NCBI RefSeq assembly: GCF_024362785.1
Contig: NZ_CP093301.1
Coordinates: forward strand, 930,001 to 994,000
Length of the DNA: 64,000 bases
Direction of reading: 5' to 3'
Origin: Evansella sp. LMS18
GTDB lineage: Bacteria; Bacillota; Bacilli; Bacillales; Salisediminibacteriaceae
This document shows positions 1-64,000 of this stretch, in pieces. The notes beneath the pieces were generated by a model. That model saw only the letters and a program-made list of their open reading frames with translations. It made no database searches and was not told the origin of the DNA. The position numbers and the translations under genes are program-made. Each line of letters opens with the position of its first letter. Within the stretch, counting starts at the first letter, position 1.

Positions 1-83
1 TGGTCTTATTAAGCACTCAGGAGATGCGGGCCCGCCCTGACCTTTTTATATTTTCACTGTATTGGAAGAAAATACTTATGTCC

Positions 84-114
84 AAAAAAAAATAGCTTCC
101 CCTCAGGAAAGCTA
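84..114 (-). terminator. Intrinsic terminator of yuiB
   Basis: Read on the minus strand, a 9-bp stem (TAGCTTTCC with GGGAAGCTA, 4-nt loop) is followed by nine T. The stem overlaps the TAG stop codon of yuiB. Confidence 0.85.
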
Positions 115-435
115 AAACATTCTGTATCCTCTATCTCTCAGCATTCGTATTGCGATCCCTGAAAGAACTGCTCCTATAAAACCAGAGAGCAAAATAATAA
201 TATCTGCAGTTTTAAGAGAAATTAATTGATTTCCAAGAGTCGGGAAAGCTTCTCCCGGATTAGTAAAATACGCCAGAATACCTGACTGGTCTACAATAAA
301 AAAGATAACAATCGGATATATTACAGCCATCGTCCATGTGGAACGGAGAACCATATTTAATATAAAACCAATTCCAAAGAACAGTACAAAATAAAGAACG
401 ATAGCAATAATTAATTGTGGCAGCTGTAATTCCAT
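112..435 (-). CDS. yuiB: YuiB-like small integral membrane protein
   Basis: A protein of 107 residues with three predicted membrane segments, near residues 5-28, 36-54 and 76-96, and a basic C-terminal tail. Length and sequence resemble B. subtilis YuiB, whose function is not established; the neighbours yuiA and yumB match the B. subtilis order. An in-frame GTG lies two codons upstream, but GGAGG sits 9 nt from the ATG at 435 and almost touches the GTG, so the ATG is preferred. The gene ends inside its own terminator. Proximity to NADH dehydrogenase genes suggests, without proving, a membrane redox context. Confidence 0.8.
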   Translation of the reverse strand: MELQLPQLIIAIVLYFVLFFGIGFILNMVLRSTWTMAVIYPIVIFFIVDQSGILAYFTNPGEAFPTLGNQLISLKTADIIILLSGFIGAVLSGIAIRMLRDRGYRMF

Positions 436-584
436 GTACACTCACCTCCAAGGCACCATAAACTAGTTTACTCAATCCATTTTATACAGTCAATCTCTAA
501 AACCCAGGAAGGTGGCAGCCGGCTTATTTTAGCACTGCCAGCTGTTTATTATTTACAAGTAATTATACTAATAAAGTGAACCTT

Positions 585-617
585 CAATCAGTGGGGGTAC
601 TCATCCCCCATTGAGTG
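585..617. other. Strong GC-rich intergenic hairpin between yuiB and yuiA
   Basis: A 13-bp stem, with one mismatch and one wobble, encloses a 7-nt loop around a TGGGGG/CCCCCA core. It is followed by a second weaker ACTCC/GGAGT hairpin near 635-658. There is no T tract on either side, so it is not a standard terminator. The rest of 436-692 shows no gene. Confidence 0.6.
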
Positions 618-692
618 TTAGCTGATCTTCGCTTCCACTCCTGTTTTGGGGCGGGAGTTTTACGGACGGTTACATCGGGATAAACAGCAATA

Positions 693-715
693 AACCCTCT
701 TTTTAAAAGAGGGTT
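693..715 (-). terminator. Probable terminator of yuiA
   Basis: Perfect inverted repeat AACCCTCTTTT/AAAAGAGGGTT, 16 bp past the yuiA stop on the minus strand. The T tract is short, so efficiency is uncertain. Confidence 0.55.
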
Positions 716-730
716 AGTTAAAGTAAAATG

Positions 731-868
731 TTATCTTTTTGTACGTTTCTGACCTGAGCCATGACAGTTATCACATGTTTCGGAGCCGCCAAGCAGCAGT
801 TGAAAATACCCTTTCCCGGTGCAGTACGGACAATCGGTTGGTTTTAAATCTCTTTTACGCAGAGCCAT
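731..868 (-). CDS. yuiA: YuiA-like small zinc-ribbon protein
   Basis: A 45-residue basic protein with two CxxC pairs, C13-P-Y-C16 and C32-D-N-C35, set in DnaJ-like CxxCxGxG contexts (CPYCTGKG, CDNCHGSG). It therefore probably binds one zinc. Size, motif and position next to yuiB and yumB match B. subtilis YuiA, which has no known role. An AGGAGG lies 7-8 nt before the ATG. The gene is short enough to be missed by length-filtered ORF searches, but the cysteine pattern and ribosome site make it convincing. Confidence 0.85.
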   Translation of the reverse strand: MALRKRDLKPTDCPYCTGKGYFQLLLGGSETCDNCHGSGQKRTKR

Positions 869-1180
869 GATGACTCCTCCTTTTCTGTGAATTATTTTCT
901 GAAGTTTCTGATAATATATCAGCTTTAGGATTAATTGAAAAGGAGCAAATTAAGACCGTATGAGCCATGTAAGCGCAATCATCTTTCGAATAGTTAATTA
1001 TACTCTTCTAATTTAACGTTTTCTGCTTTTTTCAAAAAGTTCCTTGGTCTGTCTTTAAAAGAAATAGCGATGGAGGAGTGGATTAGCCAATAAACATTGC
1101 ACTTGCGGTTCCTCCTTCCGCGCGGAAATCTGCAAATATGCCCAATTGCTAAACAGGTAGATAAGTCGTACAAGAAAACA
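869..1180. other. Intergenic stretch upstream of yuiA
   Basis: No gene is seen. On the minus strand a weak sigma-A-like pair, TTTTCA and TATATT with a 17-bp spacer, lies about 35-65 bp before yuiA and may be its promoter. An AGGAGG near 1110 precedes only a 15-codon frame and is not called. Confidence 0.4.
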
Positions 1181-1208
1181 AAGAAAACGCCTGGAAAAGT
1201 CCAGGCGC
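1181..1208 (-). terminator. Intrinsic terminator of yumB
   Basis: The stem CGCCTGGA/TCCAGGCG has a 4-nt loop and is followed by TTTTCTTTG on the minus strand, 45 bp past the yumB stop. Confidence 0.85.
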
Positions 1209-1252
1209 AGTTGTTTGCTATTTAAAATATTATTTATGGCAGATATCCTTAA

Positions 1253-2464
1253 TTAAAAAATATTCAGCTTTCCTTTTTTAAGCACGAGTGGCATGCCACC
1301 AAGTAAATAAAGGTAACGGTTATCAATAATCTTCTTCATTGCGGATGCAGAACCGCCATAAAGCTTTCTTTCACCTACGATACCGATGGCTTCCTTACCG
1401 CCAAGGGAGGCTACAGTTCCTTTAATTTCAGGCTTGAATGTTTCCAGATGATCATCTTTGCCCTGGATTAAAGATTTCAGGTTGTTCGAACAGGTATATG
1501 ACTGCTGAATTGCAATTTGTGCTGTTGGCGGATAAGGGCGGTTAATTTCTTCATTAATGATTAACGCGCAGTCCCCAATAATGAAGACATCATCGTAACC
1601 TGGTGCACGAAGATCTTTTTCAACCTTCACCCTGCCACGCATAGTTTCAAAACCTGAGTTTTCAACAACGGAGCTTCCTCTTACACCTGTAGTCCAGACG
1701 ACTGTTCGTGATTTGATTTCGCTTCCGTCATTAAGTAAAACACCGTCTTCTTTCACTTCTTTAATTGGAGTTTCAATCAGGAACTCCACTCCGCGGCTTT
1801 CGAGCAGGTTCATTGCGTATTCAACGAGTTCTTCATCGAAACCTGGAAGGGCTGTAGGCGCCGCTTCTACTGAGTAGATCTTCACTTTGTCTCTGGCGAT
1901 ATCATATTCCTCACATAGTTCCGGAATACGCTCTGAAAGTTCACCGACGAATTCAATTCCTGTGAAACCGGCACCAGCAACAACAAAAGTTAATTTATCT
2001 TCATGCTTTTCTATTTCGTTATTATAGCTGGCGAACATATATTCAATATGTTCACGGATTTGACGAACGGAGTTCACACTTCTGATAGCGTATGCATGTT
2101 CCTTCACACCAGGAATGCCGAATGTCTCCGGCTCTGAACCAAGGCCGATAACAAGGTAATCATAATCCAGCTCTCCGCCTTCGAGGATAACTTTTTTATC
2201 TTCCGTTTTAATTTCTTTAACAGCATCTTTTACAAAGTTGATTTTGTTTAAGTCCAGGACGTTTTCAATTCGCATCCTTGTCTTGTCATGGTGAAGTGTA
2301 CCAGCGGCAGGCTCATGGAGCCACGTTGTCTGATAATGGTAATTATGCTTATTTACGAGGGTAATCTCTGCATCCTGATGTACATTTGCTTTCAGAAGGC
2401 GAGTTGCAGTCATCATTCCTCCATAACCAGCACCTAAAATAACTATTTTTGGCTTTTTATCCAT
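1253..2464 (-). CDS. yumB: Type II NADH dehydrogenase (NDH-2), YumB
   Basis: A 403-residue peripheral membrane flavoprotein that passes electrons from NADH to menaquinone without pumping protons. The FAD-binding GAGYGG is at 11-16, the second NADH-binding GAGFTG at 164-169, the FAD-contacting IIGDC around 295-299 and the quinone-site AQxAxQQ at 315-321. The last 40 residues are basic and amphipathic, as expected for membrane attachment. The length matches B. subtilis YumB (about 400). It is divergent from yumC across a 409-bp gap that holds a Rex-like site. A second relative, yutJ, lies near 8 kb. Confidence 0.93.
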
Positions 2465-2564
2465 GTTTCTCTCAACTCCATTTTAATTTTATACTTACTC
2501 TTCATTTTTCCCGATAACCCGTTTTTACAAGCATGTGTTTTTTTACCATACACAAGACTAAAGT

Positions 2565-2582
2565 TTGTGATAAAATTCACGT
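2565..2582. promoter_or_regulatory. Rex-like operator in the yumB/yumC divergent region
   Basis: TTGTGATAAAATTCACGT matches 11 of 14 defined positions of the Rex consensus TTGTGAANNNNTTCACAA. It lies 100 bp upstream of yumB. Rex senses the NADH/NAD+ ratio and is known to control an NDH-2 operon in B. subtilis. The remainder of 2465-2873 is AT-rich and shows no gene; a loose TTGACT/TATAAA pair near 2706-2732 may serve yumC. Confidence 0.45.
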
Positions 2583-2873
2583 AAGGGTGCATAGTAAATG
2601 AATGACCACTTTTTCATCTTAATAGTTTTTTCCTGTTCGCACGAAGAGTATGTTTTTTATCCCATCACAATCATATGGCTTTCCCTGCTTTTTTTCAACT
2701 ACTTTTTGACTATTTTATGAACATTTTATAAAAATCAACAATCTTCTCCATGCTAATTTGTTGTAAACACCAAGCTTCTTCTGTACACTTACTTTCAATC
2801 CTTATGTTTTACATTTATAATGAATATTGAGAACATTGTCTTGTTCATATTATATTTTGTGGAGGTGTCGTTT

Positions 2874-3869
2874 TTGGCAGAAGAAAGAGATATATATGAC
2901 ATTACGATTATAGGTGGTGGTCCTGTTGGAATTTTCACCGCTTTTTATGGCGGCATGAGACAGGCGAAGGTTAAAATTATCGAAGCAATGCCTCAGCTTG
3001 GCGGACAGTTATCAGCATTGTATCCTGAAAAATACATATACGATATAGCCGGTTTCCCAAAGGTCGGTGCTCAGGAGCTCGTTGATAACCTGATCGAGCA
3101 GGCCAGCCATTTTGACCAGACTATCGTCCTTGAGCAGTCCGTAGAAAAAGTTGAAAAAGGCGAAGACAGCATTTTTACCTTAACAACGGATAAAGAAGAA
3201 CACTATTCAAAAACTGTGATTATCACAGCTGGCGTCGGCGCTTTCTCACCAAGACGGCTTGAGACAGAAGGCGCAGCACAGTATGAAGGCAAAAATCTTC
3301 ACTATTTCGTGAACGACCTGAAGAAGTTCGCAGGAGATAAAGTGGTTCTTCTTGGAGGCGGCGACTCTGCAGTAGACTGGACTCTCATGCTGGAGGATAT
3401 TGCCGAAGAGATTTCCATTGTCCATCGCAGGGATAAATTCCGGGCACACGAGCATAGCGTTGAGCAGTTATTGAACTCTGAGAAAATAAATATTAAAACA
3501 CCTTATATTATAAGCAAGCTTCATGGGAATGGCGAAAAAGTAACCGCTATTGAAATCAAGCACAAAGATAAGGAAGAAACGGAGACAATTGAGCTTGACA
3601 CTCTAATTGTTAACTTCGGTTTCGTATCCAACCTGGGCCCAATTAAGCAGTGGGGTCTTGAAATAGAGAAAAACTCTATCGTGGTTAACTCACGAATGGA
3701 AACAAACATTAAAGGGATATATGCTGCCGGAGACGTGGCGACCTATCCTGGCAAAGTTAAATTGATCGCATGCGGTTTCGGTGAAGCGCCTGTTGCCGTC
3801 AACAATGCGAAAGCCTACTATGACCCTAATGCAAAACTTCATCCAGGACACAGCACAAGCATGTTTTAA
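2874..3869 (+). CDS. yumC: Ferredoxin/flavodoxin--NADP+ reductase, thioredoxin-reductase type (YumC)
   Basis: A 331-residue FAD enzyme that reduces ferredoxin or flavodoxin with NADPH. It has the thioredoxin-reductase fold but lacks the CxxC of true thioredoxin reductases. GGGPVG near residue 14 binds FAD and GGGDSAVD near 162 binds NADP; the AAGDV motif lies near 283. The TTG at 2874 is preferred because GGAGGTG lies 7-8 nt upstream and the protein then matches B. subtilis YumC (332 residues). An earlier in-frame ATG at 2820 would add 18 hydrophobic residues and has no ribosome site. Confidence 0.93.
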
Positions 3870-3879
3870 TGAACATGAT

Positions 3880-3921
3880 AAAAGGCTAGCTGCACTTGTA
3901 CATGCAGCTAGCCTTTTGTTA
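3880..3921 (+). terminator. Strong intrinsic terminator of yumC
   Basis: A 15-bp stem (AAAAGGCTAGCTGCA with its complement, 8-nt loop) ends in CCTTTTGTT directly after the yumC stop. Confidence 0.9.
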
Positions 3922-4076
3922 TTCCATCAGCATCAGCGCGAAAAAATAAAGAAAACTTGGCAAGCCAAGCCTTAAAAGAGGCGAAGGATTGGTTAGTTGA
4001 ACTTATACTATAATCCTAAAAATTTTATCAGCTCGGAACGGCTACGTTGCTAAAATTTTATACTTTCTTATAGTAC

Positions 4077-4107
4077 AAAAAAACCAGTTACGGGAAACGT
4101 AACTGGG
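4077..4107 (-). terminator. Intrinsic terminator of yutM
   Basis: CCAGTTACG/CGTAACTGG stem followed by seven T on the minus strand, just past the yutM stop. Confidence 0.88.
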
Positions 4108-4115
4108 CATTTTTA

Positions 4116-4469
4116 TTAACAGTCTTCCGGTGTCCCTGCATTCGTTGCTGTTCTGAATGATGAACCGCATCCGCAGGAAGCAATGGCGTTAGGGTTATCA
4201 ATGGTAAACCCGCCGCCCATCATGTTTTCTTTATAATCAATAACCAAGTCTTTTATGATCGGGGCACTTTCTTTATCTACAACTACGCTGATACCATGCT
4301 TTTCAAACAGGGTATCTTCTTCAGAAGCTTCACTTTCAAAGCCCATACCGTATGAAAGCCCGGAGCATCCTCCTCCTTTAACGCCAACACGGAGCATTAA
4401 AGAGTCATCGCCTTCCGCTTCCATCATTTTTTTCACCTGGGCCGCTGCTGCTTCACTAATATTAATCAT
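4116..4469 (-). CDS. yutM: A-type Fe-S cluster carrier, HesB/IscA family (YutM)
   Basis: A 117-residue Fe-S carrier with the three conserved cysteines, C35 in GGGCSG and C99/C101 in SCGCGSSF, which hold a transient cluster for delivery to apoproteins. It probably takes clusters from the SufBCD scaffold encoded near 34-40 kb. The ATG at 4469 follows GAGGTG by 6 nt; a longer frame to 4565 would add 32 residues with no homology. Sequence and context match B. subtilis YutM. It is divergent from mqnE, itself a [4Fe-4S] enzyme. Confidence 0.9.
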   Translation of the reverse strand: MINISEAAAAQVKKMMEAEGDDSLMLRVGVKGGGCSGLSYGMGFESEASEEDTLFEKHGISVVVDKESAPIIKDLVIDYKENMMGGGFTIDNPNAIASCGCGSSFRTATNAGTPEDC

Positions 4470-4618
4470 TTTTTTCACCTCATCTTTTCCTCTGAAGTTA
4501 AGTTTAGTATACATTCTCAAACTGCTTTCATCAAGGTAACAGCTCCCCGTTCTTTTAAAAACCAAGGTATTTTTTCCCTGAATTTGTATTTATTAATGTT
4601 AATCATCTCATTAATTAT

Positions 4619-4648
4619 TTGTCAATAAATCGCCAAAGATGATAAGAT
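4619..4648 (+). promoter_or_regulatory. Predicted sigma-A promoter for mqnE
   Basis: TTGTCA and TAAGAT are separated by 18 bp, about 140 bp before the mqnE start. The rest of the 320-bp yutM/mqnE gap shows no gene or clear fold. Confidence 0.45.
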
Positions 4649-4789
4649 AGATTGAGAGTTTCGAAAAACGAAAAACTTTTTTGATTCCATACTTACTAAT
4701 TGCCGCAGCAGGTAAAGCTTTATTCCTGTTATCGCAAAGGATATATTATTGTACTTTTAACTCAATATTTTTTTGACAGGGGGAGCATG

Positions 4790-5884
4790 ATGAGCACAAT
4801 AGTGTTAGACCAGAGTCTTGAGGACATTAAACAAAAAGTCATTGCTGGAGAACGTCTCACTATAGAAGACGGTCTTAAGCTGTATGAAACACCTGACTTG
4901 CTGACAGTCGCACAACTGGCAAACCAGGTTAATGAGAAGAAAAACGGAAATAATGTTTACTTCATAGAAAATATGTACATTAATCCGACTAACGTTTGTG
5001 AAGCAAGCTGTGCATTTTGCGGGTTCAAACGTAAGCCAGGCGAAGAAGGCGCCTACACAATGGATGAAGAGGCTTTACTTAAATATGTAGCCGAGCGCTG
5101 GAACGATAATATCCGTGAGTTCCATATTGTTGGCGGACATAACAATGAAGTGCCTTTTGATTACTATCTGGATACAGTTCGCACATTAAAAAAGCATTAC
5201 CCACAGTGCACTGTAAAAGCATATACTGGGGCTGAAATTGAATTCTTTTCCCGTATTTCCGGCCTCTCTATGAGAGAAGTTCTTGAAGAACTGATTAAAG
5301 CAGGATTAGATACTATTCCTGGCGGCGGAGCGGAAATTCTTACGGAGAGATATCGTGCAAAAATGAGCCCTGAAAAAGCTTCAACAGATCAGTGGCTTGA
5401 AGCTCACGAAATTGCACATGAGCTTGGGTTGAAAACTCATGCTACAATGCTTTATGGTTCTATCGAAACGAAAGAAGAGCGATTGATTCATATGGACCGC
5501 CTGCGCCAGCTGCAGGACCGCACTAACGGGTTTATGGTATTTATCCCGCTGGCTATGCAGCCTAAGAGTGTAAATGCTGGTCTTAAACGCCGTACATCTG
5601 CATATGATGATATGCGCACAGTTGCTATCAGCCGTCTCATGCTTGATAACTTCGACCACATTAAAGCTTACTGGATTAATATCGGGCCTCAGTTAACACA
5701 AATGGCCCTGACTTTCGGAAGCTCTGATATTCACGGAACTTTAATTGAAGAAAGAATTTCCCACTCTGCCGGAGCCCTTACTTCTCAAGGATTAACGAGA
5801 AGCGAACTGACACACCTGATTAAAGGTGCTGGAAAAGTTCCTGTAGAGCGTGATACTTTCTACAACATTGTAAAAACATATTAA
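4790..5884 (+). CDS. mqnE: Aminofutalosine synthase MqnE (radical SAM)
   Basis: A 364-residue radical SAM enzyme of the futalosine route to menaquinone, joining 3-[(1-carboxyvinyl)oxy]benzoate to SAM to make aminofutalosine. The cluster motif CEASCAFC (C70, C74, C77) is present, followed by HIVGGHNNE and PGGGAEI, which fit MqnE better than MqnC. Two adjacent ATGs occur at 4787 and 4790; the AGGGGG site is 3 nt from the first and 6 nt from the second, so the second is used. No other mqn gene is in the window. It ends at a clear terminator before a repeat array. Confidence 0.9.
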   Translation: MSTIVLDQSLEDIKQKVIAGERLTIEDGLKLYETPDLLTVAQLANQVNEKKNGNNVYFIENMYINPTNVCEASCAFCGFKRKPGEEGAYTMDEEALLKYVAERWNDNIREFHIVGGHNNEVPFDYYLDTVRTLKKHYPQCTVKAYTGAEIEFFSRISGLSMREVLEELIKAGLDTIPGGGAEILTERYRAKMSPEKASTDQWLEAHEIAHELGLKTHATMLYGSIETKEERLIHMDRLRQLQDRTNGFMVFIPLAMQPKSVNAGLKRRTSAYDDMRTVAISRLMLDNFDHIKAYWINIGPQLTQMALTFGSSDIHGTLIEERISHSAGALTSQGLTRSELTHLIKGAGKVPVERDTFYNIVKTY

Positions 5885-5892
5885 TTTGATTG

Positions 5893-5921
5893 AAAACCGG
5901 GCAGTGGCGCCCGGTTTTTTT
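5893..5921 (+). terminator. Intrinsic terminator of mqnE
   Basis: ACCGGGC/GCCCGGT stem followed by seven T, 8 bp past the mqnE stop. Confidence 0.92.
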
Positions 5922-5956
5922 GTGTCTGTTCGTTTTAAATTTGGGAGGGGATTTCG

Positions 5957-6165
5957 CTTCGGTAATTGGACTCTCGTTTTCGAGAATAGGATGACGCTTC
6001 GAGAATTGGACTCTTGATTTCGAGAATGGAACCTGCTATTTCGAGAATAGACCCGCTGTTTTCGAGAATAAGATGACGCTTCGAGAATTGGACCCTTGAT
6101 TTCGAGAATGGCACCTGCCATTTCGAGAATAGAACCGCCGTTTTCGAGAATAGGATGCCCCTTTC
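5957..6165. repeat. Tandem repeat of 20-21 bp monomers with 82-bp higher-order unit
   Basis: TCGAGAAT occurs nine times between about 5979 and 6152 at 20-21 bp spacing, in monomers of the form TTTCGAGAATnGnnCC. Four successive monomers form an 82-bp unit present twice with few changes (GACGCTTCGAG at 5993 and 6075). It lies between the terminators of convergent mqnE and dapF. No coding signal is visible. Confidence 0.9.
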
Positions 6166-6209
6166 ATAAATGAACCCCCGTTTCCACTTATTAAATCAAA
6201 CTTATCTAA

Positions 6210-6260
6210 AACAAAAACTGGACATTTGCCAAGGATTCCTCCCCGGTCAATGTCCAGTTT
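6210..6260 (-). terminator. Intrinsic terminator of dapF
   Basis: AAACTGGACATT and its complement pair across a loop of about 21 nt and run into TTTTTGTTTT on the minus strand. Confidence 0.8.
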
Positions 6261-6268
6261 CCCCTAAC

Positions 6269-7141
6269 TTAAACTTTCCTTCTTCTATCCAGCGGATAAT
6301 AAGTCCCTTCGCATATCGTCTCGCAAGGTCCCTTCATCCATACATGGCCGTTCTCATCCCATGTGATAAAAAGGTCACCACCAGCTAAATGAACAGTCAC
6401 TTCTTTGCCTTTTTCAGCATAACCGTTCAATACTGCAGCAACAACCGCTGCACAGGCACCTGTACCGCATGCCTGAGTTACACCTGACCCTCTTTCCCAC
6501 ACGCGAAAATGCATTTCATCCGGGGAGATGATCTCCACGAATTCCACATTTACTCCCTCAGGAAACCGTTCATGTTTTTCAATCAACGGACCAAGAGTAG
6601 TTAACGGGGCAGCTTCGATGTTACCAACAAAGAACACTGCATGAGGATTGCCCATAGACAGGGCGGTCATTTCGTACTCAGCATCAGCAGCTTCGATTTT
6701 TTCTCCAACAACCGGGGTCCCGATAGTTCCTGTTAACGGGATTTGTACAGGAGACAGGTAAGGCTTACCCATATCCACTGTTACTAACTCCACTGTTTCT
6801 GTTCCGTCAAATAAATGTACCTCAGCTTCCACCACGCCGCCAAGAGTTTCAATTTTCATTTTAACGTTGTCAACCAGCTTATTCTCATAAGCATATTTAG
6901 CAACACATCTAAGGCCATTGCCGCAGTTTTTCGCTTCCGAGCCATCCTTATTGAACACTCTCATTTTCAGGTCAGCTGTTTCTGAAGGACCGATCAGGAT
7001 CATTCCGTCAGATCCGATGCCTGTATAAATATTTGATACCTCAATAGCAAGTGCTCCGAGTTCTTCCTCGGCAAGCTGTTCGGTAAATTGATTTACGAAT
7101 ATATACTGGTTACCAAGCCCGTGCATTTTTGTGAATTTCAT
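6269..7141 (-). CDS. dapF: Diaminopimelate epimerase
   Basis: A 290-residue PLP-independent racemase converting LL- to meso-diaminopimelate for lysine and peptidoglycan synthesis. The two catalytic cysteines are visible: C73 in NCGNGLRC and C225 in QACGTGAC. The start [13 protein letters not shown] is typical of the family. The B. subtilis counterpart (yutL) sits in the same position beside yuzB. A 78-residue gene begins upstream on the same strand, separated by 25 bp, so the two are probably cotranscribed. Confidence 0.95.
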
Positions 7142-7166
7142 GATCTACATCCTTCCGGTCATCTAA

Positions 7167-7403
7167 TCAGCGCAGTCTTTCATTCGTCCAGAAATAATCC
7201 TCATCTGCTTCAAGAATTACCATCGTTGTTTTGCAGCATGGCATATTCAGCCGCTGCTTCACTCTGTCTTTCGCTAATTCCAGCGAATCGACTGACATAT
7301 GAGTAAGTATATTTTGTTCCCCGCAATACGGGCACTCTGTAAAATACACTTCCCCCATCTGCCGCTCGTATGGCCATGTATGGTCAAAAGGAATTGGTTT
7401 CAT
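7167..7403 (-). CDS. Hypothetical small protein with CPYCG motif
   Basis: A 78-residue protein not assigned to a named family. It has CPYCG near residue 24 and a CC pair near 56, a pattern that could bind one metal ion. The N-terminus MKPIPFDHTWPYERQM is soluble and there is no membrane segment. The start lies in the 112-bp gap after yuzB and the stop is 25 bp before dapF, so it probably shares a transcript with dapF. It is supported by ribosome-site-like AGGATG upstream, a clean frame and operon position rather than by a recognised homolog. Confidence 0.7.
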   Translation of the reverse strand: MKPIPFDHTWPYERQMGEVYFTECPYCGEQNILTHMSVDSLELAKDRVKQRLNMPCCKTTMVILEADEDYFWTNERLR

Positions 7404-7462
7404 CTAATCATCCTTTATAATTTGCTGTTATGGAAATATTGTAGCATAATGTCCCGCCATAT

Positions 7463-7496
7463 AAATAAAAAATAAGCTGCCGGAAAAACCGGCAGC
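7463..7496 (-). terminator. Intrinsic terminator of yuzB
   Basis: GCTGCCGG/CCGGCAGC stem with a five-T loop, followed by TTATTTTTTATTT on the minus strand. Confidence 0.9.
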
Positions 7497-7514
7497 GTCG
7501 TTTTGAAAACAATG

Positions 7515-7751
7515 TCAGAACATTGGATTATCTTCTATAAACTGATATATATTTGCCAGCAATTCATCATTGGTTTCCCCTTTGACAATCTCACCATTTA
7601 CAAGTGCGAATTTACTTCTGGCACATTGTCCGCAAAAGCTCAAACATCCGTATTCTATCACATCAAGATTTGGATCTTTTTCCAGCTTTTCCTTTACTTC
7701 CTGGGTGCCGCTTGCTAAATTGCTAACACAAAACTCGATAATAGGCTGCAT
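7515..7751 (-). CDS. yuzB: YuzB family protein (UPF0349/DUF1450)
   Basis: A 78-residue protein with cysteines C8, C36, C40 and C43 ([11 protein letters not shown]), resembling a thioredoxin-like ferredoxin fold with a possible metal or cluster site. Length and sequence match B. subtilis YuzB, of unknown function. It has its own terminator, so it is separate from the dapF unit. It stands beside the NDH-2-like gene yutJ on the opposite strand. Confidence 0.88.
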
Positions 7752-7906
7752 ATAAATTCACTCCTGTGTTAGTCAACATACTTTATAATCCTAACGCTTC
7801 CGATATTTCTTGTCAATAATCAGGTATTGGCTCCAAAATCTATTTGCTCAAACAATTCTTAAAAATATTGTTATTTCGACATAAAACTGATAATATTTAA
7901 TATGGT

Positions 7907-7920
7907 TAAAAGCGTTTACA
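7907..7920. promoter_or_regulatory. cre-like site upstream of yutJ
   Basis: TAAAAGCGTTTACA matches 13 of 14 positions of a CcpA cre consensus (TGAAARCGYTTWCA). It lies about 86 bp before yutJ, where carbon-catabolite control would be plausible. Palindromic AT-rich matches can arise by chance. Confidence 0.4.
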
Positions 7921-8005
7921 TAATCGATAAGATGGTTATGGAATTAAAAAATGTACGGTTTTCATGACTTTCTGTTCGCACTTACTGCAGGAGGAGGCTG
8001 ATTTT

Positions 8006-9076
8006 GTGCGGAAGTTATTAATTTTAGGCGGCGGATACGGGGGACTCCGCGTAATTCAAAAGTTACTGTCTTCAAAGAATATGACAGAGACAGATATCAC
8101 GCTCATCGAGAAAGAACCTTACCACAGCCTGAAAACGGAATTCTATGCCCTGGCGGCTGGTACAGTAGCTGATACTCATCTTCGAATGTCATTCCCAAAT
8201 GATGTGCGCCTTGAGCTGAAATTTGAAACAGTAACTGATATTGATCTTGAAAAAAATGCGGTAAACCTTTCTAACGGTGAATCACAGGAATACGATGACC
8301 TGGTAATCGCCCTCGGATGTGAGGACAAGTACCATAACGTTCCGGGAGCTCCGGAAAATACGTTAAGCATTCAAAGCATGAGAAAGGCAAGAACAACCTA
8401 CCATAAACTTCAGAATGTAGGAGCTAACGGAACTGTAGCGATTGTTGGCGGCGGATTAAGCGGTGTGGAACTTGCCAGTGAACTTCGGGAAAGCCGTCCA
8501 GACCTGAATATTAAAATGTTCGACCGCGGGCAGAACATCCTCTCCATGTTTCCTGAAAAACTCTATAACTATGTAACTGAATGGCTTGTGGACCATGATA
8601 TCGAGATAATTAATAAAGCAAATATCACTAAAGTAGAGCCAAATGTACTGTATAACCACGATGAACCAGCGGCAGCGGACGCTATTATCTGGACGGCGGG
8701 AATACAGGCAAATGAAGTTGTACGGGATCTTGAAACAGACAAAGATAAAATGGGCAGGGTAAAAATAACCAAGTATTATGAAATACCTGGTTTTAAAAAT
8801 GCCTATGTGATCGGAGACTGCGCCTCTGTTGACCATGCCCCAAGTGCACAGCTTGCGGAAGCACAGGCAGAACAGCTCGTTTCTATCTTGACGAAGAAGT
8901 GGACAGGGGAAGAGCTTCCGGAAGAACTGCCTAAAATAAAGTTAAAAGGTGTACTCGGTTCTCTTGGAAAAAAACATGGGTTTGGGCTCATGGGAGAAAA
9001 AGCACTAACAGGACGTGTTCCAAGAGTACTAAAATCCGGAGTACTGTGGATGTATAAACATCATACAGGTTATTAA
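8006..9076 (+). CDS. yutJ: NDH-2-like FAD/NAD(P)-dependent oxidoreductase (YutJ)
   Basis: A 356-residue flavoprotein related to type II NADH dehydrogenases. GGGYGG is at 8-13, a second GGGLSG near 151 and VIGDC near 271. It is about 45 residues shorter than YumB and has a different C-terminus, so its electron acceptor is not certain. The GTG at 8006 is preferred because AGGAGGAGG lies 9 nt upstream and the protein then matches B. subtilis YutJ (355); a longer frame starts at 7964. A strong terminator follows. Confidence 0.88.
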   Translation: MRKLLILGGGYGGLRVIQKLLSSKNMTETDITLIEKEPYHSLKTEFYALAAGTVADTHLRMSFPNDVRLELKFETVTDIDLEKNAVNLSNGESQEYDDLVIALGCEDKYHNVPGAPENTLSIQSMRKARTTYHKLQNVGANGTVAIVGGGLSGVELASELRESRPDLNIKMFDRGQNILSMFPEKLYNYVTEWLVDHDIEIINKANITKVEPNVLYNHDEPAAADAIIWTAGIQANEVVRDLETDKDKMGRVKITKYYEIPGFKNAYVIGDCASVDHAPSAQLAEAQAEQLVSILTKKWTGEELPEELPKIKLKGVLGSLGKKHGFGLMGEKALTGRVPRVLKSGVLWMYKHHTGY

Positions 9077-9082
9077 TAATAA

Positions 9083-9120
9083 AAACCCGTCTGTCATAGA
9101 AAAACAGCGGGTTTTTTTGA
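9083..9120 (+). terminator. Intrinsic terminator of yutJ
   Basis: An ACCCG..CTGT/ACAG..CGGGT stem with one bulge is followed by seven T, a few bases past the stop. Confidence 0.85.
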
Positions 9121-9159
9121 TCTGTAAATTACTGTTACGATCACCGTAGCAGCAAATAT

Positions 9160-9465
9160 CTATAATTGTGCTTCAATTTTTTTGTAAATAGCCGGCAGCT
9201 TAGGATTCCCTTCCCCTGCTACTTCCCCATTAATTACGACCAGGGGATAAAAGTATTCGTCATCAAGAATCTTCCTTGAGAAGTCTTTTTCCTCTTCAGA
9301 TTGTGGGGCTTCAATGTCGCAATAGTTAAATGTGATTTCATGGTCAGGAAACTTGCGGTTCACAGCTGCCTCGAGCCACTCTTTCGTTTCCAGCGCGCTG
9401 GGCAGGTGAATACAGCTTGCACACTTTTCCTCTGCTCCGTATACTGTAATAGTAATCGGCTGCAT
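9160..9465 (-). CDS. yuzD: YuzD family protein (DUF1462), thioredoxin-like
   Basis: A 101-residue cytosolic protein beginning MQPITITVYGAEEKCASCI with a CxxC at C15/C18, consistent with a thioredoxin-like fold and possible redox or metal role. Length and context (between yutJ and yutI) match B. subtilis YuzD. It is divergent from the Nfu gene yutI with a 175-bp shared upstream region. Function is not established. Confidence 0.87.
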   Translation of the reverse strand: MQPITITVYGAEEKCASCIHLPSALETKEWLEAAVNRKFPDHEITFNYCDIEAPQSEEEKDFSRKILDDEYFYPLVVINGEVAGEGNPKLPAIYKKIEAQL

Positions 9466-9640
9466 TAATTTTCTCCCCTTTATTTATGAACTCTTTTTAT
9501 TTCATATTGTATCATACGATGTTATAATGAGTTTACATTATCGACACATTTGCGATAGTTAATTGTAAAAAATCTGTTCTGTTCATGGATTTTTTCCCTC
9601 AGGGATATTATAATAAAGGAAAGAAAGGAGTGTTTTTACA

Positions 9641-9880
9641 ATGGCTGCAAACGCAACTATGGAAGAACAAGTACAAGAGGTACTAGATAAATTACGTCCT
9701 TTCCTTCTTCGTGACGGAGGAGACGTTGAACTTGTTGATATTGAGGATGGAGTAGTTAAAGTAAGACTTATGGGAGCTTGCGGATCCTGCCCAAGTTCAA
9801 CTATCACTTTAAAAGCTGGTATTGAGCGCGCACTGCTTGAAGAAGTACCAGGAGTTACTGAACTCGAACAAGTATTTTAA
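9641..9880 (+). CDS. yutI: Nfu-type Fe-S scaffold/carrier (YutI)
   Basis: A 79-residue stand-alone NifU C-terminal domain. The cluster-binding C47-x-x-C50 lies in [10 protein letters not shown]; two such chains normally share one [4Fe-4S] cluster, which is handed to client enzymes such as lipoyl synthase. It is shorter at the N-terminus than B. subtilis YutI (about 111) but the domain is complete. GGAG lies 11-12 nt before the ATG. It fits with the A-type carrier yutM and the suf operon elsewhere in the window. Confidence 0.93.
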
Positions 9881-9890
9881 TTTATATTAA

Positions 9891-9922
9891 GAACGCATTC
9901 ACCTCGGTGAATGCGTTTTTTT
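9891..9922 (+). terminator. Intrinsic terminator of yutI
   Basis: The stem AACGCATTCACC with its complement has a 2-4 nt loop and is followed by seven T. It could also serve the convergent dehydrogenase gene. Confidence 0.92.
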
Positions 9923-9937
9923 CATCCTTTTATCATG

Positions 9938-10909
9938 TTACTCAGCCACTTCGGTTTCCGGTTTTATTCCGTCTAAAACATCTGCTATATTTTTTCCGGC
10001 GAGAAAAGCCATTTTCAGACGTGTTTCCCTGCTTGCGCTTCCAATATGCGGGAGGACAGTGACATTTTTGAACTGTAATAGCGGATGGTCTTTCCCTATT
10101 GGCTCCTCTTTAAAAACATCAAGACCAGCCCCGGCAATCAGCTTGTTATCCAGCGCCTCTGCAAGGGCATCTTCATCCACCAGGCCGCCCCTGGAAGCAT
10201 TAATAAAGAATGCTGAATTTTTCATCTTCCTGAAAGCATCCTCGTTAAACACATTTTTCGTAGACTCGGTTAACGGTGCGAGGGATACCACGTAATCCGA
10301 CTGTTCCAGCAGTTCTGTAAAGCTTACGTAAGAAGCACCAAGCTCTTCTTCTGCCTGGATATTCCTCGATCTCTTATGATAAAGGATATTCATCCCAAAA
10401 CCCGCTGCTCGTTTTGCGACTGCGGCACCTATCCTGCCCATGCCGAAAATCCCTATTGTTTTATGATGGATGTCCGCTCCTGCAAGAAGCATAGGACTCC
10501 AATTATTCCAGCGATCGTCTTTAATATACTCAGAGGCTTCCACAAGTCTTCTTGCTGAAGCCATTAAGAGCGCAAAAGTGAGATCAGCTGTGGTTTCAGT
10601 CAGGACATCCGGGGTGTTGCACACAGTGACGTTTTTCTCACGCGCAAAGGATACGTCAATATTATCGTATCCAACTGCCATGTTTGCGACTACCTTCAGC
10701 TTTGGCGATTGTTCAAGCAGTTCTTTGTCAATGCTGTCCGAAAGCATCGTAAGGAGCCCCTCTGCTCTTCCTGCTTCTTCAAGAAGCACGTCTCTGGGCA
10801 CAGGTTCATCCTCTTTTGGCCACATTTTCACTTCTGCTTTTTCTTTAAGTGTAACAAGTGTTTCTTCCGGTAATTTCCGGGTTACAAAGACATAAGGCCT
10901 GGACGACAT
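9938..10909 (-). CDS. D-2-hydroxyacid dehydrogenase (glyoxylate/hydroxypyruvate reductase type)
   Basis: A 323-residue NAD(P)-dependent dehydrogenase. The Rossmann GMGRIG is at 156-161 and the catalytic triad is R240 (ASRGGLVD), E268 (FKEEP) and H288 (PHIGS). It is closest in pattern to glyoxylate/hydroxypyruvate or 2-ketogluconate reductases; the exact substrate cannot be read from sequence. The ATG at 10909 is preferred over a GTG at 10921 because AGGAAGGGTG lies directly before it. B. subtilis has a different gene (yuxL) after yutI, so this is a local difference. Confidence 0.88.
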   Translation of the reverse strand: MSSRPYVFVTRKLPEETLVTLKEKAEVKMWPKEDEPVPRDVLLEEAGRAEGLLTMLSDSIDKELLEQSPKLKVVANMAVGYDNIDVSFAREKNVTVCNTPDVLTETTADLTFALLMASARRLVEASEYIKDDRWNNWSPMLLAGADIHHKTIGIFGMGRIGAAVAKRAAGFGMNILYHKRSRNIQAEEELGASYVSFTELLEQSDYVVSLAPLTESTKNVFNEDAFRKMKNSAFFINASRGGLVDEDALAEALDNKLIAGAGLDVFKEEPIGKDHPLLQFKNVTVLPHIGSASRETRLKMAFLAGKNIADVLDGIKPETEVAE

Positions 10910-11015
10910 GAATAAACTCACCCTTCCTGGAAATGATTTCGGCTCTCATCCCAGTATACCTTTTCCTAATACAGAGGAGCAAAATTCACGATTCAGGCCA
11001 TCGCCGGAGACCCCA

Positions 11016-12062
11016 TTATACAATCCATTCCGGAAGCCCGCTTCTGCGGAGTGAACGATATCTTCTTACAAGCTGCGCCAGCAGCAGCTCATATTCTTTG
11101 GACGTGTCAAAAATGTGAAGGGCTTTTTGTTCCATTATAATTTTTTCCTTATCGTTTAATGTCTGGTAATATCTCTCGATTACTTTAAAATAGTGTATCG
11201 GAAACATCAGCCTGGCAAACAGGCGTTTTTGATCTGTCCCTGACAGGTTCCGGACTGATTCATATTCATTTAAAAAGGTATTAATCTTTTTCCCCGCATT
11301 TTCTCTTGATATTTCGTTATCCAGCCACGTACTCCTGAGGTATTCTGCAATATCTCTTGTGTAGTGGTCATATGTGAAATCAGACGGGACCTTTATCCGT
11401 GATTCATTATTTTCATCCAGAGTAAGCCAGCTGTTTTCGCTGAACTGTTCATGGCATATAGTATTGTAGCCAGATGTCTGATAGGACGTCCTTTCTGCAG
11501 CTTCTATTTCTCCCATCATTTGAATAGCGTTTTCACTCATCCCCAAATAATATGGAAATGTTAAAAAGAAGTCTTCATCAAACAATGTTTTTTCAGGATC
11601 CTGGACTTTAGCCATATACCATTCTTCCAGCTGATCGAGCCTTCTCTCCCAGCGCTGTTTCCATGTTAGTGATGTCTCACGCACAGATGATTTACGGTTC
11701 GGGGTATACCCAAACCCTTTATTATGGAATTCTGCCAGCCTCCTGCCAGCACCCTCCGACCTCCTGTATCTGTACTGCCCGTCTGCTGGCTTCTGGACCT
11801 GATAAATAAGTGAATCAGCCCCATCAATATACACTGTATATCTGCGGTTATCCGGAGGGAGAAAAATTGCTACATCTGTGTCCCCTTGTGAGATGAGCCA
11901 TTGTGCCATGGCATTCTTTTCAGGAACTTTTTTTATCATCCTTTCATCTGTGGGACGAATGAGATAACTCTCCCCTTCTGCCACCACAATCTGGTCACTC
12001 CCGATATGAAAGATTGCATCTGGATATATCCGGTATTTCTCATATAATTCCCGTTCTAACAT
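11016..12062 (-). CDS. yutH: Spore coat-associated protein YutH (CotS-like kinase fold)
   Basis: A 348-residue protein of the YutH/CotS group, which has an aminoglycoside-phosphotransferase-like fold and associates with the spore coat. A GRRLAEFHNKGF helix near 104-116 resembles the fold's central helix, while a canonical HxDxxxxN catalytic loop is not obvious, in line with a structural role. Size and position before yutG match B. subtilis. In B. subtilis the hom-thrCB operon is next door; here hom lies 50 kb away. Expression is expected in the mother cell, though I see no certain sporulation promoter. Confidence 0.87.
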   Translation of the reverse strand: MLERELYEKYRIYPDAIFHIGSDQIVVAEGESYLIRPTDERMIKKVPEKNAMAQWLISQGDTDVAIFLPPDNRRYTVYIDGADSLIYQVQKPADGQYRYRRSEGAGRRLAEFHNKGFGYTPNRKSSVRETSLTWKQRWERRLDQLEEWYMAKVQDPEKTLFDEDFFLTFPYYLGMSENAIQMMGEIEAAERTSYQTSGYNTICHEQFSENSWLTLDENNESRIKVPSDFTYDHYTRDIAEYLRSTWLDNEISRENAGKKINTFLNEYESVRNLSGTDQKRLFARLMFPIHYFKVIERYYQTLNDKEKIIMEQKALHIFDTSKEYELLLAQLVRRYRSLRRSGLPEWIV

Positions 12063-12238
12063 GTGCTGCCCTCCCTTCGGTCACCATACCGATACTATTG
12101 TATGATGAGAAAGCCCAATTTGTTCATCTGCCCATGCGAATAAAACAAGCGTACGGGTATATACTATTGCACATACCAGCTTCACTAAAATGGCTAATGG
12201 AACATATACTTATCTATACAACAACTTAGGGTGATGTT

Positions 12239-12730
12239 ATGAAAGAGAATAGCAAAATTATAACGAAAACGGCGAGAAGCTGGCTTGAGGAAAGAGGAGT
12301 AACGATTGAAGATATAGCAGAGCTTGTATTTTTCCTGCAGGAGAAGTACTACCCCAACTTGACAATGGATTTGTGCAGAGAAAACGTCGAAAGGGTCCTT
12401 ACTAAACGGGAGGTACAGAATGCCATCATCACCGGTATCCAGCTGGACCGTCTCGCTGAAGAAAAAATGCTCGCTGAGCCTCTGCAGGGGATTATCGAAA
12501 GAGATGAAGGATTGTATGGTGTTGACGAAGTTGTCGCTCTTTCCATCGTAAATGTTTACGGGTCTATCGGTTTTACAAATTATGGTTATATCGACAAGCT
12601 AAAACCTGGCATCCTGAAAAAACTAAACGATAAAAGCAATGGCTGCCACACTTTCCTGGATGACATTGTGGGCGCTATAGCCGCCGCCGCATCCAGCCGT
12701 CTGGCGCATGGCGCAGAAGATAGTGAATAA
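12239..12730 (+). CDS. yutG: YutG-like phosphatidylglycerophosphatase A family protein
   Basis: A 163-residue soluble protein matching YutG, a PgpA-like family. PgpA dephosphorylates phosphatidylglycerophosphate; the soluble Bacillus members lack membrane helices, so the in vivo substrate is uncertain. Acidic motifs include DEVVALSIVNVYG near 98-110 and FLDDIVGAIAAA near 137-149. The ribosome site (TAGGGTG) is weak. It is divergent from yutH and convergent with yutF across a degenerate repeat region. Confidence 0.85.
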   Translation: MKENSKIITKTARSWLEERGVTIEDIAELVFFLQEKYYPNLTMDLCRENVERVLTKREVQNAIITGIQLDRLAEEKMLAEPLQGIIERDEGLYGVDEVVALSIVNVYGSIGFTNYGYIDKLKPGILKKLNDKSNGCHTFLDDIVGAIAAAASSRLAHGAEDSE

Positions 12731-12882
12731 AATAAGGATAGGATAGGATAGGATCCGCAAGAGCTGTGCTTAATGGAGGGGCGAATCCTCATGCGCTTGC
12801 TCATTGGCACATTGGATCCTCATTCCGCTATTTCATTAATTTCCTTGGTTTTTAACAAGTTCTCGGTTCCTGGTTCCCCTAT

Positions 12883-12917
12883 TTGGTGATTTCACCCCTG
12901 AAATCACCAATTTTTAT
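12883..12917 (+). terminator. Terminator-like hairpin in yutG/yutF gap
   Basis: A perfect 12-bp stem, TTGGTGATTTCA with TGAAATCACCAA, has a CCCC loop and runs into TTTTTAT. It is 150 bp past yutG. Confidence 0.7.
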
Positions 12918-12971
12918 GCTATTAACGGAACGAGGAATCACAACTTCCTCAGAAAGCACCGTTTTATCCAA

Positions 12972-13034
12972 ATTAACGGAATGAGGATCCGTGCTTATTG
13001 GCGCATCGGATCCTCATTCCTCTATTCCGTTAAT
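12972..13034. repeat. Nested inverted repeat
   Basis: GGAATGAGGATCCG pairs perfectly with CGGATCCTCATTCC, and the flanking ATTAACGGAAT pairs with ATTCCGTTAAT, giving a long imperfect cruciform or hairpin within the degenerate repeat region. Confidence 0.75.
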
Positions 13035-13095
13035 TGCGTTGTTTTTAACAGTTTTTCAGATCCTCATGCCACTGTTCCGTTAATAAGCCTGTTTT

Positions 13096-13860
13096 TCAGA
13101 ACTTCCAATTATCCAGTGAGTCAATCGACCAGGACGGCTGGATTTTAAACTGCCCAAGCTGATCCTTTGCTGTGACACCTGTATGAACAATGATAGTATC
13201 CATCCCTGCATTAATCCCTGCAAGTATATCTGTCTGATAATTGTCCCCTACCATGACGGTATCCTGAAGAGAAGTTCCCAGCATTTCAAGTGCTAATTCC
13301 ACTATAACCGACTCCGGTTTTCCTATAAAAACCGGTTTTTGCCCTGTAGATACTTCAACGACCGACGTAAGAGCCCCATTTCCAGGCAGCAGACCTCTTT
13401 CAGTTGGAATTGCTACGTCTCCATTTGTGGAAATAAAAGCTGCTCCACTACGTACAGCAAGTGCCGCCTTTGCCAGTTTTTCATAATTAATTTCCCGGTC
13501 AATTCCCATGACCACTACCTCAGCTGCTTCTTCTGTCAGCCGGTGCCCTTCATCTTCCAGGGCGGTTTCCAGTCCTTCCTCCCCTATCATATAAACCCCG
13601 GACTCACCGTACTGTTTTTTAATAAATCTGGCAGCAGCCACACTTGTAGTGACTACCTGTTCCGGTTTAGCCGGTATGTCCATGGAGAGGAGCTTATCGG
13701 AAACCTGTTCTGGCGTCCTTGAAGAATTGTTCGTCACAAATAAATATGGTACTCCCTGCTCTGCTAACTTAGTAACAAACCTTGAGGCAGCTTCGATTTT
13801 TTCCTCTCCCCGGTACATCGTGCCATCAAGGTCAATTAAATATCCTTTATATTGTTTCAT
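13096..13860 (-). CDS. yutF: HAD-superfamily phosphatase, NagD/p-nitrophenylphosphatase type (YutF)
   Basis: A 254-residue sugar- or nucleotide-phosphate phosphatase. HAD motif I is DLDGTMYRG near 8-16, motif II is VTNNSSR, and motif IV is MVGDNYQTDI near 203-212. The ATG at 13860 follows GGAGG by 9 nt; a longer frame to 13911 lacks support. It matches B. subtilis YutF (256 residues). The SufR-like regulator upstream ends at a terminator, so yutF probably has its own promoter. Confidence 0.92.
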   Translation of the reverse strand: MKQYKGYLIDLDGTMYRGEEKIEAASRFVTKLAEQGVPYLFVTNNSSRTPEQVSDKLLSMDIPAKPEQVVTTSVAAARFIKKQYGESGVYMIGEEGLETALEDEGHRLTEEAAEVVVMGIDREINYEKLAKAALAVRSGAAFISTNGDVAIPTERGLLPGNGALTSVVEVSTGQKPVFIGKPESVIVELALEMLGTSLQDTVMVGDNYQTDILAGINAGMDTIIVHTGVTAKDQLGQFKIQPSWSIDSLDNWKF

Positions 13861-13909
13861 TACTGAAAACCTCCAAATATTATGTATCTTTGTTCCTGCA
13901 AGAGATTGC

Positions 13910-13939
13910 AAAAAAAACCGCCACTTTGAGAAAGTGGCG
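13910..13939 (-). terminator. Intrinsic terminator of the SufR-like gene
   Basis: CGCCACTTT/AAAGTGGCG stem followed by GTTTTTTT on the minus strand. Confidence 0.9.
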
Positions 13940-13941
13940 TC

Positions 13942-14577
13942 TTAATTAGTTCTATTGATTTTATAATAACAATAAGGTGCTTGTCCAGAGTGCATGAACG
14001 TCTCACATTTTACATCGGCCGGGCTAAGCATCTCCTGGAATAATGCTCTTTCCGCCTTGCATAAGTCAGGAAATTGCTTTGCCGCTTTAAATAAAGGACA
14101 GTTAAACTGCTTCAGTCCATAGGATCCATTTTCTTCACGAACAAGCTCAACCATGTATCCATCTTCATTCTGAATCCTGGCCAGCTCATTTACTTTTCCA
14201 TCGAAATCCTTTGAAGAAAGTCTTTTCTCATGTTTTCTGATAAGCCTGTTGTTTCTCTGAAGCAACAATTCCCATACTACGTCGGGTCCGTTAATCTGTT
14301 CTGTCCCTCTAAGCATATCAATAGCCAGACTGCTGTAATCCCTCGGAAATAATTCTTCCCCGCCAGAAGTCAGCCGGTATATATTTACAGGTCTGCCCAT
14401 TGACTGGCGCACGAGGTTCGCCTTAACATATCCATCTTTTTCAAGAGTGTTAAGATGCCTCCTGACAGCCATTTCAGTAATATCCAGTTGTGCAGCTACA
14501 CTTGCAACTGTTAATTCCTGCTGCTTTTTAAGCAGCACTAAAATCTGATCCCGTGTTGAGGTGGGTTTTAAAGCCAT
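13942..14577 (-). CDS. SufR-like winged-helix regulator with conserved cysteines
   Basis: A 211-residue regulator with an N-terminal winged helix (residues 8-60, recognition segment ITEMAVRRHLNTLE) and a C-terminal region carrying C160, C173, C191 and C203. The spacing and sequence NCPL..FPDLC resemble the cluster-binding part of cyanobacterial and actinobacterial SufR, which represses suf genes when it holds an Fe-S cluster. It probably therefore senses Fe-S status; the targets are inference. The ATG at 14577 follows GGTGAGG; a second ATG at 14589 has no proper ribosome site. The suf operon is 20 kb away. Confidence 0.75.
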   Translation of the reverse strand: MALKPTSTRDQILVLLKKQQELTVASVAAQLDITEMAVRRHLNTLEKDGYVKANLVRQSMGRPVNIYRLTSGGEELFPRDYSSLAIDMLRGTEQINGPDVVWELLLQRNNRLIRKHEKRLSSKDFDGKVNELARIQNEDGYMVELVREENGSYGLKQFNCPLFKAAKQFPDLCKAERALFQEMLSPADVKCETFMHSGQAPYCYYKINRTN

Positions 14578-14701
14578 TTTCCTCACCATCCTTCAGCTTA
14601 ATTGTATAGAAAGGAAAACAGCTTGTAAATTTACTATACAGAAAGTTAGAAAAATAGCCTCAATTCGTTCAAAAATTGTTCACTACCTGCTGCCCGGCGA
14701 A

Positions 14702-15148
14702 TTAATCCTTTTGCGGCAGGAATGCGGAAACAGGTCCAAGCTCGTTTTCAATATAACGGCGAACTTTTCCGGGATAATTAAGCAATGCTGTGCTTTCCTC
14801 GAGCATGCTATCGTGAAGCTTTTTATGGTCAATATCTGTATATTCCTGAAGCAGCGGTTTTCTCCATGCAAAAACTCTTTTAAGGGAGTCCCCTTCAGGC
14901 TTGGAAATCACCTTTTCATCCACAAGTATATCAATAATGTCATTGTAGCTTCCCGGATCTCTCATGATGAAACCATCAATCATCTGGTTTCCAGTGTCTG
15001 TGATTGTTTCAATTAACATATGGCTGATCCGTTCCAGTGCAGCTTTCTCCACTTTGGACACCCATTCTTTACTTTCAGAAAAAACCTTCATATTTTCTTC
15101 TAAATAAACAAGCCTTTTCTCAATCAGTTCTCTGTCAACAAAATACAT
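14702..15148 (-). CDS. yutE: YutE, DUF86/HepT-like protein
   Basis: A 148-residue helical protein of the DUF86 family. It contains the conserved RISHMLIETITDTGNQMID and GFIMRDPGSYNDIIDILVDE segments that also define B. subtilis YutE (144). HepT-like relatives act as toxin RNases with MntA partners, but the RX4HXY motif is not apparent here and no nucleotidyltransferase partner is adjacent, so a toxin role is not claimed. The ATG at 15148 follows AAAGGGGA; the frame continues to 15253 without support. Confidence 0.87.
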   Translation of the reverse strand: MYFVDRELIEKRLVYLEENMKVFSESKEWVSKVEKAALERISHMLIETITDTGNQMIDGFIMRDPGSYNDIIDILVDEKVISKPEGDSLKRVFAWRKPLLQEYTDIDHKKLHDSMLEESTALLNYPGKVRRYIENELGPVSAFLPQKD

Positions 15149-15326
15149 ATCGTAACAATCCCCTTTCTTCCCAAAAACAAATAGTATGTAACATTCAGGG
15201 TGATTCAGACAATTAATTCCTTCTAATAGCAAAAATAAATGTATTTTAAACATGTTTTTTGTTATTATGATGTAGGATTATGTAATATCAAATACAGAAC
15301 AGGCTATGCACTGAATCTCTTTTCAG

Positions 15327-15354
15327 TTTACATAGTATAGAAAAATAATATCAT
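15327..15354 (+). promoter_or_regulatory. Predicted sigma-A promoter for glpX
   Basis: TTTACA and TATCAT are separated by 16 bp, 36 bp before the glpX ATG. Confidence 0.4.
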
Positions 15355-15389
15355 AGAAAACAGTCTGGAGAAACTGGAGGTACATATTT

Positions 15390-16367
15390 ATGGATCGGGA
15401 ATTAGCACTGGAAATCGTCAGGGTTACGGAAGCGGCAGCTCTTGCTTCCTCACAATGGATGGGACGGGGATTAAAGAATGAGGCGGATGACGCAGCAACA
15501 ACAGCCATGCGGAGCATGTTTGATTCTGTAAACATGCAGGGTACTGTCGTTATTGGCGAAGGAGAGCTGGACGAAGCACCAATGTTATATATAGGAGAAG
15601 AACTGGGTACAGGAAGCGGCCCGGAAGTGGATATAGCGGTAGACCCGCTGGAAGGCACCAATATTGTTGCAAAAGGCCACCATAATGCCATGGCTGTTAT
15701 TGCTGTAGGAGACAAAGGAACTCTCCTGCATGCCCCGGATATGTATATGGAAAAAATAGCGGTAGGGCCGGAAGCTGCAGGATTAGTCCGTCTCACGGAC
15801 CCTATTGAAAAAACGATTGATATCGTAGCCAAAATGACTAACAAGCGCGTAAGGGATGTCACTGTAATCATCCAGGAACGAAAGAGACATGAAGAACTTG
15901 TGGAACGAATCCGTAAAAAAGGTGCACGTGTTAAACTGTTTGGGGACGGTGATGTAGGAGCATCTATCGCCACAGTCATGCCAAGAACAGGAATCGATTT
16001 GTTCGTAGGAACAGGAGGAGCGCCTGAAGGAGTTATTTCCGCTGCTGCAATCAAAGCTCTTGGCGGTGACATGCAGGCAAGGCTTGTACCTATGAATGAT
16101 GAAGAAGCAGACAGATGCAGGAAAATGGGAATCACCGATTTATCTGAAGTACTCCAGCTGGACGACCTTGTTAAAGGAGACGATGCGATTTTTGCCGCCA
16201 CAGGAGTTTCTTCAGGGGAACTTCTGGAGGGCGTAAGATTTCTCGGCGGGGATCTTGTTGAAACAGATTCGATTGTAATGCGTGCAAAAACGGGGACAAT
16301 CCGGTATATTAAAACACATCATCGCCTGGAAAGAAAACCTCATCTTGCAATGCCTGAGGATCAGTAA
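15390..16367 (+). CDS. glpX: Class II fructose-1,6-bisphosphatase GlpX
   Basis: A 325-residue metal-dependent phosphatase of gluconeogenesis. The metal and phosphate motifs are GEGELDEAP at 56-64 and DPLEGTN at 85-91. Length matches B. subtilis GlpX (321). The ribosome site TGGAGG is 10 nt before the ATG. A DUF3055 gene follows after 32 bp and is probably cotranscribed. B. subtilis has yutD-lipA-lytH here without glpX, so the gene is at a different site in this organism. Confidence 0.93.
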
Positions 16368-16399
16368 GAAATTGCAGAAACGAAAAGGAGCGGTATTCT

Positions 16400-16666
16400 A
16401 TGTCAGAACGTTTTTTCTTGTATGATGAATCGGAAGAAACAAAGACCAGATATGTAAGCTTTATGGGAGAGCATCAGAGATTTGATCTAGTAGTAATAAC
16501 AACAGACCGGTATTACGGTAAAAAGCTTGTTCTTGACATACAGTCCAGCCGTTTTGCTATTCTTGGCCAGGATGACCTGGAAGAACCGGGATACCTGGAG
16601 GAGACCTACAAAATGAGTGATGAAGAAGGCGGGGAACTGAGGGAATTTCTTTACGAAATCCTCTGA
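16400..16666 (+). CDS. DUF3055 family protein
   Basis: An 88-residue acidic cytosolic protein with RYVSFMGEHQRFDLVVI, LVLDIQSSRFAILGQDDLEEPGYL split over residues 17-66 and a C-terminal ELREFLYEIL helix; these are the features I recognise from Bacillus DUF3055 proteins. No function is known. AAAGGAG lies 10 nt before the ATG. It sits 32 bp after glpX on the same strand and probably shares its transcript, which would end at the hairpin at 16763. Confidence 0.75.
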   Translation: MSERFFLYDESEETKTRYVSFMGEHQRFDLVVITTDRYYGKKLVLDIQSSRFAILGQDDLEEPGYLEETYKMSDEEGGELREFLYEIL

Positions 16667-16762
16667 ACAGCCATCCTCTACAGTACCAAAAATTGTGTCC
16701 ATTGAACTGCCGGCGATCTTGCCTCCGCAGTTCCATTATTTGCACACAGCTAACCAGGAAAG

Positions 16763-16807
16763 AAAACACCTTTTTGCCAATAATAATGGCAAGGAGGTGT
16801 TTTTTTT
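16763..16807 (+). terminator. Terminator hairpin that sequesters the next gene's Shine-Dalgarno
   Basis: AAAACACCTTTTTGCCA (16763-16779) pairs over 17 bp, including two G.T, with TGGCAAGGAGGTGTTTT (16787-16803) around a 7-nt loop. Eight T follow. The AAGGAGGTG ribosome site of the gene starting at 16809 lies wholly in the 3' arm and the T tract abuts its start codon. A second hairpin (GAACTGC/GCAGTTC, 16704-16735) lies upstream. Confidence 0.85.
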
Positions 16808-16808
16808 G

Positions 16809-17084
16809 ATGGATCATGAACTGGACAAAGACGAAAAATACTCTGATTTTATCACTGTGGAAAAGAACAGGAAACAACTTATCCCTGAGCAGTCTCCTGA
16901 AGGCCCGTATGGCTCTCCGATTGAAGGAACGCTTAAGAAGACCACTCCCTGGAAAGAAGGGCAGCAGGCTGCCAGCGCCTTCGTCTACGAAGACCGTAAC
17001 TATCACCAGAACGCACCGAGAAAAGAAGCGGGAGCCCACCCCACGCATGCAGACAAACGTATCAATAAAAGTAATCCTTATTAA
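16809..17084 (+). CDS. Hypothetical small hydrophilic protein
   Basis: A 91-residue protein, charged throughout, with central QSPEGPYGSPIEGTLKKTTPW at 28-48 and a histidine-rich C-terminus. It resembles uncharacterised Bacillus proteins described only as cytosolic; I cannot name it. ATG at 16809 follows TTG, with AAGGAGGTG 9 nt upstream that is buried in a terminator stem. In-frame codons upstream to 16695 are not thought to be translated. Its expression may therefore depend on opening that stem. Confidence 0.7.
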   Translation: MDHELDKDEKYSDFITVEKNRKQLIPEQSPEGPYGSPIEGTLKKTTPWKEGQQAASAFVYEDRNYHQNAPRKEAGAHPTHADKRINKSNPY

Positions 17085-17105
17085 CGCATGGTCATCGCTT
17101 TGAAT

Positions 17106-17390
17106 AAAAAAAGACGAACATTATTTTTCGATGGCAGCGTAAGACGGCGGTGACTGTCTCTTCCTCTGCTCCTGCGGTTACTCGTCGCAAAAAGAGTTTT
17201 GCCAGCTTAGCTCCGGAGAATATACGTCGAGACAACTCGATGCATTTGCGGTGAAGAAGATGCTCGTTCTTGGGGGAAAAGCATGAAAAGCTGAAAATCC
17301 ATTTTTGACGGCTGAACGCCGTCAAAAATTAGTTGAAGCCGTGCCCGCAGAACGCGTCCGTCTGAAGCGTAAATCGAACAATAAAGTAAC
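17106..17390. repeat. Dispersed intergenic repeat, copy A
   Basis: About 280 bp, nearly identical to copy B at 41418-41662. Shared blocks include GCGTAAGACGGCGGTGACTG and CCGTGCCCGCAGAACGCGTC. Copy A has about 34 bp (17168-17201) absent from B. It contains an 11-bp stem TTTTTGACGGC/GCCGTCAAAAA with loop TGAAC. It lies between convergent genes and is GC-richer than its surroundings. Confidence 0.88.
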
Positions 17391-17474
17391 GTTTTAAGAT
17401 AGTCTTCGTATTAAAAATGAAAATCTTGAATTATGAAATGATTCTATTTCCAATAAATTTCCCAAAAAAAGCAG

Positions 17475-17508
17475 CAAAAAACACATGGTATAACAATTAC
17501 CATGTGTT
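17475..17508 (-). terminator. Intrinsic terminator of yutD
   Basis: ACACATGGTA/TACCATGTGT stem with a 7-nt loop, followed by TTTTTTGC on the minus strand. Confidence 0.9.
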
Positions 17509-17513
17509 CCTGT

Positions 17514-17807
17514 TTAAGAAGGGCTTTTTTCTTCTCCCTTTACTTTTTTCAGCACAAAGTATGCGCAGCCGAAGTTACAGTACTCGTATAAATACTCCGG
17601 TAGAGAACTGATTTTCGCGTCAAAGCCGGATTTTTTATGGCTGTCCTCAAAAAAGCCTTTTAACCTGAGCTGCTCATAACCCCAGTCACCGACTATATAA
17701 TCATATTTATTCAATACATCGCTGTATCTGTTTTTGAATTCCTCTTCTGCCCATCCATCCCGGACATCTTCCAGAACTTCATAAGTGTTTCCCTGAATGC
17801 GGACCAT
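17514..17807 (-). CDS. yutD: YutD family protein (DUF1027)
   Basis: A 97-residue protein with the family signature YDYIVGDWGYEQLRLKGFF at 35-53 and YLYEYCNFGCAYFVLKK near the C-terminus. It matches B. subtilis YutD; no function is established, though the invariant tryptophan and cysteines suggest a conserved binding surface. GAGGTG lies 8 nt before the ATG. It is divergent from the lipoprotein gene yutC. Confidence 0.9.
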   Translation of the reverse strand: MVRIQGNTYEVLEDVRDGWAEEEFKNRYSDVLNKYDYIVGDWGYEQLRLKGFFEDSHKKSGFDAKISSLPEYLYEYCNFGCAYFVLKKVKGEEKSPS

Positions 17808-17946
17808 ATAGCATACACCTCACTTTATATATATATCTTGCCTGAATTCTCACGGAATTTCAATATCGATTATCAGCCTGAGGCACAAATTACCACCATT
17901 TTTCTTAGTGAGTTCGGAAAACCTACTGAACAGGAGGTGGTATAAA

Positions 17947-18624
17947 ATGAAAAAGGGATCAATTAAAAGCATGATTGGGTTACTATGCTTGTCTTTTGCA
18001 GTTACAGGGTGCGGAGCTGAAAATAATGCCGGAGGGGCACAGGGGCAGCAATTCGATCTGTTCCAGGGATACCAGCAGCCTGACAGCCATTTTGTCATAA
18101 ACAGGAGGGCCAATTCTGAAACTGATAAATATAACAGGTTTGGGTTTGACCACCAGACAAGAGACACGGCGTTAAGCGGCCAGGAAGCGGCGGGTTATGC
18201 TGTTTATGACAAATCGCTGATGGCACAGACCATCAGCCAGATGGCTGCATTGAATCCATACTTAAATGAAGTGGCCGTATTGGTTACAGACCAGCATGTG
18301 CTGATGGCTTACGATACCCCTTCAGAGGATCGTGAGTATGTAGCTACTCAGGTGAAAAAGACCGCCCTGTCCATTGTTCCTGCTTATTTTGATGTGTATG
18401 TAGCAGATAACCCTGGCTTAATTCAGGACATCAAAAGATTTCAGGGGTTATCGCCAAGAGAACCTGAATATGCCCAAACACTGGAACAGACCATTGAAGA
18501 AATGAAAGAGTACCCTCAAGGTGAAGACGTGGACCTTAATCCGGATATGCTCCAGGATACAGAATATGAAACTTCGCCAGACAGCGGAAGAAGGGCAGAA
18601 GGCCATTCCATGCAGGAAAATTAA
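17947..18624 (+). CDS. yutC: YhcN/YlaJ-family sporulation lipoprotein (YutC-like)
   Basis: A 225-residue lipoprotein. A basic n-region and hydrophobic core lead to the lipobox VTGC near residue 22, after which the mature protein is polar and acidic. The domain DKSLMAQTISQMAALNPYLNEVAVLVTDQHVL is typical of YhcN/YlaJ spore lipoproteins. The position between yutD and lipA matches B. subtilis yutC. AGGAGGTGG is 6-7 nt before the ATG; an earlier in-frame codon at 17908 is rejected. It is probably expressed in the forespore. Confidence 0.87.
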   Translation: MKKGSIKSMIGLLCLSFAVTGCGAENNAGGAQGQQFDLFQGYQQPDSHFVINRRANSETDKYNRFGFDHQTRDTALSGQEAAGYAVYDKSLMAQTISQMAALNPYLNEVAVLVTDQHVLMAYDTPSEDREYVATQVKKTALSIVPAYFDVYVADNPGLIQDIKRFQGLSPREPEYAQTLEQTIEEMKEYPQGEDVDLNPDMLQDTEYETSPDSGRRAEGHSMQEN

Positions 18625-18630
18625 TAATGC

Positions 18631-18673
18631 AAAAAGTCACTTTCCCTGCATGAAGGAAAGTGACTTTCTTTTT
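18631..18673. terminator. Bidirectional terminator between yutC and lipA
   Basis: AAAGTCACTTTCC pairs with GGAAAGTGACTTT over an 8-nt loop, flanked by A and T runs on both sides. It serves convergent yutC and lipA. Confidence 0.9.
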
Positions 18674-19556
18674 ACGCCTGCTCAGCCGCCGCATTCACCT
18701 GTTCATCTGCATGATAGGATGAGCGGACAAGCGGCCCTGCTTCACAATGCTTAAATCCTTTACTGAATGCGATATCCCTGAGTTCATTAAATTCCTCAGG
18801 TGTCCAGTATTTTTTGATCTTCAAGTGTTTCTTTGTAGGCTGTAAATACTGGCCAATCGTCATAATGTCCACGTCTACTGCCCGGAGGTCGTCCATCGTC
18901 TGGATGATCTCTTCTTTTGTTTCTCCTAAACCAATCATCAGGCTGGATTTAGTAGGAATATCAGGATGCATTTCCTTTGCACGTCTGAGGAATTCCAGGG
19001 ACCTTTCATATGTAGCTCTTGCCCGTACCCTTGGTGTCAGGCTTCTTACCGTTTCGATATTATGGTTCAAAATGTTAGGACGCGCATCCATAAGTATACG
19101 AAGGTTCTCTTCTTTTCCACCCATGTCAGAAGGAAGCACTTCAACTGTTGTAAATGGGCTGGACCTTCTGATCGCCCTGACTGTCTCAGCAAAAATCTCT
19201 GCTCCGCCATCTTTCAGATCGTCACGGGCTACCGCTGTTATAACTGCATGCTTTAATCCCATTAATTTAACAGATTCTGCAACTCTTTCCGGCTCCTGCC
19301 TGTCAAGTTCATTAGGGAGTCCTGTTTTAACAGCGCAGAAACGGCAGGCTCTCGTACAAACATCACCGAGAATCATGAATGTAGCTGTTTTTCTTTCAGC
19401 CCAGCATTCATGGATATTTGGGCATTTTGCTTCCTCACATACCGTATGGAGTTTTTTCTCTCTCATCATTTTCTTCAAACCGGTATAAGATTCATTCGTG
19501 TTCAGTTTTATTTTCAGCCAGTCAGGCTTTCTGATGTATTCTTCCTTTTTCGCCAT
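18672..19556 (-). CDS. lipA: Lipoyl synthase
   Basis: A 294-residue radical SAM enzyme that inserts two sulfurs into octanoyl groups on lipoyl domains. The auxiliary-cluster cysteines C40, C45 and C51 ([12 protein letters not shown]) and the SAM-cluster cysteines C67, C71 and C74 (CTRACRFC) are all present. It depends on Fe-S delivery, probably through the Nfu protein YutI. GcvH, one of its substrates, is encoded at 47.8 kb. Same order as B. subtilis. Confidence 0.96.
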
Positions 19557-19914
19557 TTTTCCACGCTCCTGTCAGTTACAGTATATTACTTAGTTTAATG
19601 GATTCGCTCTCTAATATCCTGTCATTTAGTTATGGAAGCCAGAATAATTAACTGTTCTTCCGGATATTCAATCTTCAATAAAGCCGGATCTTCAGTTTTT
19701 GCCTAGAAGATGTACAGGCTTTGTCCAAAGTTATTGGTTCATTACTTATTTAAACTGTTCTGCCACTTGTTACTTTACCATGAAAAGCCCGAAATCTCAA
19801 AGGTTCTGTTCAAAAACCACAGCTGCCCTTTTCCACTATTTCCCGGAATGGATTCATAGGGGATTACCGTACACTATGAATGAGGATAAAACAGGAAAGG
19901 AGAAGCAGTCAACA

Positions 19915-20913
19915 ATGAAAATTTGGGTAAAAACAATGCTTATTGTCATTCCACTTTTATTTATCCTTCCCTTTCACTATTCTGCTTCAAAGGTACAGGA
20001 GCTGACCTCTGAGGAAGTTTATAAAGAAAGAATGGCATTATATCACAAGGCGGAAGCTGTTTCACATATCCCCTGGTATTACATAGCTGCTGCAGACAGC
20101 TATGAAAGAGGGCTAAGACAGGCAAGAAACGACCTCCCACAGGAAAATGGTTTTATCGCCTTTTATTTTACTCCTGAAGAGTGGGCTGGAGCCCAGAATC
20201 CGGACCAGGAAGATACGGATACAGTCTCCATCTCCCTTTTTGGAGGGAAAGGCCTTGACGGAAATGGTGATGGTAAAGCTGATATTAATGATGACGAGGA
20301 TATTTTACATACCTTTGTCGAACAGCTTTCCCAATTCGGCCCCGGGGAGGAAAATTTAAGGATTGCTATCTGGGACTACTATCAAAGGGATAAAGCAGTT
20401 GAGCTGATTACAGGTTATGCTAAAATTTACAATACTTTCGGCACCCTTGATCTGAGGGACCGTGCCTTTCCTGTTCCATTAAATTATAACTACAGCTACA
20501 GAAGCACATGGGGCGATTCGAGAGGGTGGGGCGGCAGAAGAATTCACGAAGGTACTGATATCTTTGCAGGTTACGGAACTCCTGTACGCTCGACGACTTA
20601 TGGAATTGTTGAATTAAAAGGCTGGAACAAATACGGGGGATGGAGAGTAGGTATTCGTGATACCAATAATGTTTATCATTATTACGCCCACCTCAGCAGT
20701 TTTGAAAAAGGCATGGAGCGGGGCACTATTGTCGAACCAGGTACAGTAATTGGATATGTGGGAAGTTCTGGATACGGAAAACCTGGAACCCAGGGAAAGT
20801 TCCCGCCTCACTTACATTATGGGATGTATAAAGATAACGGTGCCTTTGAGTGGTCCTTTGACCCTTACCCTAACCTGAGAGCATGGGAACGAATTGAACG
20901 GAATAAAAAATAA
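19915..20913 (+). CDS. lytH: Spore cortex L-alanyl-D-glutamate peptidase LytH (M23 family)
   Basis: A 332-residue protein with an N-terminal membrane anchor or signal segment (5-21) and a C-terminal M23 peptidase domain. Zinc ligands H211, D215 and H301 (HEGTD and HLHYG) are present, with H259 in YYAHL. An EF-hand-like calcium loop, DGNGDGKADINDDED, occupies 115-129. LytH trims cortex peptidoglycan stems to single L-alanine during sporulation. The ATG at 19915 gives a length close to B. subtilis LytH (326); an upstream ATG at 19876 is in frame. GGAG lies 12 nt away, which is somewhat long. Confidence 0.9.
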   Translation: MKIWVKTMLIVIPLLFILPFHYSASKVQELTSEEVYKERMALYHKAEAVSHIPWYYIAAADSYERGLRQARNDLPQENGFIAFYFTPEEWAGAQNPDQEDTDTVSISLFGGKGLDGNGDGKADINDDEDILHTFVEQLSQFGPGEENLRIAIWDYYQRDKAVELITGYAKIYNTFGTLDLRDRAFPVPLNYNYSYRSTWGDSRGWGGRRIHEGTDIFAGYGTPVRSTTYGIVELKGWNKYGGWRVGIRDTNNVYHYYAHLSSFEKGMERGTIVEPGTVIGYVGSSGYGKPGTQGKFPPHLHYGMYKDNGAFEWSFDPYPNLRAWERIERNKK

Positions 20914-20929
20914 GGTAACGAAAAGTGGA

Positions 20930-21165
20930 AGCGCCTTGATCACGAGCGATACTCTTTACCTGCGACGAGCAAACGAAGTGGCGCAGGAGTCAAATGCGGC
21001 CTGCGTTGCTTCGAAGCGTAAAATTTGGGCCGAGTAACCGCAGGCCCAAGCACTGCACCTTCCTCTGCGAGTGCAGCTCCGGAGTGTATCCGTCGAGGCA
21101 ACTCGCAGCATACTCGTGATGTAAACGCTCGTCGCTGGAGCTAGACAGCTTTCGTGGGAATTATT
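20930..21165. repeat. Dispersed intergenic repeat, copy C (divergent, longer family member)
   Basis: It begins GAAGCGCCTTGATCACGAGC and ends GCTCGTCGCTGGAGCTAGAC, a form I recognise as widespread in Bacillus intergenic DNA. Its part AGCTCCGGAGTGTATCCGTC with CAACTCG downstream matches the core of copies A and B. It lies between convergent lytH and the symporter gene. No coding frame is supported. Confidence 0.75.
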
Positions 21166-21183
21166 CTGTTTTCTATTTTTTCA

Positions 21184-21241
21184 TAAAAAAGGCTGCCCTT
21201 GTATCATCACTGCAAAGTGACCATACAGGACAGCCTTTTTT
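21184..21241. terminator. Bidirectional terminator of lytH/symporter genes
   Basis: A long imperfect stem, AAAAAAGGCTG..CCTTGTAT with its complement, is flanked by A6 and T6. It serves convergent genes. Confidence 0.85.
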
Positions 21242-21256
21242 CGTCTTATTTAAATC

Positions 21257-22600
21257 CTAAAACAGACCGAAGTTTATAAGCAGGATCCACAGAATTCCAA
21301 GTGGAGCTACAATACGCAGGAACCAGAGCCAGAGAGTCCCTAACACGGAATCTGTTAAGCCAGTCTCTCTGAGAGCATCGACCCTATTCCAGCCCCAGCC
21401 TACAAACAAGGCGATAAGTAACCCGCCAAGAGGAAGGGTATATCTGTCTGTTAATGTATCTATTGCATCCAGGAAAGGCAGACCAGCGATTGTAAAATCT
21501 GAAAGGGGTCCTCCCTGGCTTAATGCTGATGGGATACCAAGAAGGGCAACCAGGACACCAGCAGTTATAGTTGCTTTTTTCCTGTTCCACTTAAACTGGT
21601 GCATCATCCAGGAAACACTTGGCTCCAGCAGTGAAATGGAAGATGTAAGAGCAGCAATTGCCACAAGGAAGAAGAAGAACAAAGCAAAGAATGTCCCCAT
21701 TCCGCCCATTACATTGAATACTTCAGGCAGGGTGATAAAGATTAATGTTGGTCCTGCTGCAGGGTCCACCCCGAATGTGAATACAACCGGGAAAATCATT
21801 ACACCGGCAATAATTGCAAAAAGCGTATCGAATGTTACTACAGTACCAGCTGCACTCGGAAGATGTGTGTTCTTAGGAAGATAGCTGGCATATGTAATCA
21901 TAATTGCCATACCAAGCGAGAGAGTAAAGAACGCCTGTCCTACGGCTGCTGCGTAAACATCCAGGTTTCCGAAAGCGCTCCAGTCCGGACTGAATAAGAA
22001 GGCCAGACCTTCACCAGCTCCATCCAGAGTTAAAGCGTACCCAGCTAAAATGATTACGATTAATGCTAATAATGGCATAAAAACTTTGTTCGCAAGTTCG
22101 ATACCTCTTTTTATACCAAAGAAAACAATTGAGATGACCACAGCCATAAATATAAGCTGCCAGATAACAGGTCCCGCTGACCCGCCAATAAAGTTTACAA
22201 AGTAATCTGCATAGCCTCCTTCAGCAACTCCCTGAGCCTGTCCTGTGAGGTAGCTGAAGAAGAAATAAAGCACCCATCCGGCGATAACTCCATAGAAGGA
22301 TAAGATTAAGAATGATGTCAAAACACCTATGATACCGCCAATTACCCAGGGCTTTCCAGGTGTCAGTTTATGAAAAGCTGTTACAGCGTCAGTCTGTGTT
22401 TTTCGCCCGATCGCAAACTCAGCAAGTAATACAGGAAGACCGATAAGTATAATACAGGCTATGTAAATAATTAAAAATGCTGCTCCCCCGCTGTCACCTG
22501 TAACGTATGCAAAACGCCAGATATTACCTAAACCAACTGCAGAACCAACTGCGGCTAAGATAAAGCCCATCTTGGAGGCCCATTGTTCTCTATCTGCCAT
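21257..22600 (-). CDS. Sodium:neurotransmitter symporter (SNF) family transporter
   Basis: A 447-residue membrane protein of the LeuT/SNF fold with about 12 helices. The first helix contains the hallmark GFILAAVGSAVGLGNIWRF, which forms the Na+ and substrate site. Members import amino acids or related compounds with Na+; the substrate is not evident. The ATG at 22600 follows GAGGGGAGAG. A near-consensus sigma-A promoter lies 130 bp upstream. Use of a sodium gradient suits a salt- or alkali-adapted cell. Confidence 0.9.
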   Translation of the reverse strand: MADREQWASKMGFILAAVGSAVGLGNIWRFAYVTGDSGGAAFLIIYIACIILIGLPVLLAEFAIGRKTQTDAVTAFHKLTPGKPWVIGGIIGVLTSFLILSFYGVIAGWVLYFFFSYLTGQAQGVAEGGYADYFVNFIGGSAGPVIWQLIFMAVVISIVFFGIKRGIELANKVFMPLLALIVIILAGYALTLDGAGEGLAFLFSPDWSAFGNLDVYAAAVGQAFFTLSLGMAIMITYASYLPKNTHLPSAAGTVVTFDTLFAIIAGVMIFPVVFTFGVDPAAGPTLIFITLPEVFNVMGGMGTFFALFFFFLVAIAALTSSISLLEPSVSWMMHQFKWNRKKATITAGVLVALLGIPSALSQGGPLSDFTIAGLPFLDAIDTLTDRYTLPLGGLLIALFVGWGWNRVDALRETGLTDSVLGTLWLWFLRIVAPLGILWILLINFGLF

Positions 22601-22730
22601 GATAAAACACTCTCCCCTCATTTTTTCTCTGATTATTAATATTTTTCTGTCAATTTAGTAGTTAAGTATATCTTTATTTCTGTCCTCCTCCGTCTTTAGT
22701 CATGGAAATATATAATCACTAGTTGGTCCC

Positions 22731-22760
22731 ATTATATTGGATTCTTTCCCGGTTTGTCAA
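22731..22760 (-). promoter_or_regulatory. Sigma-A promoter for the SNF symporter gene
   Basis: On the minus strand TTGACA and TATAAT are both perfect, with an 18-bp spacer. The leader would be about 120 nt and contains a GGAGGAGG that is not next to a long frame. The rest of 22601-22966 shows no gene. Confidence 0.7.
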
Positions 22761-22966
22761 AGTATTTTCGCAATATTCTACATTAATCTGAATAAATCGC
22801 TAATTATATCGTAAAAAGACAAATGTTTTCTTTAAATAATATTAAAGAAGTTCGCCGAATGACGAGTCCCATGACAAAACCAGAGGCACAGTTGTAATTA
22901 TATTCAGGACTTTATAATGTTAACTTCGCCGATATCAACCTTGAACGATAAATAGTATCCGTAACG

Positions 22967-22994
22967 AAAAAAAAGAGCGGCAGAACCGCTCTTT
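22967..22994 (-). terminator. Intrinsic terminator of the NhaC-family gene
   Basis: AGAGCGG/CCGCTCT stem with a short loop and eight T on the minus strand. Confidence 0.9.
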
Positions 22995-23001
22995 ACTTGC
23001 C

Positions 23002-24570
23002 TTAATTTGTTTTTTCCTTGTAAATGACTGGCAGTCCGAACTTCAGAGCCGCTGTTATTAACACAAAAGCTGCAGCAGCTGTCAGAAGTGCCAGCAGGAG
23101 GCTGCCGCTGAATCCTAACACTAAGAATCCAGCTGAAGATATCAGTGCTGTTATCAACGCATATGGAAGCTGTGTTAATACATGGTCAATATGATGGCTT
23201 CCTGCCCCCGCAGACGAAAGAATTGTCGTGTCTGAAATCGGAGAACAATGATCGCCAAAAATTGCCCCAGCAAGCACTGCCGCCATCACTGGAAGCAGAA
23301 GGGAAATATCAGTAGCAGCTGCCATATCTCCGGCAATCGGAAGCATAATTCCGAATGTTCCCCAGGAAGTACCCGTGGAGAAAGCCATGAAACCTGCGAG
23401 CAGGAATACAAGTACTGGAAGGTATCCAATCTGAATATGCTCATTAACTACTCCTGCCAGGTATTCCCCTGTACCTAATTCACCGATAATTTCAATGATC
23501 GTCCAGGCGAAAATTAAAATATAAATTGCCGGCAGCATGGATTTAACCCCTGCAAAGATGCCAGATCCAATTTTATTGATGTGCAGGCGTCTCATAAAGG
23601 CAATAGCAATAGTGACTATCAGAGCAATTAAGCCCCCATACAGGAGTGATGCGGCTACATCTGTGTTTTCAAACGTTGCCAGAAGGCCTGCCTGCCCTTC
23701 TGTACCCTGAATGCCTGTAACTATCATAAACACAACTGTCGCTGCGATAAGAGTTACTATTGGCCAGATGAGGTCGCCAGTTCTTCCTTCCACAGCTGGT
23801 TTTGTGTCTTCCGCATCTCCCGGAACAGGGCCTTTCGCCTTATCCGTAAGTTCTCCTGTTTCCAGGGCGCGCATTTCATGAGTGCGCATTGGCCCCAGAT
23901 CAAGTTTGAAATAAGCAACAGCGAAAACAAGAAGAATAGCGAAAATAGCGTAAAAATTCATCGGTGCTATTAACAAGAATGCCTGTAATGCTTCATACTG
24001 GGTAACTCCATGCGTGATTAGTATTCCGCCGATAATAGTAATGATATATGCTCCCCAGCTTGACAATGGCGCTATAACGCACATAGGTGCGGCTGTAGAG
24101 TCAACAATATAGGCAAGTTTCGCTCTTGAAATTTTATGCCTGTCTGTAAGTGGTCTGCTGACATTCCCTACTGTCAGACTGTTGAAGTAATCATCAATAA
24201 AGATAATTATCCCGAGAAAGGCAGAAACAAACTGGGCACCGATTCGTGTTTTAACCCTGTTTAACGCCCATTCTCCGAAAGCTCTGCTTCCCCCTGTTAA
24301 AGTAATCAGTGCAGCAATGACACCCAGAATCAATAAAAACAAAATGATATAAAATTCCCACGTGTTCACTCCGCCGTCAGACCAGAAAATTCCTGTCACT
24401 ATAGACAGAATTTGAGAAAGAGTTTCGTTAATAAACGCTTCCTCCCCCTGGTTCACCATTAAAGCACCTACTATGATTCCAATACCCAGAGACAGCAGGA
24501 CGCGTCTTGTTATAATAACCATTACAAGCGCCAAAATTGGCGGCAGTAATGATAACACACCATGTTCCAT
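23002..24570 (-). CDS. NhaC-superfamily transporter, probable lysine transporter
   Basis: A 522-residue protein with about 12 membrane helices and the NhaC-family signature around FSTGTSWGTFGIMLPIAGDM and FGDHCSPISDTT. Annotation by similarity alone would say Na+/H+ antiporter. However, the gene is preceded by a lysine riboswitch with terminator, and NhaC-like genes under L-boxes have been proposed as lysine transporters (LysW). Lysine uptake is therefore the better inference. The ATG at 24570 follows AGGGAGG by 8 nt; an upstream frame to 24597 is rejected. Confidence 0.85.
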   Translation of the reverse strand: MEHGVLSLLPPILALVMVIITRRVLLSLGIGIIVGALMVNQGEEAFINETLSQILSIVTGIFWSDGGVNTWEFYIILFLLILGVIAALITLTGGSRAFGEWALNRVKTRIGAQFVSAFLGIIIFIDDYFNSLTVGNVSRPLTDRHKISRAKLAYIVDSTAAPMCVIAPLSSWGAYIITIIGGILITHGVTQYEALQAFLLIAPMNFYAIFAILLVFAVAYFKLDLGPMRTHEMRALETGELTDKAKGPVPGDAEDTKPAVEGRTGDLIWPIVTLIAATVVFMIVTGIQGTEGQAGLLATFENTDVAASLLYGGLIALIVTIAIAFMRRLHINKIGSGIFAGVKSMLPAIYILIFAWTIIEIIGELGTGEYLAGVVNEHIQIGYLPVLVFLLAGFMAFSTGTSWGTFGIMLPIAGDMAAATDISLLLPVMAAVLAGAIFGDHCSPISDTTILSSAGAGSHHIDHVLTQLPYALITALISSAGFLVLGFSGSLLLALLTAAAAFVLITAALKFGLPVIYKEKTN

Positions 24571-24677
24571 TCTTAAATCCTCCCTTGATTCTCTCAAACT
24601 TTATTTTTATAATAGCTTGTTCAGCTTGATAATTATTTAGTACACAACGGACTGGAGCAAGAACTATTTAATAGCAC

Positions 24678-24710
24678 AAAAAAATGACAAGGGAAAAATC
24701 CGCTTGTCAT
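24678..24710 (-). terminator. Terminator of the lysine riboswitch expression platform
   Basis: AATGACAAG/CTTGTCATT stem followed by TTTTTTTGTG on the minus strand, 108 bp before the gene. It should form when lysine is bound. Confidence 0.85.
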
Positions 24711-24763
24711 TGTCTCATTAACAAATCGATTTCCCACCGCATACAGGTAAGTAGTCCTCCACT

Positions 24764-24940
24764 CCAAATCAAACAGAGTGACAGTGCTGCATCTCTTAAA
24801 TACAGCCCCAGCTAAGGTATCCTGGATGGATAACCCTGCTTCGGCAGAATTTCCTTTCAGTAGCAATCACAGCCGTCCAGACTCCTGCTCCTTACTGATC
24901 AATTCCGCGCCTCTACCTCACCGGAACGATGAGGCACAAC
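24764..24940 (-). promoter_or_regulatory. Lysine riboswitch (L-box) aptamer
   Basis: The minus strand carries the ordered L-box elements: GAGGTAGAGGCGC, ATCAGTA, CTGAAAGGAAATTCTGCCG with AAGC, AGCTGGGGCTGT and GATGCAGCACTGTCA. Order and spacing match known lysine riboswitches. It sits in the 5' leader of the NhaC-family gene and controls it by premature termination. Boundaries are approximate. The rest of 24571-24998 holds only linker sequence. Confidence 0.9.
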
Positions 24941-24998
24941 TTTTATTAAATTATCAAACCGAGATTTATTTTAACAAATACACCGGAAAAGAACAACC

Positions 24999-25865
24999 TT
25001 AATTATTTTCCTCTTTTTCCAGCTCCTCCAGCAGTTCTAACTCCGCAGTTTCCCATGTGCCAGCCTCCTCGTCTGCAGCCTCAGGTGATGGTTTTGGAAT
25101 AATAGCAGGAACAGGCCCATCGCCACCGGTACTGTAAAATTCAGGAACCTCTCCTGGAAGCCAAACGGTAGCTACCGGAATAGACGTCTTGACGACTTCG
25201 GTATCAGTAGCAAAGGGAATAACTACCTTCACGTCAGCTGTTATGTCCACAGCTAAACTTATAAATGTATTATTGATCCCGGTATTAATAACTTCCTGGC
25301 TGAAGTCGGCTTTCACTTCGCCAATTGCCGACAGCCTGACAGGCACCCTCGGCCCAAGATGTGCGAGCAGGGCATTATTTGTAGCCTGGCCCAGTGGAAT
25401 CATATGAATGATGCCGTCTTCCGAAAATGTGGCCCCTTCACTGTTTATATCTACATCTGTAGGGAGGCTGATATCCCTTACCCTGCCGTGTTCTATATCA
25501 TTTAAATAATCCTGGACCCGCTTTACTGTTTCCCGAAGTACATAATTATAGATGACTGTGTTAAATCTTACTGACTGTATATTCCCTTCATTGTCTGTAT
25601 CAAATTCTATAAGGTTTTCCATCCCGGATTCCTCAAGTATTTTTTTTGAAATTGCATCATTAATAGCTAATGTCCCAATTCTCTGGGTCTCTGTTTTCGC
25701 AATTGTTAAAAGGGTTGGCCTGATCCCTTTCTCAACAATGATCAGTCCCTGAACTGTCATAAAGCTGAAAATCAGCAGCGATATGATAAAAACGTAGCGG
25801 AAGGGTAACGGACCTTTTCTTTTTTTTGGACGAGGCCGGGCTTTAAATGCACGAAACTTTCTCAT
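24999..25865 (-). CDS. yunB: Sporulation protein YunB
   Basis: A 288-residue membrane-anchored protein: a strongly basic N-terminus (1-20), one membrane segment (23-44), then a large extracytoplasmic domain. The C-terminal 40 residues are proline- and glutamate-rich. B. subtilis YunB is needed for efficient sporulation and is made in the mother cell. The ATG at 25865 follows AAGGGGGAT; the frame runs on to 25961 without support. A 52-bp repeat array begins about 200 bp upstream. Confidence 0.9.
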   Translation of the reverse strand: MRKFRAFKARPRPKKRKGPLPFRYVFIISLLIFSFMTVQGLIIVEKGIRPTLLTIAKTETQRIGTLAINDAISKKILEESGMENLIEFDTDNEGNIQSVRFNTVIYNYVLRETVKRVQDYLNDIEHGRVRDISLPTDVDINSEGATFSEDGIIHMIPLGQATNNALLAHLGPRVPVRLSAIGEVKADFSQEVINTGINNTFISLAVDITADVKVVIPFATDTEVVKTSIPVATVWLPGEVPEFYSTGGDGPVPAIIPKPSPEAADEEAGTWETAELELLEELEKEENN

Positions 25866-26059
25866 AACAAAATCCCCCTTCTGCACAATCATATGCAGGA
25901 AAGGACATCTTCTTTCACAAGAAAAGCACAAGCGCCTTGTTTTTTTATCAGCCGGGAGCAATTATCGTTCTAATTTAACTGAGAACACTCGAACATAAAC
26001 CTGGAGTAACGACCACGTGAAGGAAGAGGAAAATTAATTGCCGCTTTCGTTTATATGCC

Positions 26060-26614
26060 CTGAGATGCTGTATTCCTCCGGGTGAGGGAACGAATCGGTA
26101 TGATTCGTTCCTTGAGATGCTTCATTCCTCCAAGTGAGGGAACGAATCCGCTTCATTCGTTCCTTGAGATGCTTCATTTCTCCGGGGGAGGGAACGAATC
26201 CGCTTCATTCGTTCCCTGAGATGCTTCATTCCTCCGGGTCAGGGAACGAATCGGTATGATTCGTTCCTTGAGATGCTTCATTCCTCCGGGTCAGGGAACG
26301 AATCCGCTTCATTCGTTCCTTGAGATGCTTCATTTCTCCGGAGGAGGGAACGAATCCGCTTCATTCGTTCCCTGAGATGCTTCATTCCTCCGGGTCAGGG
26401 AACGAATCCGCTTCATTCGTTCCTTGAGATGCTTCATTCCTCCGGGTCAGGGAACGAATCCGCTTCATTCGTTCCCTGAGATGCTGCTTTCCTTCGAGTC
26501 AGGGAACGAATCCGCTTCATTCGTTCCCTGAGATCTTCATTACTCCAAGTCAGGGAACGAATCCGCTTCATTCGTTCCCTGAGATGCTTCATTCCTCCAA
26601 GTGAGGGAACGAAT
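26060..26614. repeat. 52-bp tandem repeat array I (ten full units plus partial)
   Basis: GAGATG(C) recurs at 26062, 26114, 26166, 26218, 26270, 26322, 26374, 26426, 26478 and 26530, exactly 52 bp apart, then at 26581 after a 1-bp loss. Each unit holds GGAACGAAT and ATTCGTTCC around a 5-7 nt loop; loops vary (CCGCTTC or CGGTATG) while arms are kept. It lies between the dfrA terminator and yunB. Confidence 0.97.
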
Positions 26615-26640
26615 TATAGAATTCTCTATCCTGTACCGCA

Positions 26641-26670
26641 AAAAACCAGAGGCGGCGGCCTCTGGTTTGC
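26641..26670 (-). terminator. Intrinsic terminator of thyA-dfrA
   Basis: AAACCAGAGGC/GCCTCTGGTTT stem with a short GC loop and a T6 tract on the minus strand. Confidence 0.92.
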
Positions 26671-26702
26671 GGAGCACTTGCTAAATATGGTTTTAACGCA
26701 AA

Positions 26703-27191
26703 CTATTTTTTCCTTTCATAAACAAGAAAGGTATGCTCATATACATTTTTCTCGTCAGTCTCCCCTTTTTCAGAGGAGACCACTTCCCACTCATCTTCTG
26801 AAATCTCCGGAAAATATGTGTCACCTTCAAATTCATCATGGATGACTGTCAGATATATTCTGTCTGTTACTGGCAGGAGCTGCCTGAACAGTGTTTCTCC
26901 GCCGATTAAAAAGAACTCTTCTTCTTTTTGGACGGCCAATTGTTTCACCTCATCCAGGGAATGAAGCACTTCCACGCCCTCAGGTGCATACGATTGCTGC
27001 GTGGTTACCACAATATTGCGCCTGTCAGGCAGAGGCCTTCCGATAGATTCATGAGTTTTACGTCCCATTATGATTGTATGTCCCGTTGTTACCCGTTTAA
27101 AAAATTTGAGGTCGTTCGGAAGGTGCCATGGCAGGTCACCGTCTTTACCGATTACTCTGTTTTCATCCATTGCCACTACCATCGAAATCAT
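26703..27191 (-). CDS. dfrA: Dihydrofolate reductase
   Basis: A 162-residue NADPH-dependent enzyme that regenerates tetrahydrofolate. The substrate-binding acid D27 lies in [11 protein letters not shown], and [15 protein letters not shown] binds the cofactor. Its start overlaps the thyA stop by 4 nt (ATGA), so translation is probably coupled. ThyA produces the dihydrofolate it reduces. Named by function; B. subtilis calls it dfrA. Confidence 0.96.
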
Positions 27192-27982
27192 ACAGACACC
27201 TCACCTTTAATATGTGGGTGCGGATCATATCCAGTAAGCTCAAAATCTTCAATTGTAAAGTCCTCAATTTTCTTTTTATCAGGATTAAGTTTCATTTCCG
27301 GCAGCGGCCGAGGGTCCCTTGTTAGCTGAAGATTTACCTGTTCAATATGATTCTTGTATATATGGACATCCCCGAACGTGTGGATAAATTCTCCTAATTC
27401 AAGCTCGCATTCCTGAGCGACCATCATCGTCAGCAAAGCATAGGAGGCTATGTTAAACGGCACACCAAGGAAAAGATCAGCGCTTCGCTGATAGAGCTGG
27501 CAGGACAGCTTTCCGTCAGCTACATAAAACTGGAACAGGCAATGGCATGGAGCAAGCGCCATTTTATCAAGGTCCGCGACATTCCAGGAGTTTACGATAA
27601 GCCTTCGGGAATCTGGGTTGTTTTTAATCTCATTGATGATTTGGCCAAGCTGGTCGATTGCCCCTCCTTCAGGATCCGGCCACGAACGCCATTGCTTTCC
27701 GTAAACTGGGCCAAGGTCACCGTTTTCATCCGCCCATTCATTCCAGATCCTCACGTTGTTTTCCTGAAGGTATTTAATATTTGTGTCTCCTTTAATAAAC
27801 CACAGGAGCTCATGGATAATAGCACGGAGTGCCAGCTTTTTCGTAGTCAGCACTGGAAACCCTTCGTTCAGATCGAATCGCATCTGGTAGCCGAAGGTGC
27901 TGATTGTCCCCGTGCCAGTTCTGTCTTCTTTTTCCGTTCCATTTTCCAGGACATGCCTGCATAAGTCGAGGTACTGCTGCAC
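27188..27982 (-). CDS. thyA: Thymidylate synthase (ThyA type)
   Basis: A 264-residue enzyme converting dUMP to dTMP with methylene-tetrahydrofolate. It has the DRTGTGT loop near 22-28, the catalytic cysteine in [11 protein letters not shown] and [18 protein letters not shown] start at 27982 is chosen because AAGGGTGG lies 5 nt upstream and the length equals the usual 264; an in-frame GTG at 27991 falls within the ribosome site. The gene is followed by dfrA with 4-nt overlap. Confidence 0.95.
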
Positions 27983-28042
27983 AGAAACCACCCTTTCAGT
28001 TCGTTAAAATTATTTGCTGTTTTTCTGTCTTACACTAATGTT

Positions 28043-29146
28043 CTAGGAGGCTTCTTCCTGGGAAAGTGATGTCTCACAGGAAGAAATGGTGACATTTAAT
28101 GTTTTCATCAGGTCAACTTCATAAGGGTCAACTTCCTGTCCCTTCTCTCTAGTCACCCGGATTACAGGCCTGGAAGTAAAATCGCCGTTTTGCTTTGCGA
28201 CGATCCCTGTGCGCCCGTCACTTAAAGTCACTTCCAGCCCCACTGGATAAATAGCTATTGTTTTCGCAAAAGTCTCCACAATATCCTTGTCGAATAAAGT
28301 GTTCACACCAGAATAAAGGAGCTCGAGTGCTTCATGGGGAAGCTTTGCGTTCCGGTATACTCTGTTTCCTGTCACTGCTTCGAATACGTCTGCCACCCCG
28401 ATTAATTTGGCGTACAGATGGATGTCCTTCCCTTTCAGTCCCCGTGGATAGCCTGAGCCATCTATTCTTTCATGGTGTTGGTAGGCACAATGAGCAGCCA
28501 GTAGAGATATTGTATGGGATTTCCTAAGCATTTCAAACCCTATTACCGGGTGTTCCTGAATTAATTTAAATTCTTCATCCGTTAATGCTTCTTTTTTATT
28601 GAGGATTTTCTCAGGGATGGCAATTTTACCAATATCGTGGAGTATAGCTCCCATACCCAGCTCCTCAAGCTGCTTCTCGCTCAATCCATACTTTTTTCCT
28701 AAAGCAATAGAATAAATCGTGACATTCAGGGAATGGCGGAAAATATATGTATCATAGCTAAACGCATCTGAAAGCATGGAAATCGCTTCTTTATTCTCCC
28801 GGATGTCACCTAGGATATTCTGGACTACCGAGGAAAAGGAAGGCTCCAGCTTGTCCATATCGATTGATTTCCCTAACACCATTTTTTCAGAAATAGTCCG
28901 GAAATTAGACTGAATCGTTTTAATCGACTCACGTCTCGTTTTCTCACTTATAGTTTCTTTAATATGTAAATCATCCGTCAGGGAATCTTCTATATAAACA
29001 AAAGTGATCCCCTTATCCTTCATTTTTTCAATGATCCCTTTTGTCAGGGTGACTCCTTTATGCAGCAATACTTGTCCATTTTCGTTATATATTGCTTTTG
29101 CCAGACAATCATTATCTTTAAGCGCGTTGATTGACCGTAATCTCAT
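28043..29146 (-). CDS. HD-GYP domain cyclic-di-GMP phosphodiesterase-like protein
   Basis: A 367-residue cytosolic protein. An N-terminal region of about 125 residues, with no recognised sensor, precedes an HD-GYP domain with HDIGK at 170-174, HHERIDGSGYPRGL at 224-237 and ADVFEA at 252-257. All metal and GYP residues are intact, so hydrolysis of c-di-GMP or a related dinucleotide is likely. It sits between thyA-dfrA and yunC; this gene is not part of the B. subtilis order that I recall. Confidence 0.9.
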   Translation of the reverse strand: MRLRSINALKDNDCLAKAIYNENGQVLLHKGVTLTKGIIEKMKDKGITFVYIEDSLTDDLHIKETISEKTRRESIKTIQSNFRTISEKMVLGKSIDMDKLEPSFSSVVQNILGDIRENKEAISMLSDAFSYDTYIFRHSLNVTIYSIALGKKYGLSEKQLEELGMGAILHDIGKIAIPEKILNKKEALTDEEFKLIQEHPVIGFEMLRKSHTISLLAAHCAYQHHERIDGSGYPRGLKGKDIHLYAKLIGVADVFEAVTGNRVYRNAKLPHEALELLYSGVNTLFDKDIVETFAKTIAIYPVGLEVTLSDGRTGIVAKQNGDFTSRPVIRVTREKGQEVDPYEVDLMKTLNVTISSCETSLSQEEAS

Positions 29147-29225
29147 ATGATCCCCCGTCCTTTTTCTGAGGCACTTAACAGCAGCTCCTCCCTTAGCCAG
29201 CCTGAAAGGAGCTGCGAATTTATCC

Positions 29226-29528
29226 TTACGCCATTTTTAGCAGCGCATCTTTTCCTGTCATTCCTTTGAAAATTCCTCGTTTCTCCGCCTCGACTGTCAC
29301 TAATTCCAGTGGTGCAGCCAGCAAATCGTCAATCGACCTGACGCCTGTAGCCCTGCCTGCAATTATTTTACGGTCCTGCAATTTCTCATTAAGCAAATTC
29401 ACATCGAGTGCTCCGCACATGATATAGCCTGTTTCGTTAGACACCATTAAAAGGTTAGTTTTGGGAAGCTGGACTGAAACTGCTGTAAACGGCTTCCCTT
29501 CAATAAAAAGCGGTTTTACCTCCACCAT
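29226..29528 (-). CDS. yunC: YunC family protein (DUF1805)
   Basis: A 100-residue protein with central SNETGYIMCGALDVNLLNEK and GRATGVRSIDDLLAAPL segments, both typical of DUF1805. The family fold is known from structural work but not its function. AGAGGTG is 6-7 nt before the ATG. Order yunC-yunD-yunE-yunF matches B. subtilis. A GCAGCTCCT/AGGAGCTGC hairpin at about 29180-29212 may end it, without a good T tract. Confidence 0.9.
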   Translation of the reverse strand: MVEVKPLFIEGKPFTAVSVQLPKTNLLMVSNETGYIMCGALDVNLLNEKLQDRKIIAGRATGVRSIDDLLAAPLELVTVEAEKRGIFKGMTGKDALLKMA

Positions 29529-29627
29529 TATTTACACCTCTTTCTCTCTGCTGATTATAAGGGACACCTTAAATCAACCTATGAGCCTGGGAAAGAAAAG
29601 GTGTATGTCCAGACCTGGCAGGTAAGT

Positions 29628-31034
29628 TTATTCTGGTTCAGTATATTGTTCTTTTAGTTTCCATATTAACACATCACGGAGAAATTCCGGCATATAATAT
29701 TCCTTCTCTGAAATGGAACTTATCGCTGGGTACAGATGGCCGAATGTAAACATATCAAGTGTAGCCAGCTTATATTCCCTTGACCGGGAAAGTTTTTCGC
29801 CGTTTATAAATACGTCATCTTCACTTATGTAAGACTTGTTCTCCGGTACTTTTATTTTATCAAATACCATTGCGCCAAGGATTTTTCCACGGAACCCAAA
29901 ACCCTTTAACGCAAATTCGACCATTTCCTTTTTTCTCGCCTGCCTGATAATTTCCAGTAACTTTTCACCGGAAATCCTCACTGCCGCCGGATTTATCGGA
30001 TGAGGGCATATTCGGTGAATATCTTTATAAGTAACGAGGCCTTCAGGGAGGCCTTCAAGTAAAACTCCCGCATTGACCATGCTTATTTCAGCATCGCACC
30101 ACTCAGTAAGTCCTTCTGCAAGAAGCGTTGCCAGGGATGCCGGGGAATACCAGTCTGAATTAAGGCGCTCAGGCAGATCGATTACTTTTTCACTCATATT
30201 CCTGTCAGCCTGAACAGCCAATTCACTTATCAGTTTATCTGTCTGTTCATCCCGCTGCTGCAGATTCATTTCTTCTGTTGTAACCTTATATATATCTACC
30301 TTATCCTGCAGGTTACCTTCACTGTGGATATTAATTTTCACTTCTCCGGCGTACTTGCCGCCCCGGCCACACTGATTTATCCAGGTACTGTTTATTTTTT
30401 TCCCCTCCGGCAGTACATGGTGAGTATGGGCTCCAAGCACCAGGTCAAACTCCGGTATTTGTTCCGCCATCTGCACATCCTCTGATAATCCTAAGTGGGA
30501 GAGACATATCAGCAAATCCGTATCTGGTTTAAGCTCCTTGGCTATTCGAGTCAGTTCCTCCAATGGATACTCCACTTTCCAGCCCAGTGTTTTATAAAAG
30601 AGCTGAAAAGGCACAGTAGCCCCGGTGATGCCAACTCTCAGCCCTCCCGGAGTAGTGATTATCTTCCAGGGGACAGCCCAGCTTGGCCGCTCTCCATCAG
30701 GTTCAAATAAATTACTTACAATTACCGGGAATTCAGCATTACTGTACAGACTGTCTAGCTCTGCTTTTGGAAGAGTCATTCCTTCGTTGTTGCCAATTGT
30801 TACAGCATCGTATTCAAGTTCATTTAACAGCCTTACATTCCCGGTCCCGTGCAGCCCCTCCGTAACAGGGTGCGCTCTGTCTGCATGGTCGCCAATATCA
30901 AAAAGGAGAACATCTTCCCCATTTATTTTTGCTTGCTTTTTTCTGTCTTTGAGCCAGGCTGTCACTGAAGGCCAGTTTTCCAGCTGGCTGTGCAAATCAT
31001 TTGTATGGAGTATCCGCAGCTTTTTGACTGCCAA
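29628..31034 (-). CDS. yunD: YunD, 5'-nucleotidase/2',3'-cyclic phosphodiesterase family
   Basis: A metallophosphoesterase of about 468 residues. N-terminal HTNDLHSQ, DIGDHAD, GNNEG and GAHTHH motifs bind two metals; a 5'-nucleotidase C-terminal substrate domain follows. No signal peptide is seen, so it is probably cytoplasmic. The start is uncertain: a TTG at 31034 has GGCGGTGGG upstream and gives about the B. subtilis YunD length (462), while another TTG at 31070 has a GAGGGG-like context within its own codons. Confidence 0.87.
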   Translation of the reverse strand: MAVKKLRILHTNDLHSQLENWPSVTAWLKDRKKQAKINGEDVLLFDIGDHADRAHPVTEGLHGTGNVRLLNELEYDAVTIGNNEGMTLPKAELDSLYSNAEFPVIVSNLFEPDGERPSWAVPWKIITTPGGLRVGITGATVPFQLFYKTLGWKVEYPLEELTRIAKELKPDTDLLICLSHLGLSEDVQMAEQIPEFDLVLGAHTHHVLPEGKKINSTWINQCGRGGKYAGEVKINIHSEGNLQDKVDIYKVTTEEMNLQQRDEQTDKLISELAVQADRNMSEKVIDLPERLNSDWYSPASLATLLAEGLTEWCDAEISMVNAGVLLEGLPEGLVTYKDIHRICPHPINPAAVRISGEKLLEIIRQARKKEMVEFALKGFGFRGKILGAMVFDKIKVPENKSYISEDDVFINGEKLSRSREYKLATLDMFTFGHLYPAISSISEKEYYMPEFLRDVLIWKLKEQYTEPE

Positions 31035-31153
31035 AATCCCACCGCCTATCCAAATCAATGTGCCCCTCAAATAGTTTAATCCTGAGGGGGTTATAACATG
31101 TTATTTTTTTCTATCGGCACTGCCGCTCAGGTTACGCTTTCCCGGGCAATACT

Positions 31154-31975
31154 TTACCCGGTAATCCCCTGGTAAATAAGCCTTATGCCTATAATGACGA
31201 GAAAAATCCTGAGCATGTTTACGACCGCCTGGCTTGTCATTTTCCTGTTAATGGCTGCGCCTATTTTACCGCCGTACCAGGCACCTGGAATCAACGCCAG
31301 AGCATACAGCCACTCCACGTTTCCCAGGGAGATATGGGAAACAGAACTGACAATCGCCGATAAAAATATCATCAGCATAGAGGTTGCCACTGCCAGATGA
31401 GGAGGAAAACCGAAAAGAAGAATCATTGCAGGGACCATCATAGATCCTCCGCCGATGCCGAAGAGCCCTGAACACATTCCTACAACGAATGAGATGGCAA
31501 TTGCCACCGATGGCTGAAATCCATATGTTACTGTTTCCCCGCCCGGAGCAGTATAACTTCTTATAATTCCAGTCCCCCTTCTCTTCAGGGGCTTAATGTA
31601 TTTCCTCACCATCAAAATAAACGAAACGATGATTATAAAACAACCAAAGAAGACTAAAAAATTGTTTGTATTAATATCTTTATTGAGCCAGACGCCAAAC
31701 AGAGCACCTGGACCGCTGCCACAGAAAAAAATCAGTGCTGCTTTATAATCCACTGTCTTCTGCTTCATATAAGCCAGTGTCGATGACAAGCCTGTAAAAA
31801 TCATAACCAGAAGAGAGGTTCCTACTGCAGTCTGTGGGGTGATTCCTTCAAAAAAAACTGTGTAAGCACTTAAAACCATGAGTGCAGGAACAATTATTAT
31901 CCCCCCGCCAAGTCCCATGATGCTGCCAAGTATTGCAGCGGCAAACCCTAAAATAACCAATAGTATCCATTCCAT
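31154..31975 (-). CDS. yunE: YunE, TauE/SafE family anion exporter
   Basis: A 273-residue membrane protein with about eight helices in two similar halves; GLGGGIIIVPAL near 20-32 and GIGGGSMMVPAM near 175-187 are the repeated family motifs. Members export sulfite or organosulfonates, or act in sulfur uptake; the substrate here is unknown. It is followed by yunD on the same strand after 119 bp. Confidence 0.9.
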   Translation of the reverse strand: MEWILLVILGFAAAILGSIMGLGGGIIIVPALMVLSAYTVFFEGITPQTAVGTSLLVMIFTGLSSTLAYMKQKTVDYKAALIFFCGSGPGALFGVWLNKDINTNNFLVFFGCFIIIVSFILMVRKYIKPLKRRGTGIIRSYTAPGGETVTYGFQPSVAIAISFVVGMCSGLFGIGGGSMMVPAMILLFGFPPHLAVATSMLMIFLSAIVSSVSHISLGNVEWLYALALIPGAWYGGKIGAAINRKMTSQAVVNMLRIFLVIIGIRLIYQGITG

Positions 31976-32114
31976 ATGTTAACCTGCTTTCAACTATTCA
32001 ACTCTGTTTCATTCAATTTTTACGTTATTGCATTTCATATAATTCCCCATCGGGATACTGGTGGAAAATACTAACCTGACATTTATCTTTTTACTTCCTG
32101 CCCATCCTCTATTA

Positions 32115-32963
32115 TCAGTCAAATAAGTCCATTTGTCGAGGTGCGAGACCCTTATATTTCAGGCCTGCAAGCTCCATGAACGTGCGGGCATTGCCTGCCG
32201 CATGGCCCCCGGAATTATTATTGAAAATCACAAAAACCTCCTCCGTATCCTGTGCGACAGTTTGTATTTTATCCGCAAGGGCGGTGAGCTCCGATTCGCT
32301 GTAATCGTACAGATAACGGACATCCCGCCATTCCTGGCCTTTGGAAGGCTTTGTCCAGCCGTGCACATTCCTGCCATGTAAGCGGACAAGCGTCTTTTCT
32401 CCAACTGGCACAGGCACGAAAGGAATCGATTTCTCGCCGGCTTGCGGTTCATCACAGATACTGTGGATCCAGTTATCCTCTTTCATGTACTGAATGGTCC
32501 TCTCTCTGTATTGAGGAGAAAACCACGACTGGTGCCGGAATTCCAGCGCAGCAGGGACGTCTTCCAGCAATTTTTTAGAGTAGCGGAGATAATCCACGTT
32601 TTCTTTCCTGCAGTCAAACCAAGGTGGAAATTGCAGCAGAACCATCGCAAGCTTCCCTGCGTCTCTCATCGGCTCAAGAGACTTTTTAAAAGCTTCAAAC
32701 ATCTCCTCTTTTGAATCGAAGGGGATTTCTCCCCGCTGATGCCCTGTCATTCCCTGATAGGCTTTCACGACAAACTGAAAAGACTCTGGCGTATCTTTAA
32801 CCCATTTTTTCATATTTCGTTCTGGCTGTACTGCATAAAAAGAAGCATCGAGTTCAACGATTGGGAAGTGCCCGGCATACTGGCTGAGCTTATCTGTAGG
32901 TGATTTCAGATCGTGATATAAGGAGTCATGGTCTCCCCAGCCGGCTAATCCTGTCCAGATCAT
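32115..32963 (-). CDS. yunF: YunF, DUF72 family protein
   Basis: A 282-residue TIM-barrel-like DUF72 protein. It starts MIWTGLAGWGDHDSLY and contains ELDASFYAVQPE, LLQFPPWF, LEFRHQSWF and RLHGRN motifs, all conserved in the family. No enzymatic activity is established. TGGAGG lies 6-7 nt before the ATG. A 52-bp array begins 64 bp upstream of its start, where its promoter would be expected. Confidence 0.92.
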   Translation of the reverse strand: MIWTGLAGWGDHDSLYHDLKSPTDKLSQYAGHFPIVELDASFYAVQPERNMKKWVKDTPESFQFVVKAYQGMTGHQRGEIPFDSKEEMFEAFKKSLEPMRDAGKLAMVLLQFPPWFDCRKENVDYLRYSKKLLEDVPAALEFRHQSWFSPQYRERTIQYMKEDNWIHSICDEPQAGEKSIPFVPVPVGEKTLVRLHGRNVHGWTKPSKGQEWRDVRYLYDYSESELTALADKIQTVAQDTEEVFVIFNNNSGGHAAGNARTFMELAGLKYKGLAPRQMDLFD

Positions 32964-33026
32964 TCTATCTCCTCCATTTTATTTTTGTTGGTTACGGGGG
33001 GTGGTTGATATGCGGGTGTCACATAG

Positions 33027-33420
33027 GTTCGGGTAGGCGGGATGTTCCAGCGTCACCTTTCTCCAGACGTTTTCGGGTGTTCGGGCATGCTGGACGCTCC
33101 AGCGTTACCTTTCTCCAGGCTTTTTTGGGAGTTCGGGCATGCTGGACACTCCAACGTTACCTTTCTCCGGACTTTTTTGGGTGTTCGGGCATGCTGGACG
33201 CTCCAGCGTTACCTTTCTCCAGGCTTTTTTGGGAGTTCGGGTATGCTGGACACTCCAGCGTTACCTTTCTCCGGGCTTTTTCAGGAGTTCGGGCATGCTG
33301 GACACTCCAGCGTTACCTTTCTCCGGGCTTTTTCAGGAGTTCGGGCATGCTGGACACTCCAGCGTCACCTTTCTCCAGACTTTTTCAGGAGTTCTGGCAT
33401 GCTGGACGTTCCAGCGTTAT
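33027..33420. repeat. 52-bp tandem repeat array II (seven to eight units)
   Basis: GTTCGGG-type unit starts occur at 33027 (degenerate), 33079, 33131, 33183, 33235, 33287, 33339 and 33391, each exactly 52 bp apart. Each unit has GCTGGA-CAC-TCCAGC as a tight hairpin next to GCATGC. Sequence is unrelated to arrays I and III. Because 52 is not divisible by 3 and the unit lacks stops, all three plus frames stay open. Confidence 0.97.
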
Positions 33421-33524
33421 TTTCAACCTTTACTACCTGCAGTACATGTAAATTCCCTTTTAACTTAGATGTCAAAACTAACTGACTCCACCACAATAAA
33501 TAATACACCATTTTCAGAGAATAG

Positions 33525-33557
33525 AAAAAACCGGGGGGAATCCCCGGTTTCATTTTT
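33525..33557 (-). terminator. Intrinsic terminator of the recombinase gene
   Basis: AACCGGGG/CCCCGGTT stem followed by six T on the minus strand; it lies 85 bp past the stop. Confidence 0.85.
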
Positions 33558-33639
33558 ACCTGATATACGCGTCCATAACCTCACGCCACACGGATTGAAA
33601 GTTCACTTTATCTGGCAGTCGATATTAGCCGAAAAGCTT

Positions 33640-34194
33640 TTAAAGGTTAACATCAATCAGAGGTATAGCGGCATCTTCTTTCTTTGCCCCAATGTATCGG
33701 AGTGTTTCCGAAGGAGTAGCATGATGAAACCGCTCTTGTAATAATGCTAATGATACTCCCTTTCTGAACGCATGGTATCCGAATGTTTTTCTTAAGGTGT
33801 GGGTCCCTATATGCTCGTGTATTCCTGCTTCTGCAGCAGCTTGCTTCACAATCCTGTAAGCATGTTGTCTTGTGATGGGGTCCCCTTTTTTCGTTGAGGT
33901 AAATAAATAATCTTCTCTGTCAATTTCCTTCTTCTCGAGAAAGTAACTTAACGCGTTCCTTACATTTCTGTTTAGATATATTCCACGCTCATCCGGCGAT
34001 ATATATAAAACTTTCGCTGGTTCTCCTTCTGAAGTCAGTACGTCATTTAGTTTAAGCTTCAGCATTTGACTGATTCTGAGGCCGGTATTTATCCCTATCA
34101 CAAAAAGCAGATAATCCCGAATGGAGCGTTCTTTTAACTTAGCTTTTATTTGCTCAATTTTTTTTACGTCACGAATCGCATCAACAAACTCCAT
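33640..34194 (-). CDS. Minimal tyrosine recombinase (YoeC-like)
   Basis: A 184-residue tyrosine recombinase catalytic domain without the usual N-terminal arm- and core-binding domains. All key residues are visible: R40 (TGLRIS), H132 and R135 (HTLRKTF), H158 and the nucleophile Y167 (TLRYIG). It resembles B. subtilis YoeC in size. It is not flanked by phage genes or obvious att repeats. It lies between a 52-bp array and the suf operon. Its start has no strong ribosome site: GGGGGGC lies just upstream of the ATG. Confidence 0.87.
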   Translation of the reverse strand: MEFVDAIRDVKKIEQIKAKLKERSIRDYLLFVIGINTGLRISQMLKLKLNDVLTSEGEPAKVLYISPDERGIYLNRNVRNALSYFLEKKEIDREDYLFTSTKKGDPITRQHAYRIVKQAAAEAGIHEHIGTHTLRKTFGYHAFRKGVSLALLQERFHHATPSETLRYIGAKKEDAAIPLIDVNL

Positions 34195-34402
34195 GCGCCG
34201 CCCCCCTCAATCACTTGCTTATTATACACAAGAAAATAAAAGTTAGTAAGCAGATGTTACATAAGGTATCTTATCACTATTTTAAGTAACATATCAATGA
34301 ATTAGAAAAGATATTATTTCGGCGGGGATATGACTGAATGGATACTGTCAAGATACATGGCAGCCACGGGATGACAGGCATAATTTTATACAATACTGAA
34401 CG

Positions 34403-34439
34403 CAAAAAAGCGGACCTGCCAGAGGCAGATCCACTTAGT
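34403..34439 (-). terminator. Intrinsic terminator of the suf operon
   Basis: AAGTGGATCTGCC pairs with GGCAGGTCCGCTT (two wobbles), followed by TTTTTTGCG on the minus strand, 18 bp past sufB. Confidence 0.9.
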
Positions 34440-34456
34440 TACAATATTTGTTAAAA

Positions 34457-35854
34457 TTAACCGATAGAACCTTCCATCTCGAACTTGATAAGACGGTTCA
34501 TCTCAACTGCATATTCCATTGGAAGCTCTTTAGTGAATGGCTCAATGAAGCCCATTACGATCATTTCTGTTGCTTCCTGCTCTGAAACTCCGCGGCTCAT
34601 CAGATAGAAGAGCTGCTCTTCAGATACTTTGGATACAGTAGCTTCGTGTTCAAGAGTAATATCGTTGTTAAGGATTTCGTTATAAGGGATAGTATCAGAA
34701 GTGGACTGATTATCCATAATTAACGTATCACACTCGATATTAGCTTTAGATCCCTGAGATTTACGGCCGAAGTGGCAGATACCACGGTAAGTTACTTTAC
34801 CGCCGTGCTTAGAGATGGATTTAGAAACAATTGTTGAAGAACAATCAGGTGCCAGATGATGCATTTTTGCACCGGCATCCTGGTGCTGCCCTTTACCTGC
34901 AATCGCGATAGAAAGAACGTTACCACGGGCACCGCGGCCTTTCATTACTACTGCAGGATACTTCATTGTCAGTTTGGAACCGATGTTTCCATCAACCCAT
35001 TCCATCACTGCGTTTTCTTCCGCTACTGCACGCTTAGTAACAAGGTTGAATACGTTTGGCGCCCAGTTCTGGATTGTTGTATAACGGCAGTATGCATCCT
35101 TTTTAACAATGATTTCAACAACTGCACTGTGCAGTGAGTTTGTAGTATAAACAGGAGCGGTACAGCCTTCTACATAGTGTACAGAACTGTCTTCATCAGC
35201 GATGATGAGCGTACGCTCAAACTGCCCCATATTTTCAGAGTTAATACGGAAGTACGCCTGTAATGGTGTATCTGTTTTAATACCTTTTGGAACGTAGATA
35301 AAGGATCCCCCTGACCATACAGCAGAATTCAGCGCTGCGAACTTGTTGTCAGATGGAGGAATTACTGATCCAAAATGCTCCCTGAAAATGTCTTCATTTT
35401 CTTTAAGAGCTGTATCTGTATCCTTGAAGATGATACCCTGTTCTTCAAGCTCTTCTTTCATATTGTGGTAAACAACCTCAGATTCATACTGAGCGGAAAC
35501 ACCTGCAAGGTATTTCTGCTCGGCTTCCGGAATCCCAAGCTTGTCAAACGTGTTTTTGATTTCCTCAGGAACTTCATCCCAGGAACGCTCTGATTTCTCT
35601 GACGGCTTTACGTAGTACGTAATCTCATCGAAATTAAGCTCAGCCAGGTTCCCGCCCCATTGAGGCATTGGCATTTTATAAAACTGTTCAAGGGATTTCA
35701 GACGGAAGTCCAGCATCCACTTTGGTTCTTCTTTCATACGGGAAATTTCTTCAACAATCTCTTTTGTCAATCCTTTTTTGGAACGGAAAATAGAGACGTC
35801 TTTATCAGAAAACCCGTATTGATATTCACTAATTTCAGGCATTTTTTTTGCCAT
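34457..35854 (-). CDS. sufB: SufB, Fe-S cluster assembly scaffold subunit
   Basis: A 465-residue subunit of the SufBCD scaffold on which Fe-S clusters are built from SufS/SufU sulfur. The length equals B. subtilis SufB and the C-terminal beta-helix segment [21 protein letters not shown] is intact. The ATG at 35854 follows AGGGAGGG by 7-8 nt. It is the last gene of sufCDSUB but is separated from sufU by 221 bp, an unusually long gap. Confidence 0.96.
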
Positions 35855-36075
35855 GAAAAAACCCTCCCTTATTGATACTGTCACATGTCAGGGCGACTTT
35901 CCTGTTTTCAGAAACCGTTCAGTCCGTTGAATTTCATTAACCCGGCGATGCCAGCTTCTGAATAATAACTTCCAAACCAGCTAAGGGAAGTCATCTTTTG
36001 GCATAAACCAAGACTATACTTACTATTTTACATCATAAGCACAGGTTAAACCAAGGTTTAGGGGAAAATCTGTAA
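35855..36075 (-). other. Long sufU-sufB intercistronic gap
   Basis: The 221-bp gap holds a palindrome AAACCAAGGTTT near 36051 and, on the minus strand, a weak TTGGTT/TAAAAT pair with 18-bp spacing. No frame or terminator is seen. An internal promoter or processing site for sufB is possible. Confidence 0.35.
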
Positions 36076-39036
<2,961 letters not shown>

Positions 39037-39061
39037 CGTTATTCCTCCTCGTCAACCGCAA

Positions 39062-39844
39062 TTATTCCTGGCCTACTGTTTCGTCTTCAATTCCAAGTTC
39101 TTCTTTAATCCACTCGTAACCCTCTGCTTCAAGACGCTCTGCCAGTTCAGGACCACCTGATTTAACGATGCGTCCCTGCATCATAACATGTACAAAATCA
39201 GGCTTAATGTAATTCAGAAGACGCTGATAGTGGGTAATAATCAGGCAGCCGAAGTCTTCGCTGCGCATTTCATTAATACCTTGTGCAACTACCTTTAATG
39301 CATCGATGTCAAGCCCGGAGTCGATTTCATCAAGAATCGCGATCTTTGGCTCAAGCATTAACAGCTGAAGAATTTCGTTGCGTTTTTTCTCACCGCCGGA
39401 GAAGCCTTCGTTCAGGTAACGATGTGAGAATGATTCTTCCATATCAAGAGTTCCCATTTTAGCATCCAGCTTACGGATAAATTTCATGAGAGAAATTTCG
39501 TCCCCTTCCTCCCGGTGAGCATTCATAGCAGTACGAATGAAGTCTGAGTTCGTAACACCAGCAACTTCACTCGGATATTGCATTGCAAGGAAAAGACCTG
39601 CGCGTGCACGCTCGTCAACTTCCATTTCAAAAAGATCTTCACCATTGAAGGTTGCATTACCTTTAGTTACTTCATATTTAGGGTGACCCATTAATGCGGA
39701 AGCAAGAGTGGATTTACCTGTTCCGTTAGGACCCATAATCGCGTGGATTTCCCCGCCTTTCACTTCAATTCCAAAGCCTTTCAGAATTTCTTTATCTTCA
39801 ATCGATACATGAAGATCTTCAACCTTTAAGTTTGGTGCAGACAT
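39062..39844 (-). CDS. sufC: SufC, ABC-type ATPase of the Suf complex
   Basis: A 260-residue cytosolic ATPase that drives conformational change in SufBD. Walker A is GPNGTGKST at 38-46, the signature is FSGGEKKR and Walker B is IAILDEIDSGLD. It is the first gene of the operon; GGAGGTATTGTC precedes the ATG. Its promoter at 39954-39982 has Fur-like repeats over the predicted start of transcription. Confidence 0.96.
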   Translation of the reverse strand: MSAPNLKVEDLHVSIEDKEILKGFGIEVKGGEIHAIMGPNGTGKSTLASALMGHPKYEVTKGNATFNGEDLFEMEVDERARAGLFLAMQYPSEVAGVTNSDFIRTAMNAHREEGDEISLMKFIRKLDAKMGTLDMEESFSHRYLNEGFSGGEKKRNEILQLLMLEPKIAILDEIDSGLDIDALKVVAQGINEMRSEDFGCLIITHYQRLLNYIKPDFVHVMMQGRIVKSGGPELAERLEAEGYEWIKEELGIEDETVGQE

Positions 39845-39930
39845 GACAATACCTCCATTTATTTTTTTGCATGTTTGGTCACAAACGTGCTAAGATTGCT
39901 TTTGGATGAACACTTTTTCAGCTTCCGTTC

Positions 39931-39953
39931 ATTCTCAATCTATTCTCATTCTA
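39931..39953. promoter_or_regulatory. TGAGAAT/AGAAT direct repeats over the suf transcription start
   Basis: On the minus strand TAGAAT, GAGAAT and, 5 bp later, GAGAAT follow the -10 box directly, around the expected start. They resemble Fur hexamers (GATAAT-like) but are direct, not inverted, so they could also serve another Fe-S or iron regulator. Confidence 0.45.
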
Positions 39954-39982
39954 ATCTTATATCAAATGAAAAACGAGTTCAA
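39954..39982 (-). promoter_or_regulatory. Sigma-A promoter of the suf operon
   Basis: TTGAAC and TAAGAT with a 17-bp spacer on the minus strand, about 100 bp before sufC. The rest of 39983-40282 has no gene. Confidence 0.65.
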
Positions 39983-40191
39983 GGGAAAAGCAAATATTCT
40001 TCAATATTAGAACAAATATTAAATACTCTTGTGCTCCCTCGCTTAATTTCTTCCATTTTTCACGTTTTTTCTATAAACCCTTTCGTCTTTATTGGCTAAT
40101 ACTTTTTCGTTATATAAAGAAACACTCCTGGAGGCCATACAAAATTTATTGGAGTCTTTTTCTCATTTAAATGTATTATACCCCTTCTAAT

Positions 40192-40206
40192 TGAGAATGA
40201 TTATTA
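40192..40206. promoter_or_regulatory. Fur-box-like site
   Basis: TGAGAATGATTATTA matches 13 of 15 positions of the Fur 7-1-7 consensus TGATAATNATTATCA. It lies about 210 bp upstream of the suf promoter and 90 bp past the small ORF's terminator, so the regulated gene is unclear. Confidence 0.5.
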
Positions 40207-40282
40207 CTCTACACTTTAATATTCCCATGTTGAAAGCTGTCATTCTGTATTTTTAAAAAGGGGAGGCACGCGGGATAAGTGC

Positions 40283-40322
40283 AAAAAAACCGGCTGGCAG
40301 AATCTACGCCTGCCAGCCAGTT
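40283..40322 (-). terminator. Strong intrinsic terminator
   Basis: CTGGCTGGCA/TGCCAGCCGG stem with a 10-12 nt loop, then seven T on the minus strand. A strong terminator here argues for a transcribed gene upstream, namely the small frame at 40367-40519. Confidence 0.9.
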
Positions 40323-40366
40323 ATGCATATATTTCTTAAAGGTACTGCCCTCTTACATACATCGTT

Positions 40367-40519
40367 CTATGTGTGAATCTGTCTGCTGTACTGCGAGAGA
40401 ATCTGCATCGACTTACGATGGTCTTTCTCCCGTTCTTTCTCAACCTCTAAACGGTTTTCCAGTTTACGATTATACTCCTCATAACCTATACCATATGACT
40501 GGTACATTGCCTTTTCCAT
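40367..40519 (-). CDS. Small hypothetical helical protein
   Basis: A 50-residue frame, MEKAMYQSYGIGYEEYNRKL onwards, highly charged and probably helical, followed 45 bp later by a strong terminator. The ATG at 40519 has a poor ribosome site. In-frame sequence continues upstream for 12 codons (IIHQIQTKHTNE) to an ATT at 40555, 9 nt from AAAGGA, so translation might begin at ATT or the 5' end may be altered by a small insertion. Real product likely but start unsure. Confidence 0.5.
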   Translation of the reverse strand: MEKAMYQSYGIGYEEYNRKLENRLEVEKEREKDHRKSMQILSQYSRQIHT

Positions 40520-40834
40520 CTCGTTCGTATGTTTGGTTTGAATCTGATGGATAATGAATCACATTCCTTTCGGTTTTTTTTGGCCAAACTTTGGTGCTTG
40601 AAGAAAAACTTCCCCAATTGCTCGCACCTTAAACCAGATTTGACCTCTTTTTCTTACAAACCAATCATACCATTTAAGAATTTTTTACCCAAAGTGCACA
40701 GCGCTGCTTATTAAGGAAGGAGGCAGTGTAAGATTTCCTCTCACCACCTCACCAAGAGAAGATGGAAATATACGCTTAATACCTCCAATATTCTCACAAT
40801 TCCAAAAACTGGGTTGCATGGATGTAATTACTGC
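40520..40834. other. Intergenic stretch downstream of yurZ
   Basis: AT-rich DNA of 315 bp between yurZ and the small frame. An AAGGAGG near 40718 on the plus strand precedes no convincing frame. I see no further gene or terminator. Confidence 0.4.
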
Positions 40835-41206
40835 TTAGTGAAGATTTCCCCCAAATTCTTCGAGACATTCTTCCACCAGAGTAACCGCCTGGCTCATTGC
40901 TGCTCCGCCTCCAAATGCTCCTGTGACACCAACAGCTTCAAGAATTTCCTCCTGAGAACACCCATGGTCGAGGCAGCCTTTCATATGATAGATAATACAA
41001 TACTCGTCCTGAGCGTACAGACTGATACCCAGCGCGATCAGCTGTTTCTCTTTTTGTGTCAGTTTCCCTTCCTCGAAGCAGGCTTCTGTAAAGGCATTGT
41101 ATTTACTGGCAATTTCCGGCATCTGTCTCGTAAATGTCCCTAAGCCTTCTTTATAATAATGTAATGCTTCTTCCACTGAGGACATTGGCCTGATTTCATT
41201 ATCCAT
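40835..41206 (-). CDS. yurZ: Carboxymuconolactone decarboxylase family protein (YurZ)
   Basis: A 123-residue AhpD-like all-helical protein. The active-site region [18 protein letters not shown] near 67-84 has cysteines in the family position, though the classic CxxC of AhpD is not conserved. A role in thiol-dependent peroxide or redox chemistry is possible. Sequence and place beside suf match B. subtilis YurZ. AAAGGAG lies 12 nt before the ATG. Confidence 0.88.
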
Positions 41207-41417
41207 ATTTCCTGCACTCCTTTTTTAATCCTGTTGTTTTTCTTTCTGGCTGCTGCTTATTTTATTTGCAGATCCAGTTATTAAAAGTAAGCATTTTTTA
41301 TTATTACTTTAATCAGGAAAAATATCATGAGGTGCAGAGAAAAATGAAATTGATTTGTTTTCTTAAAGTGAATCAATTTCATTATCTACTTGAATGAATT
41401 TCATATATAGACTTTGT

Positions 41418-41662
41418 ATAAAAAAAGACGAACGTTTCTTTTCGATTGCAGCGTAAGACGGCGGTGACTGTCTCTTCCTCTGCCAGCTTAGCTCCGTAGA
41501 ATATCCGTCGAGACAACTCGACGCATTTGCGGTGAAGAAGATGCTCGTTCTCGCGGGAAAAGCATGAAAAGCTGAAAATCCATTTTTGGCGGCGTTCAGC
41601 CGTCAAAAATTAGTTGAAGCCGTGCCCGCAGAACGCGTCCGTCTGATGCGTAAATCGAACAA
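41418..41662. repeat. Dispersed intergenic repeat, copy B
   Basis: It aligns with copy A (17106-17390) over nearly its whole length but lacks about 34 bp. The terminator-like stem is TTTTTGGCGGC/GCCGTCAAAAA with loop GTTCA, which is the reverse complement of the copy A loop TGAAC. It lies between metQ's terminator and the region upstream of yurZ. Confidence 0.88.
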
Positions 41663-41696
41663 CACAGACCCGGCTCTTTAAAAGAACCGGGTCTGC
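41660..41696 (-). terminator. Terminator of metNPQ
   Basis: CAGACCCGG/CCGGGTCTG stem with a 14-nt loop, followed by the short TGTTGTT on the minus strand; 10 bp past metQ. Confidence 0.75.
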
Positions 41697-41705
41697 CATG
41701 CATTA

Positions 41706-42635
41706 TTATTCAGCTGGTACTACTGCTCCATCGTATTCTTCAACGATGAAATCTCTTACTTCTTCGGACTGAAGTACTTCTACAAGCTTAACAACTCGTG
41801 GATCTTCCTCGTCACCTGAATTAACAGCAATTACGTTAACATAAGGGTTGTCCTGGTCGCCGGATTCAAGTGCAATCGCATCTTCCAGTGGGTTCAGGCC
41901 AGCGTCAAGTGCATAGTTAGAGTTGATTAGCACAGCGTCACCCTCGCCATTTTCATAAGCTGTTGGAAGAAGAGCCGCTTCCACATTAGCCTGGAAATCG
42001 AAGTTATTAGGATTCTCTTCAATATCATCAATTGAAGCCCCAATTCCTGCACCTTCCGCAAGAGTGATAAGACCGTTATCTTCAAGCATCATTAAGATAC
42101 GCCCGTGGTCAGCAACAGAATCACTCATGATGATCTGAGCGCCTTCAGGAAGCTCGTCAAGACTGCTGTATTCCTGAGAATAGATTCCGATTGGCTCAAT
42201 ATGGATTCCGCCAGCATTTACAAAATCATAGCCATTTTCTTCGATTTGCATTTCAAGGTAAGGAATGTGCTGGAAATAGTTTGCATCCAGTTCACCAGCG
42301 TCAAGCGCTTCGTTCGGAAGAATATAATCGTTAAAAGTCACGATATCAAGTTCCACGCCTTCTTCTTCAAGAAGCGGCTGAGCAAATTCTAAAATCTCAG
42401 CGTGTGGAACGTTGGTAGCTCCGACTACTAATTCACCTAAATCCTCTGCTGCTTCTTCGTTGTTGCCTTCGTTGTCATTCTCAGCAGCATCGTTGTTTAC
42501 TTCCCCACTGTTATTACCTGCGTTGCCATCGTTTGCAGCCTGGTTGTTGTTATTATTGTTATCGCCTTCGCCACAAGCTGCAAGCAGCCCCACTGATAAA
42601 CCTGCAACGCTTAGAGTTTTAAAAATTCTTTTCAT
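41706..42635 (-). CDS. metQ: Methionine ABC transporter substrate-binding lipoprotein MetQ
   Basis: A 309-residue lipoprotein. The signal and lipobox LLAAC end near residue 21; a 50-residue asparagine/aspartate/glutamate-rich linker follows, then a NlpA/MetQ domain starting ELVVGATNVPHAEIL. The very acidic linker is longer than in B. subtilis and fits a salt-adapted cell surface. AAGGAGG is 8 nt before the ATG. It is the last gene of the SAM-riboswitch-controlled metNPQ operon. Confidence 0.95.
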   Translation of the reverse strand: MKRIFKTLSVAGLSVGLLAACGEGDNNNNNNQAANDGNAGNNSGEVNNDAAENDNEGNNEEAAEDLGELVVGATNVPHAEILEFAQPLLEEEGVELDIVTFNDYILPNEALDAGELDANYFQHIPYLEMQIEENGYDFVNAGGIHIEPIGIYSQEYSSLDELPEGAQIIMSDSVADHGRILMMLEDNGLITLAEGAGIGASIDDIEENPNNFDFQANVEAALLPTAYENGEGDAVLINSNYALDAGLNPLEDAIALESGDQDNPYVNVIAVNSGDEEDPRVVKLVEVLQSEEVRDFIVEEYDGAVVPAE

Positions 42636-42667
42636 TATAAGTTCCTCCTTATTTTTAGAAAAAATTA

Positions 42668-43354
42668 TTATCTTTTGTCTAATCTATTGGTCAAGCGATC
42701 ACCGATAAACTGAAGAATAAAGACGATCACTAACACAATCAAAGTCGCCATGAGGGTGATATCTGTGTTTCTTCTCTGGAATCCGTCACGGTACGCCAGG
42801 TCCCCGAGGCCTCCTGCTCCAATAACTCCCGCCATCGCAGTATAACTGACAAGGGCAATAGCTGTAACCGTAAGCCCTGAGACCAGAGCCGGCATGGATT
42901 CGGGAAGCAGTACTTTAAAAATAATCTGGCTGTTGCTCGCCCCCATTGATTTGGAAGCTTCAATGACACCTTTGTCAATTTCCCTTAAAGCAATCTCTAC
43001 CATCCTTGCATAAAAGGGGGCAGCCCCGATGATTAAAGCAGGGAGTGCCGCTGAAGGCCCCAGCATCGTTCCAACCACAATCCTGGTGAACGGGATTAGC
43101 AATACAATTAAGATAATGAACGGGATGGAACGAAATACGTTCACATATGCCGCTGTAACACCCTGAATAATCCTGTTTTCCCAGAGATTCCCACGGTCAG
43201 TTAAAAACAGCAGCAGCCCGAGGAGAAGTCCAAACAGGAAAGTGAACAGCAATGCTACTACAGACATATACAGCGTTTCCTGAGTTGCCTCCCACATGTT
43301 CTCCCAGTTAACATTCGGAAACAATAAAATGTTTCCAGCAATCAAATTACTCAC
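42668..43354 (-). CDS. metP: Methionine ABC transporter permease MetP
   Basis: A 228-residue inner-membrane permease with five or six helices and the MetI-type EAA loop IDKGVIEASKSMGASNSQII. A GTG start at 43354 overlaps the metN stop by 8 bp, with GGAGG 9 nt upstream. Orthologue of B. subtilis MetP and E. coli MetI. Confidence 0.94.
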   Translation of the reverse strand: MSNLIAGNILLFPNVNWENMWEATQETLYMSVVALLFTFLFGLLLGLLLFLTDRGNLWENRIIQGVTAAYVNVFRSIPFIILIVLLIPFTRIVVGTMLGPSAALPALIIGAAPFYARMVEIALREIDKGVIEASKSMGASNSQIIFKVLLPESMPALVSGLTVTAIALVSYTAMAGVIGAGGLGDLAYRDGFQRRNTDITLMATLIVLVIVFILQFIGDRLTNRLDKR

Positions 43355-44372
43355 CGTGAATCACCTCCACTTCCACTTGCTGTTCACGGATATAATCTTT
43401 AACCCGGCTTATTTCGGAAGCTTCCCCGTCAACACCGATAAATAATGACCCGTATGGCCCGTTCTGCGTCTGGCTGATCTTCCCCTGAAGAATATTCACT
43501 GTAACATCAAATGACCTGACAATATTATTTATCAAAGGCTTTTTTGCGTCTCCGCCGACAAATGTCAGCTGGAGTATATGGCCAATTCCTTTTTCCCCGA
43601 AAAGATCCTTTAATGTTTCTTCCGTTTCCTCCGGCTCGGTCACCTGTTTAACAAATTCTTTAGTCATATTTTCTTTTGGACGCTTGAACACATCGAGGAC
43701 ATTACCCTGCTCTACAACCCTGCCCTGCTCCATTACTGCAACTCGGTGGCAGATTTTCCGGATAACATGCATTTCGTGGGTGATGAGGACGATGGTCAAA
43801 CCAAGGTTTTTATTAATGTCTGTCAGGAGCTCAAGAATCGAGTCCGTTGTTTTCGGGTCAAGGGCGGAAGTTGCTTCATCACAGAGAAGGACTTTCGGAT
43901 TATTAGCAAGAGCTCTTGCAATACCTACCCTTTGTTTCTGCCCTCCGCTGAGCTGAGAAGGATAAGATCCCCCTCTTCCTTCGAGTCCTACAAGCCTGAT
44001 CAGCTCGTTGACCCGATTTTCTCTTTCCTCTTTTGGTATCCCTTTAATTTCAAGGGGGAAGGCAATATTATCTTTTACTGTTCTGGACCAGAGCAGATTG
44101 AAATGCTGGAATATCATTCCGATCTCCTGGCGAGCCTCTCTCAGCTCCCGCTTCGAAAGATCCTCCATCTTTTTCCCAGCAACTGTTACGGAGCCCTCGG
44201 ATGGAGACTCGAGCATATTCAGCAGCCTGATCAGCGTACTTTTACCTGCCCCGCTGTACCCGATAATACCGAATATCTCCCCTTCTTCAATGGTTAGATC
44301 TATGTTGTCAACGGCTGTTACTTTGCCGTCTTTCGTATTAAAGACCTTAGAAAGCTTAGATAAGTTAATCAT
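43347..44372 (-). CDS. metN: Methionine ABC transporter ATP-binding protein MetN
   Basis: A 341-residue ATPase. Walker A GYSGAGKST is at 38-46, signature LSGGQKQRVGIARAL near 140-154 and Walker B VLLCDEATSALD just after. The C-terminal about 80 residues form the NIL/ACT-like domain that senses intracellular methionine. GAGG is 8 nt before the ATG. First gene of the operon, downstream of a SAM-I riboswitch. Confidence 0.95.
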   Translation of the reverse strand: MINLSKLSKVFNTKDGKVTAVDNIDLTIEEGEIFGIIGYSGAGKSTLIRLLNMLESPSEGSVTVAGKKMEDLSKRELREARQEIGMIFQHFNLLWSRTVKDNIAFPLEIKGIPKEERENRVNELIRLVGLEGRGGSYPSQLSGGQKQRVGIARALANNPKVLLCDEATSALDPKTTDSILELLTDINKNLGLTIVLITHEMHVIRKICHRVAVMEQGRVVEQGNVLDVFKRPKENMTKEFVKQVTEPEETEETLKDLFGEKGIGHILQLTFVGGDAKKPLINNIVRSFDVTVNILQGKISQTQNGPYGSLFIGVDGEASEISRVKDYIREQQVEVEVIHGE

Positions 44373-44500
44373 CCTTTGGGCCTCACTTTCTTTAAAAACT
44401 ATATATCTTGTAATCTTATCTGTTTAGTCAATTTAGAGTGCGAAAGGATAAAAGAACAAGCTCTCCTATCTTAACAAACAGTATGGCTGAATATAAAACA

Positions 44501-44541
44501 AAAAAACCTTTCGGCTCACGAAAAATAAGCAGAAAGGTTAA
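44501..44541 (-). terminator. Terminator of the SAM riboswitch
   Basis: AACCTTTC/GAAAGGTT stem with a long loop followed by seven T on the minus strand. It forms when SAM is bound. Confidence 0.88.
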
Positions 44542-44558
44542 TAAATATAGTCCCGTCT

Positions 44559-44663
44559 CTTATCTTCCAAAGCCTATGCTTTGCAGGAATTGGCACCTTC
44601 CAGGTTTCCCTGGTGGTTGCCGGGCTTCATCGGGCCAGTCCCTCCGCCTCTCTGGATAAGAAA
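44559..44663 (-). promoter_or_regulatory. SAM-I riboswitch (S-box)
   Basis: The minus strand reads CTTATCCAGAGAGGCGGAGG, then ACTGGCCCGATGAAGCCCGG, CAACC, AGGTGCCAATTCCTGCAAAG and GATAAG, the S-box core elements in order, with P1 formed by CTTATC and GATAAG. It controls metNPQ by transcription termination. Confidence 0.95.
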
Positions 44664-44697
44664 TATTAAGTTAATGTTCAGTGAATTACTAAACAGC

Positions 44698-44727
44698 ATC
44701 TTATCATGAAAAAATAAAGGTTGTCAA
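44698..44727 (-). promoter_or_regulatory. Sigma-A promoter of metNPQ
   Basis: TTGACA (perfect) and TAAGAT with an 18-bp spacer on the minus strand, about 35 bp before the S-box. Confidence 0.7.
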
Positions 44728-44797
44728 ATACTTTTATAAAATAATTAATACCATATGATACTGTCGGAATCTCCTTACGAGAGTTTGCGGTTTTCTC

Positions 44798-45127
44798 CTA
44801 CTTCGTTAAAAACCAGATGGACTCAAGAAGAAGCAGCTCCCTCAGCTTTCCTTCAGCCTTTAGCTCCCCTCTTCGTTTCATGGAGAGGAGAAAATCTTCT
44901 CCATTTATAAATCGTGCAATAGATGATGAATTCCCTTCAATTACCAGAAAATCCCCTTCATTTTCTGCAGACTGCTTCCGTATCTTAAACTCCCCGTTAC
45001 ATAAATGAACAAACCAGCTGTCTTCTTCACATTTTATAAAAAAGGAAATATCTGCTTTTTTCACAAGACGGGCAATATGTTCTCCCTTTTTAATCCGTTC
45101 AGCAGAATCAATGAGAAGGTTTTCCAT
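44798..45127 (-). CDS. yusD: SCP2-like sterol carrier domain protein (YusD-like)
   Basis: A 109-residue protein with an alpha/beta pattern and a C-terminal GELKAEGKLRELLLLESIWFL, similar to SCP2 carrier domains that bind lipids or acyl groups. Position directly before metNPQ matches B. subtilis yusD; no ligand is known. GGAGGACAAGGAA precedes the ATG. Confidence 0.75.
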   Translation of the reverse strand: MENLLIDSAERIKKGEHIARLVKKADISFFIKCEEDSWFVHLCNGEFKIRKQSAENEGDFLVIEGNSSSIARFINGEDFLLSMKRRGELKAEGKLRELLLLESIWFLTK

Positions 45128-45199
45128 TTCCTTGTCCTCCGACCTTTATTTAAAATGGCTACCTTCTAAAGTTCCACATACCGAACGAAAAAACCTCTA

Positions 45200-46477
45200 T
45201 TAACCTGCATTTTGCGGAAGGTTTTCCGGGTTACTGTATACCGGCTTCCTGAAAACGAAGAAAAAGTATATTGTTCCGAGCAGATATAGGGCGCCGGTGA
45301 TGGAAAACACGATTGCATATCCTGTGTATGAACCATATACCATAACGATAGTGGTGGATACGGGCCCCATTACCGCCCAGCCAAGCATGAAAACAGCCTG
45401 CCCTACGGAATTTGCAAGGCCCTTGATGGAGTTATCCACACTCCTCATCATTAATGACATCTGAATCGGGTTACCTGCGTTCATCAGCGCCTGTCTGAAG
45501 AGAAAACCAAAGACTGCCCAGTAAATATTCTCTGTAAAGGCGGTAAGGAGCAAAAACGGGATAGACAGCAGCTGCAGGATAACAACTGCTTTCACTTCCC
45601 CTACCCTGGCAACTACCGCCGGACCTATCATAAGAGCAACAGCAGTCATCGCCTGCCCGGAGGAAATAATCAGACCTACAAGGGAGTGAGAGATCTCAAA
45701 CCGGTCCACAAAGTATAAATTCAGGTATGGAATAACAAGACCGGAACCAAACCCAATCAATATCTGGGCCCCGGCAAACAGGAGGATAATCTTGATCCCT
45801 GCTCTGTTTGACTGAAATAACTTTTTAAGAGACCTGTCCTGGACCTTTTTTTCCTCCAGTTTGCGATCTTCCTTAATTTTAGAAATAGGAATTAATGCGC
45901 TAAAGAAAAACATCGTTCCGGCAAGCAGCGTGATGCGGATACTCCAAAGCTGATCAAGGCCAATAACATAATGGAAAAAATCACTTACAACCCCGCCAAA
46001 AATATTGCCAATAACATTCGCAATCATGATAACCGCAAAATTAAAGCTGAATAAATGCACACGCTGTTTTTCCGTTGAATTCTCTGCCAGCAGCGGTATT
46101 GAAGAAACCTGGATAAAAGCCATAAACATTCCCGTCACGAATGCGAGTCCAAGCAGGGAAACTTCCCCAGCGAGGATGGCTCTGAAGAACAGGCTGGCGG
46201 CGGTAAACACGGCGCCGTACAGAATTACTTTCTTCCTTCCGACCCTGTCGCTCAGAATCCCGGCAGGCAAAAGAAGCAGCGCGGTAGCTATTGACTGCAT
46301 AGCTATGACAGAACCGTTCATCTGATCATCAAACCCAAGTTCACGAACATAATAGTTATAAATAATCATAAAGATACCCATTCCGGAATGGGCAAGGATG
46401 GAACTGATCAGAAATAAACGGACATTTCTGTTATAGCCTTTAAACTGGCGAGGCCATTCGCCGAGTATTTTCCCCAT
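45200..46477 (-). CDS. MFS transporter, 12 transmembrane segments
   Basis: A 425-residue major facilitator protein with about 12 helices. The loop 2-3 motif AGILSDRVGRKKVI is the MFS signature. No substrate can be assigned; the fold looks like a drug or sugar efflux type. The ATG at 46477 follows AAGGAG by 7 nt; the frame extends to 46543 without support. It has no counterpart at this place in the B. subtilis order that I recall. Confidence 0.88.
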   Translation of the reverse strand: MGKILGEWPRQFKGYNRNVRLFLISSILAHSGMGIFMIIYNYYVRELGFDDQMNGSVIAMQSIATALLLLPAGILSDRVGRKKVILYGAVFTAASLFFRAILAGEVSLLGLAFVTGMFMAFIQVSSIPLLAENSTEKQRVHLFSFNFAVIMIANVIGNIFGGVVSDFFHYVIGLDQLWSIRITLLAGTMFFFSALIPISKIKEDRKLEEKKVQDRSLKKLFQSNRAGIKIILLFAGAQILIGFGSGLVIPYLNLYFVDRFEISHSLVGLIISSGQAMTAVALMIGPAVVARVGEVKAVVILQLLSIPFLLLTAFTENIYWAVFGFLFRQALMNAGNPIQMSLMMRSVDNSIKGLANSVGQAVFMLGWAVMGPVSTTIVMVYGSYTGYAIVFSITGALYLLGTIYFFFVFRKPVYSNPENLPQNAG

Positions 46478-46611
46478 CTTTTTTCTCCTTCCGCCAAGAG
46501 GCGGACCTGTTCTATTTTGTTTATGTATTTCAATAATAAGCAAAAATATTTCGACTCACTAAATTATAATATAGACGATAATGGGTGATATGGGAAGCCT
46601 ATTTTTGGAAA

Positions 46612-46653
46612 ATAATAAAAAATCGCATGGAGGAACCTCTCCATACGATTTTT
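46612..46653 (-). terminator. Intrinsic terminator
   Basis: AAATCGTATGGAG/CTCCATGCGATTT stem (one wobble) followed by TTTATTATT on the minus strand, directly after the 113-residue gene. Confidence 0.88.
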
Positions 46654-46658
46654 CCGCC

Positions 46659-47000
46659 TCAGCACCAGCCCATATCACAGCCTTCAACATAGGCCTGCGG
46701 CTGGTTCGGATCCTTCGATGCGGCAGCATCTGTTTTCTTTTTGAATATTTTATCTTTGTCAAACTCAAAACCTTCCGCCATTTCAAACAAGTGCTGCTGG
46801 TCTCCCCCTGGCATGTGGCCAATTTTCTGCCCCCCCAGATAGAGGCCCGTCGAACCGTCTTTCTCATTCTGCCGGGTTACCTGCTGGGTGATTTCCTCCC
46901 TCGACTGGGCCCGGTTTCTTCGTATATCATCCACAATATGCCTTGTAACAGACTGTCCATCTCCTGCAGATGTGTTTAAATACTGCTCATTATCCGCCAT
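46659..47000 (-). CDS. Hypothetical protein with C-terminal CDMGWC
   Basis: A 113-residue hydrophilic protein with no recognised domain. Visible segments are SVTRHIVDDIRRNRAQSREE at 17-36, GLYLGGQKIGHMPGGDQQHL at 52-71 and the closing CDMGWC, where two cysteines four apart form the end of the chain and could be redox or metal active. It has its own terminator; AAGGGGAG lies 9-10 nt before the ATG. Confidence 0.75.
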   Translation of the reverse strand: MADNEQYLNTSAGDGQSVTRHIVDDIRRNRAQSREEITQQVTRQNEKDGSTGLYLGGQKIGHMPGGDQQHLFEMAEGFEFDKDKIFKKKTDAAASKDPNQPQAYVEGCDMGWC

Positions 47001-47145
47001 GCTGACTACTCCCCTTCCTTTTTAAGATTAGCTTGAACTGTTAAGGAAGATTATATGTCAGCCGTTGGGGTGTAAGTTTAACCAGTGGTGCCAGTATGAA
47101 GCAGTTTATATAGCCCGGTCCTTTTCTCTTAGATTGTATTCAGGA

Positions 47146-47665
47146 TTTGAGCACTCTCCACTGAGGCCAGGAGTCCATGACCTTCTTGCTGCATCCCTTG
47201 AGTAACGCGATGGCAGCCTCTCAAGTGACGCAAGGCCTTCTTGCATCCCTTGAGTAACGCGATGGCAGCCTTCCAAGTGACGCAAGGCCTTCTTGCATCC
47301 CTTGAGTAACGCGATGGCAGCCATTCAAGTGACGCAAGGCCTTCTTGCATCCCTTGAGTAATGCGAAGCCAGCCATTCAAGTGACGCAAGGCCTTCTTGC
47401 ATCCCTTGAGTAACAGGATGGCAGCCTCTCAAGTGACGCAAGGCCTTCTTGCATCCCTTGAGTAATGCGAAGCTAGCCATTCAAGTAACGCAAGGCCTTC
47501 TTGCATCCCTTGAGTAACAGGATGGCAGCCTCTCAAGTAACGCAAGGCCTTCTTGCATCCCTTGAGTAATGCGATGGCAGCCTCTCAAGTGACGCAAGGC
47601 CTTCTTGCATCCCTTGAGTAATGCGATGGCAGCCTCTCAAGTAACACAAGGTCTTCTTGCGATCA
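47146..47665. repeat. 52-bp tandem repeat array III (nine units plus partials)
   Basis: TTGAGTAA starts recur at 47198, 47250, 47302, 47354, 47406, 47458, 47510, 47562 and 47614, each exactly 52 bp apart. Units contain CTTGAG..CTCAAG and GCAAG-GCCTT-CTTGC inverted pairs; AACGCGATGG, AATGCGAAGC and AACAGGATGG variants alternate. The array fills most of the gap between gcvH and the 113-residue gene. Confidence 0.97.
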
Positions 47666-47723
47666 CTTTCTCCGCTGATATTTCTAAACTTAAACTGGCG
47701 AGGCAGCCTTAGTACAGGCCAAG

Positions 47724-47758
47724 TAAAAAAGCAAGAGGCCTCATTTGCCCCTTGCTTC
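47724..47758 (-). terminator. Intrinsic terminator of gcvH
   Basis: AAGCAAGGGGC/GGCCTCTTGCTT stem, then six T on the minus strand, 12 bp past the stop. Confidence 0.9.
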
Positions 47759-47769
47759 TTACTTACCTC

Positions 47770-48156
47770 TTAGTCTTCACTGATCATTTCTTCGTACTGT
47801 TCAGCTGTCATTAAGTTATCAACTTCTGAAGAATCGGAAGGTTCCACAACAATCATCCATGCTTTTTCATATGGAGATTCGTTAACAAACTCCGGAGAGT
47901 CCTCAAGCTCTTCATTGATTTCAACTACCTTGCCGCTGATAGGTGCATATAGCTCAGAAACAGTTTTAACAGACTCTACACTGCCAAATGGCTCGTCCGC
48001 TTCAATGTCGTCCCCTACTTCAGGAAGCTCCACGAAAACAATGTCTCCCAGCTCTGCCTGTGCAAAGTCAGTGATCCCAATACGTACTTTTCCATCTTCT
48101 GTTTTTACCCATTCGTGTTCTTCAGAATACTTAAGTTCCTTTGGTAAATTACTCAT
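47770..48156 (-). CDS. gcvH: Glycine cleavage system H protein
   Basis: A 128-residue lipoyl carrier of the glycine cleavage system, also a relay for lipoic acid in Bacillus. The lipoyl-accepting K64 is in ESVKTVSE. The ATG at 48156 follows GGAGGG by 8 nt; an upstream in-frame codon at 48177 is not used. LipA at 18.7 kb acts on such domains. Confidence 0.95.
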
Positions 48157-48304
48157 CCATAAAACCCTCCGCTTCATATCATTAGAATGAATACGGACTG
48201 TGGATACTTATTCCATTTAAGCTATGTATTTCACAGTCCAGCAAATATACTCTCAACTTTAAATATAGTATATTAACACCGCCAGAAGCAACCATTCCGC
48301 AGAC

Positions 48305-48661
48305 TTATTTCCAGGTTTCTGAAAACGTTTCCTCTTTGAAGCCTGCCGTTGCCTTAGTTCCGTCGCTGACTAAAGGGCGTTTTATTAACATAGCATCAGA
48401 AGCAAGTAAGTCCAGAAGTTCCTCTTCTGTGGAATCCTTCATTTTATCTTTCATTCCCAGTTCCCGGTAACGCTTTCCGCTTGTATTGAAAAATTTCTTC
48501 AATTCAAGTCCGCTTTTTTCATACATATCCTGAATTTCTTCCCTTGAGGGAGGGTCATTTACGATATGTGTAGCCTCATATGATAACCCATGTTCGTCCA
48601 TCCACTTTTTTGCTTTCCGGCAAGTATCACAATTAGGATAGTGATAAAATGTTAAACTCAT
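48305..48661 (-). CDS. yusI: ArsC/Spx-family protein YusI
   Basis: A 118-residue thioredoxin-fold protein with C11-DT-C14 at the N-terminus and IKRPLVSDG near 93-101, as in the ArsC/Spx family. Spx members bind RNA polymerase and ArsC members reduce arsenate; YusI has neither role proven. AGGAGG lies 8-9 nt before the ATG. Neighbours gcvH and fad genes match B. subtilis. Confidence 0.9.
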   Translation of the reverse strand: MSLTFYHYPNCDTCRKAKKWMDEHGLSYEATHIVNDPPSREEIQDMYEKSGLELKKFFNTSGKRYRELGMKDKMKDSTEEELLDLLASDAMLIKRPLVSDGTKATAGFKEETFSETWK

Positions 48662-48718
48662 GCGAAAACCTCCTTATGCCATATAAACTTTCACTCTATA
48701 TTATTACATCTGATTTAT

Positions 48719-48744
48719 GAAAGGGGCAATTCTCCTGCCCCTTA
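48719..48744 (-). terminator. Terminator overlapping the stop of a small acidic gene
   Basis: AAGGGGCA/TGCCCCTT stem followed by TCATAAAT on the minus strand; the 5' arm includes the TAA stop of the 53-residue frame. Confidence 0.65.
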
Positions 48745-48903
48745 GTGATTTTTACCTTCCGTATCCTCCGGGGAAAGCTGTTCATACGTTTCCTGAATAG
48801 AGGTTTCCAGTTCTGTATCCTCGCGCCGGGACTCCTGTGTGAACTTCTCTGTGGCTTCCAGCCGCTCCTCATGGAAAAATTCCTTACCTGTTTTTTTATC
48901 CAT
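48742..48903 (-). CDS. Small acidic hypothetical protein
   Basis: A 53-residue protein, MDKKTGKEFFHEERLEATEK onwards, very rich in Glu, Lys and Thr and probably helical. GAGGAGGG lies 5-6 nt before the ATG and a terminator overlaps the stop, so it looks like a genuine single-gene unit. I know no named homolog; small acidic proteins of this kind are often spore- or stress-related, which is only a guess. Confidence 0.65.
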   Translation of the reverse strand: MDKKTGKEFFHEERLEATEKFTQESRREDTELETSIQETYEQLSPEDTEGKNH

Positions 48904-48979
48904 TGTATCCCTCCTCATAATGCTAGGTTATTTAGTATGCACAAATGTGAGGAAAGCAACCCTATTTCACACGCATTCA

Positions 48980-49162
48980 TTAATTGTTACCCGCGGGGGA
49001 ATGAGCTGAAACGAGCACGGGATCGGAAAGCAGCTCCCTTTCAGGAATCCGGTGAAAGTATTCATGACTCTCAACGGATGATTCCTCCTCTTTCACCCCT
49101 TCATCCTGCCTCAGACTCCCGCTCAAGCGACGAACTTCCCTCTTACTGCTCAATTCCCCCAC
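48980..49162 (-). CDS. Possible small ORF (weak)
   Basis: A 60-codon frame starting with GTG and ending HEYFHRIPERELLSDPVLVS plus a short tail. Composition is acidic like local proteins, but there is no proper ribosome site and no homolog I recognise. It sits in the 418-bp gap between the small acidic gene and fadE. Confidence 0.25.
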   Translation of the reverse strand: MGELSSKREVRRLSGSLRQDEGVKEEESSVESHEYFHRIPERELLSDPVLVSAHSPAGNN

Positions 49163-49165
49163 AAC

Positions 49166-49198
49166 GGCAAAAGAGCCCCAAACAGGGGCCCTTTTGCG
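49166..49198. terminator. Hairpin downstream of fadE
   Basis: CAAAAGAGCCCC/GGGGCCCTTTTG stem with a 5-nt loop and short T runs on both strands. A second, weaker GGGGCA/TGCCCC hairpin lies at 49253-49266. Either may end the fad operon. Confidence 0.6.
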
Positions 49199-49321
49199 TC
49201 ATACAGAGAGGAGAATGCCCTTTCTTCTTAGAAAGGAGAATTATTTTATTGGGGCAGGGGAGTGCCCCAAATTGGCTAACAAATTTACATTATTTTTTTC
49301 CACAAAAATCCTGATGAAAAA

Positions 49322-51103
49322 TCAGATCACGTATTTTTCAGCTTCAACAATTCGTGCTGCGATTTCACGCTTTTTAGCAACTACGTCTACTGGGTTGTGA
49401 CGAGTCAGCTTCTTAAGGATAGAAAGCATTGTGCGTGCAGTATCTCCGTCTTCAAGTGCGACGAGAGACTCTTTCGCGATAGCTTCGATGTGGTTGAACG
49501 CTTCCTGAGTGAATACCTGAGTCAGAAGAAGCTTCTGCTCCGCTTTCTCCAGACCATCTTTGTTGATCGCTTTTTCGGTACGAAGGATTACAGACTCAAT
49601 GCTGAAGATTTCAGAAACGATGTCTGCTACATTCGCAAGCATTTCCTGTTCTTTTGCAAGCTTCTCGCCGTATTTCTGAACAGCAGTACCAGCAACCATC
49701 ATGAAGATTTTCTTAGCGTTATCAAGAAGGTATTTTTCCTGCTCAAGTGGCTCATCGCCTACTTCCTGAGGCATCATCATCATAAGCTCTTCCTGAATGT
49801 TACCTGCTTTTTCAAGAAGCGGCAGTTCGCCCTTCATTGCTTTTCTTACAAGCGTTCCAGGTACGAGCATACGGTTGATTTCGTTAGTTCCTTCAAAAAT
49901 ACGGTTGATCCTTGAGTTACGGTACATGGATTCTACTTCGTATTCCGCCATGAAGCCGTATCCGCCGTGGATTTGTACTGCTTCGTCTACTACGAAGTCA
50001 AGTACTTCAGATCCGAATACTTTGTTCAGGGAGCACTCGATCGCGTACTCACCGATAGCTTTACCAACCGCAGCTCCGTCTTTCTGCTCTTCGTCAGAAA
50101 GGTTTTCAAATGCAGCGTCAATCAGGCCGCCAGTACGGTAGATAGAGCTTTCTGCTGCATAAGTTTTCACAGCCATTTCTGCAAGCTTTTTGCGGATAAG
50201 AGTGAATTTAGAGATTGGGAGTTTGAACTGCTTACGCTCGTTAGCATATTTAGCAGATACTTCAATAGCACGCTTCGCTCCGCCCACACAGCCTACTCCA
50301 AGCTTGTAACGTCCAATGTTCAGGATGTTAAAAGCGATAACGTGGCCTTTACCGATTTCTCCAAGCACATTTTCCTTCGGTACAAGAGCATCCTGAAGGA
50401 TTAATGTACGAGTGGAAGAACCTTTAATACCCATTTTCTTCTCTTCCGGGCCAGTGGAAACCCCTTCAAAGTCTTTTTCTACGATGAACGCAGTGAATTT
50501 TTCACCGTCGATTTTCGCATAAACAACGAACACATCCGCAAAGCCTGCGTTTGTGATCCACTGCTTTTCACCATTCAGCACATAGTGAGTTCCAGCGTCG
50601 TTTAACTTCGCTACCGTTTTTGCACTTAAAGCGTCAGAACCTGAACTCGGCTCTGTTAATGCATATGCAGCAAGCTTTTCGCCTGTCGCTAATGCAGGAA
50701 GGTACTTATGCTTTTGCTCTTCGTTACCGAAGAATACGATAGGCAGGGAACCGATTCCAACGTGAGCTCCATGTGAAAGGGAGAAAGAACCTGCAAGCGC
50801 GAATTTTTCAGTGATTAAAGAAGAACTGATTTTATCAAGGCCGATTCCGCCGTACTCTTCCTGCACGTCGGCTCCTAAAAGACCAAGTTCTCCTGCTTCT
50901 TTCAGTAAGCGGACAGAAATATCAAACTGGTGCTCTTCAATTTTTTCCACCTCAGGAACTACCTGCTCAACAACGAAATCCTCCGTTGTTTTCGCAATCA
51001 TCTTATGCTCATCAGTAAAGTCTTCTGGTGTAAAAACCTGCTCAGGAGTCAGCTCTTCCAGTAAGAAGCCGCCGCCTTTAATTGTTTTGCTTGAAGTTGT
51101 CAT
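49322..51103 (-). CDS. fadE: Acyl-CoA dehydrogenase FadE
   Basis: A 593-residue FAD enzyme for the first step of beta-oxidation. The family blocks [30 protein letters not shown], the Arg-rich [14 protein letters not shown] and the C-terminal [12 protein letters not shown] are present, followed by the roughly 170-residue extension typical of the Bacillus YusJ group. AAGGAGG is 7-8 nt before the ATG. Last gene of fadN-fadA-fadE. Confidence 0.94.
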
Positions 51104-51199
51104 GCTCGTTCCTCCTTGAATGGTATTTTAATAATGAAGTTAATAACAGGCCTGGCGGGCAGGTTACGTGAACGCCCGCCTGGCAACTCTTGTAATCTA

Positions 51200-52378
51200 T
51201 CAGATCAGTTCAAAGACTCCAGCTGCGCCCATTCCGCCGCCGATACACATCGTTACGACTCCGAACTGTTCGCCGCGACGCTTCATTTCATGAATAAGGC
51301 TTAGTGTCAGCTTTGTACCGGAACAGCCAAGTGGATGCCCCAGAGCGATCGCTCCGCCGTTGACATTGACTTTGTCATAGTCCAGCTTCAGTTCCCTGTG
51401 AATCTGGATTGCCTGAGATGCGAATGCTTCGTTTAATTCAAATAATCCAATATCGGAAAGCTCAAGTCCTGCCAGCTTAACCGCTTTAGGAATAGCTTCT
51501 ACAGGGCCTACACCCATAATTTCAGGCGCAACACCGGCTACAGCGAAGGATCGGAATTTCACTAACGGAGTCAATCCGTCTGCTTCAGCAGTTTCTCTGT
51601 CCATTACTAAAACAGAGGCAGCACCATCACTCATTTGTGAAGCGTTTCCTGCTGTTACAGTTCCTTTCACATGGAAAGCTGGACGGAGTTTTGCAAGAGT
51701 TTCCACTGTAGTTCCGTGGCGTACTCCTTCATCCGTATCAAACAGGATTTCTTTTTCGACAAGCTTATGTTTCTCGTCGAAAGAGCGCATAGTTACTGGA
51801 ACAGGAACGATTTCATCTTTGAACTTTCCTTCTTCAATTGCTTTAGCAGCCCTTCTGTGGCTTTCAGCTGCAAAAGTGTCCTGGTCTTCTCGGCTGATTT
51901 CAAAACGCCTTGCTACTTCTTCTGCGGTATGGCCCATTCCCATGTAGTACTCAGGAGCTGACCCTACGAGTCTTGGGTTGGGTGCCACCACATGTCCAGT
52001 CATCGGAACCAGACTCATAGATTCCGCTCCGCCAGCGATGATTGCCTGGGAGTTTCCGAGCATTATTCTTTCTGATGCATATGCGATACTTTGCAGCCCG
52101 GATGAGCAGTACCGGTTAATAGTAATCGCAGGAGTTGAATTTGGCATTCCCGCCAGTGCGGAAATATTCCTGGCCATATTCAGCCCTTGTTCTGCTTCCG
52201 GGATGGCACAGCCGATGATTACGTCTTCTACACGGCTTGGATCAAAATTGTTTGCTCGTTTTAATGTTTCTTTTATCGTTAAAGCCCCTAAATCATCTGG
52301 CCTTACTTTCGCTAATGTACCTCTTTTTGCTTTTCCTACAGGTGTTCGCGCACCTGCTACGATGACGGCTTCTCTCAA
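51200..52378 (-). CDS. fadA: Acetyl-CoA acyltransferase (3-ketoacyl-CoA thiolase) FadA
   Basis: A 392-residue thiolase that releases acetyl-CoA in beta-oxidation. The acylated nucleophile is C91 (NRYCSSGLQS), with H348 (GHPLGCSG) and C378 (CIGGGMG) completing the active site. It lies 24 bp after fadN. Confidence 0.95.
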   Translation of the reverse strand: MREAVIVAGARTPVGKAKRGTLAKVRPDDLGALTIKETLKRANNFDPSRVEDVIIGCAIPEAEQGLNMARNISALAGMPNSTPAITINRYCSSGLQSIAYASERIMLGNSQAIIAGGAESMSLVPMTGHVVAPNPRLVGSAPEYYMGMGHTAEEVARRFEISREDQDTFAAESHRRAAKAIEEGKFKDEIVPVPVTMRSFDEKHKLVEKEILFDTDEGVRHGTTVETLAKLRPAFHVKGTVTAGNASQMSDGAASVLVMDRETAEADGLTPLVKFRSFAVAGVAPEIMGVGPVEAIPKAVKLAGLELSDIGLFELNEAFASQAIQIHRELKLDYDKVNVNGGAIALGHPLGCSGTKLTLSLIHEMKRRGEQFGVVTMCIGGGMGAAGVFELI

Positions 52379-52402
52379 AAGATTCCCCTCCTTCAGACTA
52401 TC

Positions 52403-54790
52403 TTAGTTACGTAACGGCTTGCCTTTTGTCAGCATGTGTGACATTCTCTGCTGTGTCTTCGGTTCACCTAAAAGACTCAGGAAGGCTTCACGCTCGATGT
52501 CCAGTAAATATTGTTCATCTACTTCAGTTCCTTTTGGCACTCGTCCGCCAGCAATTGTGAAGGCGAGTTTATCAGCGATTTTCATATCATGCTCTGAAAT
52601 GTAGCCGCTCAGCTCCATTTGCTTAGCGCCCAGTACCATTGCCGCATAACCTGTTTCTCCTACTACCGGGATCTTTTTACGTTTCGGAGCCTGGTAACCT
52701 GCGTTTGCAAGGTGAAGTGCTTTATGTTTCGCATCATGAAGGAGGTGGTCTCCGTTGATGCTTATTCCATCCTGCGGGCGGATAAATCCGTGCTGTTCCG
52801 CTTCCTGCGCGCTGGTGCTTACTTTAGCCATCGCTATTGTTTCAAACACCTGGTTCGCAACAGCCTGCAGGTCAATCTGAGCTCCTTCAGGAAGCCTTTC
52901 GATCTGACGGAGGTAAAGCTCTTTGTTTCCACCGCCTCCAGGGATTAGTCCTACGCCTACTTCCACAAGACCCATGTATGTTTCCATAGATGCCTGGATG
53001 CTTGCTGATGGTAAGCAAATCTCTGTTCCGCCGCCAAGTGACATTCCGAACGGTGCGGCAACTACTGGCTTAGAAGAGTAACGGATTTTTGCCATTGCAT
53101 TCTGGAACTGGCGGACAACAAGGTCCAGTTCAGGCCAGTTGAAGTCCTGTGCTTCCATAAGAATCATCATCAGGTTTGCGCCTACGCAGAAGTTCTTGCC
53201 CTGGTTGTTAATGACAAGCCCGCGATAGTTTTTATCCACTTCATCAATGGATTTACTGATCATCTGCAGGACATCGAGACCGATGGAATTGTTTGGTGAC
53301 GTGAATTCCAAAAGTGCGATATCGTCTCCAATGTCAATGAGGGAAGCTCCTGCGTTTTTCGTAATTACGCCACTTTCCTCTTTCACCTGTTTGATGTTGA
53401 TTACTTTTTCATTTATTTCAGCTGCAGCGTACTCTCCATTATGGTAGTAGCCGTCATAGCCTTTATAAAAGCTTGTAAATCCTTTATCAAGCATTTCTTT
53501 AACCCATGCCGGGACTGTTTCTCCCTCTTCTTCCATACGCTGTACGGACTTTTCAAGACCGATAGCATCCCATGTTTCAAATGGGCCAAGCTCCCAGCCG
53601 AATCCCCACTTCATAGCAAGGTCGACGTCACGGATGTTTTCCGCCACTTCCGCATATTTCTCAGCGGAGTAAAGAAGGACCGGCTTAAGTACGTTCCAGA
53701 CAAGCTCGCCTGCGCGGTCATCTGCATATACAAGCGCTTTCAATTTATCCTGCTTTGACTTCGCCTGTTTGCTTTGCTGTACAGAAGGAGCTTTCAGCTT
53801 TTTACGCGGTACATACTCCATTGTTTCGAAGTCCAGCTCAAGGATCTCGCTTCCTTTTTCGCCTTTCTTCTTATAATAGAAGCCCTGTCCTGACTTGCTT
53901 CCAAGCCAGCCTTTTTCAGCCATTTCCTTCATGAAGGCAGGAGGATCGAATACTTCTTTCTCTTCCCCCTCCACCTGGTCGTATACGTTTTTAGCAACGT
54001 GAAGGAAAGTATCCAGCCCGACAACATCCAATGTCCTGAAAGTTGCACTTTTCGGCCTTCCGATTGCAGGCCCTGTTACTGAGTCAACCTCGCCTACGGA
54101 GAAACCGCGGTTAAGCATTTCCCTTACTGTAACGAGCAAGCCGTAAGTACCAATCCGGTTAGCTATAAAGTTTGGTGTGTCCTTCGCTTCAACAACACCC
54201 TTGCCTAATACATCTTCACCGAATTTAACCATGTAATCGAAAACTTCTTTAGAAGTATCTTTTGTAGGAATGACTTCAAGAAGCTTTAAGTATCTTGGCG
54301 GGTTGAAAAAGTGAGTTCCCAGGAAATGTCTGCGGAAATCTTCCGAACGGCCTTCTGCCATCGCTTCAATGGAAATCCCGGAAGTGTTGGAACTGATTAT
54401 CGTTCCTTCTTTCCTGTGCTCATCAACCTGAGCAAAAACTTTCTGCTTTATTTCAAGGTTTTCTACGACTACTTCAATAACCCAGTCCACTTCGGAAAGA
54501 CGCTTCATATCATCTTCCATGTTTCCAGCTTCAATGAGGTCAATATTTTCTTTTTTCGCCAATGGCGCCGGTTTTTGTTTTTTCAGCTTCTGAATCGATT
54601 CTGCCGCAAGCCGGTTTCTCACCGCTTTATCTTCCAGAGTCAATCCCTTCTTTTCTTCTGCTGAGGTCAATTCTCTTGGCACAATGTCAAGTAATAGTGT
54701 TGGAATACCGATATTGGCTAAATGAGCTGCGATACCAGAACCCATTACACCTGACCCTAATACTGCCACTTTTTTGATCTTCCCAGTCAT
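52403..54790 (-). CDS. fadN: Bifunctional enoyl-CoA hydratase/3-hydroxyacyl-CoA dehydrogenase FadN
   Basis: A 795-residue enzyme carrying the two middle steps of beta-oxidation. An N-terminal NAD-binding dehydrogenase (GSGVMGSGIAAHLA at 12-25 and LGTHFFNPPRYLKLLE near 159-174) is followed by a crotonase-like hydratase (NQGKNFCVGANL, PFGMSLGGGTE, GLIPGGGG). This order is the reverse of E. coli FadB, as in B. subtilis YusL. AGGAGG is 7 nt before the ATG. First gene of the operon; a FadR-type operator is 23 bp upstream. Confidence 0.95.
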   Translation of the reverse strand: MTGKIKKVAVLGSGVMGSGIAAHLANIGIPTLLLDIVPRELTSAEEKKGLTLEDKAVRNRLAAESIQKLKKQKPAPLAKKENIDLIEAGNMEDDMKRLSEVDWVIEVVVENLEIKQKVFAQVDEHRKEGTIISSNTSGISIEAMAEGRSEDFRRHFLGTHFFNPPRYLKLLEVIPTKDTSKEVFDYMVKFGEDVLGKGVVEAKDTPNFIANRIGTYGLLVTVREMLNRGFSVGEVDSVTGPAIGRPKSATFRTLDVVGLDTFLHVAKNVYDQVEGEEKEVFDPPAFMKEMAEKGWLGSKSGQGFYYKKKGEKGSEILELDFETMEYVPRKKLKAPSVQQSKQAKSKQDKLKALVYADDRAGELVWNVLKPVLLYSAEKYAEVAENIRDVDLAMKWGFGWELGPFETWDAIGLEKSVQRMEEEGETVPAWVKEMLDKGFTSFYKGYDGYYHNGEYAAAEINEKVINIKQVKEESGVITKNAGASLIDIGDDIALLEFTSPNNSIGLDVLQMISKSIDEVDKNYRGLVINNQGKNFCVGANLMMILMEAQDFNWPELDLVVRQFQNAMAKIRYSSKPVVAAPFGMSLGGGTEICLPSASIQASMETYMGLVEVGVGLIPGGGGNKELYLRQIERLPEGAQIDLQAVANQVFETIAMAKVSTSAQEAEQHGFIRPQDGISINGDHLLHDAKHKALHLANAGYQAPKRKKIPVVGETGYAAMVLGAKQMELSGYISEHDMKIADKLAFTIAGGRVPKGTEVDEQYLLDIEREAFLSLLGEPKTQQRMSHMLTKGKPLRN

Positions 54791-54812
54791 GAAGTACCTC
54801 CTTCTCCCGCTT

Positions 54813-54830
54813 TGAATGAATACTCATTCA
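54813..54830. promoter_or_regulatory. FadR operator of the fad operon
   Basis: TGAATGAATACTCATTCA fully matches the Bacillus FadR (YsiA) consensus TGAATGAMTANTCATTCA. FadR repression is relieved by long-chain acyl-CoA. The site lies between the promoter region and the fadN ribosome site. Confidence 0.93.
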
Positions 54831-54842
54831 TTTTTTGAGCAA

Positions 54843-54875
54843 AAAATTTTGCACGTAATGTGCAGCAAAATTTTA
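54843..54875. promoter_or_regulatory. AT-rich dyad upstream of the FadR operator
   Basis: AAAATTTTGCAC and GTGCAGCAAAATTTT form an inverted repeat with one bulged base around GTAAT, 13 bp from the FadR box. It may be a second protein site or leader hairpin. Confidence 0.5.
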
Positions 54876-55086
54876 CACGAAATGTTTACAACTATTACTA
54901 TATAATTTTTTTCCCCCAGACGCAATAGTGTTGACTGAAAATTTTCTTAATTCTATTCATTTTACGTTTGTCATAGTGTTTTTGTGCAAAAAAAGTGCTT
55001 CTGTTTGTGGGAGTATAGTTCTCCGCCTCTGAAGTAAACTAACGGGGTGAATCTCATTATTTAAAAATAACGGAGGTGGATGGAAA

Positions 55087-55383
55087 ATGGATCAGCAGAC
55101 AACGGGAATGAACGAGCAGCCTGGCATGCAGCCTCAGCAGCAAAACATCATGCCTGAGCCGCCGGAAGTGATTACAAGCAAAGATCATTTATACATCAGT
55201 GATATGCTCTCCTGGAACTTACTTGCAATGAAAAAAGCGCACGCTTTCGCTGCACAGTGCCAGGATCAGCAGATTTCACAGGCGCTAGATGAAGCAGGAA
55301 GAATGCATCATATGCATTATCAGATGCTGCTCGCTCATTTTGATAAACAAAATCAATCTCAGAACAGCAGCCAATTACAATAA
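55087..55383 (+). CDS. CotF-related spore coat-like protein, N-terminal type
   Basis: A 98-residue protein with a Gln/Met/Pro-rich N-terminus (1-29) and a helical segment SKDHLYISDMLSWNLLAMKK at 31-50 that is characteristic of coat protein F and related ferritin-like spore proteins. CGGAGGTGG is 6 nt before the ATG. It is followed after 20 bp by a second CotF-like gene, with which it probably forms a sporulation operon. In B. subtilis, yusN holds a similar position beside the fad genes. Confidence 0.82.
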   Translation: MDQQTTGMNEQPGMQPQQQNIMPEPPEVITSKDHLYISDMLSWNLLAMKKAHAFAAQCQDQQISQALDEAGRMHHMHYQMLLAHFDKQNQSQNSSQLQ

Positions 55384-55403
55384 AGAAAGGAGGATTTTCC
55401 AGT

Positions 55404-55784
55404 ATGAATAACGGACAAGGCCAGGGGCAAAATCAAGGACAGCAGCAAAGCAAGATCAAAAACCCTAAGACACAGATACCGGAAACACCCCAAATGACAG
55501 ACAGGGATTATATTAACGACATGCTTGCAACGGAAAAATACATGACGACTTCCTATTCCACTGCGCTGAACGAAGTAAGCCATGAGGCATTATACATGGA
55601 CCTGGAACAGGTTTTCGTGGAATCCCAGCGCTGCCAGCGTGACTTGTTTAATCTAATGTTTGAAAAAGGCTGGTACAGTTTCGAAGCTGCACAGCCGCAA
55701 ACCCTTCAGCAGTCCTACCAGCGATTCACAGGTTACGAAAACCAGATACCCTACAGCAACGGGCAGAATAATCAGACACAATAA
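55404..55784 (+). CDS. CotF-family spore coat protein
   Basis: A 126-residue protein with a Gln/Gly/Asn-rich N-terminus (1-17) and a CotF domain: MTDRDYINDMLATEKYMTTS at 31-50, then SHEALYMDLEQVF and a C-terminal GWYSFEAA motif. The structure is predicted to be a four-helix ferritin-like bundle. AAAGGAGG lies 11 nt before the ATG. A terminator follows. Confidence 0.87.
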   Translation: MNNGQGQGQNQGQQQSKIKNPKTQIPETPQMTDRDYINDMLATEKYMTTSYSTALNEVSHEALYMDLEQVFVESQRCQRDLFNLMFEKGWYSFEAAQPQTLQQSYQRFTGYENQIPYSNGQNNQTQ

Positions 55785-55794
55785 ACTTGGAACG

Positions 55795-55826
55795 GAGGCA
55801 GATTCATTATCTGTCTCTTTTTGTTT
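55795..55826 (+). terminator. Terminator of the coat operon
   Basis: GAGGCAGAT/ATCTGTCTC stem (one wobble) with a 5-nt loop, followed by TTTTTGTTTTTT. Confidence 0.85.
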
Positions 55827-55940
55827 TTTGGAAGACGGGGCCCTGCTTGTTGGATGGAATAAGCCCTTTTTTTCTGCAGAGACCGAAGTTTTTGCTGGAA
55901 ATTCAGGTGTAATTTTTCTATTTCCGTACAGACTAGGAAT

Positions 55941-56501
55941 ATGAATATCACTGTCCTTTTTTTCATCATTTTAATTGCCGCGTGGCTGCTGGAATGGTTT
56001 GTGTTTACTGAATCCCATGAAAAGAAAAAGGAGGTATGGAGTAAAGCCGTCTTACTGAAAGGTTTACTTTCCTTTATGTTTCTGTGTGCTGTTTCGGCGG
56101 GATTCCTGATCAGCACCTTTTTCGAAAGTTCTTCTGTATTATGCAAAAATACCGGCTTGTTTTTTATCGGCAGCGGCTTGCTGCTGCGTTACTGGACTTA
56201 CCGTTTTACGAAGCCTTATTTCACAAGAACCATCATTCCGCCGGAAGACCAGCCTCTGTACAGCAGCGGCCCATACAGATTTACGAGGCACCCTTTTCAT
56301 ACAGGTTTCTTCCTGATTGCTGCAGGAACGTGCCTGTATATAAGCGGCCACTGGCTCTCGCTGCTGTTTACCTTCATTTTTGTAGGAAGCGCCCTTCACT
56401 ACAGGATGAGTCTGGAAGAGGCATTTTTACAGAAAAAATATGGTGAGATTTACGTTTACTGGTGCCGCCACCGATTCCGCCTCGTTCCTTTTCTATATTA
56501 A
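55941..56501 (+). CDS. Isoprenylcysteine methyltransferase-like membrane protein
   Basis: A 186-residue protein with about five membrane segments. The C-terminal GPYRFTRHPFHTGFFLIAAG near 108-127 and the later EEAFLQKKYGEIYVYW carry the RHP and E..L...YG..Y motifs of the ICMT/phospholipid N-methyltransferase superfamily, which bind S-adenosylmethionine at the membrane. The substrate is unknown. The ribosome site (TAGGAAT) is weak. It is convergent with the PH-like protein gene, sharing a terminator. Confidence 0.78.
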   Translation: MNITVLFFIILIAAWLLEWFVFTESHEKKKEVWSKAVLLKGLLSFMFLCAVSAGFLISTFFESSSVLCKNTGLFFIGSGLLLRYWTYRFTKPYFTRTIIPPEDQPLYSSGPYRFTRHPFHTGFFLIAAGTCLYISGHWLSLLFTFIFVGSALHYRMSLEEAFLQKKYGEIYVYWCRHRFRLVPFLY

Positions 56502-56531
56502 TCTTAGTATTATTCCATGATTCTCGCGGCG

Positions 56532-56577
56532 AAAAAAACGGCCGGGCTCTTTATAAATTGAGCCCGGCTGTTTTTTT
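56532..56577. terminator. Bidirectional terminator
   Basis: GCCGGGCTC/GAGCCCGGC stem with a 10-nt loop, flanked by A7 and T7. It serves two convergent genes. Confidence 0.93.
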
Positions 56578-56578
56578 C

Positions 56579-57217
56579 TCACCTTATATTTTTCATTAAG
56601 GAGGCTGCTTTCTTATCTGATTCCTCAACTTTCGCACGCCTTTTTATTTCAGCCATAAATTCCTCGTCTTTTTCAGGAGAAACAAGTATTTTTTCAAACT
56701 TCCGATGCAGTAAAACTCCTTCTGACAGTGAACTGGAGAAAACATAAAGGGCCCCGTAGTCGTCTACTCCAATAGCTTGCTCAGCGATCCATAAAAATTT
56801 CCCCTGTGACTGGACAGCCCCAGGTTTTCCAATTGGTTCAGGGAGCTTTTCCGCATAAAAAATACTTTTATACGGGACAGACATTTTTATTTTGCCGGAT
56901 AAAATAATATGCAATCCCTTCTCGTCCAAATGATACTGCAAATTCTCCAGCTTTTCTTTTTTGCTGATAAAAGGTATAGGCGGCTTGTTCGTTGCGTAAA
57001 GAATTGCGGCAGTCAAAAGGGGATAAAAGAACGGATACATGAAGTTCCCGAATACTGAAGCTCCTGGTACAGCTAAAGTGTATATGAGTACGCCCAGTGA
57101 AAAAAGGATCAAGGAATAAAATAAAATCACCGTAACATGGAAGGACGTTTTGTTTTTCCCCTCCAGACGGTCGCTTTTACATGGGTAGAATACTAAGTTC
57201 CCATCTTTTTTCGGCAT
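56579..57217 (-). CDS. Hypothetical membrane protein with PH-like C-terminal region
   Basis: A 212-residue protein with two adjacent membrane segments (about 28-50 and 56-78) followed by a soluble beta-rich domain whose KIKMSVPYKSIFYAEKLPEP resembles bacterial PH domains. No function is assignable. The ATG at 57217 follows AAGGAGGGG; the frame continues to 57238. Confidence 0.72.
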   Translation of the reverse strand: MPKKDGNLVFYPCKSDRLEGKNKTSFHVTVILFYSLILFSLGVLIYTLAVPGASVFGNFMYPFFYPLLTAAILYATNKPPIPFISKKEKLENLQYHLDEKGLHIILSGKIKMSVPYKSIFYAEKLPEPIGKPGAVQSQGKFLWIAEQAIGVDDYGALYVFSSSLSEGVLLHRKFEKILVSPEKDEEFMAEIKRRAKVEESDKKAASLMKNIR

Positions 57218-57320
57218 CCTGCCCCTCCTTTTAAACACAATTTATCATTCCGGTTTCTCTCCCTTAATTATTCCAGATTTTTTCCCCTGTGTCTAATTAT
57301 CAAAATATTTTAATTCCTTA

Positions 57321-57385
57321 TTGCTAATCTTAATATGTTCGATTATAATCGAACTACATAACATGTCATTCGATTGGAGTCGAAC
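57321..57385 (+). promoter_or_regulatory. Promoter with two palindromic operators for the ArsR-type/MFS operon
   Basis: TTGCTA (57321-57326) and TATAAT (57344-57349) have a 17-bp spacer. The -10 lies inside the perfect palindrome GTTCGATTATAATCGAAC (57337-57354). A second copy (57368-57385, 14 of 18 matching) covers the GGAG ribosome site. Centres are 31 bp apart, three helical turns. Confidence 0.8.
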
Positions 57386-57389
57386 AACT

Positions 57390-58286
57390 ATGCAAGTAAT
57401 TTCTAAGTTTACACCACAAATGGAATTCATCGTAAGTCTTTATGTTTTTTCCACAAAGAGTCTCTGGAAGAAAGTTGACCTTGGAACAAAGTGGCGAAAC
57501 AAAACAGCCAAGTCTTTTGATGAGGACTTCCTGGAACAATTACAGAACGAGGACATTCTTACTACTATTAGCTGTGTCCATAGTGCTGTATTGCAGGGAG
57601 AAACAGGGGAATCCATTGAGGATTTATTATCCTGGATTTCAGAAACAGACCATCTCCCTCCTTCCCTGCCAACAATAAATCAGCTTCCGGCTGAACCAAC
57701 CGTGCCCATAAGGGAGACAGGTCATATTTTTGAACAATGGCACAGGAATTATTTTTCTTCACTGGAGCCGCGGATTTTTGAGGAGCTTAATGATCAGCAT
57801 CTTAAAACAGAAGAAGCACTGAATCAGCTTAACGAAGTGGATGTGATAGAAAAAACGACAAGAGGTTTCTATCTGGAAAATCAGTCTGATGAGCAAAAGG
57901 TATATCTCCTGCCCCAGTACCACTCCCGCCCTGTAGTTCTGTACAGCTATGGAGAAAACCAGCTCTATTACCAGTATGCCGCAGATGGAATAACAGGGCC
58001 TGGGCAGTCCATTCCTCCTGAGTCGATGCGGGCACAGCAGGCATTGGCGGATGAAAACAGAATGAAAATATTGAAATTCCTCGCAGAAGGCCAGCCGGAA
58101 ACCTTCAAAAAAATCCATGCATACAGCGGCCTTGCAAAGAGCACTGTCCATCATCATCTGATCTCCCTCCGCGCAGCCGGGCTCGTCCGTATCCATATCT
58201 CCCCCGGCAGACCTGAAAGATTCAGCTACAGGGAAGAGGGCTTAACAGAGATGGAAAGGAAAATAAAAAAATATATTACATCGTAG
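57390..58286 (+). CDS. ArsR-type winged-helix regulator with large N-terminal domain
   Basis: A 298-residue regulator. The C-terminal 85 residues form an ArsR-like winged helix (ENRMKILKFLAEGQ, then SGLAKSTVHHHLISLRAAGL). The N-terminal about 200 residues have no recognised motif and probably hold the ligand site; no ArsR-type metal CxC is visible. The ATG at 57390 is 10 nt from GGAG. Two operators overlap its promoter and ribosome site, so it is likely autorepressed. The MFS exporter gene follows after 72 bp. Confidence 0.82.
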   Translation: MQVISKFTPQMEFIVSLYVFSTKSLWKKVDLGTKWRNKTAKSFDEDFLEQLQNEDILTTISCVHSAVLQGETGESIEDLLSWISETDHLPPSLPTINQLPAEPTVPIRETGHIFEQWHRNYFSSLEPRIFEELNDQHLKTEEALNQLNEVDVIEKTTRGFYLENQSDEQKVYLLPQYHSRPVVLYSYGENQLYYQYAADGITGPGQSIPPESMRAQQALADENRMKILKFLAEGQPETFKKIHAYSGLAKSTVHHHLISLRAAGLVRIHISPGRPERFSYREEGLTEMERKIKKYITS

Positions 58287-58358
58287 GTATTAAACGGCAG
58301 CCTTAGATTAGTCAGTCTTTTGTTAAGGAAAATTTCATAATAAAACGGAGGAAAGAAA

Positions 58359-59615
58359 ATGAAAGAGTTTATTTTCAAACGGTCGTTTTTGTTTTTATGG
58401 CTTGCCCAGGGAGCATCCGGTCTGGGAGGGACATTCGCTGCGTTTATCATTTCCTGGCTCGTTTACGACATATCTGGCTCGAAAATAGCTATGAGCATGA
58501 TTTGGGTCTCCTTCATGGTGCCAAGCCTGCTGACTAATCTTCTCGCCGGTCCTTATATCGACAGGTTCCAGTACAAAACTGTAATGATCATTTCTGAATG
58601 GCTGAGAGCTGTAGCGTTTTTCGTCCCGGCCGTTCTGCTTATTACCGACCAGCTTCAGCTGCCCGTCCTTTTTATCGCGGCAATGGTTACAGGATTTGCC
58701 GAACCCCTCTTCCGGCCGGCCAGCATGTCCTATGTTGCGTTCATCCTGCCGAAAGAACATCTGCAGCGGGGGAATTCCATTCTCGAAGGTACAATGCAGA
58801 CAATGATGCTCATTGGCCCGGCTCTGGGCGGGCTGCTGCTCACTATGCTGGGTCCGCTGGCGGTAATCACTATTCTTGTAACTGCGATTACGTTCTCAGG
58901 AGTTCTTCTGTTATCTGTGGAAAAAATGGAGCGGGATCAGCCTTCAGTGAAGCCATCATGGATGGCAATGTTTAAAGAAGGAATCGGATTTTTCCGGCTG
59001 TATCCTGTCCTGTTCTGGATCGGAATTCTGATGATGATTATAAATTTCAGTACTGGTGCAGCCCAGCCGATGTTTCTTCCATTTGTTATCGAACACCTCA
59101 GGGGCACAGAATTTCAATATGGACTGTTTATGTCCTTATTCTCCTTCGGCATGGTGTTCGGCTCTTTCATAACCGGCTTTTTCAGGCAGCCAAAGAACCT
59201 CCGTTTTGTTATGCTCGGCAGCCTGACTATGGGTGGCGTGTTGTTTATCCTTCTCGGCTTAACTACAAATGTGTGGCTGGCTCTGTTTTTTTCCATGTGC
59301 CAAGGTGTCTTCGCCATTGTTTTTACAATTAATAACACAACCTTTTACCAGAAGCGTGTCCCGGAAAATATCAGAGGGCGTGTCTTTACAGTCAGGGCTC
59401 TCCTGGCCCAATCGGGAATTCCGTTAGGTGCCGGGCTCGGCGGGGTGTTCGCGGAGATGTACAGCTTTACTTTATTGTTCGCAGGACTGGGGAGCCTCAT
59501 CGTTATCGCTACTTTAATCGCGTGGAATTCGAGGATATTTTACCAGCTTAACGTACCTCTCGGGGAAAGTGCCGGCGTGGGGGATCCCGGGGCTGGGAAA
59601 AAAGCTGTGACATAA
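58359..59615 (+). CDS. MFS multidrug/macrolide-efflux-like transporter
   Basis: A 418-residue MFS protein with about 12 membrane segments; it begins FKRSFLFLWLAQGASGLGG, typical of the MefA/YxiO-like efflux group, and has AGPYIDRFQYKTVM in loop 2-3. CGGAGGAAAG lies 6-7 nt before the ATG. Co-transcription with the upstream regulator implies that its substrate or a related compound is the inducer. Confidence 0.88.
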   Translation: MKEFIFKRSFLFLWLAQGASGLGGTFAAFIISWLVYDISGSKIAMSMIWVSFMVPSLLTNLLAGPYIDRFQYKTVMIISEWLRAVAFFVPAVLLITDQLQLPVLFIAAMVTGFAEPLFRPASMSYVAFILPKEHLQRGNSILEGTMQTMMLIGPALGGLLLTMLGPLAVITILVTAITFSGVLLLSVEKMERDQPSVKPSWMAMFKEGIGFFRLYPVLFWIGILMMIINFSTGAAQPMFLPFVIEHLRGTEFQYGLFMSLFSFGMVFGSFITGFFRQPKNLRFVMLGSLTMGGVLFILLGLTTNVWLALFFSMCQGVFAIVFTINNTTFYQKRVPENIRGRVFTVRALLAQSGIPLGAGLGGVFAEMYSFTLLFAGLGSLIVIATLIAWNSRIFYQLNVPLGESAGVGDPGAGKKAVT

Positions 59616-59744
59616 TTGTTGAATTGAGGGTGCTTGGGGTAGGGTTTGCGGGGAGGTTGCGTTGGTTGGGGGTAAGGCACAAAAACTCGTTCATGCTCGC
59701 TAATGCTCGCTCTGGCAACCTGGCACCTCGGGACCGGGTTCCAG

Positions 59745-60590
59745 CGGACCGGGTTCATTCGTGCCAGGTTGGACAACTTTCATTTACTTGCGTTTTCTCA
59801 CTTATTCTTCTTCTCTCAACCTGGCACTTTGGGACCGGGTTCATTCGTGCCAGGTTGAACAACTTTCATTTACTTGCGTTTTCTCACTTATTCTTCTTCT
59901 CTCAACCTGGCACTTTGGGACCGGGTTCCGGCGGACCGGGTTCATCGGTGCCAGGTTGAACATCCCCTTTTTTCTCACTCATTCTCCTTCATACTCCTTC
60001 TCCCCTCCTGGCACCTTGGTTCCAGGAACCCCAGTTCCAGGAACCTTGGGGACACGTTGACCACCTCCCTTTTCCTCACTCATTCTCCCTCATACTCCTT
60101 CTCCCCTCCTGGCACCTTAGTTCCAGGAACCCCAGTTCCAGGAACCTTGGGGACACGTTGACCACCTCCCTTTTCCTCACTCATTCTCCCTCATACTCCT
60201 TCTCCCCTCCTGGCACCTCGGTTCCAGGAACCCTGGTTCCAGGAACCTTGGGGACACGTTGACCACCTCACTATTCCTCACTCATTCTCCTCAATACTCC
60301 TTCTCCCCTCCTGGCACCTTGGTTCCAGGAACCCCAGTTCCAGGAACCTTGGGGACACGTTGACCACCTCCCCTTTCCTCACTCATTCTCCCTCATACTC
60401 CTTCTCCCCTCCTGGCACCTCGGTTCCAGGAACCCCAGTTCCAGGAACCTTGGGGACACGTTGACCACCTCACTTTTTCTCACTCATTCTCCTCAATACT
60501 CCTTCTCCCCTTCTGGCACCTTGGTTCCAGGAACCCCAGTTCCAGGTGCCCCGGTCCCAGGAACCCACGAAACGTTACCACCACACCCTC
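59745..60590. repeat. Long tandem array, 86- then 101-bp period
   Basis: GTGCCAGGTTG occurs at 59761, 59847 and 59948 (86 and 101 bp), each facing CAACCTGGCAC. From 60008, CTGGCACC starts recur at 60109, 60210, 60311, 60412 and 60513, exactly 101 bp apart. Units contain the palindrome GGTTCCAGGAACC. It separates convergent MFS and secY genes. Confidence 0.95.
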
Positions 60591-60601
60591 CCAAAAACCA
60601 A

Positions 60602-60640
60602 AACAAAAACCCCCGCGGCAGCAGGACCGCCCACGGAGGT
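60602..60640 (-). terminator. Intrinsic terminator of secY
   Basis: CCTCCGTGG/CCGCGGGGG stem (wobbles allowed) followed by TTTTTGTTTTGG on the minus strand. Confidence 0.85.
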
Positions 60641-60662
60641 TTGAAATGAATATTTAAATTGA

Positions 60663-61964
60663 TTAAGAGCTTTTCTTCAGGAAGCCTGTGTAGCGGCGGT
60701 CGATGAGCTGGCTGTCGATTTGCTTCATCGTATCTAAAGCAACACCGACGACGATGAGCAGTCCTGTTCCGCCAATCTGTATCGCTGGCGGCAGCCCCAT
60801 TGCTGCGGTAAACAGCAGAGGTACAATAGAAACTGATGCCAGGAACAGCGAGCCTACGAACGTGAGTCTGTAAAGCGTGCGGGTGATGTACACCTCGGTA
60901 TTTTTACCAGGGCGGATCCCCGGAATAAAGCCGTTTTGTTTGCGGAGGTTTTCCGCCATTTGTTCCGGGTTGACCTGAACAAATGTATAGAAGTAAGCAA
61001 ATCCGATAATCAGTGCTGCGTAAAACAGCATGCCGAAGAGCTGCGTATTATCAAAGTTGGCAACAATCCACTGGCCTACTGCAGTATCAGCACCGGCCAG
61101 GTTTGCTACTGTCGGTGGAAAAACGAACAGTGACATGGCGAAAATAACCGGGATAACACCTGCTGCGTTTACTTTCAGCGGAAGATGAGTTGACTGTCCT
61201 CCAGTAGGACGTCCTCCTGCAGCCATTTTCTTAGCGTACTGTACCGGGATTTTTCTGATTGCCTGATGTACGAAAACCACACCAACAATGATTGCCAGGA
61301 CAGCAAGCGCTAACAATGCAATGATTACTATATTGACGAAAAGCTGATCGCCAGCATCCGCAATGTAGCTTGCGTATAATTGATTTACACCGTTTGGAAG
61401 GGCGGAGACGATACCACCGAAAATGATAATGGAAATTCCGTTGCCTATACCATTTGCAGTGATCTGTTCACCAAGCCACATGAGGAAGGCAGTTCCCGCA
61501 GTGAGGACAATGGCGATAAGAATGTACTTACCAAAACTAGGGTCCGGCACAAGGCCTGGCATGATATTGTTGAAACCTGCTGACAGCGCTAACCCTTGTA
61601 AAAATGCAATACCAATCGTTCCGTAGCGGGTAACCTGAGCAAGCTTTTTACGGCCTGCTTCTCCTTCTTTAGCCCACTCGGCGAATTTAGGAACAACGTC
61701 CATCCGTAGTAACTGGACAATAATGGAAGCAGTAATATAAGGCATGATTCCAGTTGCAAAAATAGAGAAGTTTTCTAGAGCTCCTCCCCCGAATGCGTTA
61801 AGGAAACCAAATGCAGCAAGTCCTTCGAAGTTGAGGACATCAGCATTGACGCCAGGTGCCGGAATATGTGCGCCGATACGAAACACAACCAGCATAAGTA
61901 ATGTGAAGATAATCTTGTTGCGCAGATCCCCCACGCGAAAAATGTTACGGAGTGTACGAAACAT
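60663..61964 (-). CDS. secY: Protein translocase subunit SecY (outside ribosomal cluster)
   Basis: A 433-residue channel protein with ten predicted helices and highly conserved SecY segments: GIMPYITASIIVQLL in helix 2, MWLGEQITANGIGNGISIII, GGQSTHLPLKVNAAGVIPVI and GIRPGK in the C5 loop used by SecA. It looks like a normal SecY rather than accessory SecY2. Normally secY lies between rplO and adk; here its neighbours are an MFS gene and hom. The ATG at 61964 follows AGAGGTG by 6 nt. Confidence 0.93.
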   Translation of the reverse strand: MFRTLRNIFRVGDLRNKIIFTLLMLVVFRIGAHIPAPGVNADVLNFEGLAAFGFLNAFGGGALENFSIFATGIMPYITASIIVQLLRMDVVPKFAEWAKEGEAGRKKLAQVTRYGTIGIAFLQGLALSAGFNNIMPGLVPDPSFGKYILIAIVLTAGTAFLMWLGEQITANGIGNGISIIIFGGIVSALPNGVNQLYASYIADAGDQLFVNIVIIALLALAVLAIIVGVVFVHQAIRKIPVQYAKKMAAGGRPTGGQSTHLPLKVNAAGVIPVIFAMSLFVFPPTVANLAGADTAVGQWIVANFDNTQLFGMLFYAALIIGFAYFYTFVQVNPEQMAENLRKQNGFIPGIRPGKNTEVYITRTLYRLTFVGSLFLASVSIVPLLFTAAMGLPPAIQIGGTGLLIVVGVALDTMKQIDSQLIDRRYTGFLKKSS

Positions 61965-62327
61965 GTGCAGCACCTCTACCTTTTAAAATGTGACCTTTCT
62001 CTATTGTTCGGTCTTGTTCTTACTAGAATATCATAAAACCTCGCAAAATTTAGATAATTTTTTAGAATCGACAAAAAAGGTTAATTTCCGCCGGAGTTTT
62101 CATGCTTCGGACTGCTATATTACTTAGTTTATATAATGATTTGTCACTCTTTTTCCGTGACATAAAAACTCAAAACACAAACCATCGACCCAGAGGTTAC
62201 CTTCACTCCCCAGAACTCCCATCATTTCCTGTGACCTTTGAACCTTTTTTTCAGTCTATTTAAATTACAGGTTTAATTCGGAGCAATTCGCCACGACTTT
62301 CAATTATTTTCACCTTCATATGTACTT
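61965..62327. other. Intergenic stretch upstream of secY
   Basis: About 360 bp, AT-rich, with no gene or recognised riboswitch. It must hold the secY promoter, but no pair of boxes is convincing. Confidence 0.4.
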
Positions 62328-62366
62328 AAAAGAAAAGCAGCTGCTTTAAATATAAGACAGCCGCTT
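62328..62366 (-). terminator. Terminator overlapping the hom stop
   Basis: GCGGCTG/CAGCTGC stem (one wobble) followed by CTTTTCTTTT on the minus strand; the hom stop codon lies in the loop region. Confidence 0.7.
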
Positions 62367-63650
62367 CTTTTCCTCTTCTTTGCTTATGTCTGCTCTGATA
62401 GTGTTGACAGGATTATTAGTGGAAAGTGGATAAACTCTTCCACCGTTCCGTTGAAATTTCTCCAGCCCTCTGGCAGAATCACCAGGAAAATGAACGATTG
62501 CAGCAGAAGTGCCGAACTCATTTTCAGACTGCCATAACACAGCCTCCCCTGGTAATGCATTTATGCCACCGGATTCCTCCCATGCCAGAAAATACACGGT
62601 ATTGCCCTCTCCTGCAGGGTCCCCTGCTTCTTTGTTCAGGCCATGGGGTAAAAATTCCGTTTCTTTACTTTCAAGCAGTTCATGCTTATTTTTCAACAGA
62701 TTTACCAAATCTTCCACAACAGCGCTCGCTGTCGGGAATTTACCTGCTCCTGGCCCCTGAAGCAATACAGATCCTACAATACTTCCTTCTATATTAATAC
62801 CATTGTTTACGCCCTCTACACTGTACAAAGGATGGTCGTCGAGGATGAAACAAGGTGATACGGAAGCATGCACTTCCGTCCCTCTTTTCACTAAAGAAGC
62901 AATGTGTTTAATTCTTCCTCCTGCTTTTTCAGCGAGTTTAATATCCTCAGGAGCGACATTTCGTATTCCCAGCGGTGCATTGTCCTGCCAGACAGGAGAC
63001 TGCCCGTATATCCATCTGCTTAAAATCGTAGTTTTATAATAAGCATCCCAGCCATCAACATCTTTATCCGGTACTGCTTCCGCGTACCCTTTTTCCTGAG
63101 CCTCTTCCAAAGCAGAGGTAAATGGAGCTCTTTCTGCACGCATTTTTGTCAGGATATAATTTGAAGTTCCGTTAAGGATACCTTCAAGTTTGTCGATCGT
63201 ATTTGTTTTAAGCGTATGCCTGAGTGTGTTCAGTAAAGGAATCCCCCCTGCTACAGCGGCTTCGTAGAGTAAATCTGCCCCTGATAGTTCAGCGAGTCTT
63301 TGAAGCTCTTCCCCGTGCTTTGCTACAAGCTCTTTATTAGCGGTTATGACAGATACACCACTCTCCAAAAGGGCCGCTGTATAAGGATAGCCAGTAGCTG
63401 CATCTGGAGTAGCCTCCACCACCGCATCAATTTGCTTATTATTTAATATACCATCAAAAGAGGTGGTGATTACCGTCTTACTGCTGACCTGTCTCGGCTT
63501 TTCCCCGTTTTTCACGAGAACAACAGGAACTTCAACATGGCGCCCTAACAGTGAAGCGAGCTTTTCTGATTTTTTTTCGATTGTCTCATAAACTCCTTCG
63601 CCTACTGTCCCAAAACCGATGATCGCAATTTTATAAGGTTTCAAGGTCAT
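62346..63650 (-). CDS. hom: Homoserine dehydrogenase
   Basis: A 434-residue NAD(P)-dependent enzyme turning aspartate semialdehyde into homoserine for threonine and methionine. GFGTVG is at 12-17, the active-site region [13 protein letters not shown] near 157-169 and the catalytic DVDGWDA near 196-202. The C-terminal about 85 residues form an ACT-like regulatory domain. The start overlaps the upstream ligase stop by 4 nt (ATGA). In B. subtilis hom precedes thrC-thrB beside yutH; neither thr gene is here. Confidence 0.94.
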
Positions 63651-64000
63651 TGCCCGGATGCTCCTTTCTCCTGCTGCAGCTTTTCTATCTCTCTGTCTTT
63701 CAGTACACGTCTTAATATTTTCCCGCTGATTTTCGTTTTCGGAAGCTCATCAAGCACTTCAATTTCTTTAGGTGCAGCATGAGCGGCAAGCTCTGTTTTA
63801 ACAAAGGCACGAATTTCCTGAACAAGCCCCGGCGATTCTGAATAACCTTCCCGCAGTGTAACGAAGGCTTTTATAATTGCGCCTCTTACTGGGTCTGGTT
63901 TACCAATAACGCCTGCTTCCGCAACAGCAGGATGCTCAATAAGCTTACTTTCCACCTCAAAGGGACCTACCCTTTCACCGGAAGTCTTGATTAAGTCATC
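63647..64000 (-). CDS. Acetyl-CoA synthetase-like AMP-forming ligase, C-terminal part
   Basis: The last about 117 residues of an acyl-CoA synthetase, cut by the window edge. [20 protein letters not shown] (hinge and A8 motif) and [15 protein letters not shown] with the catalytic lysine of A10 are clear, and [19 protein letters not shown] is typical of acetyl- or propionyl-CoA synthetases. Which acyl group is used needs the missing N-terminus. It overlaps hom by 4 nt. Confidence 0.85.

What the first reader, a model, noticed from the sequence alone, without database searches (positions are those of the whole stretch)
26060..47665. Three unrelated intergenic arrays share exactly the same 52-bp period
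Arrays at 26.1, 33.0 and 47.2 kb have different unit sequences, yet spacing is 52 bp almost without exception (one 1-bp loss in array I). 52 bp is five turns of B-DNA at 10.4 bp. Each unit contains an inverted repeat. Constant period with free sequence implies selection on length or phasing, not on coding or a fixed site. I recall a published survey of Bacillus genomes (Subirana and Messeguer) reporting tandem repeats of constant size, 52 or 20-21 nt, with variable sequence; this window fits that and shows several families within 22 kb. Their function is, to my knowledge, unknown.
Basis: partly seen in the sequence, partly recalled or inferred. Interest (0 to 1): 0.85.

Follow-up and report, generated by a model that had tools for sequence, protein, structure and literature searches.

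The report
Replication-oriented 52-bp hairpin repeat arrays
The three repeat blocks belong to a published but unexplained class of 52-letter bacterial tandem repeats; here they share one hairpin skeleton, come and go between sister species, and several of their families point the same way as DNA replication, which is a testable clue to how they arise.

Summary
The three arrays are real: period 52 bp, with 10.7, 7.2 and 9.2 copies. They belong to the 52-nt repeat class of Subirana and Messeguer (PMC8161180). "Unrelated" is only partly right. In 23 arrays of this genome and its sister species, AGGTAACG (one mismatch allowed) occurs in 18, against 6-8 in shuffles. Twenty-three units align without gaps over 52 columns on one imperfect hairpin whose stem covaries: 50 double-change cells against 22 +/- 3.5 shuffled. 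So within this genus the shared period may largely reflect common descent.

Some families point with the replication fork: 30 of 33 loci here, 23 of 26 in Evansella clarkii, 20 of 22 for a different family in a third genome, 18 of 25 in a fourth. Array I's near-palindromic family (8 of 17) and the 20-21-nt class (7 of 15) do not. E. clarkii lacks array I and has about one degenerate unit at array II. Some whole arrays run at 51 bp, which argues against strict five-turn phasing.

Best reading (0.4): hairpin satellites that expand, contract and spread as single strands at the replication fork. No enzyme was found: none of four Y1 transposase loci carries this repeat.

The parts
26058..26614 (.). 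Array I: 10.7 copies of a 52-bp unit, near-perfect palindromic arms TCAGGGAACGAAT / ATTCGTTCCCTGA (13 bp, 7-nt inner spacer) plus a 19-nt linker; no preferred orientation to the fork in its family (8 of 17 loci)
33046..33419 (-). Array II: 7.2 copies of a 52-bp unit; skeleton GGTAACGC - 11 nt - GCATGCCC reads on the minus strand, which is the leading strand here
47190..47668 (+). Array III: 9.2 copies of a 52-bp unit, 15-bp imperfect arms CTCAAGTGACGCAAG / CTTGCATCCCTTGAG; nearly symmetric, orientation weak (score ratio 1.14) and here against the leading strand
26431..26482 (+). Representative unit of array I used in alignment A1
33285..33336 (-). Representative unit of array II used in alignment A1
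47205..47256 (+). Representative unit of array III used in alignment A1
26646..26667 (-). Terminator-like GC-rich hairpin between array I and the dihydrofolate reductase gene (read by eye, no scan run)
   Evidence: sequence
33530..33549 (-). Terminator-like hairpin between array II and the integrase-family gene (read by eye)
   Evidence: sequence
47729..47757 (-). Terminator-like hairpin between array III and the glycine cleavage H gene (read by eye)
   Evidence: sequence
24999..25961 (-). Gene downstream of array I: sporulation protein YunB family (PF09560); the ORF start lies in sequence absent from E. clarkii, so the true start is further in
26703..27191 (-). Gene upstream of array I: dihydrofolate reductase (PF00186)
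32115..32963 (-). Gene downstream of array II: DUF72 (PF01904)
33640..34194 (-). Gene upstream of array II: Phage_integrase family (PF00589), 184 aa
46659..47000 (-). Gene downstream of array III: DUF2553 (PF10830)
47770..48177 (-). Gene upstream of array III: glycine cleavage H protein (PF01597)

Best explanation
These are hairpin satellites tied to DNA replication. Shown: a unit is an imperfect 25-37-nt hairpin plus a linker; many units in this genus derive from one skeleton; arrays expand, contract, appear and vanish between sister species; units within an array are homogenised; polar families lie in one orientation relative to the fork. Inferred: when the lagging-strand template is single-stranded, the hairpin folds, and slippage, recombination or an unidentified single-strand-acting enzyme copies units locally and, more rarely, to new gaps between genes. 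Orientation is set either at insertion, as for IS200/IS605 elements, or by better survival in one orientation. Inside the genus the 52-bp period then persists mainly by descent and homogenisation; why unrelated genera share about 52 is not explained by this. The arrays are most likely selfish or neutral.
For: Shared skeleton: (18 of 23 arrays against 6-8 in 20 shuffles). Stem covariation: (75.7% of cells paired against 61.3% shuffled; 50 double-change cells against 22 +/- 3.5, 0 of 500 shuffles; slid controls 5-16; 11 of 15 pairs with double changes, although shuffles reach that last measure 201 of 500 times). Hairpins beyond the genus: 16 of 27 published consensus units at P <= 0.05. Polarity: (30 of 33, 23 of 26, 20 of 22, 18 of 25). 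In 17 strongly asymmetric arrays of this genome 16 follow the leading strand, including 9 of 10 whose flanking genes do not both point with the fork, while 541 of 769 genes do. Gain and loss: E. clarkii has an empty site at array I and at 922 kb, one degenerate unit at array II and about 1.5 units at 880 kb; conversely it has 15 units where this genome has one. At another gap the two species hold different 52-bp families. Concerted evolution: identity within species 0.85-0.91, between species 0.84 and 0.81. A review states that IS200/IS605 orientation recapitulates replication direction in its hosts (PMC5371812, passages seen).
Against: No enzyme found: the 52-bp skeleton is at none of the four Y1_Tnp loci of this genome. 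Array I's own family shows no polarity (8 of 17), and array III points weakly against the fork. Over all 47 loci without an asymmetry threshold only 27 follow the leading strand (P=0.38). The polar family of G007 has no significant hairpin in the unit folded (z -0.8), and 11 of 27 published units have none. Folding energy does not differ between strands (26 of 48). Purine richness on the leading strand, strong in 52-bp arrays (54 of 56 here, 19 of 20 in G003), is also seen in the 20-21-nt class (12 of 14), so it is not specific. Loci are related by descent, and those of this genome and E. clarkii partly orthologous, so P values are too small. Whether single units or arrays came first is not known; no near outgroup was available.
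Confidence: 0.4

Rival explanations
1. Orientation-dependent repeat instability without any dedicated enzyme. Hairpin repeats slip during replication, and one orientation is lost faster, so survivors point with the fork. Dispersal is occasional and passive.
For: Single or 1-1.5 unit remnants at homologous sites; homogenisation; polarity in asymmetric families but not in the near-palindromic one. Orientation-dependent stability of other repeats is known to me from memory, no call.
Against: Strand folding energies do not differ in the needed way (26 of 48; in the 18 asymmetric arrays the lagging-template strand is less stable in 14 by only 0.38 kcal/mol on average). It does not by itself explain the same arms at some 17 loci of family I or the 52-bp size.
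Confidence: 0.25
2. Phased protein-binding arrays that help organise the nucleoid (first reader; also proposed in PMC8161180). Sites repeat every five helical turns so that bound proteins face one side.
For: 52 = 5 x 10.4 and the second class at 20-21 is two turns; period 52 in 424 of 488 steps; a shared core in register.
Against: Some whole arrays at 51 (19.3 and 9.1 copies), 54-bp units, published families at 50-54. Several different inner and outer arm sequences coexist in one genome while remaining self-complementary, which suits pairing more than one fixed site. Two of six array loci in the 200-kb block lack any unit in the sister species.
Confidence: 0.18
3. A polar host signal, comparable in logic to FtsK/SpoIIIE-guiding or Chi sequences, read by a DNA translocase or repair enzyme moving along a replichore.
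For: Orientation switches with replichore in four genomes; hits of several families spread over most of the chromosome.
Against: Array I's family is not oriented; arrays are gained and lost between sisters; none of 70 loci lies in the 743 kb around the inferred origin (10.6 expected, gap chosen after seeing it), while in G007 hits lie close to position 0.
Confidence: 0.1
4. Transcribed regulatory RNA with repeated hairpins.
For: Transcripts of 52-nt repeats reported in B. coagulans RNA-seq (PMC8625621, parts 1 and 2 of 3 seen).
Against: Few wobble pairs and no clear strand preference: of 345 cells 251 Watson-Crick, 10 G-T on the given strand and 23 that would be G-T on the other, 11 of these 23 from one column. 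Orientation follows the fork rather than flanking genes where the two can be told apart (9 of 10; 4 of 4 tandem loci without threshold). No Rfam match in the window arrays at gathering scores.
Confidence: 0.07

Closest known systems
52-nt constant-size tandem repeats of Bacillus and relatives (Subirana and Messeguer, PMC8161180)
   Same: Period 51-53, non-coding, several families per genome, species-specific sequence, short signals shared within a genome, partial conservation between relatives.
   Different: That text does not analyse orientation to replication ('replication' occurs once) or stem covariation; it does note that signals and their reverse often lie in one repeat. Here the families of one genus are shown to share a skeleton.
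REP / BIME / REPIN elements with RAYT (Y1) transposases
   Same: Dispersed extragenic imperfect palindromes, sometimes in arrays.
   Different: None of the four Y1_Tnp loci of this genome carries the 52-bp skeleton; three have other repeats beside them, and the fourth (L076) has the 101-bp array family.
IS200/IS605 single-strand transposons
   Same: Orientation recapitulates replication direction (PMC5371812, passages); hairpins matter.
   Different: No transposase gene in the arrays; tandem amplification; no defined ends or target seen.
20-21-nt tandem repeats of the same survey
   Same: Coexist in this genome (periods seen as 21, 42, 82), purine-rich on the leading strand.
   Different: The family tested is not oriented to the fork (7 of 15).

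Membership tests
52-nt constant-size tandem repeats (PMC8161180) | Repeat of 51-53 nt, at least four copies | tested here: met
   52 bp, 10.7, 7.2 and 9.2 copies
52-nt constant-size tandem repeats (PMC8161180) | Several families of one length in the genome | tested here: met
52-nt constant-size tandem repeats (PMC8161180) | Non-coding | tested here: met
   by ORF calls the listed arrays lie between genes; two arrays in the sample were not placed (L056 14565, L088), and one search found an ORF overlapping two loci
52-nt constant-size tandem repeats (PMC8161180) | Short signals shared by the repeats of one genome | tested here: met
   AGGTAACG with one mismatch in 18 of 23 arrays
REP/BIME with RAYT | Cognate Y1 transposase gene flanked by the repeat | tested here: not met
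   0 of 4 loci, about 3.3 kb each
REP/BIME with RAYT | GTAG or similar tag at one end of the palindrome | not tested
   no call
IS200/IS605 | Encodes or uses a Y1 transposase | tested here: not met
   no ORF in the arrays
IS200/IS605 | Orientation follows replication | tested here: inconclusive
   met for polar families in three genomes and weakly in a fourth; not met for family I
Phased nucleoid-protein sites | Strict multiple of the helical repeat | tested here: inconclusive
   52 dominates, but some arrays at 51 and units at 54
Phased nucleoid-protein sites | A bound protein | not testable with these tools
   needs ChIP or footprinting
Structured RNA | Strand-specific wobble pairs and a known or new RNA family | tested here: not met

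The most novel reading that the evidence does not exclude
The 52-nt arrays are the product of a replication-coupled single-strand DNA process, by an enzyme not yet recognised or by orientation-selective repeat growth, that makes, spreads and refreshes hairpin units of fixed size in many Bacillaceae; orientation to the fork is its signature.
Probability: 0.33. Interest if true: 0.85.

Novelty: new member of a known kind. Interest (0 to 1): 0.6.

Why it matters
The class has had no mechanism since it was described. Fork orientation, stem covariation and empty or one-unit sites in a sister species give three handles that ordinary laboratory work can test. If right, it would add a replication-linked satellite system to bacteria and would change the reading of constant period from a helical-phasing signal to a trace of how the repeats are made.

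Tried and rejected
Y1/RAYT partner: four loci of this genome, no 52-bp skeleton. Phyletic pattern of PF01797: present in 32 of 40 genomes, with and without 52-nt arrays in the sampled stretches, so uninformative. Rfam: two riboswitches only, none in the arrays. Strand-specific hairpin stability as cause of polarity: no difference. Purine richness as a specific mark: not specific. A fixed 31/21 arm spacing that I first noted for I and III does not hold across arrays. Intrastrand triplex repeats (PMC4666352, passages): not pursued; that E. coli motif is reported there without strand bias. Skeleton match of G007 and G011 units: at chance. G002 polarity is P=0.043 with summed bits; with best-hit strand and the local skew at 96 kb it is 21 of 25, a choice made after seeing the first result.

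Rows dropped: A1 holds 23 of the 29 arrays; left out were the second half of the IS-split array in L033, L064 (misplaced register), three of G007 and one of G011 (no skeleton match). One array gave no units (L064 12386).
Full report
1. What is there. The window lies at 930001-994000 of a 4.90-Mb one-contig genome. Tandem Repeats Finder gives the three arrays at period 52. The window also holds a 20-21-nt class array at 5955-6157 (seen as 21, 40 and 82) and arrays of 86 and 101 bp at 59746-60546. G007 is probably Evansella cellulosilytica, from its 4.68 Mb and the signals GGTCATCAT and CAATGCT that its unit shares with the published table.

2. How common. In 600 kb of this genome (part of it chosen for known arrays) 18 of 39 arrays have a basic period of 51-52. 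Among 23 genomes sampled at 10-600 kb each, such arrays were seen in 5: G000, G002, G003, G007 and G011. The 18 others had samples of only 10-60 kb, so absence there is weak. A covariance model of the unit finds matches in 9 of 40 genomes, this one included; listed counts are lower bounds because only about 147 candidates per genome were scored.

3. The families are related. An unbiased word test on 23 arrays (17 here, 6 in G003) finds AGGTAACG with one mismatch in 18; shuffled consensus units reach 6-8. One unit from each of 23 arrays (15 here, 6 of G003, 2 of G002) aligns over 52 columns without a gap; G21, T42 and C45 are invariant. The stem of columns 16-30 with 36-50 is paired in 75.7% of cells, shuffles 61.3%; double-change cells are 50 against 22 +/- 3.5, covariation score 0.374 against 0.162, both 0 of 500 shuffles, and slid versions give 5-16 double-change cells. 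The number of pairs with a double change (11) and of pair types (23) do not exceed shuffles clearly (201 and 74 of 500). The middle of the stem (columns 22, 23, 25 with 44, 43, 41) is often unpaired. Related sequences inflate such scores, as the tool warns. Wobble pairs are few and show no clear strand preference. I take this as selection, or templated repair, for symmetry at DNA level (inference).

4. Beyond the genus. Of 27 published consensus units 16 have an inverted repeat at P <= 0.05 (span 25-40 nt), 11 do not. As single-stranded DNA the array I unit folds with z -4.9 and -3.8 on its two strands, array III -1.8 and -3.6, array II -1.2 and -1.4, the G007 unit -0.8 on both, the G011 unit -4.4.

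5. Length. Core spacing is 52 in 424 of 488 single steps, 51 in 60, 53 in 4. The 51s come in part from arrays that are 51 throughout (L215, L218). So a 1-bp change can spread through an array, and neither exact 52 nor exact phase is required.

6. Turnover. Against G003, in a 200-kb block with six 52-bp array loci in this genome (the IS-split pair at 880-882 kb counted once): array III and 1038 kb are arrays in both; array II is one degenerate unit and 880 kb about 1.5 units in G003; array I and 922 kb are absent, with flanks joined. Array I's absence includes about 130 bp of non-array flank. At G003 364 kb, 15 units stand where this genome has one, and a second gap carries a different 52-bp family in each species. 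In that block I saw no 52-bp array in G003 without a counterpart here. Within-array identity exceeds between-species identity at both shared arrays. Several loci join two unit types end to end (for example L063, L196, L201, L206). Which state is ancestral is unknown.

7. Place. Of 47 array loci, 27 lie between co-directed genes, 17 between converging and 3 between diverging ones. All gaps of the two-species sample were 431, 119 and 128; convergent excess P=0.003, divergent deficit P=0.025. Gene calls are ORFs only.

8. Orientation. GC skew puts the origin near 1.7 Mb and the terminus near 4.5-4.7 Mb. A type-B array as query finds 34 loci here; of 33 with known leading strand 30 agree with it, 23 of 26 in G003. 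In G007 its own family agrees in 20 of 22. In G002 18 of 25 take one orientation (P=0.043), or 21 of 25 with best-hit strand and local skew. By model score, 16 of 17 strongly asymmetric arrays follow the leading strand, and 9 of 10 where flanking genes do not both point with the fork; without the threshold it is 27 of 47, not significant. Genes follow it in 541 of 769. Controls: array I's family 8 of 17, the 20-21-nt family 7 of 15. 52-bp arrays are purine-rich on the leading strand in 54 of 56 (here), 19 of 20 (G003), 2 of 2 and 3 of 3, against 64% of 464 non-coding background windows, but the 20-21 class is so in 12 of 14.

9. Enzyme search. The genome has four Y1_Tnp matches. None carries the skeleton. 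L076 has the 101-bp array family beside it; L073, L074 and L075 have other repeats that recur elsewhere.

10. Reading. The arrays behave like satellites whose growth, loss and spread depend on the replication fork. This fits turnover, symmetry and polarity better than a fixed phasing device, but the unoriented family I, the weak hairpin of the G007 family and the missing enzyme keep my confidence at 0.4. Constant size across genera remains unexplained.

11. Literature. PMC8161180: all five parts of the held text. PMC8625621: parts 1-2 of 3. PMC6749651, PMC5371812, PMC3733652 and PMC4666352: passages. The 2020 J. Bacteriol. survey is not held. Searches for 52-nt repeats with replication or leading-strand terms returned no paper on their orientation in this library; the one hit is PMC8161180, where 'replication' occurs once in a general remark. 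The four hits were seen as listing, one as passages.

Noticed in passing
window 59746-60546 and L076 2084-2711: 86- and 101-bp arrays whose family also lies beside a Y1 transposase gene at 628.7 kb, so these look like a RAYT-linked repeat.
   Followed up: partly
window 5955-6157: 20-21-nt class array (periods 21, 40, 82), the second constant-size class of the same survey, in the same genome.
   Followed up: partly
L033 9962-12199: A Mutator-family transposase gene (PF00872) sits between two halves of a 52-bp array; E. clarkii has about 1.5 units there.
   Followed up: partly
G000 1403-2146 kb: None of 70 collected array loci lies in this 743-kb stretch around the inferred origin; 10.6 expected, limits chosen after seeing the gap. 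Not seen in G007.
   Followed up: partly
L222 5732-6105 and L208 6440-6715: The same gap holds a 52-bp array of one family in E. clarkii and of another in this genome.
   Followed up: partly
L063, L196, L198, L201, L203, L206, L082: Two different 52-bp unit types abut in one compound array at several loci, in either order.
   Followed up: no
window 950914-951185 (G000 coordinates; window 20914-21185): A 270-bp intergenic insertion relative to E. clarkii, not a 52-bp array.
   Followed up: no
window 24744-24923 and 44557-44662, minus strand: Lysine and SAM riboswitches.
   Followed up: no
window 33640-34194: A 184-aa Phage_integrase family gene lies next to array II; no link to the arrays was tested.
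   Followed up: no
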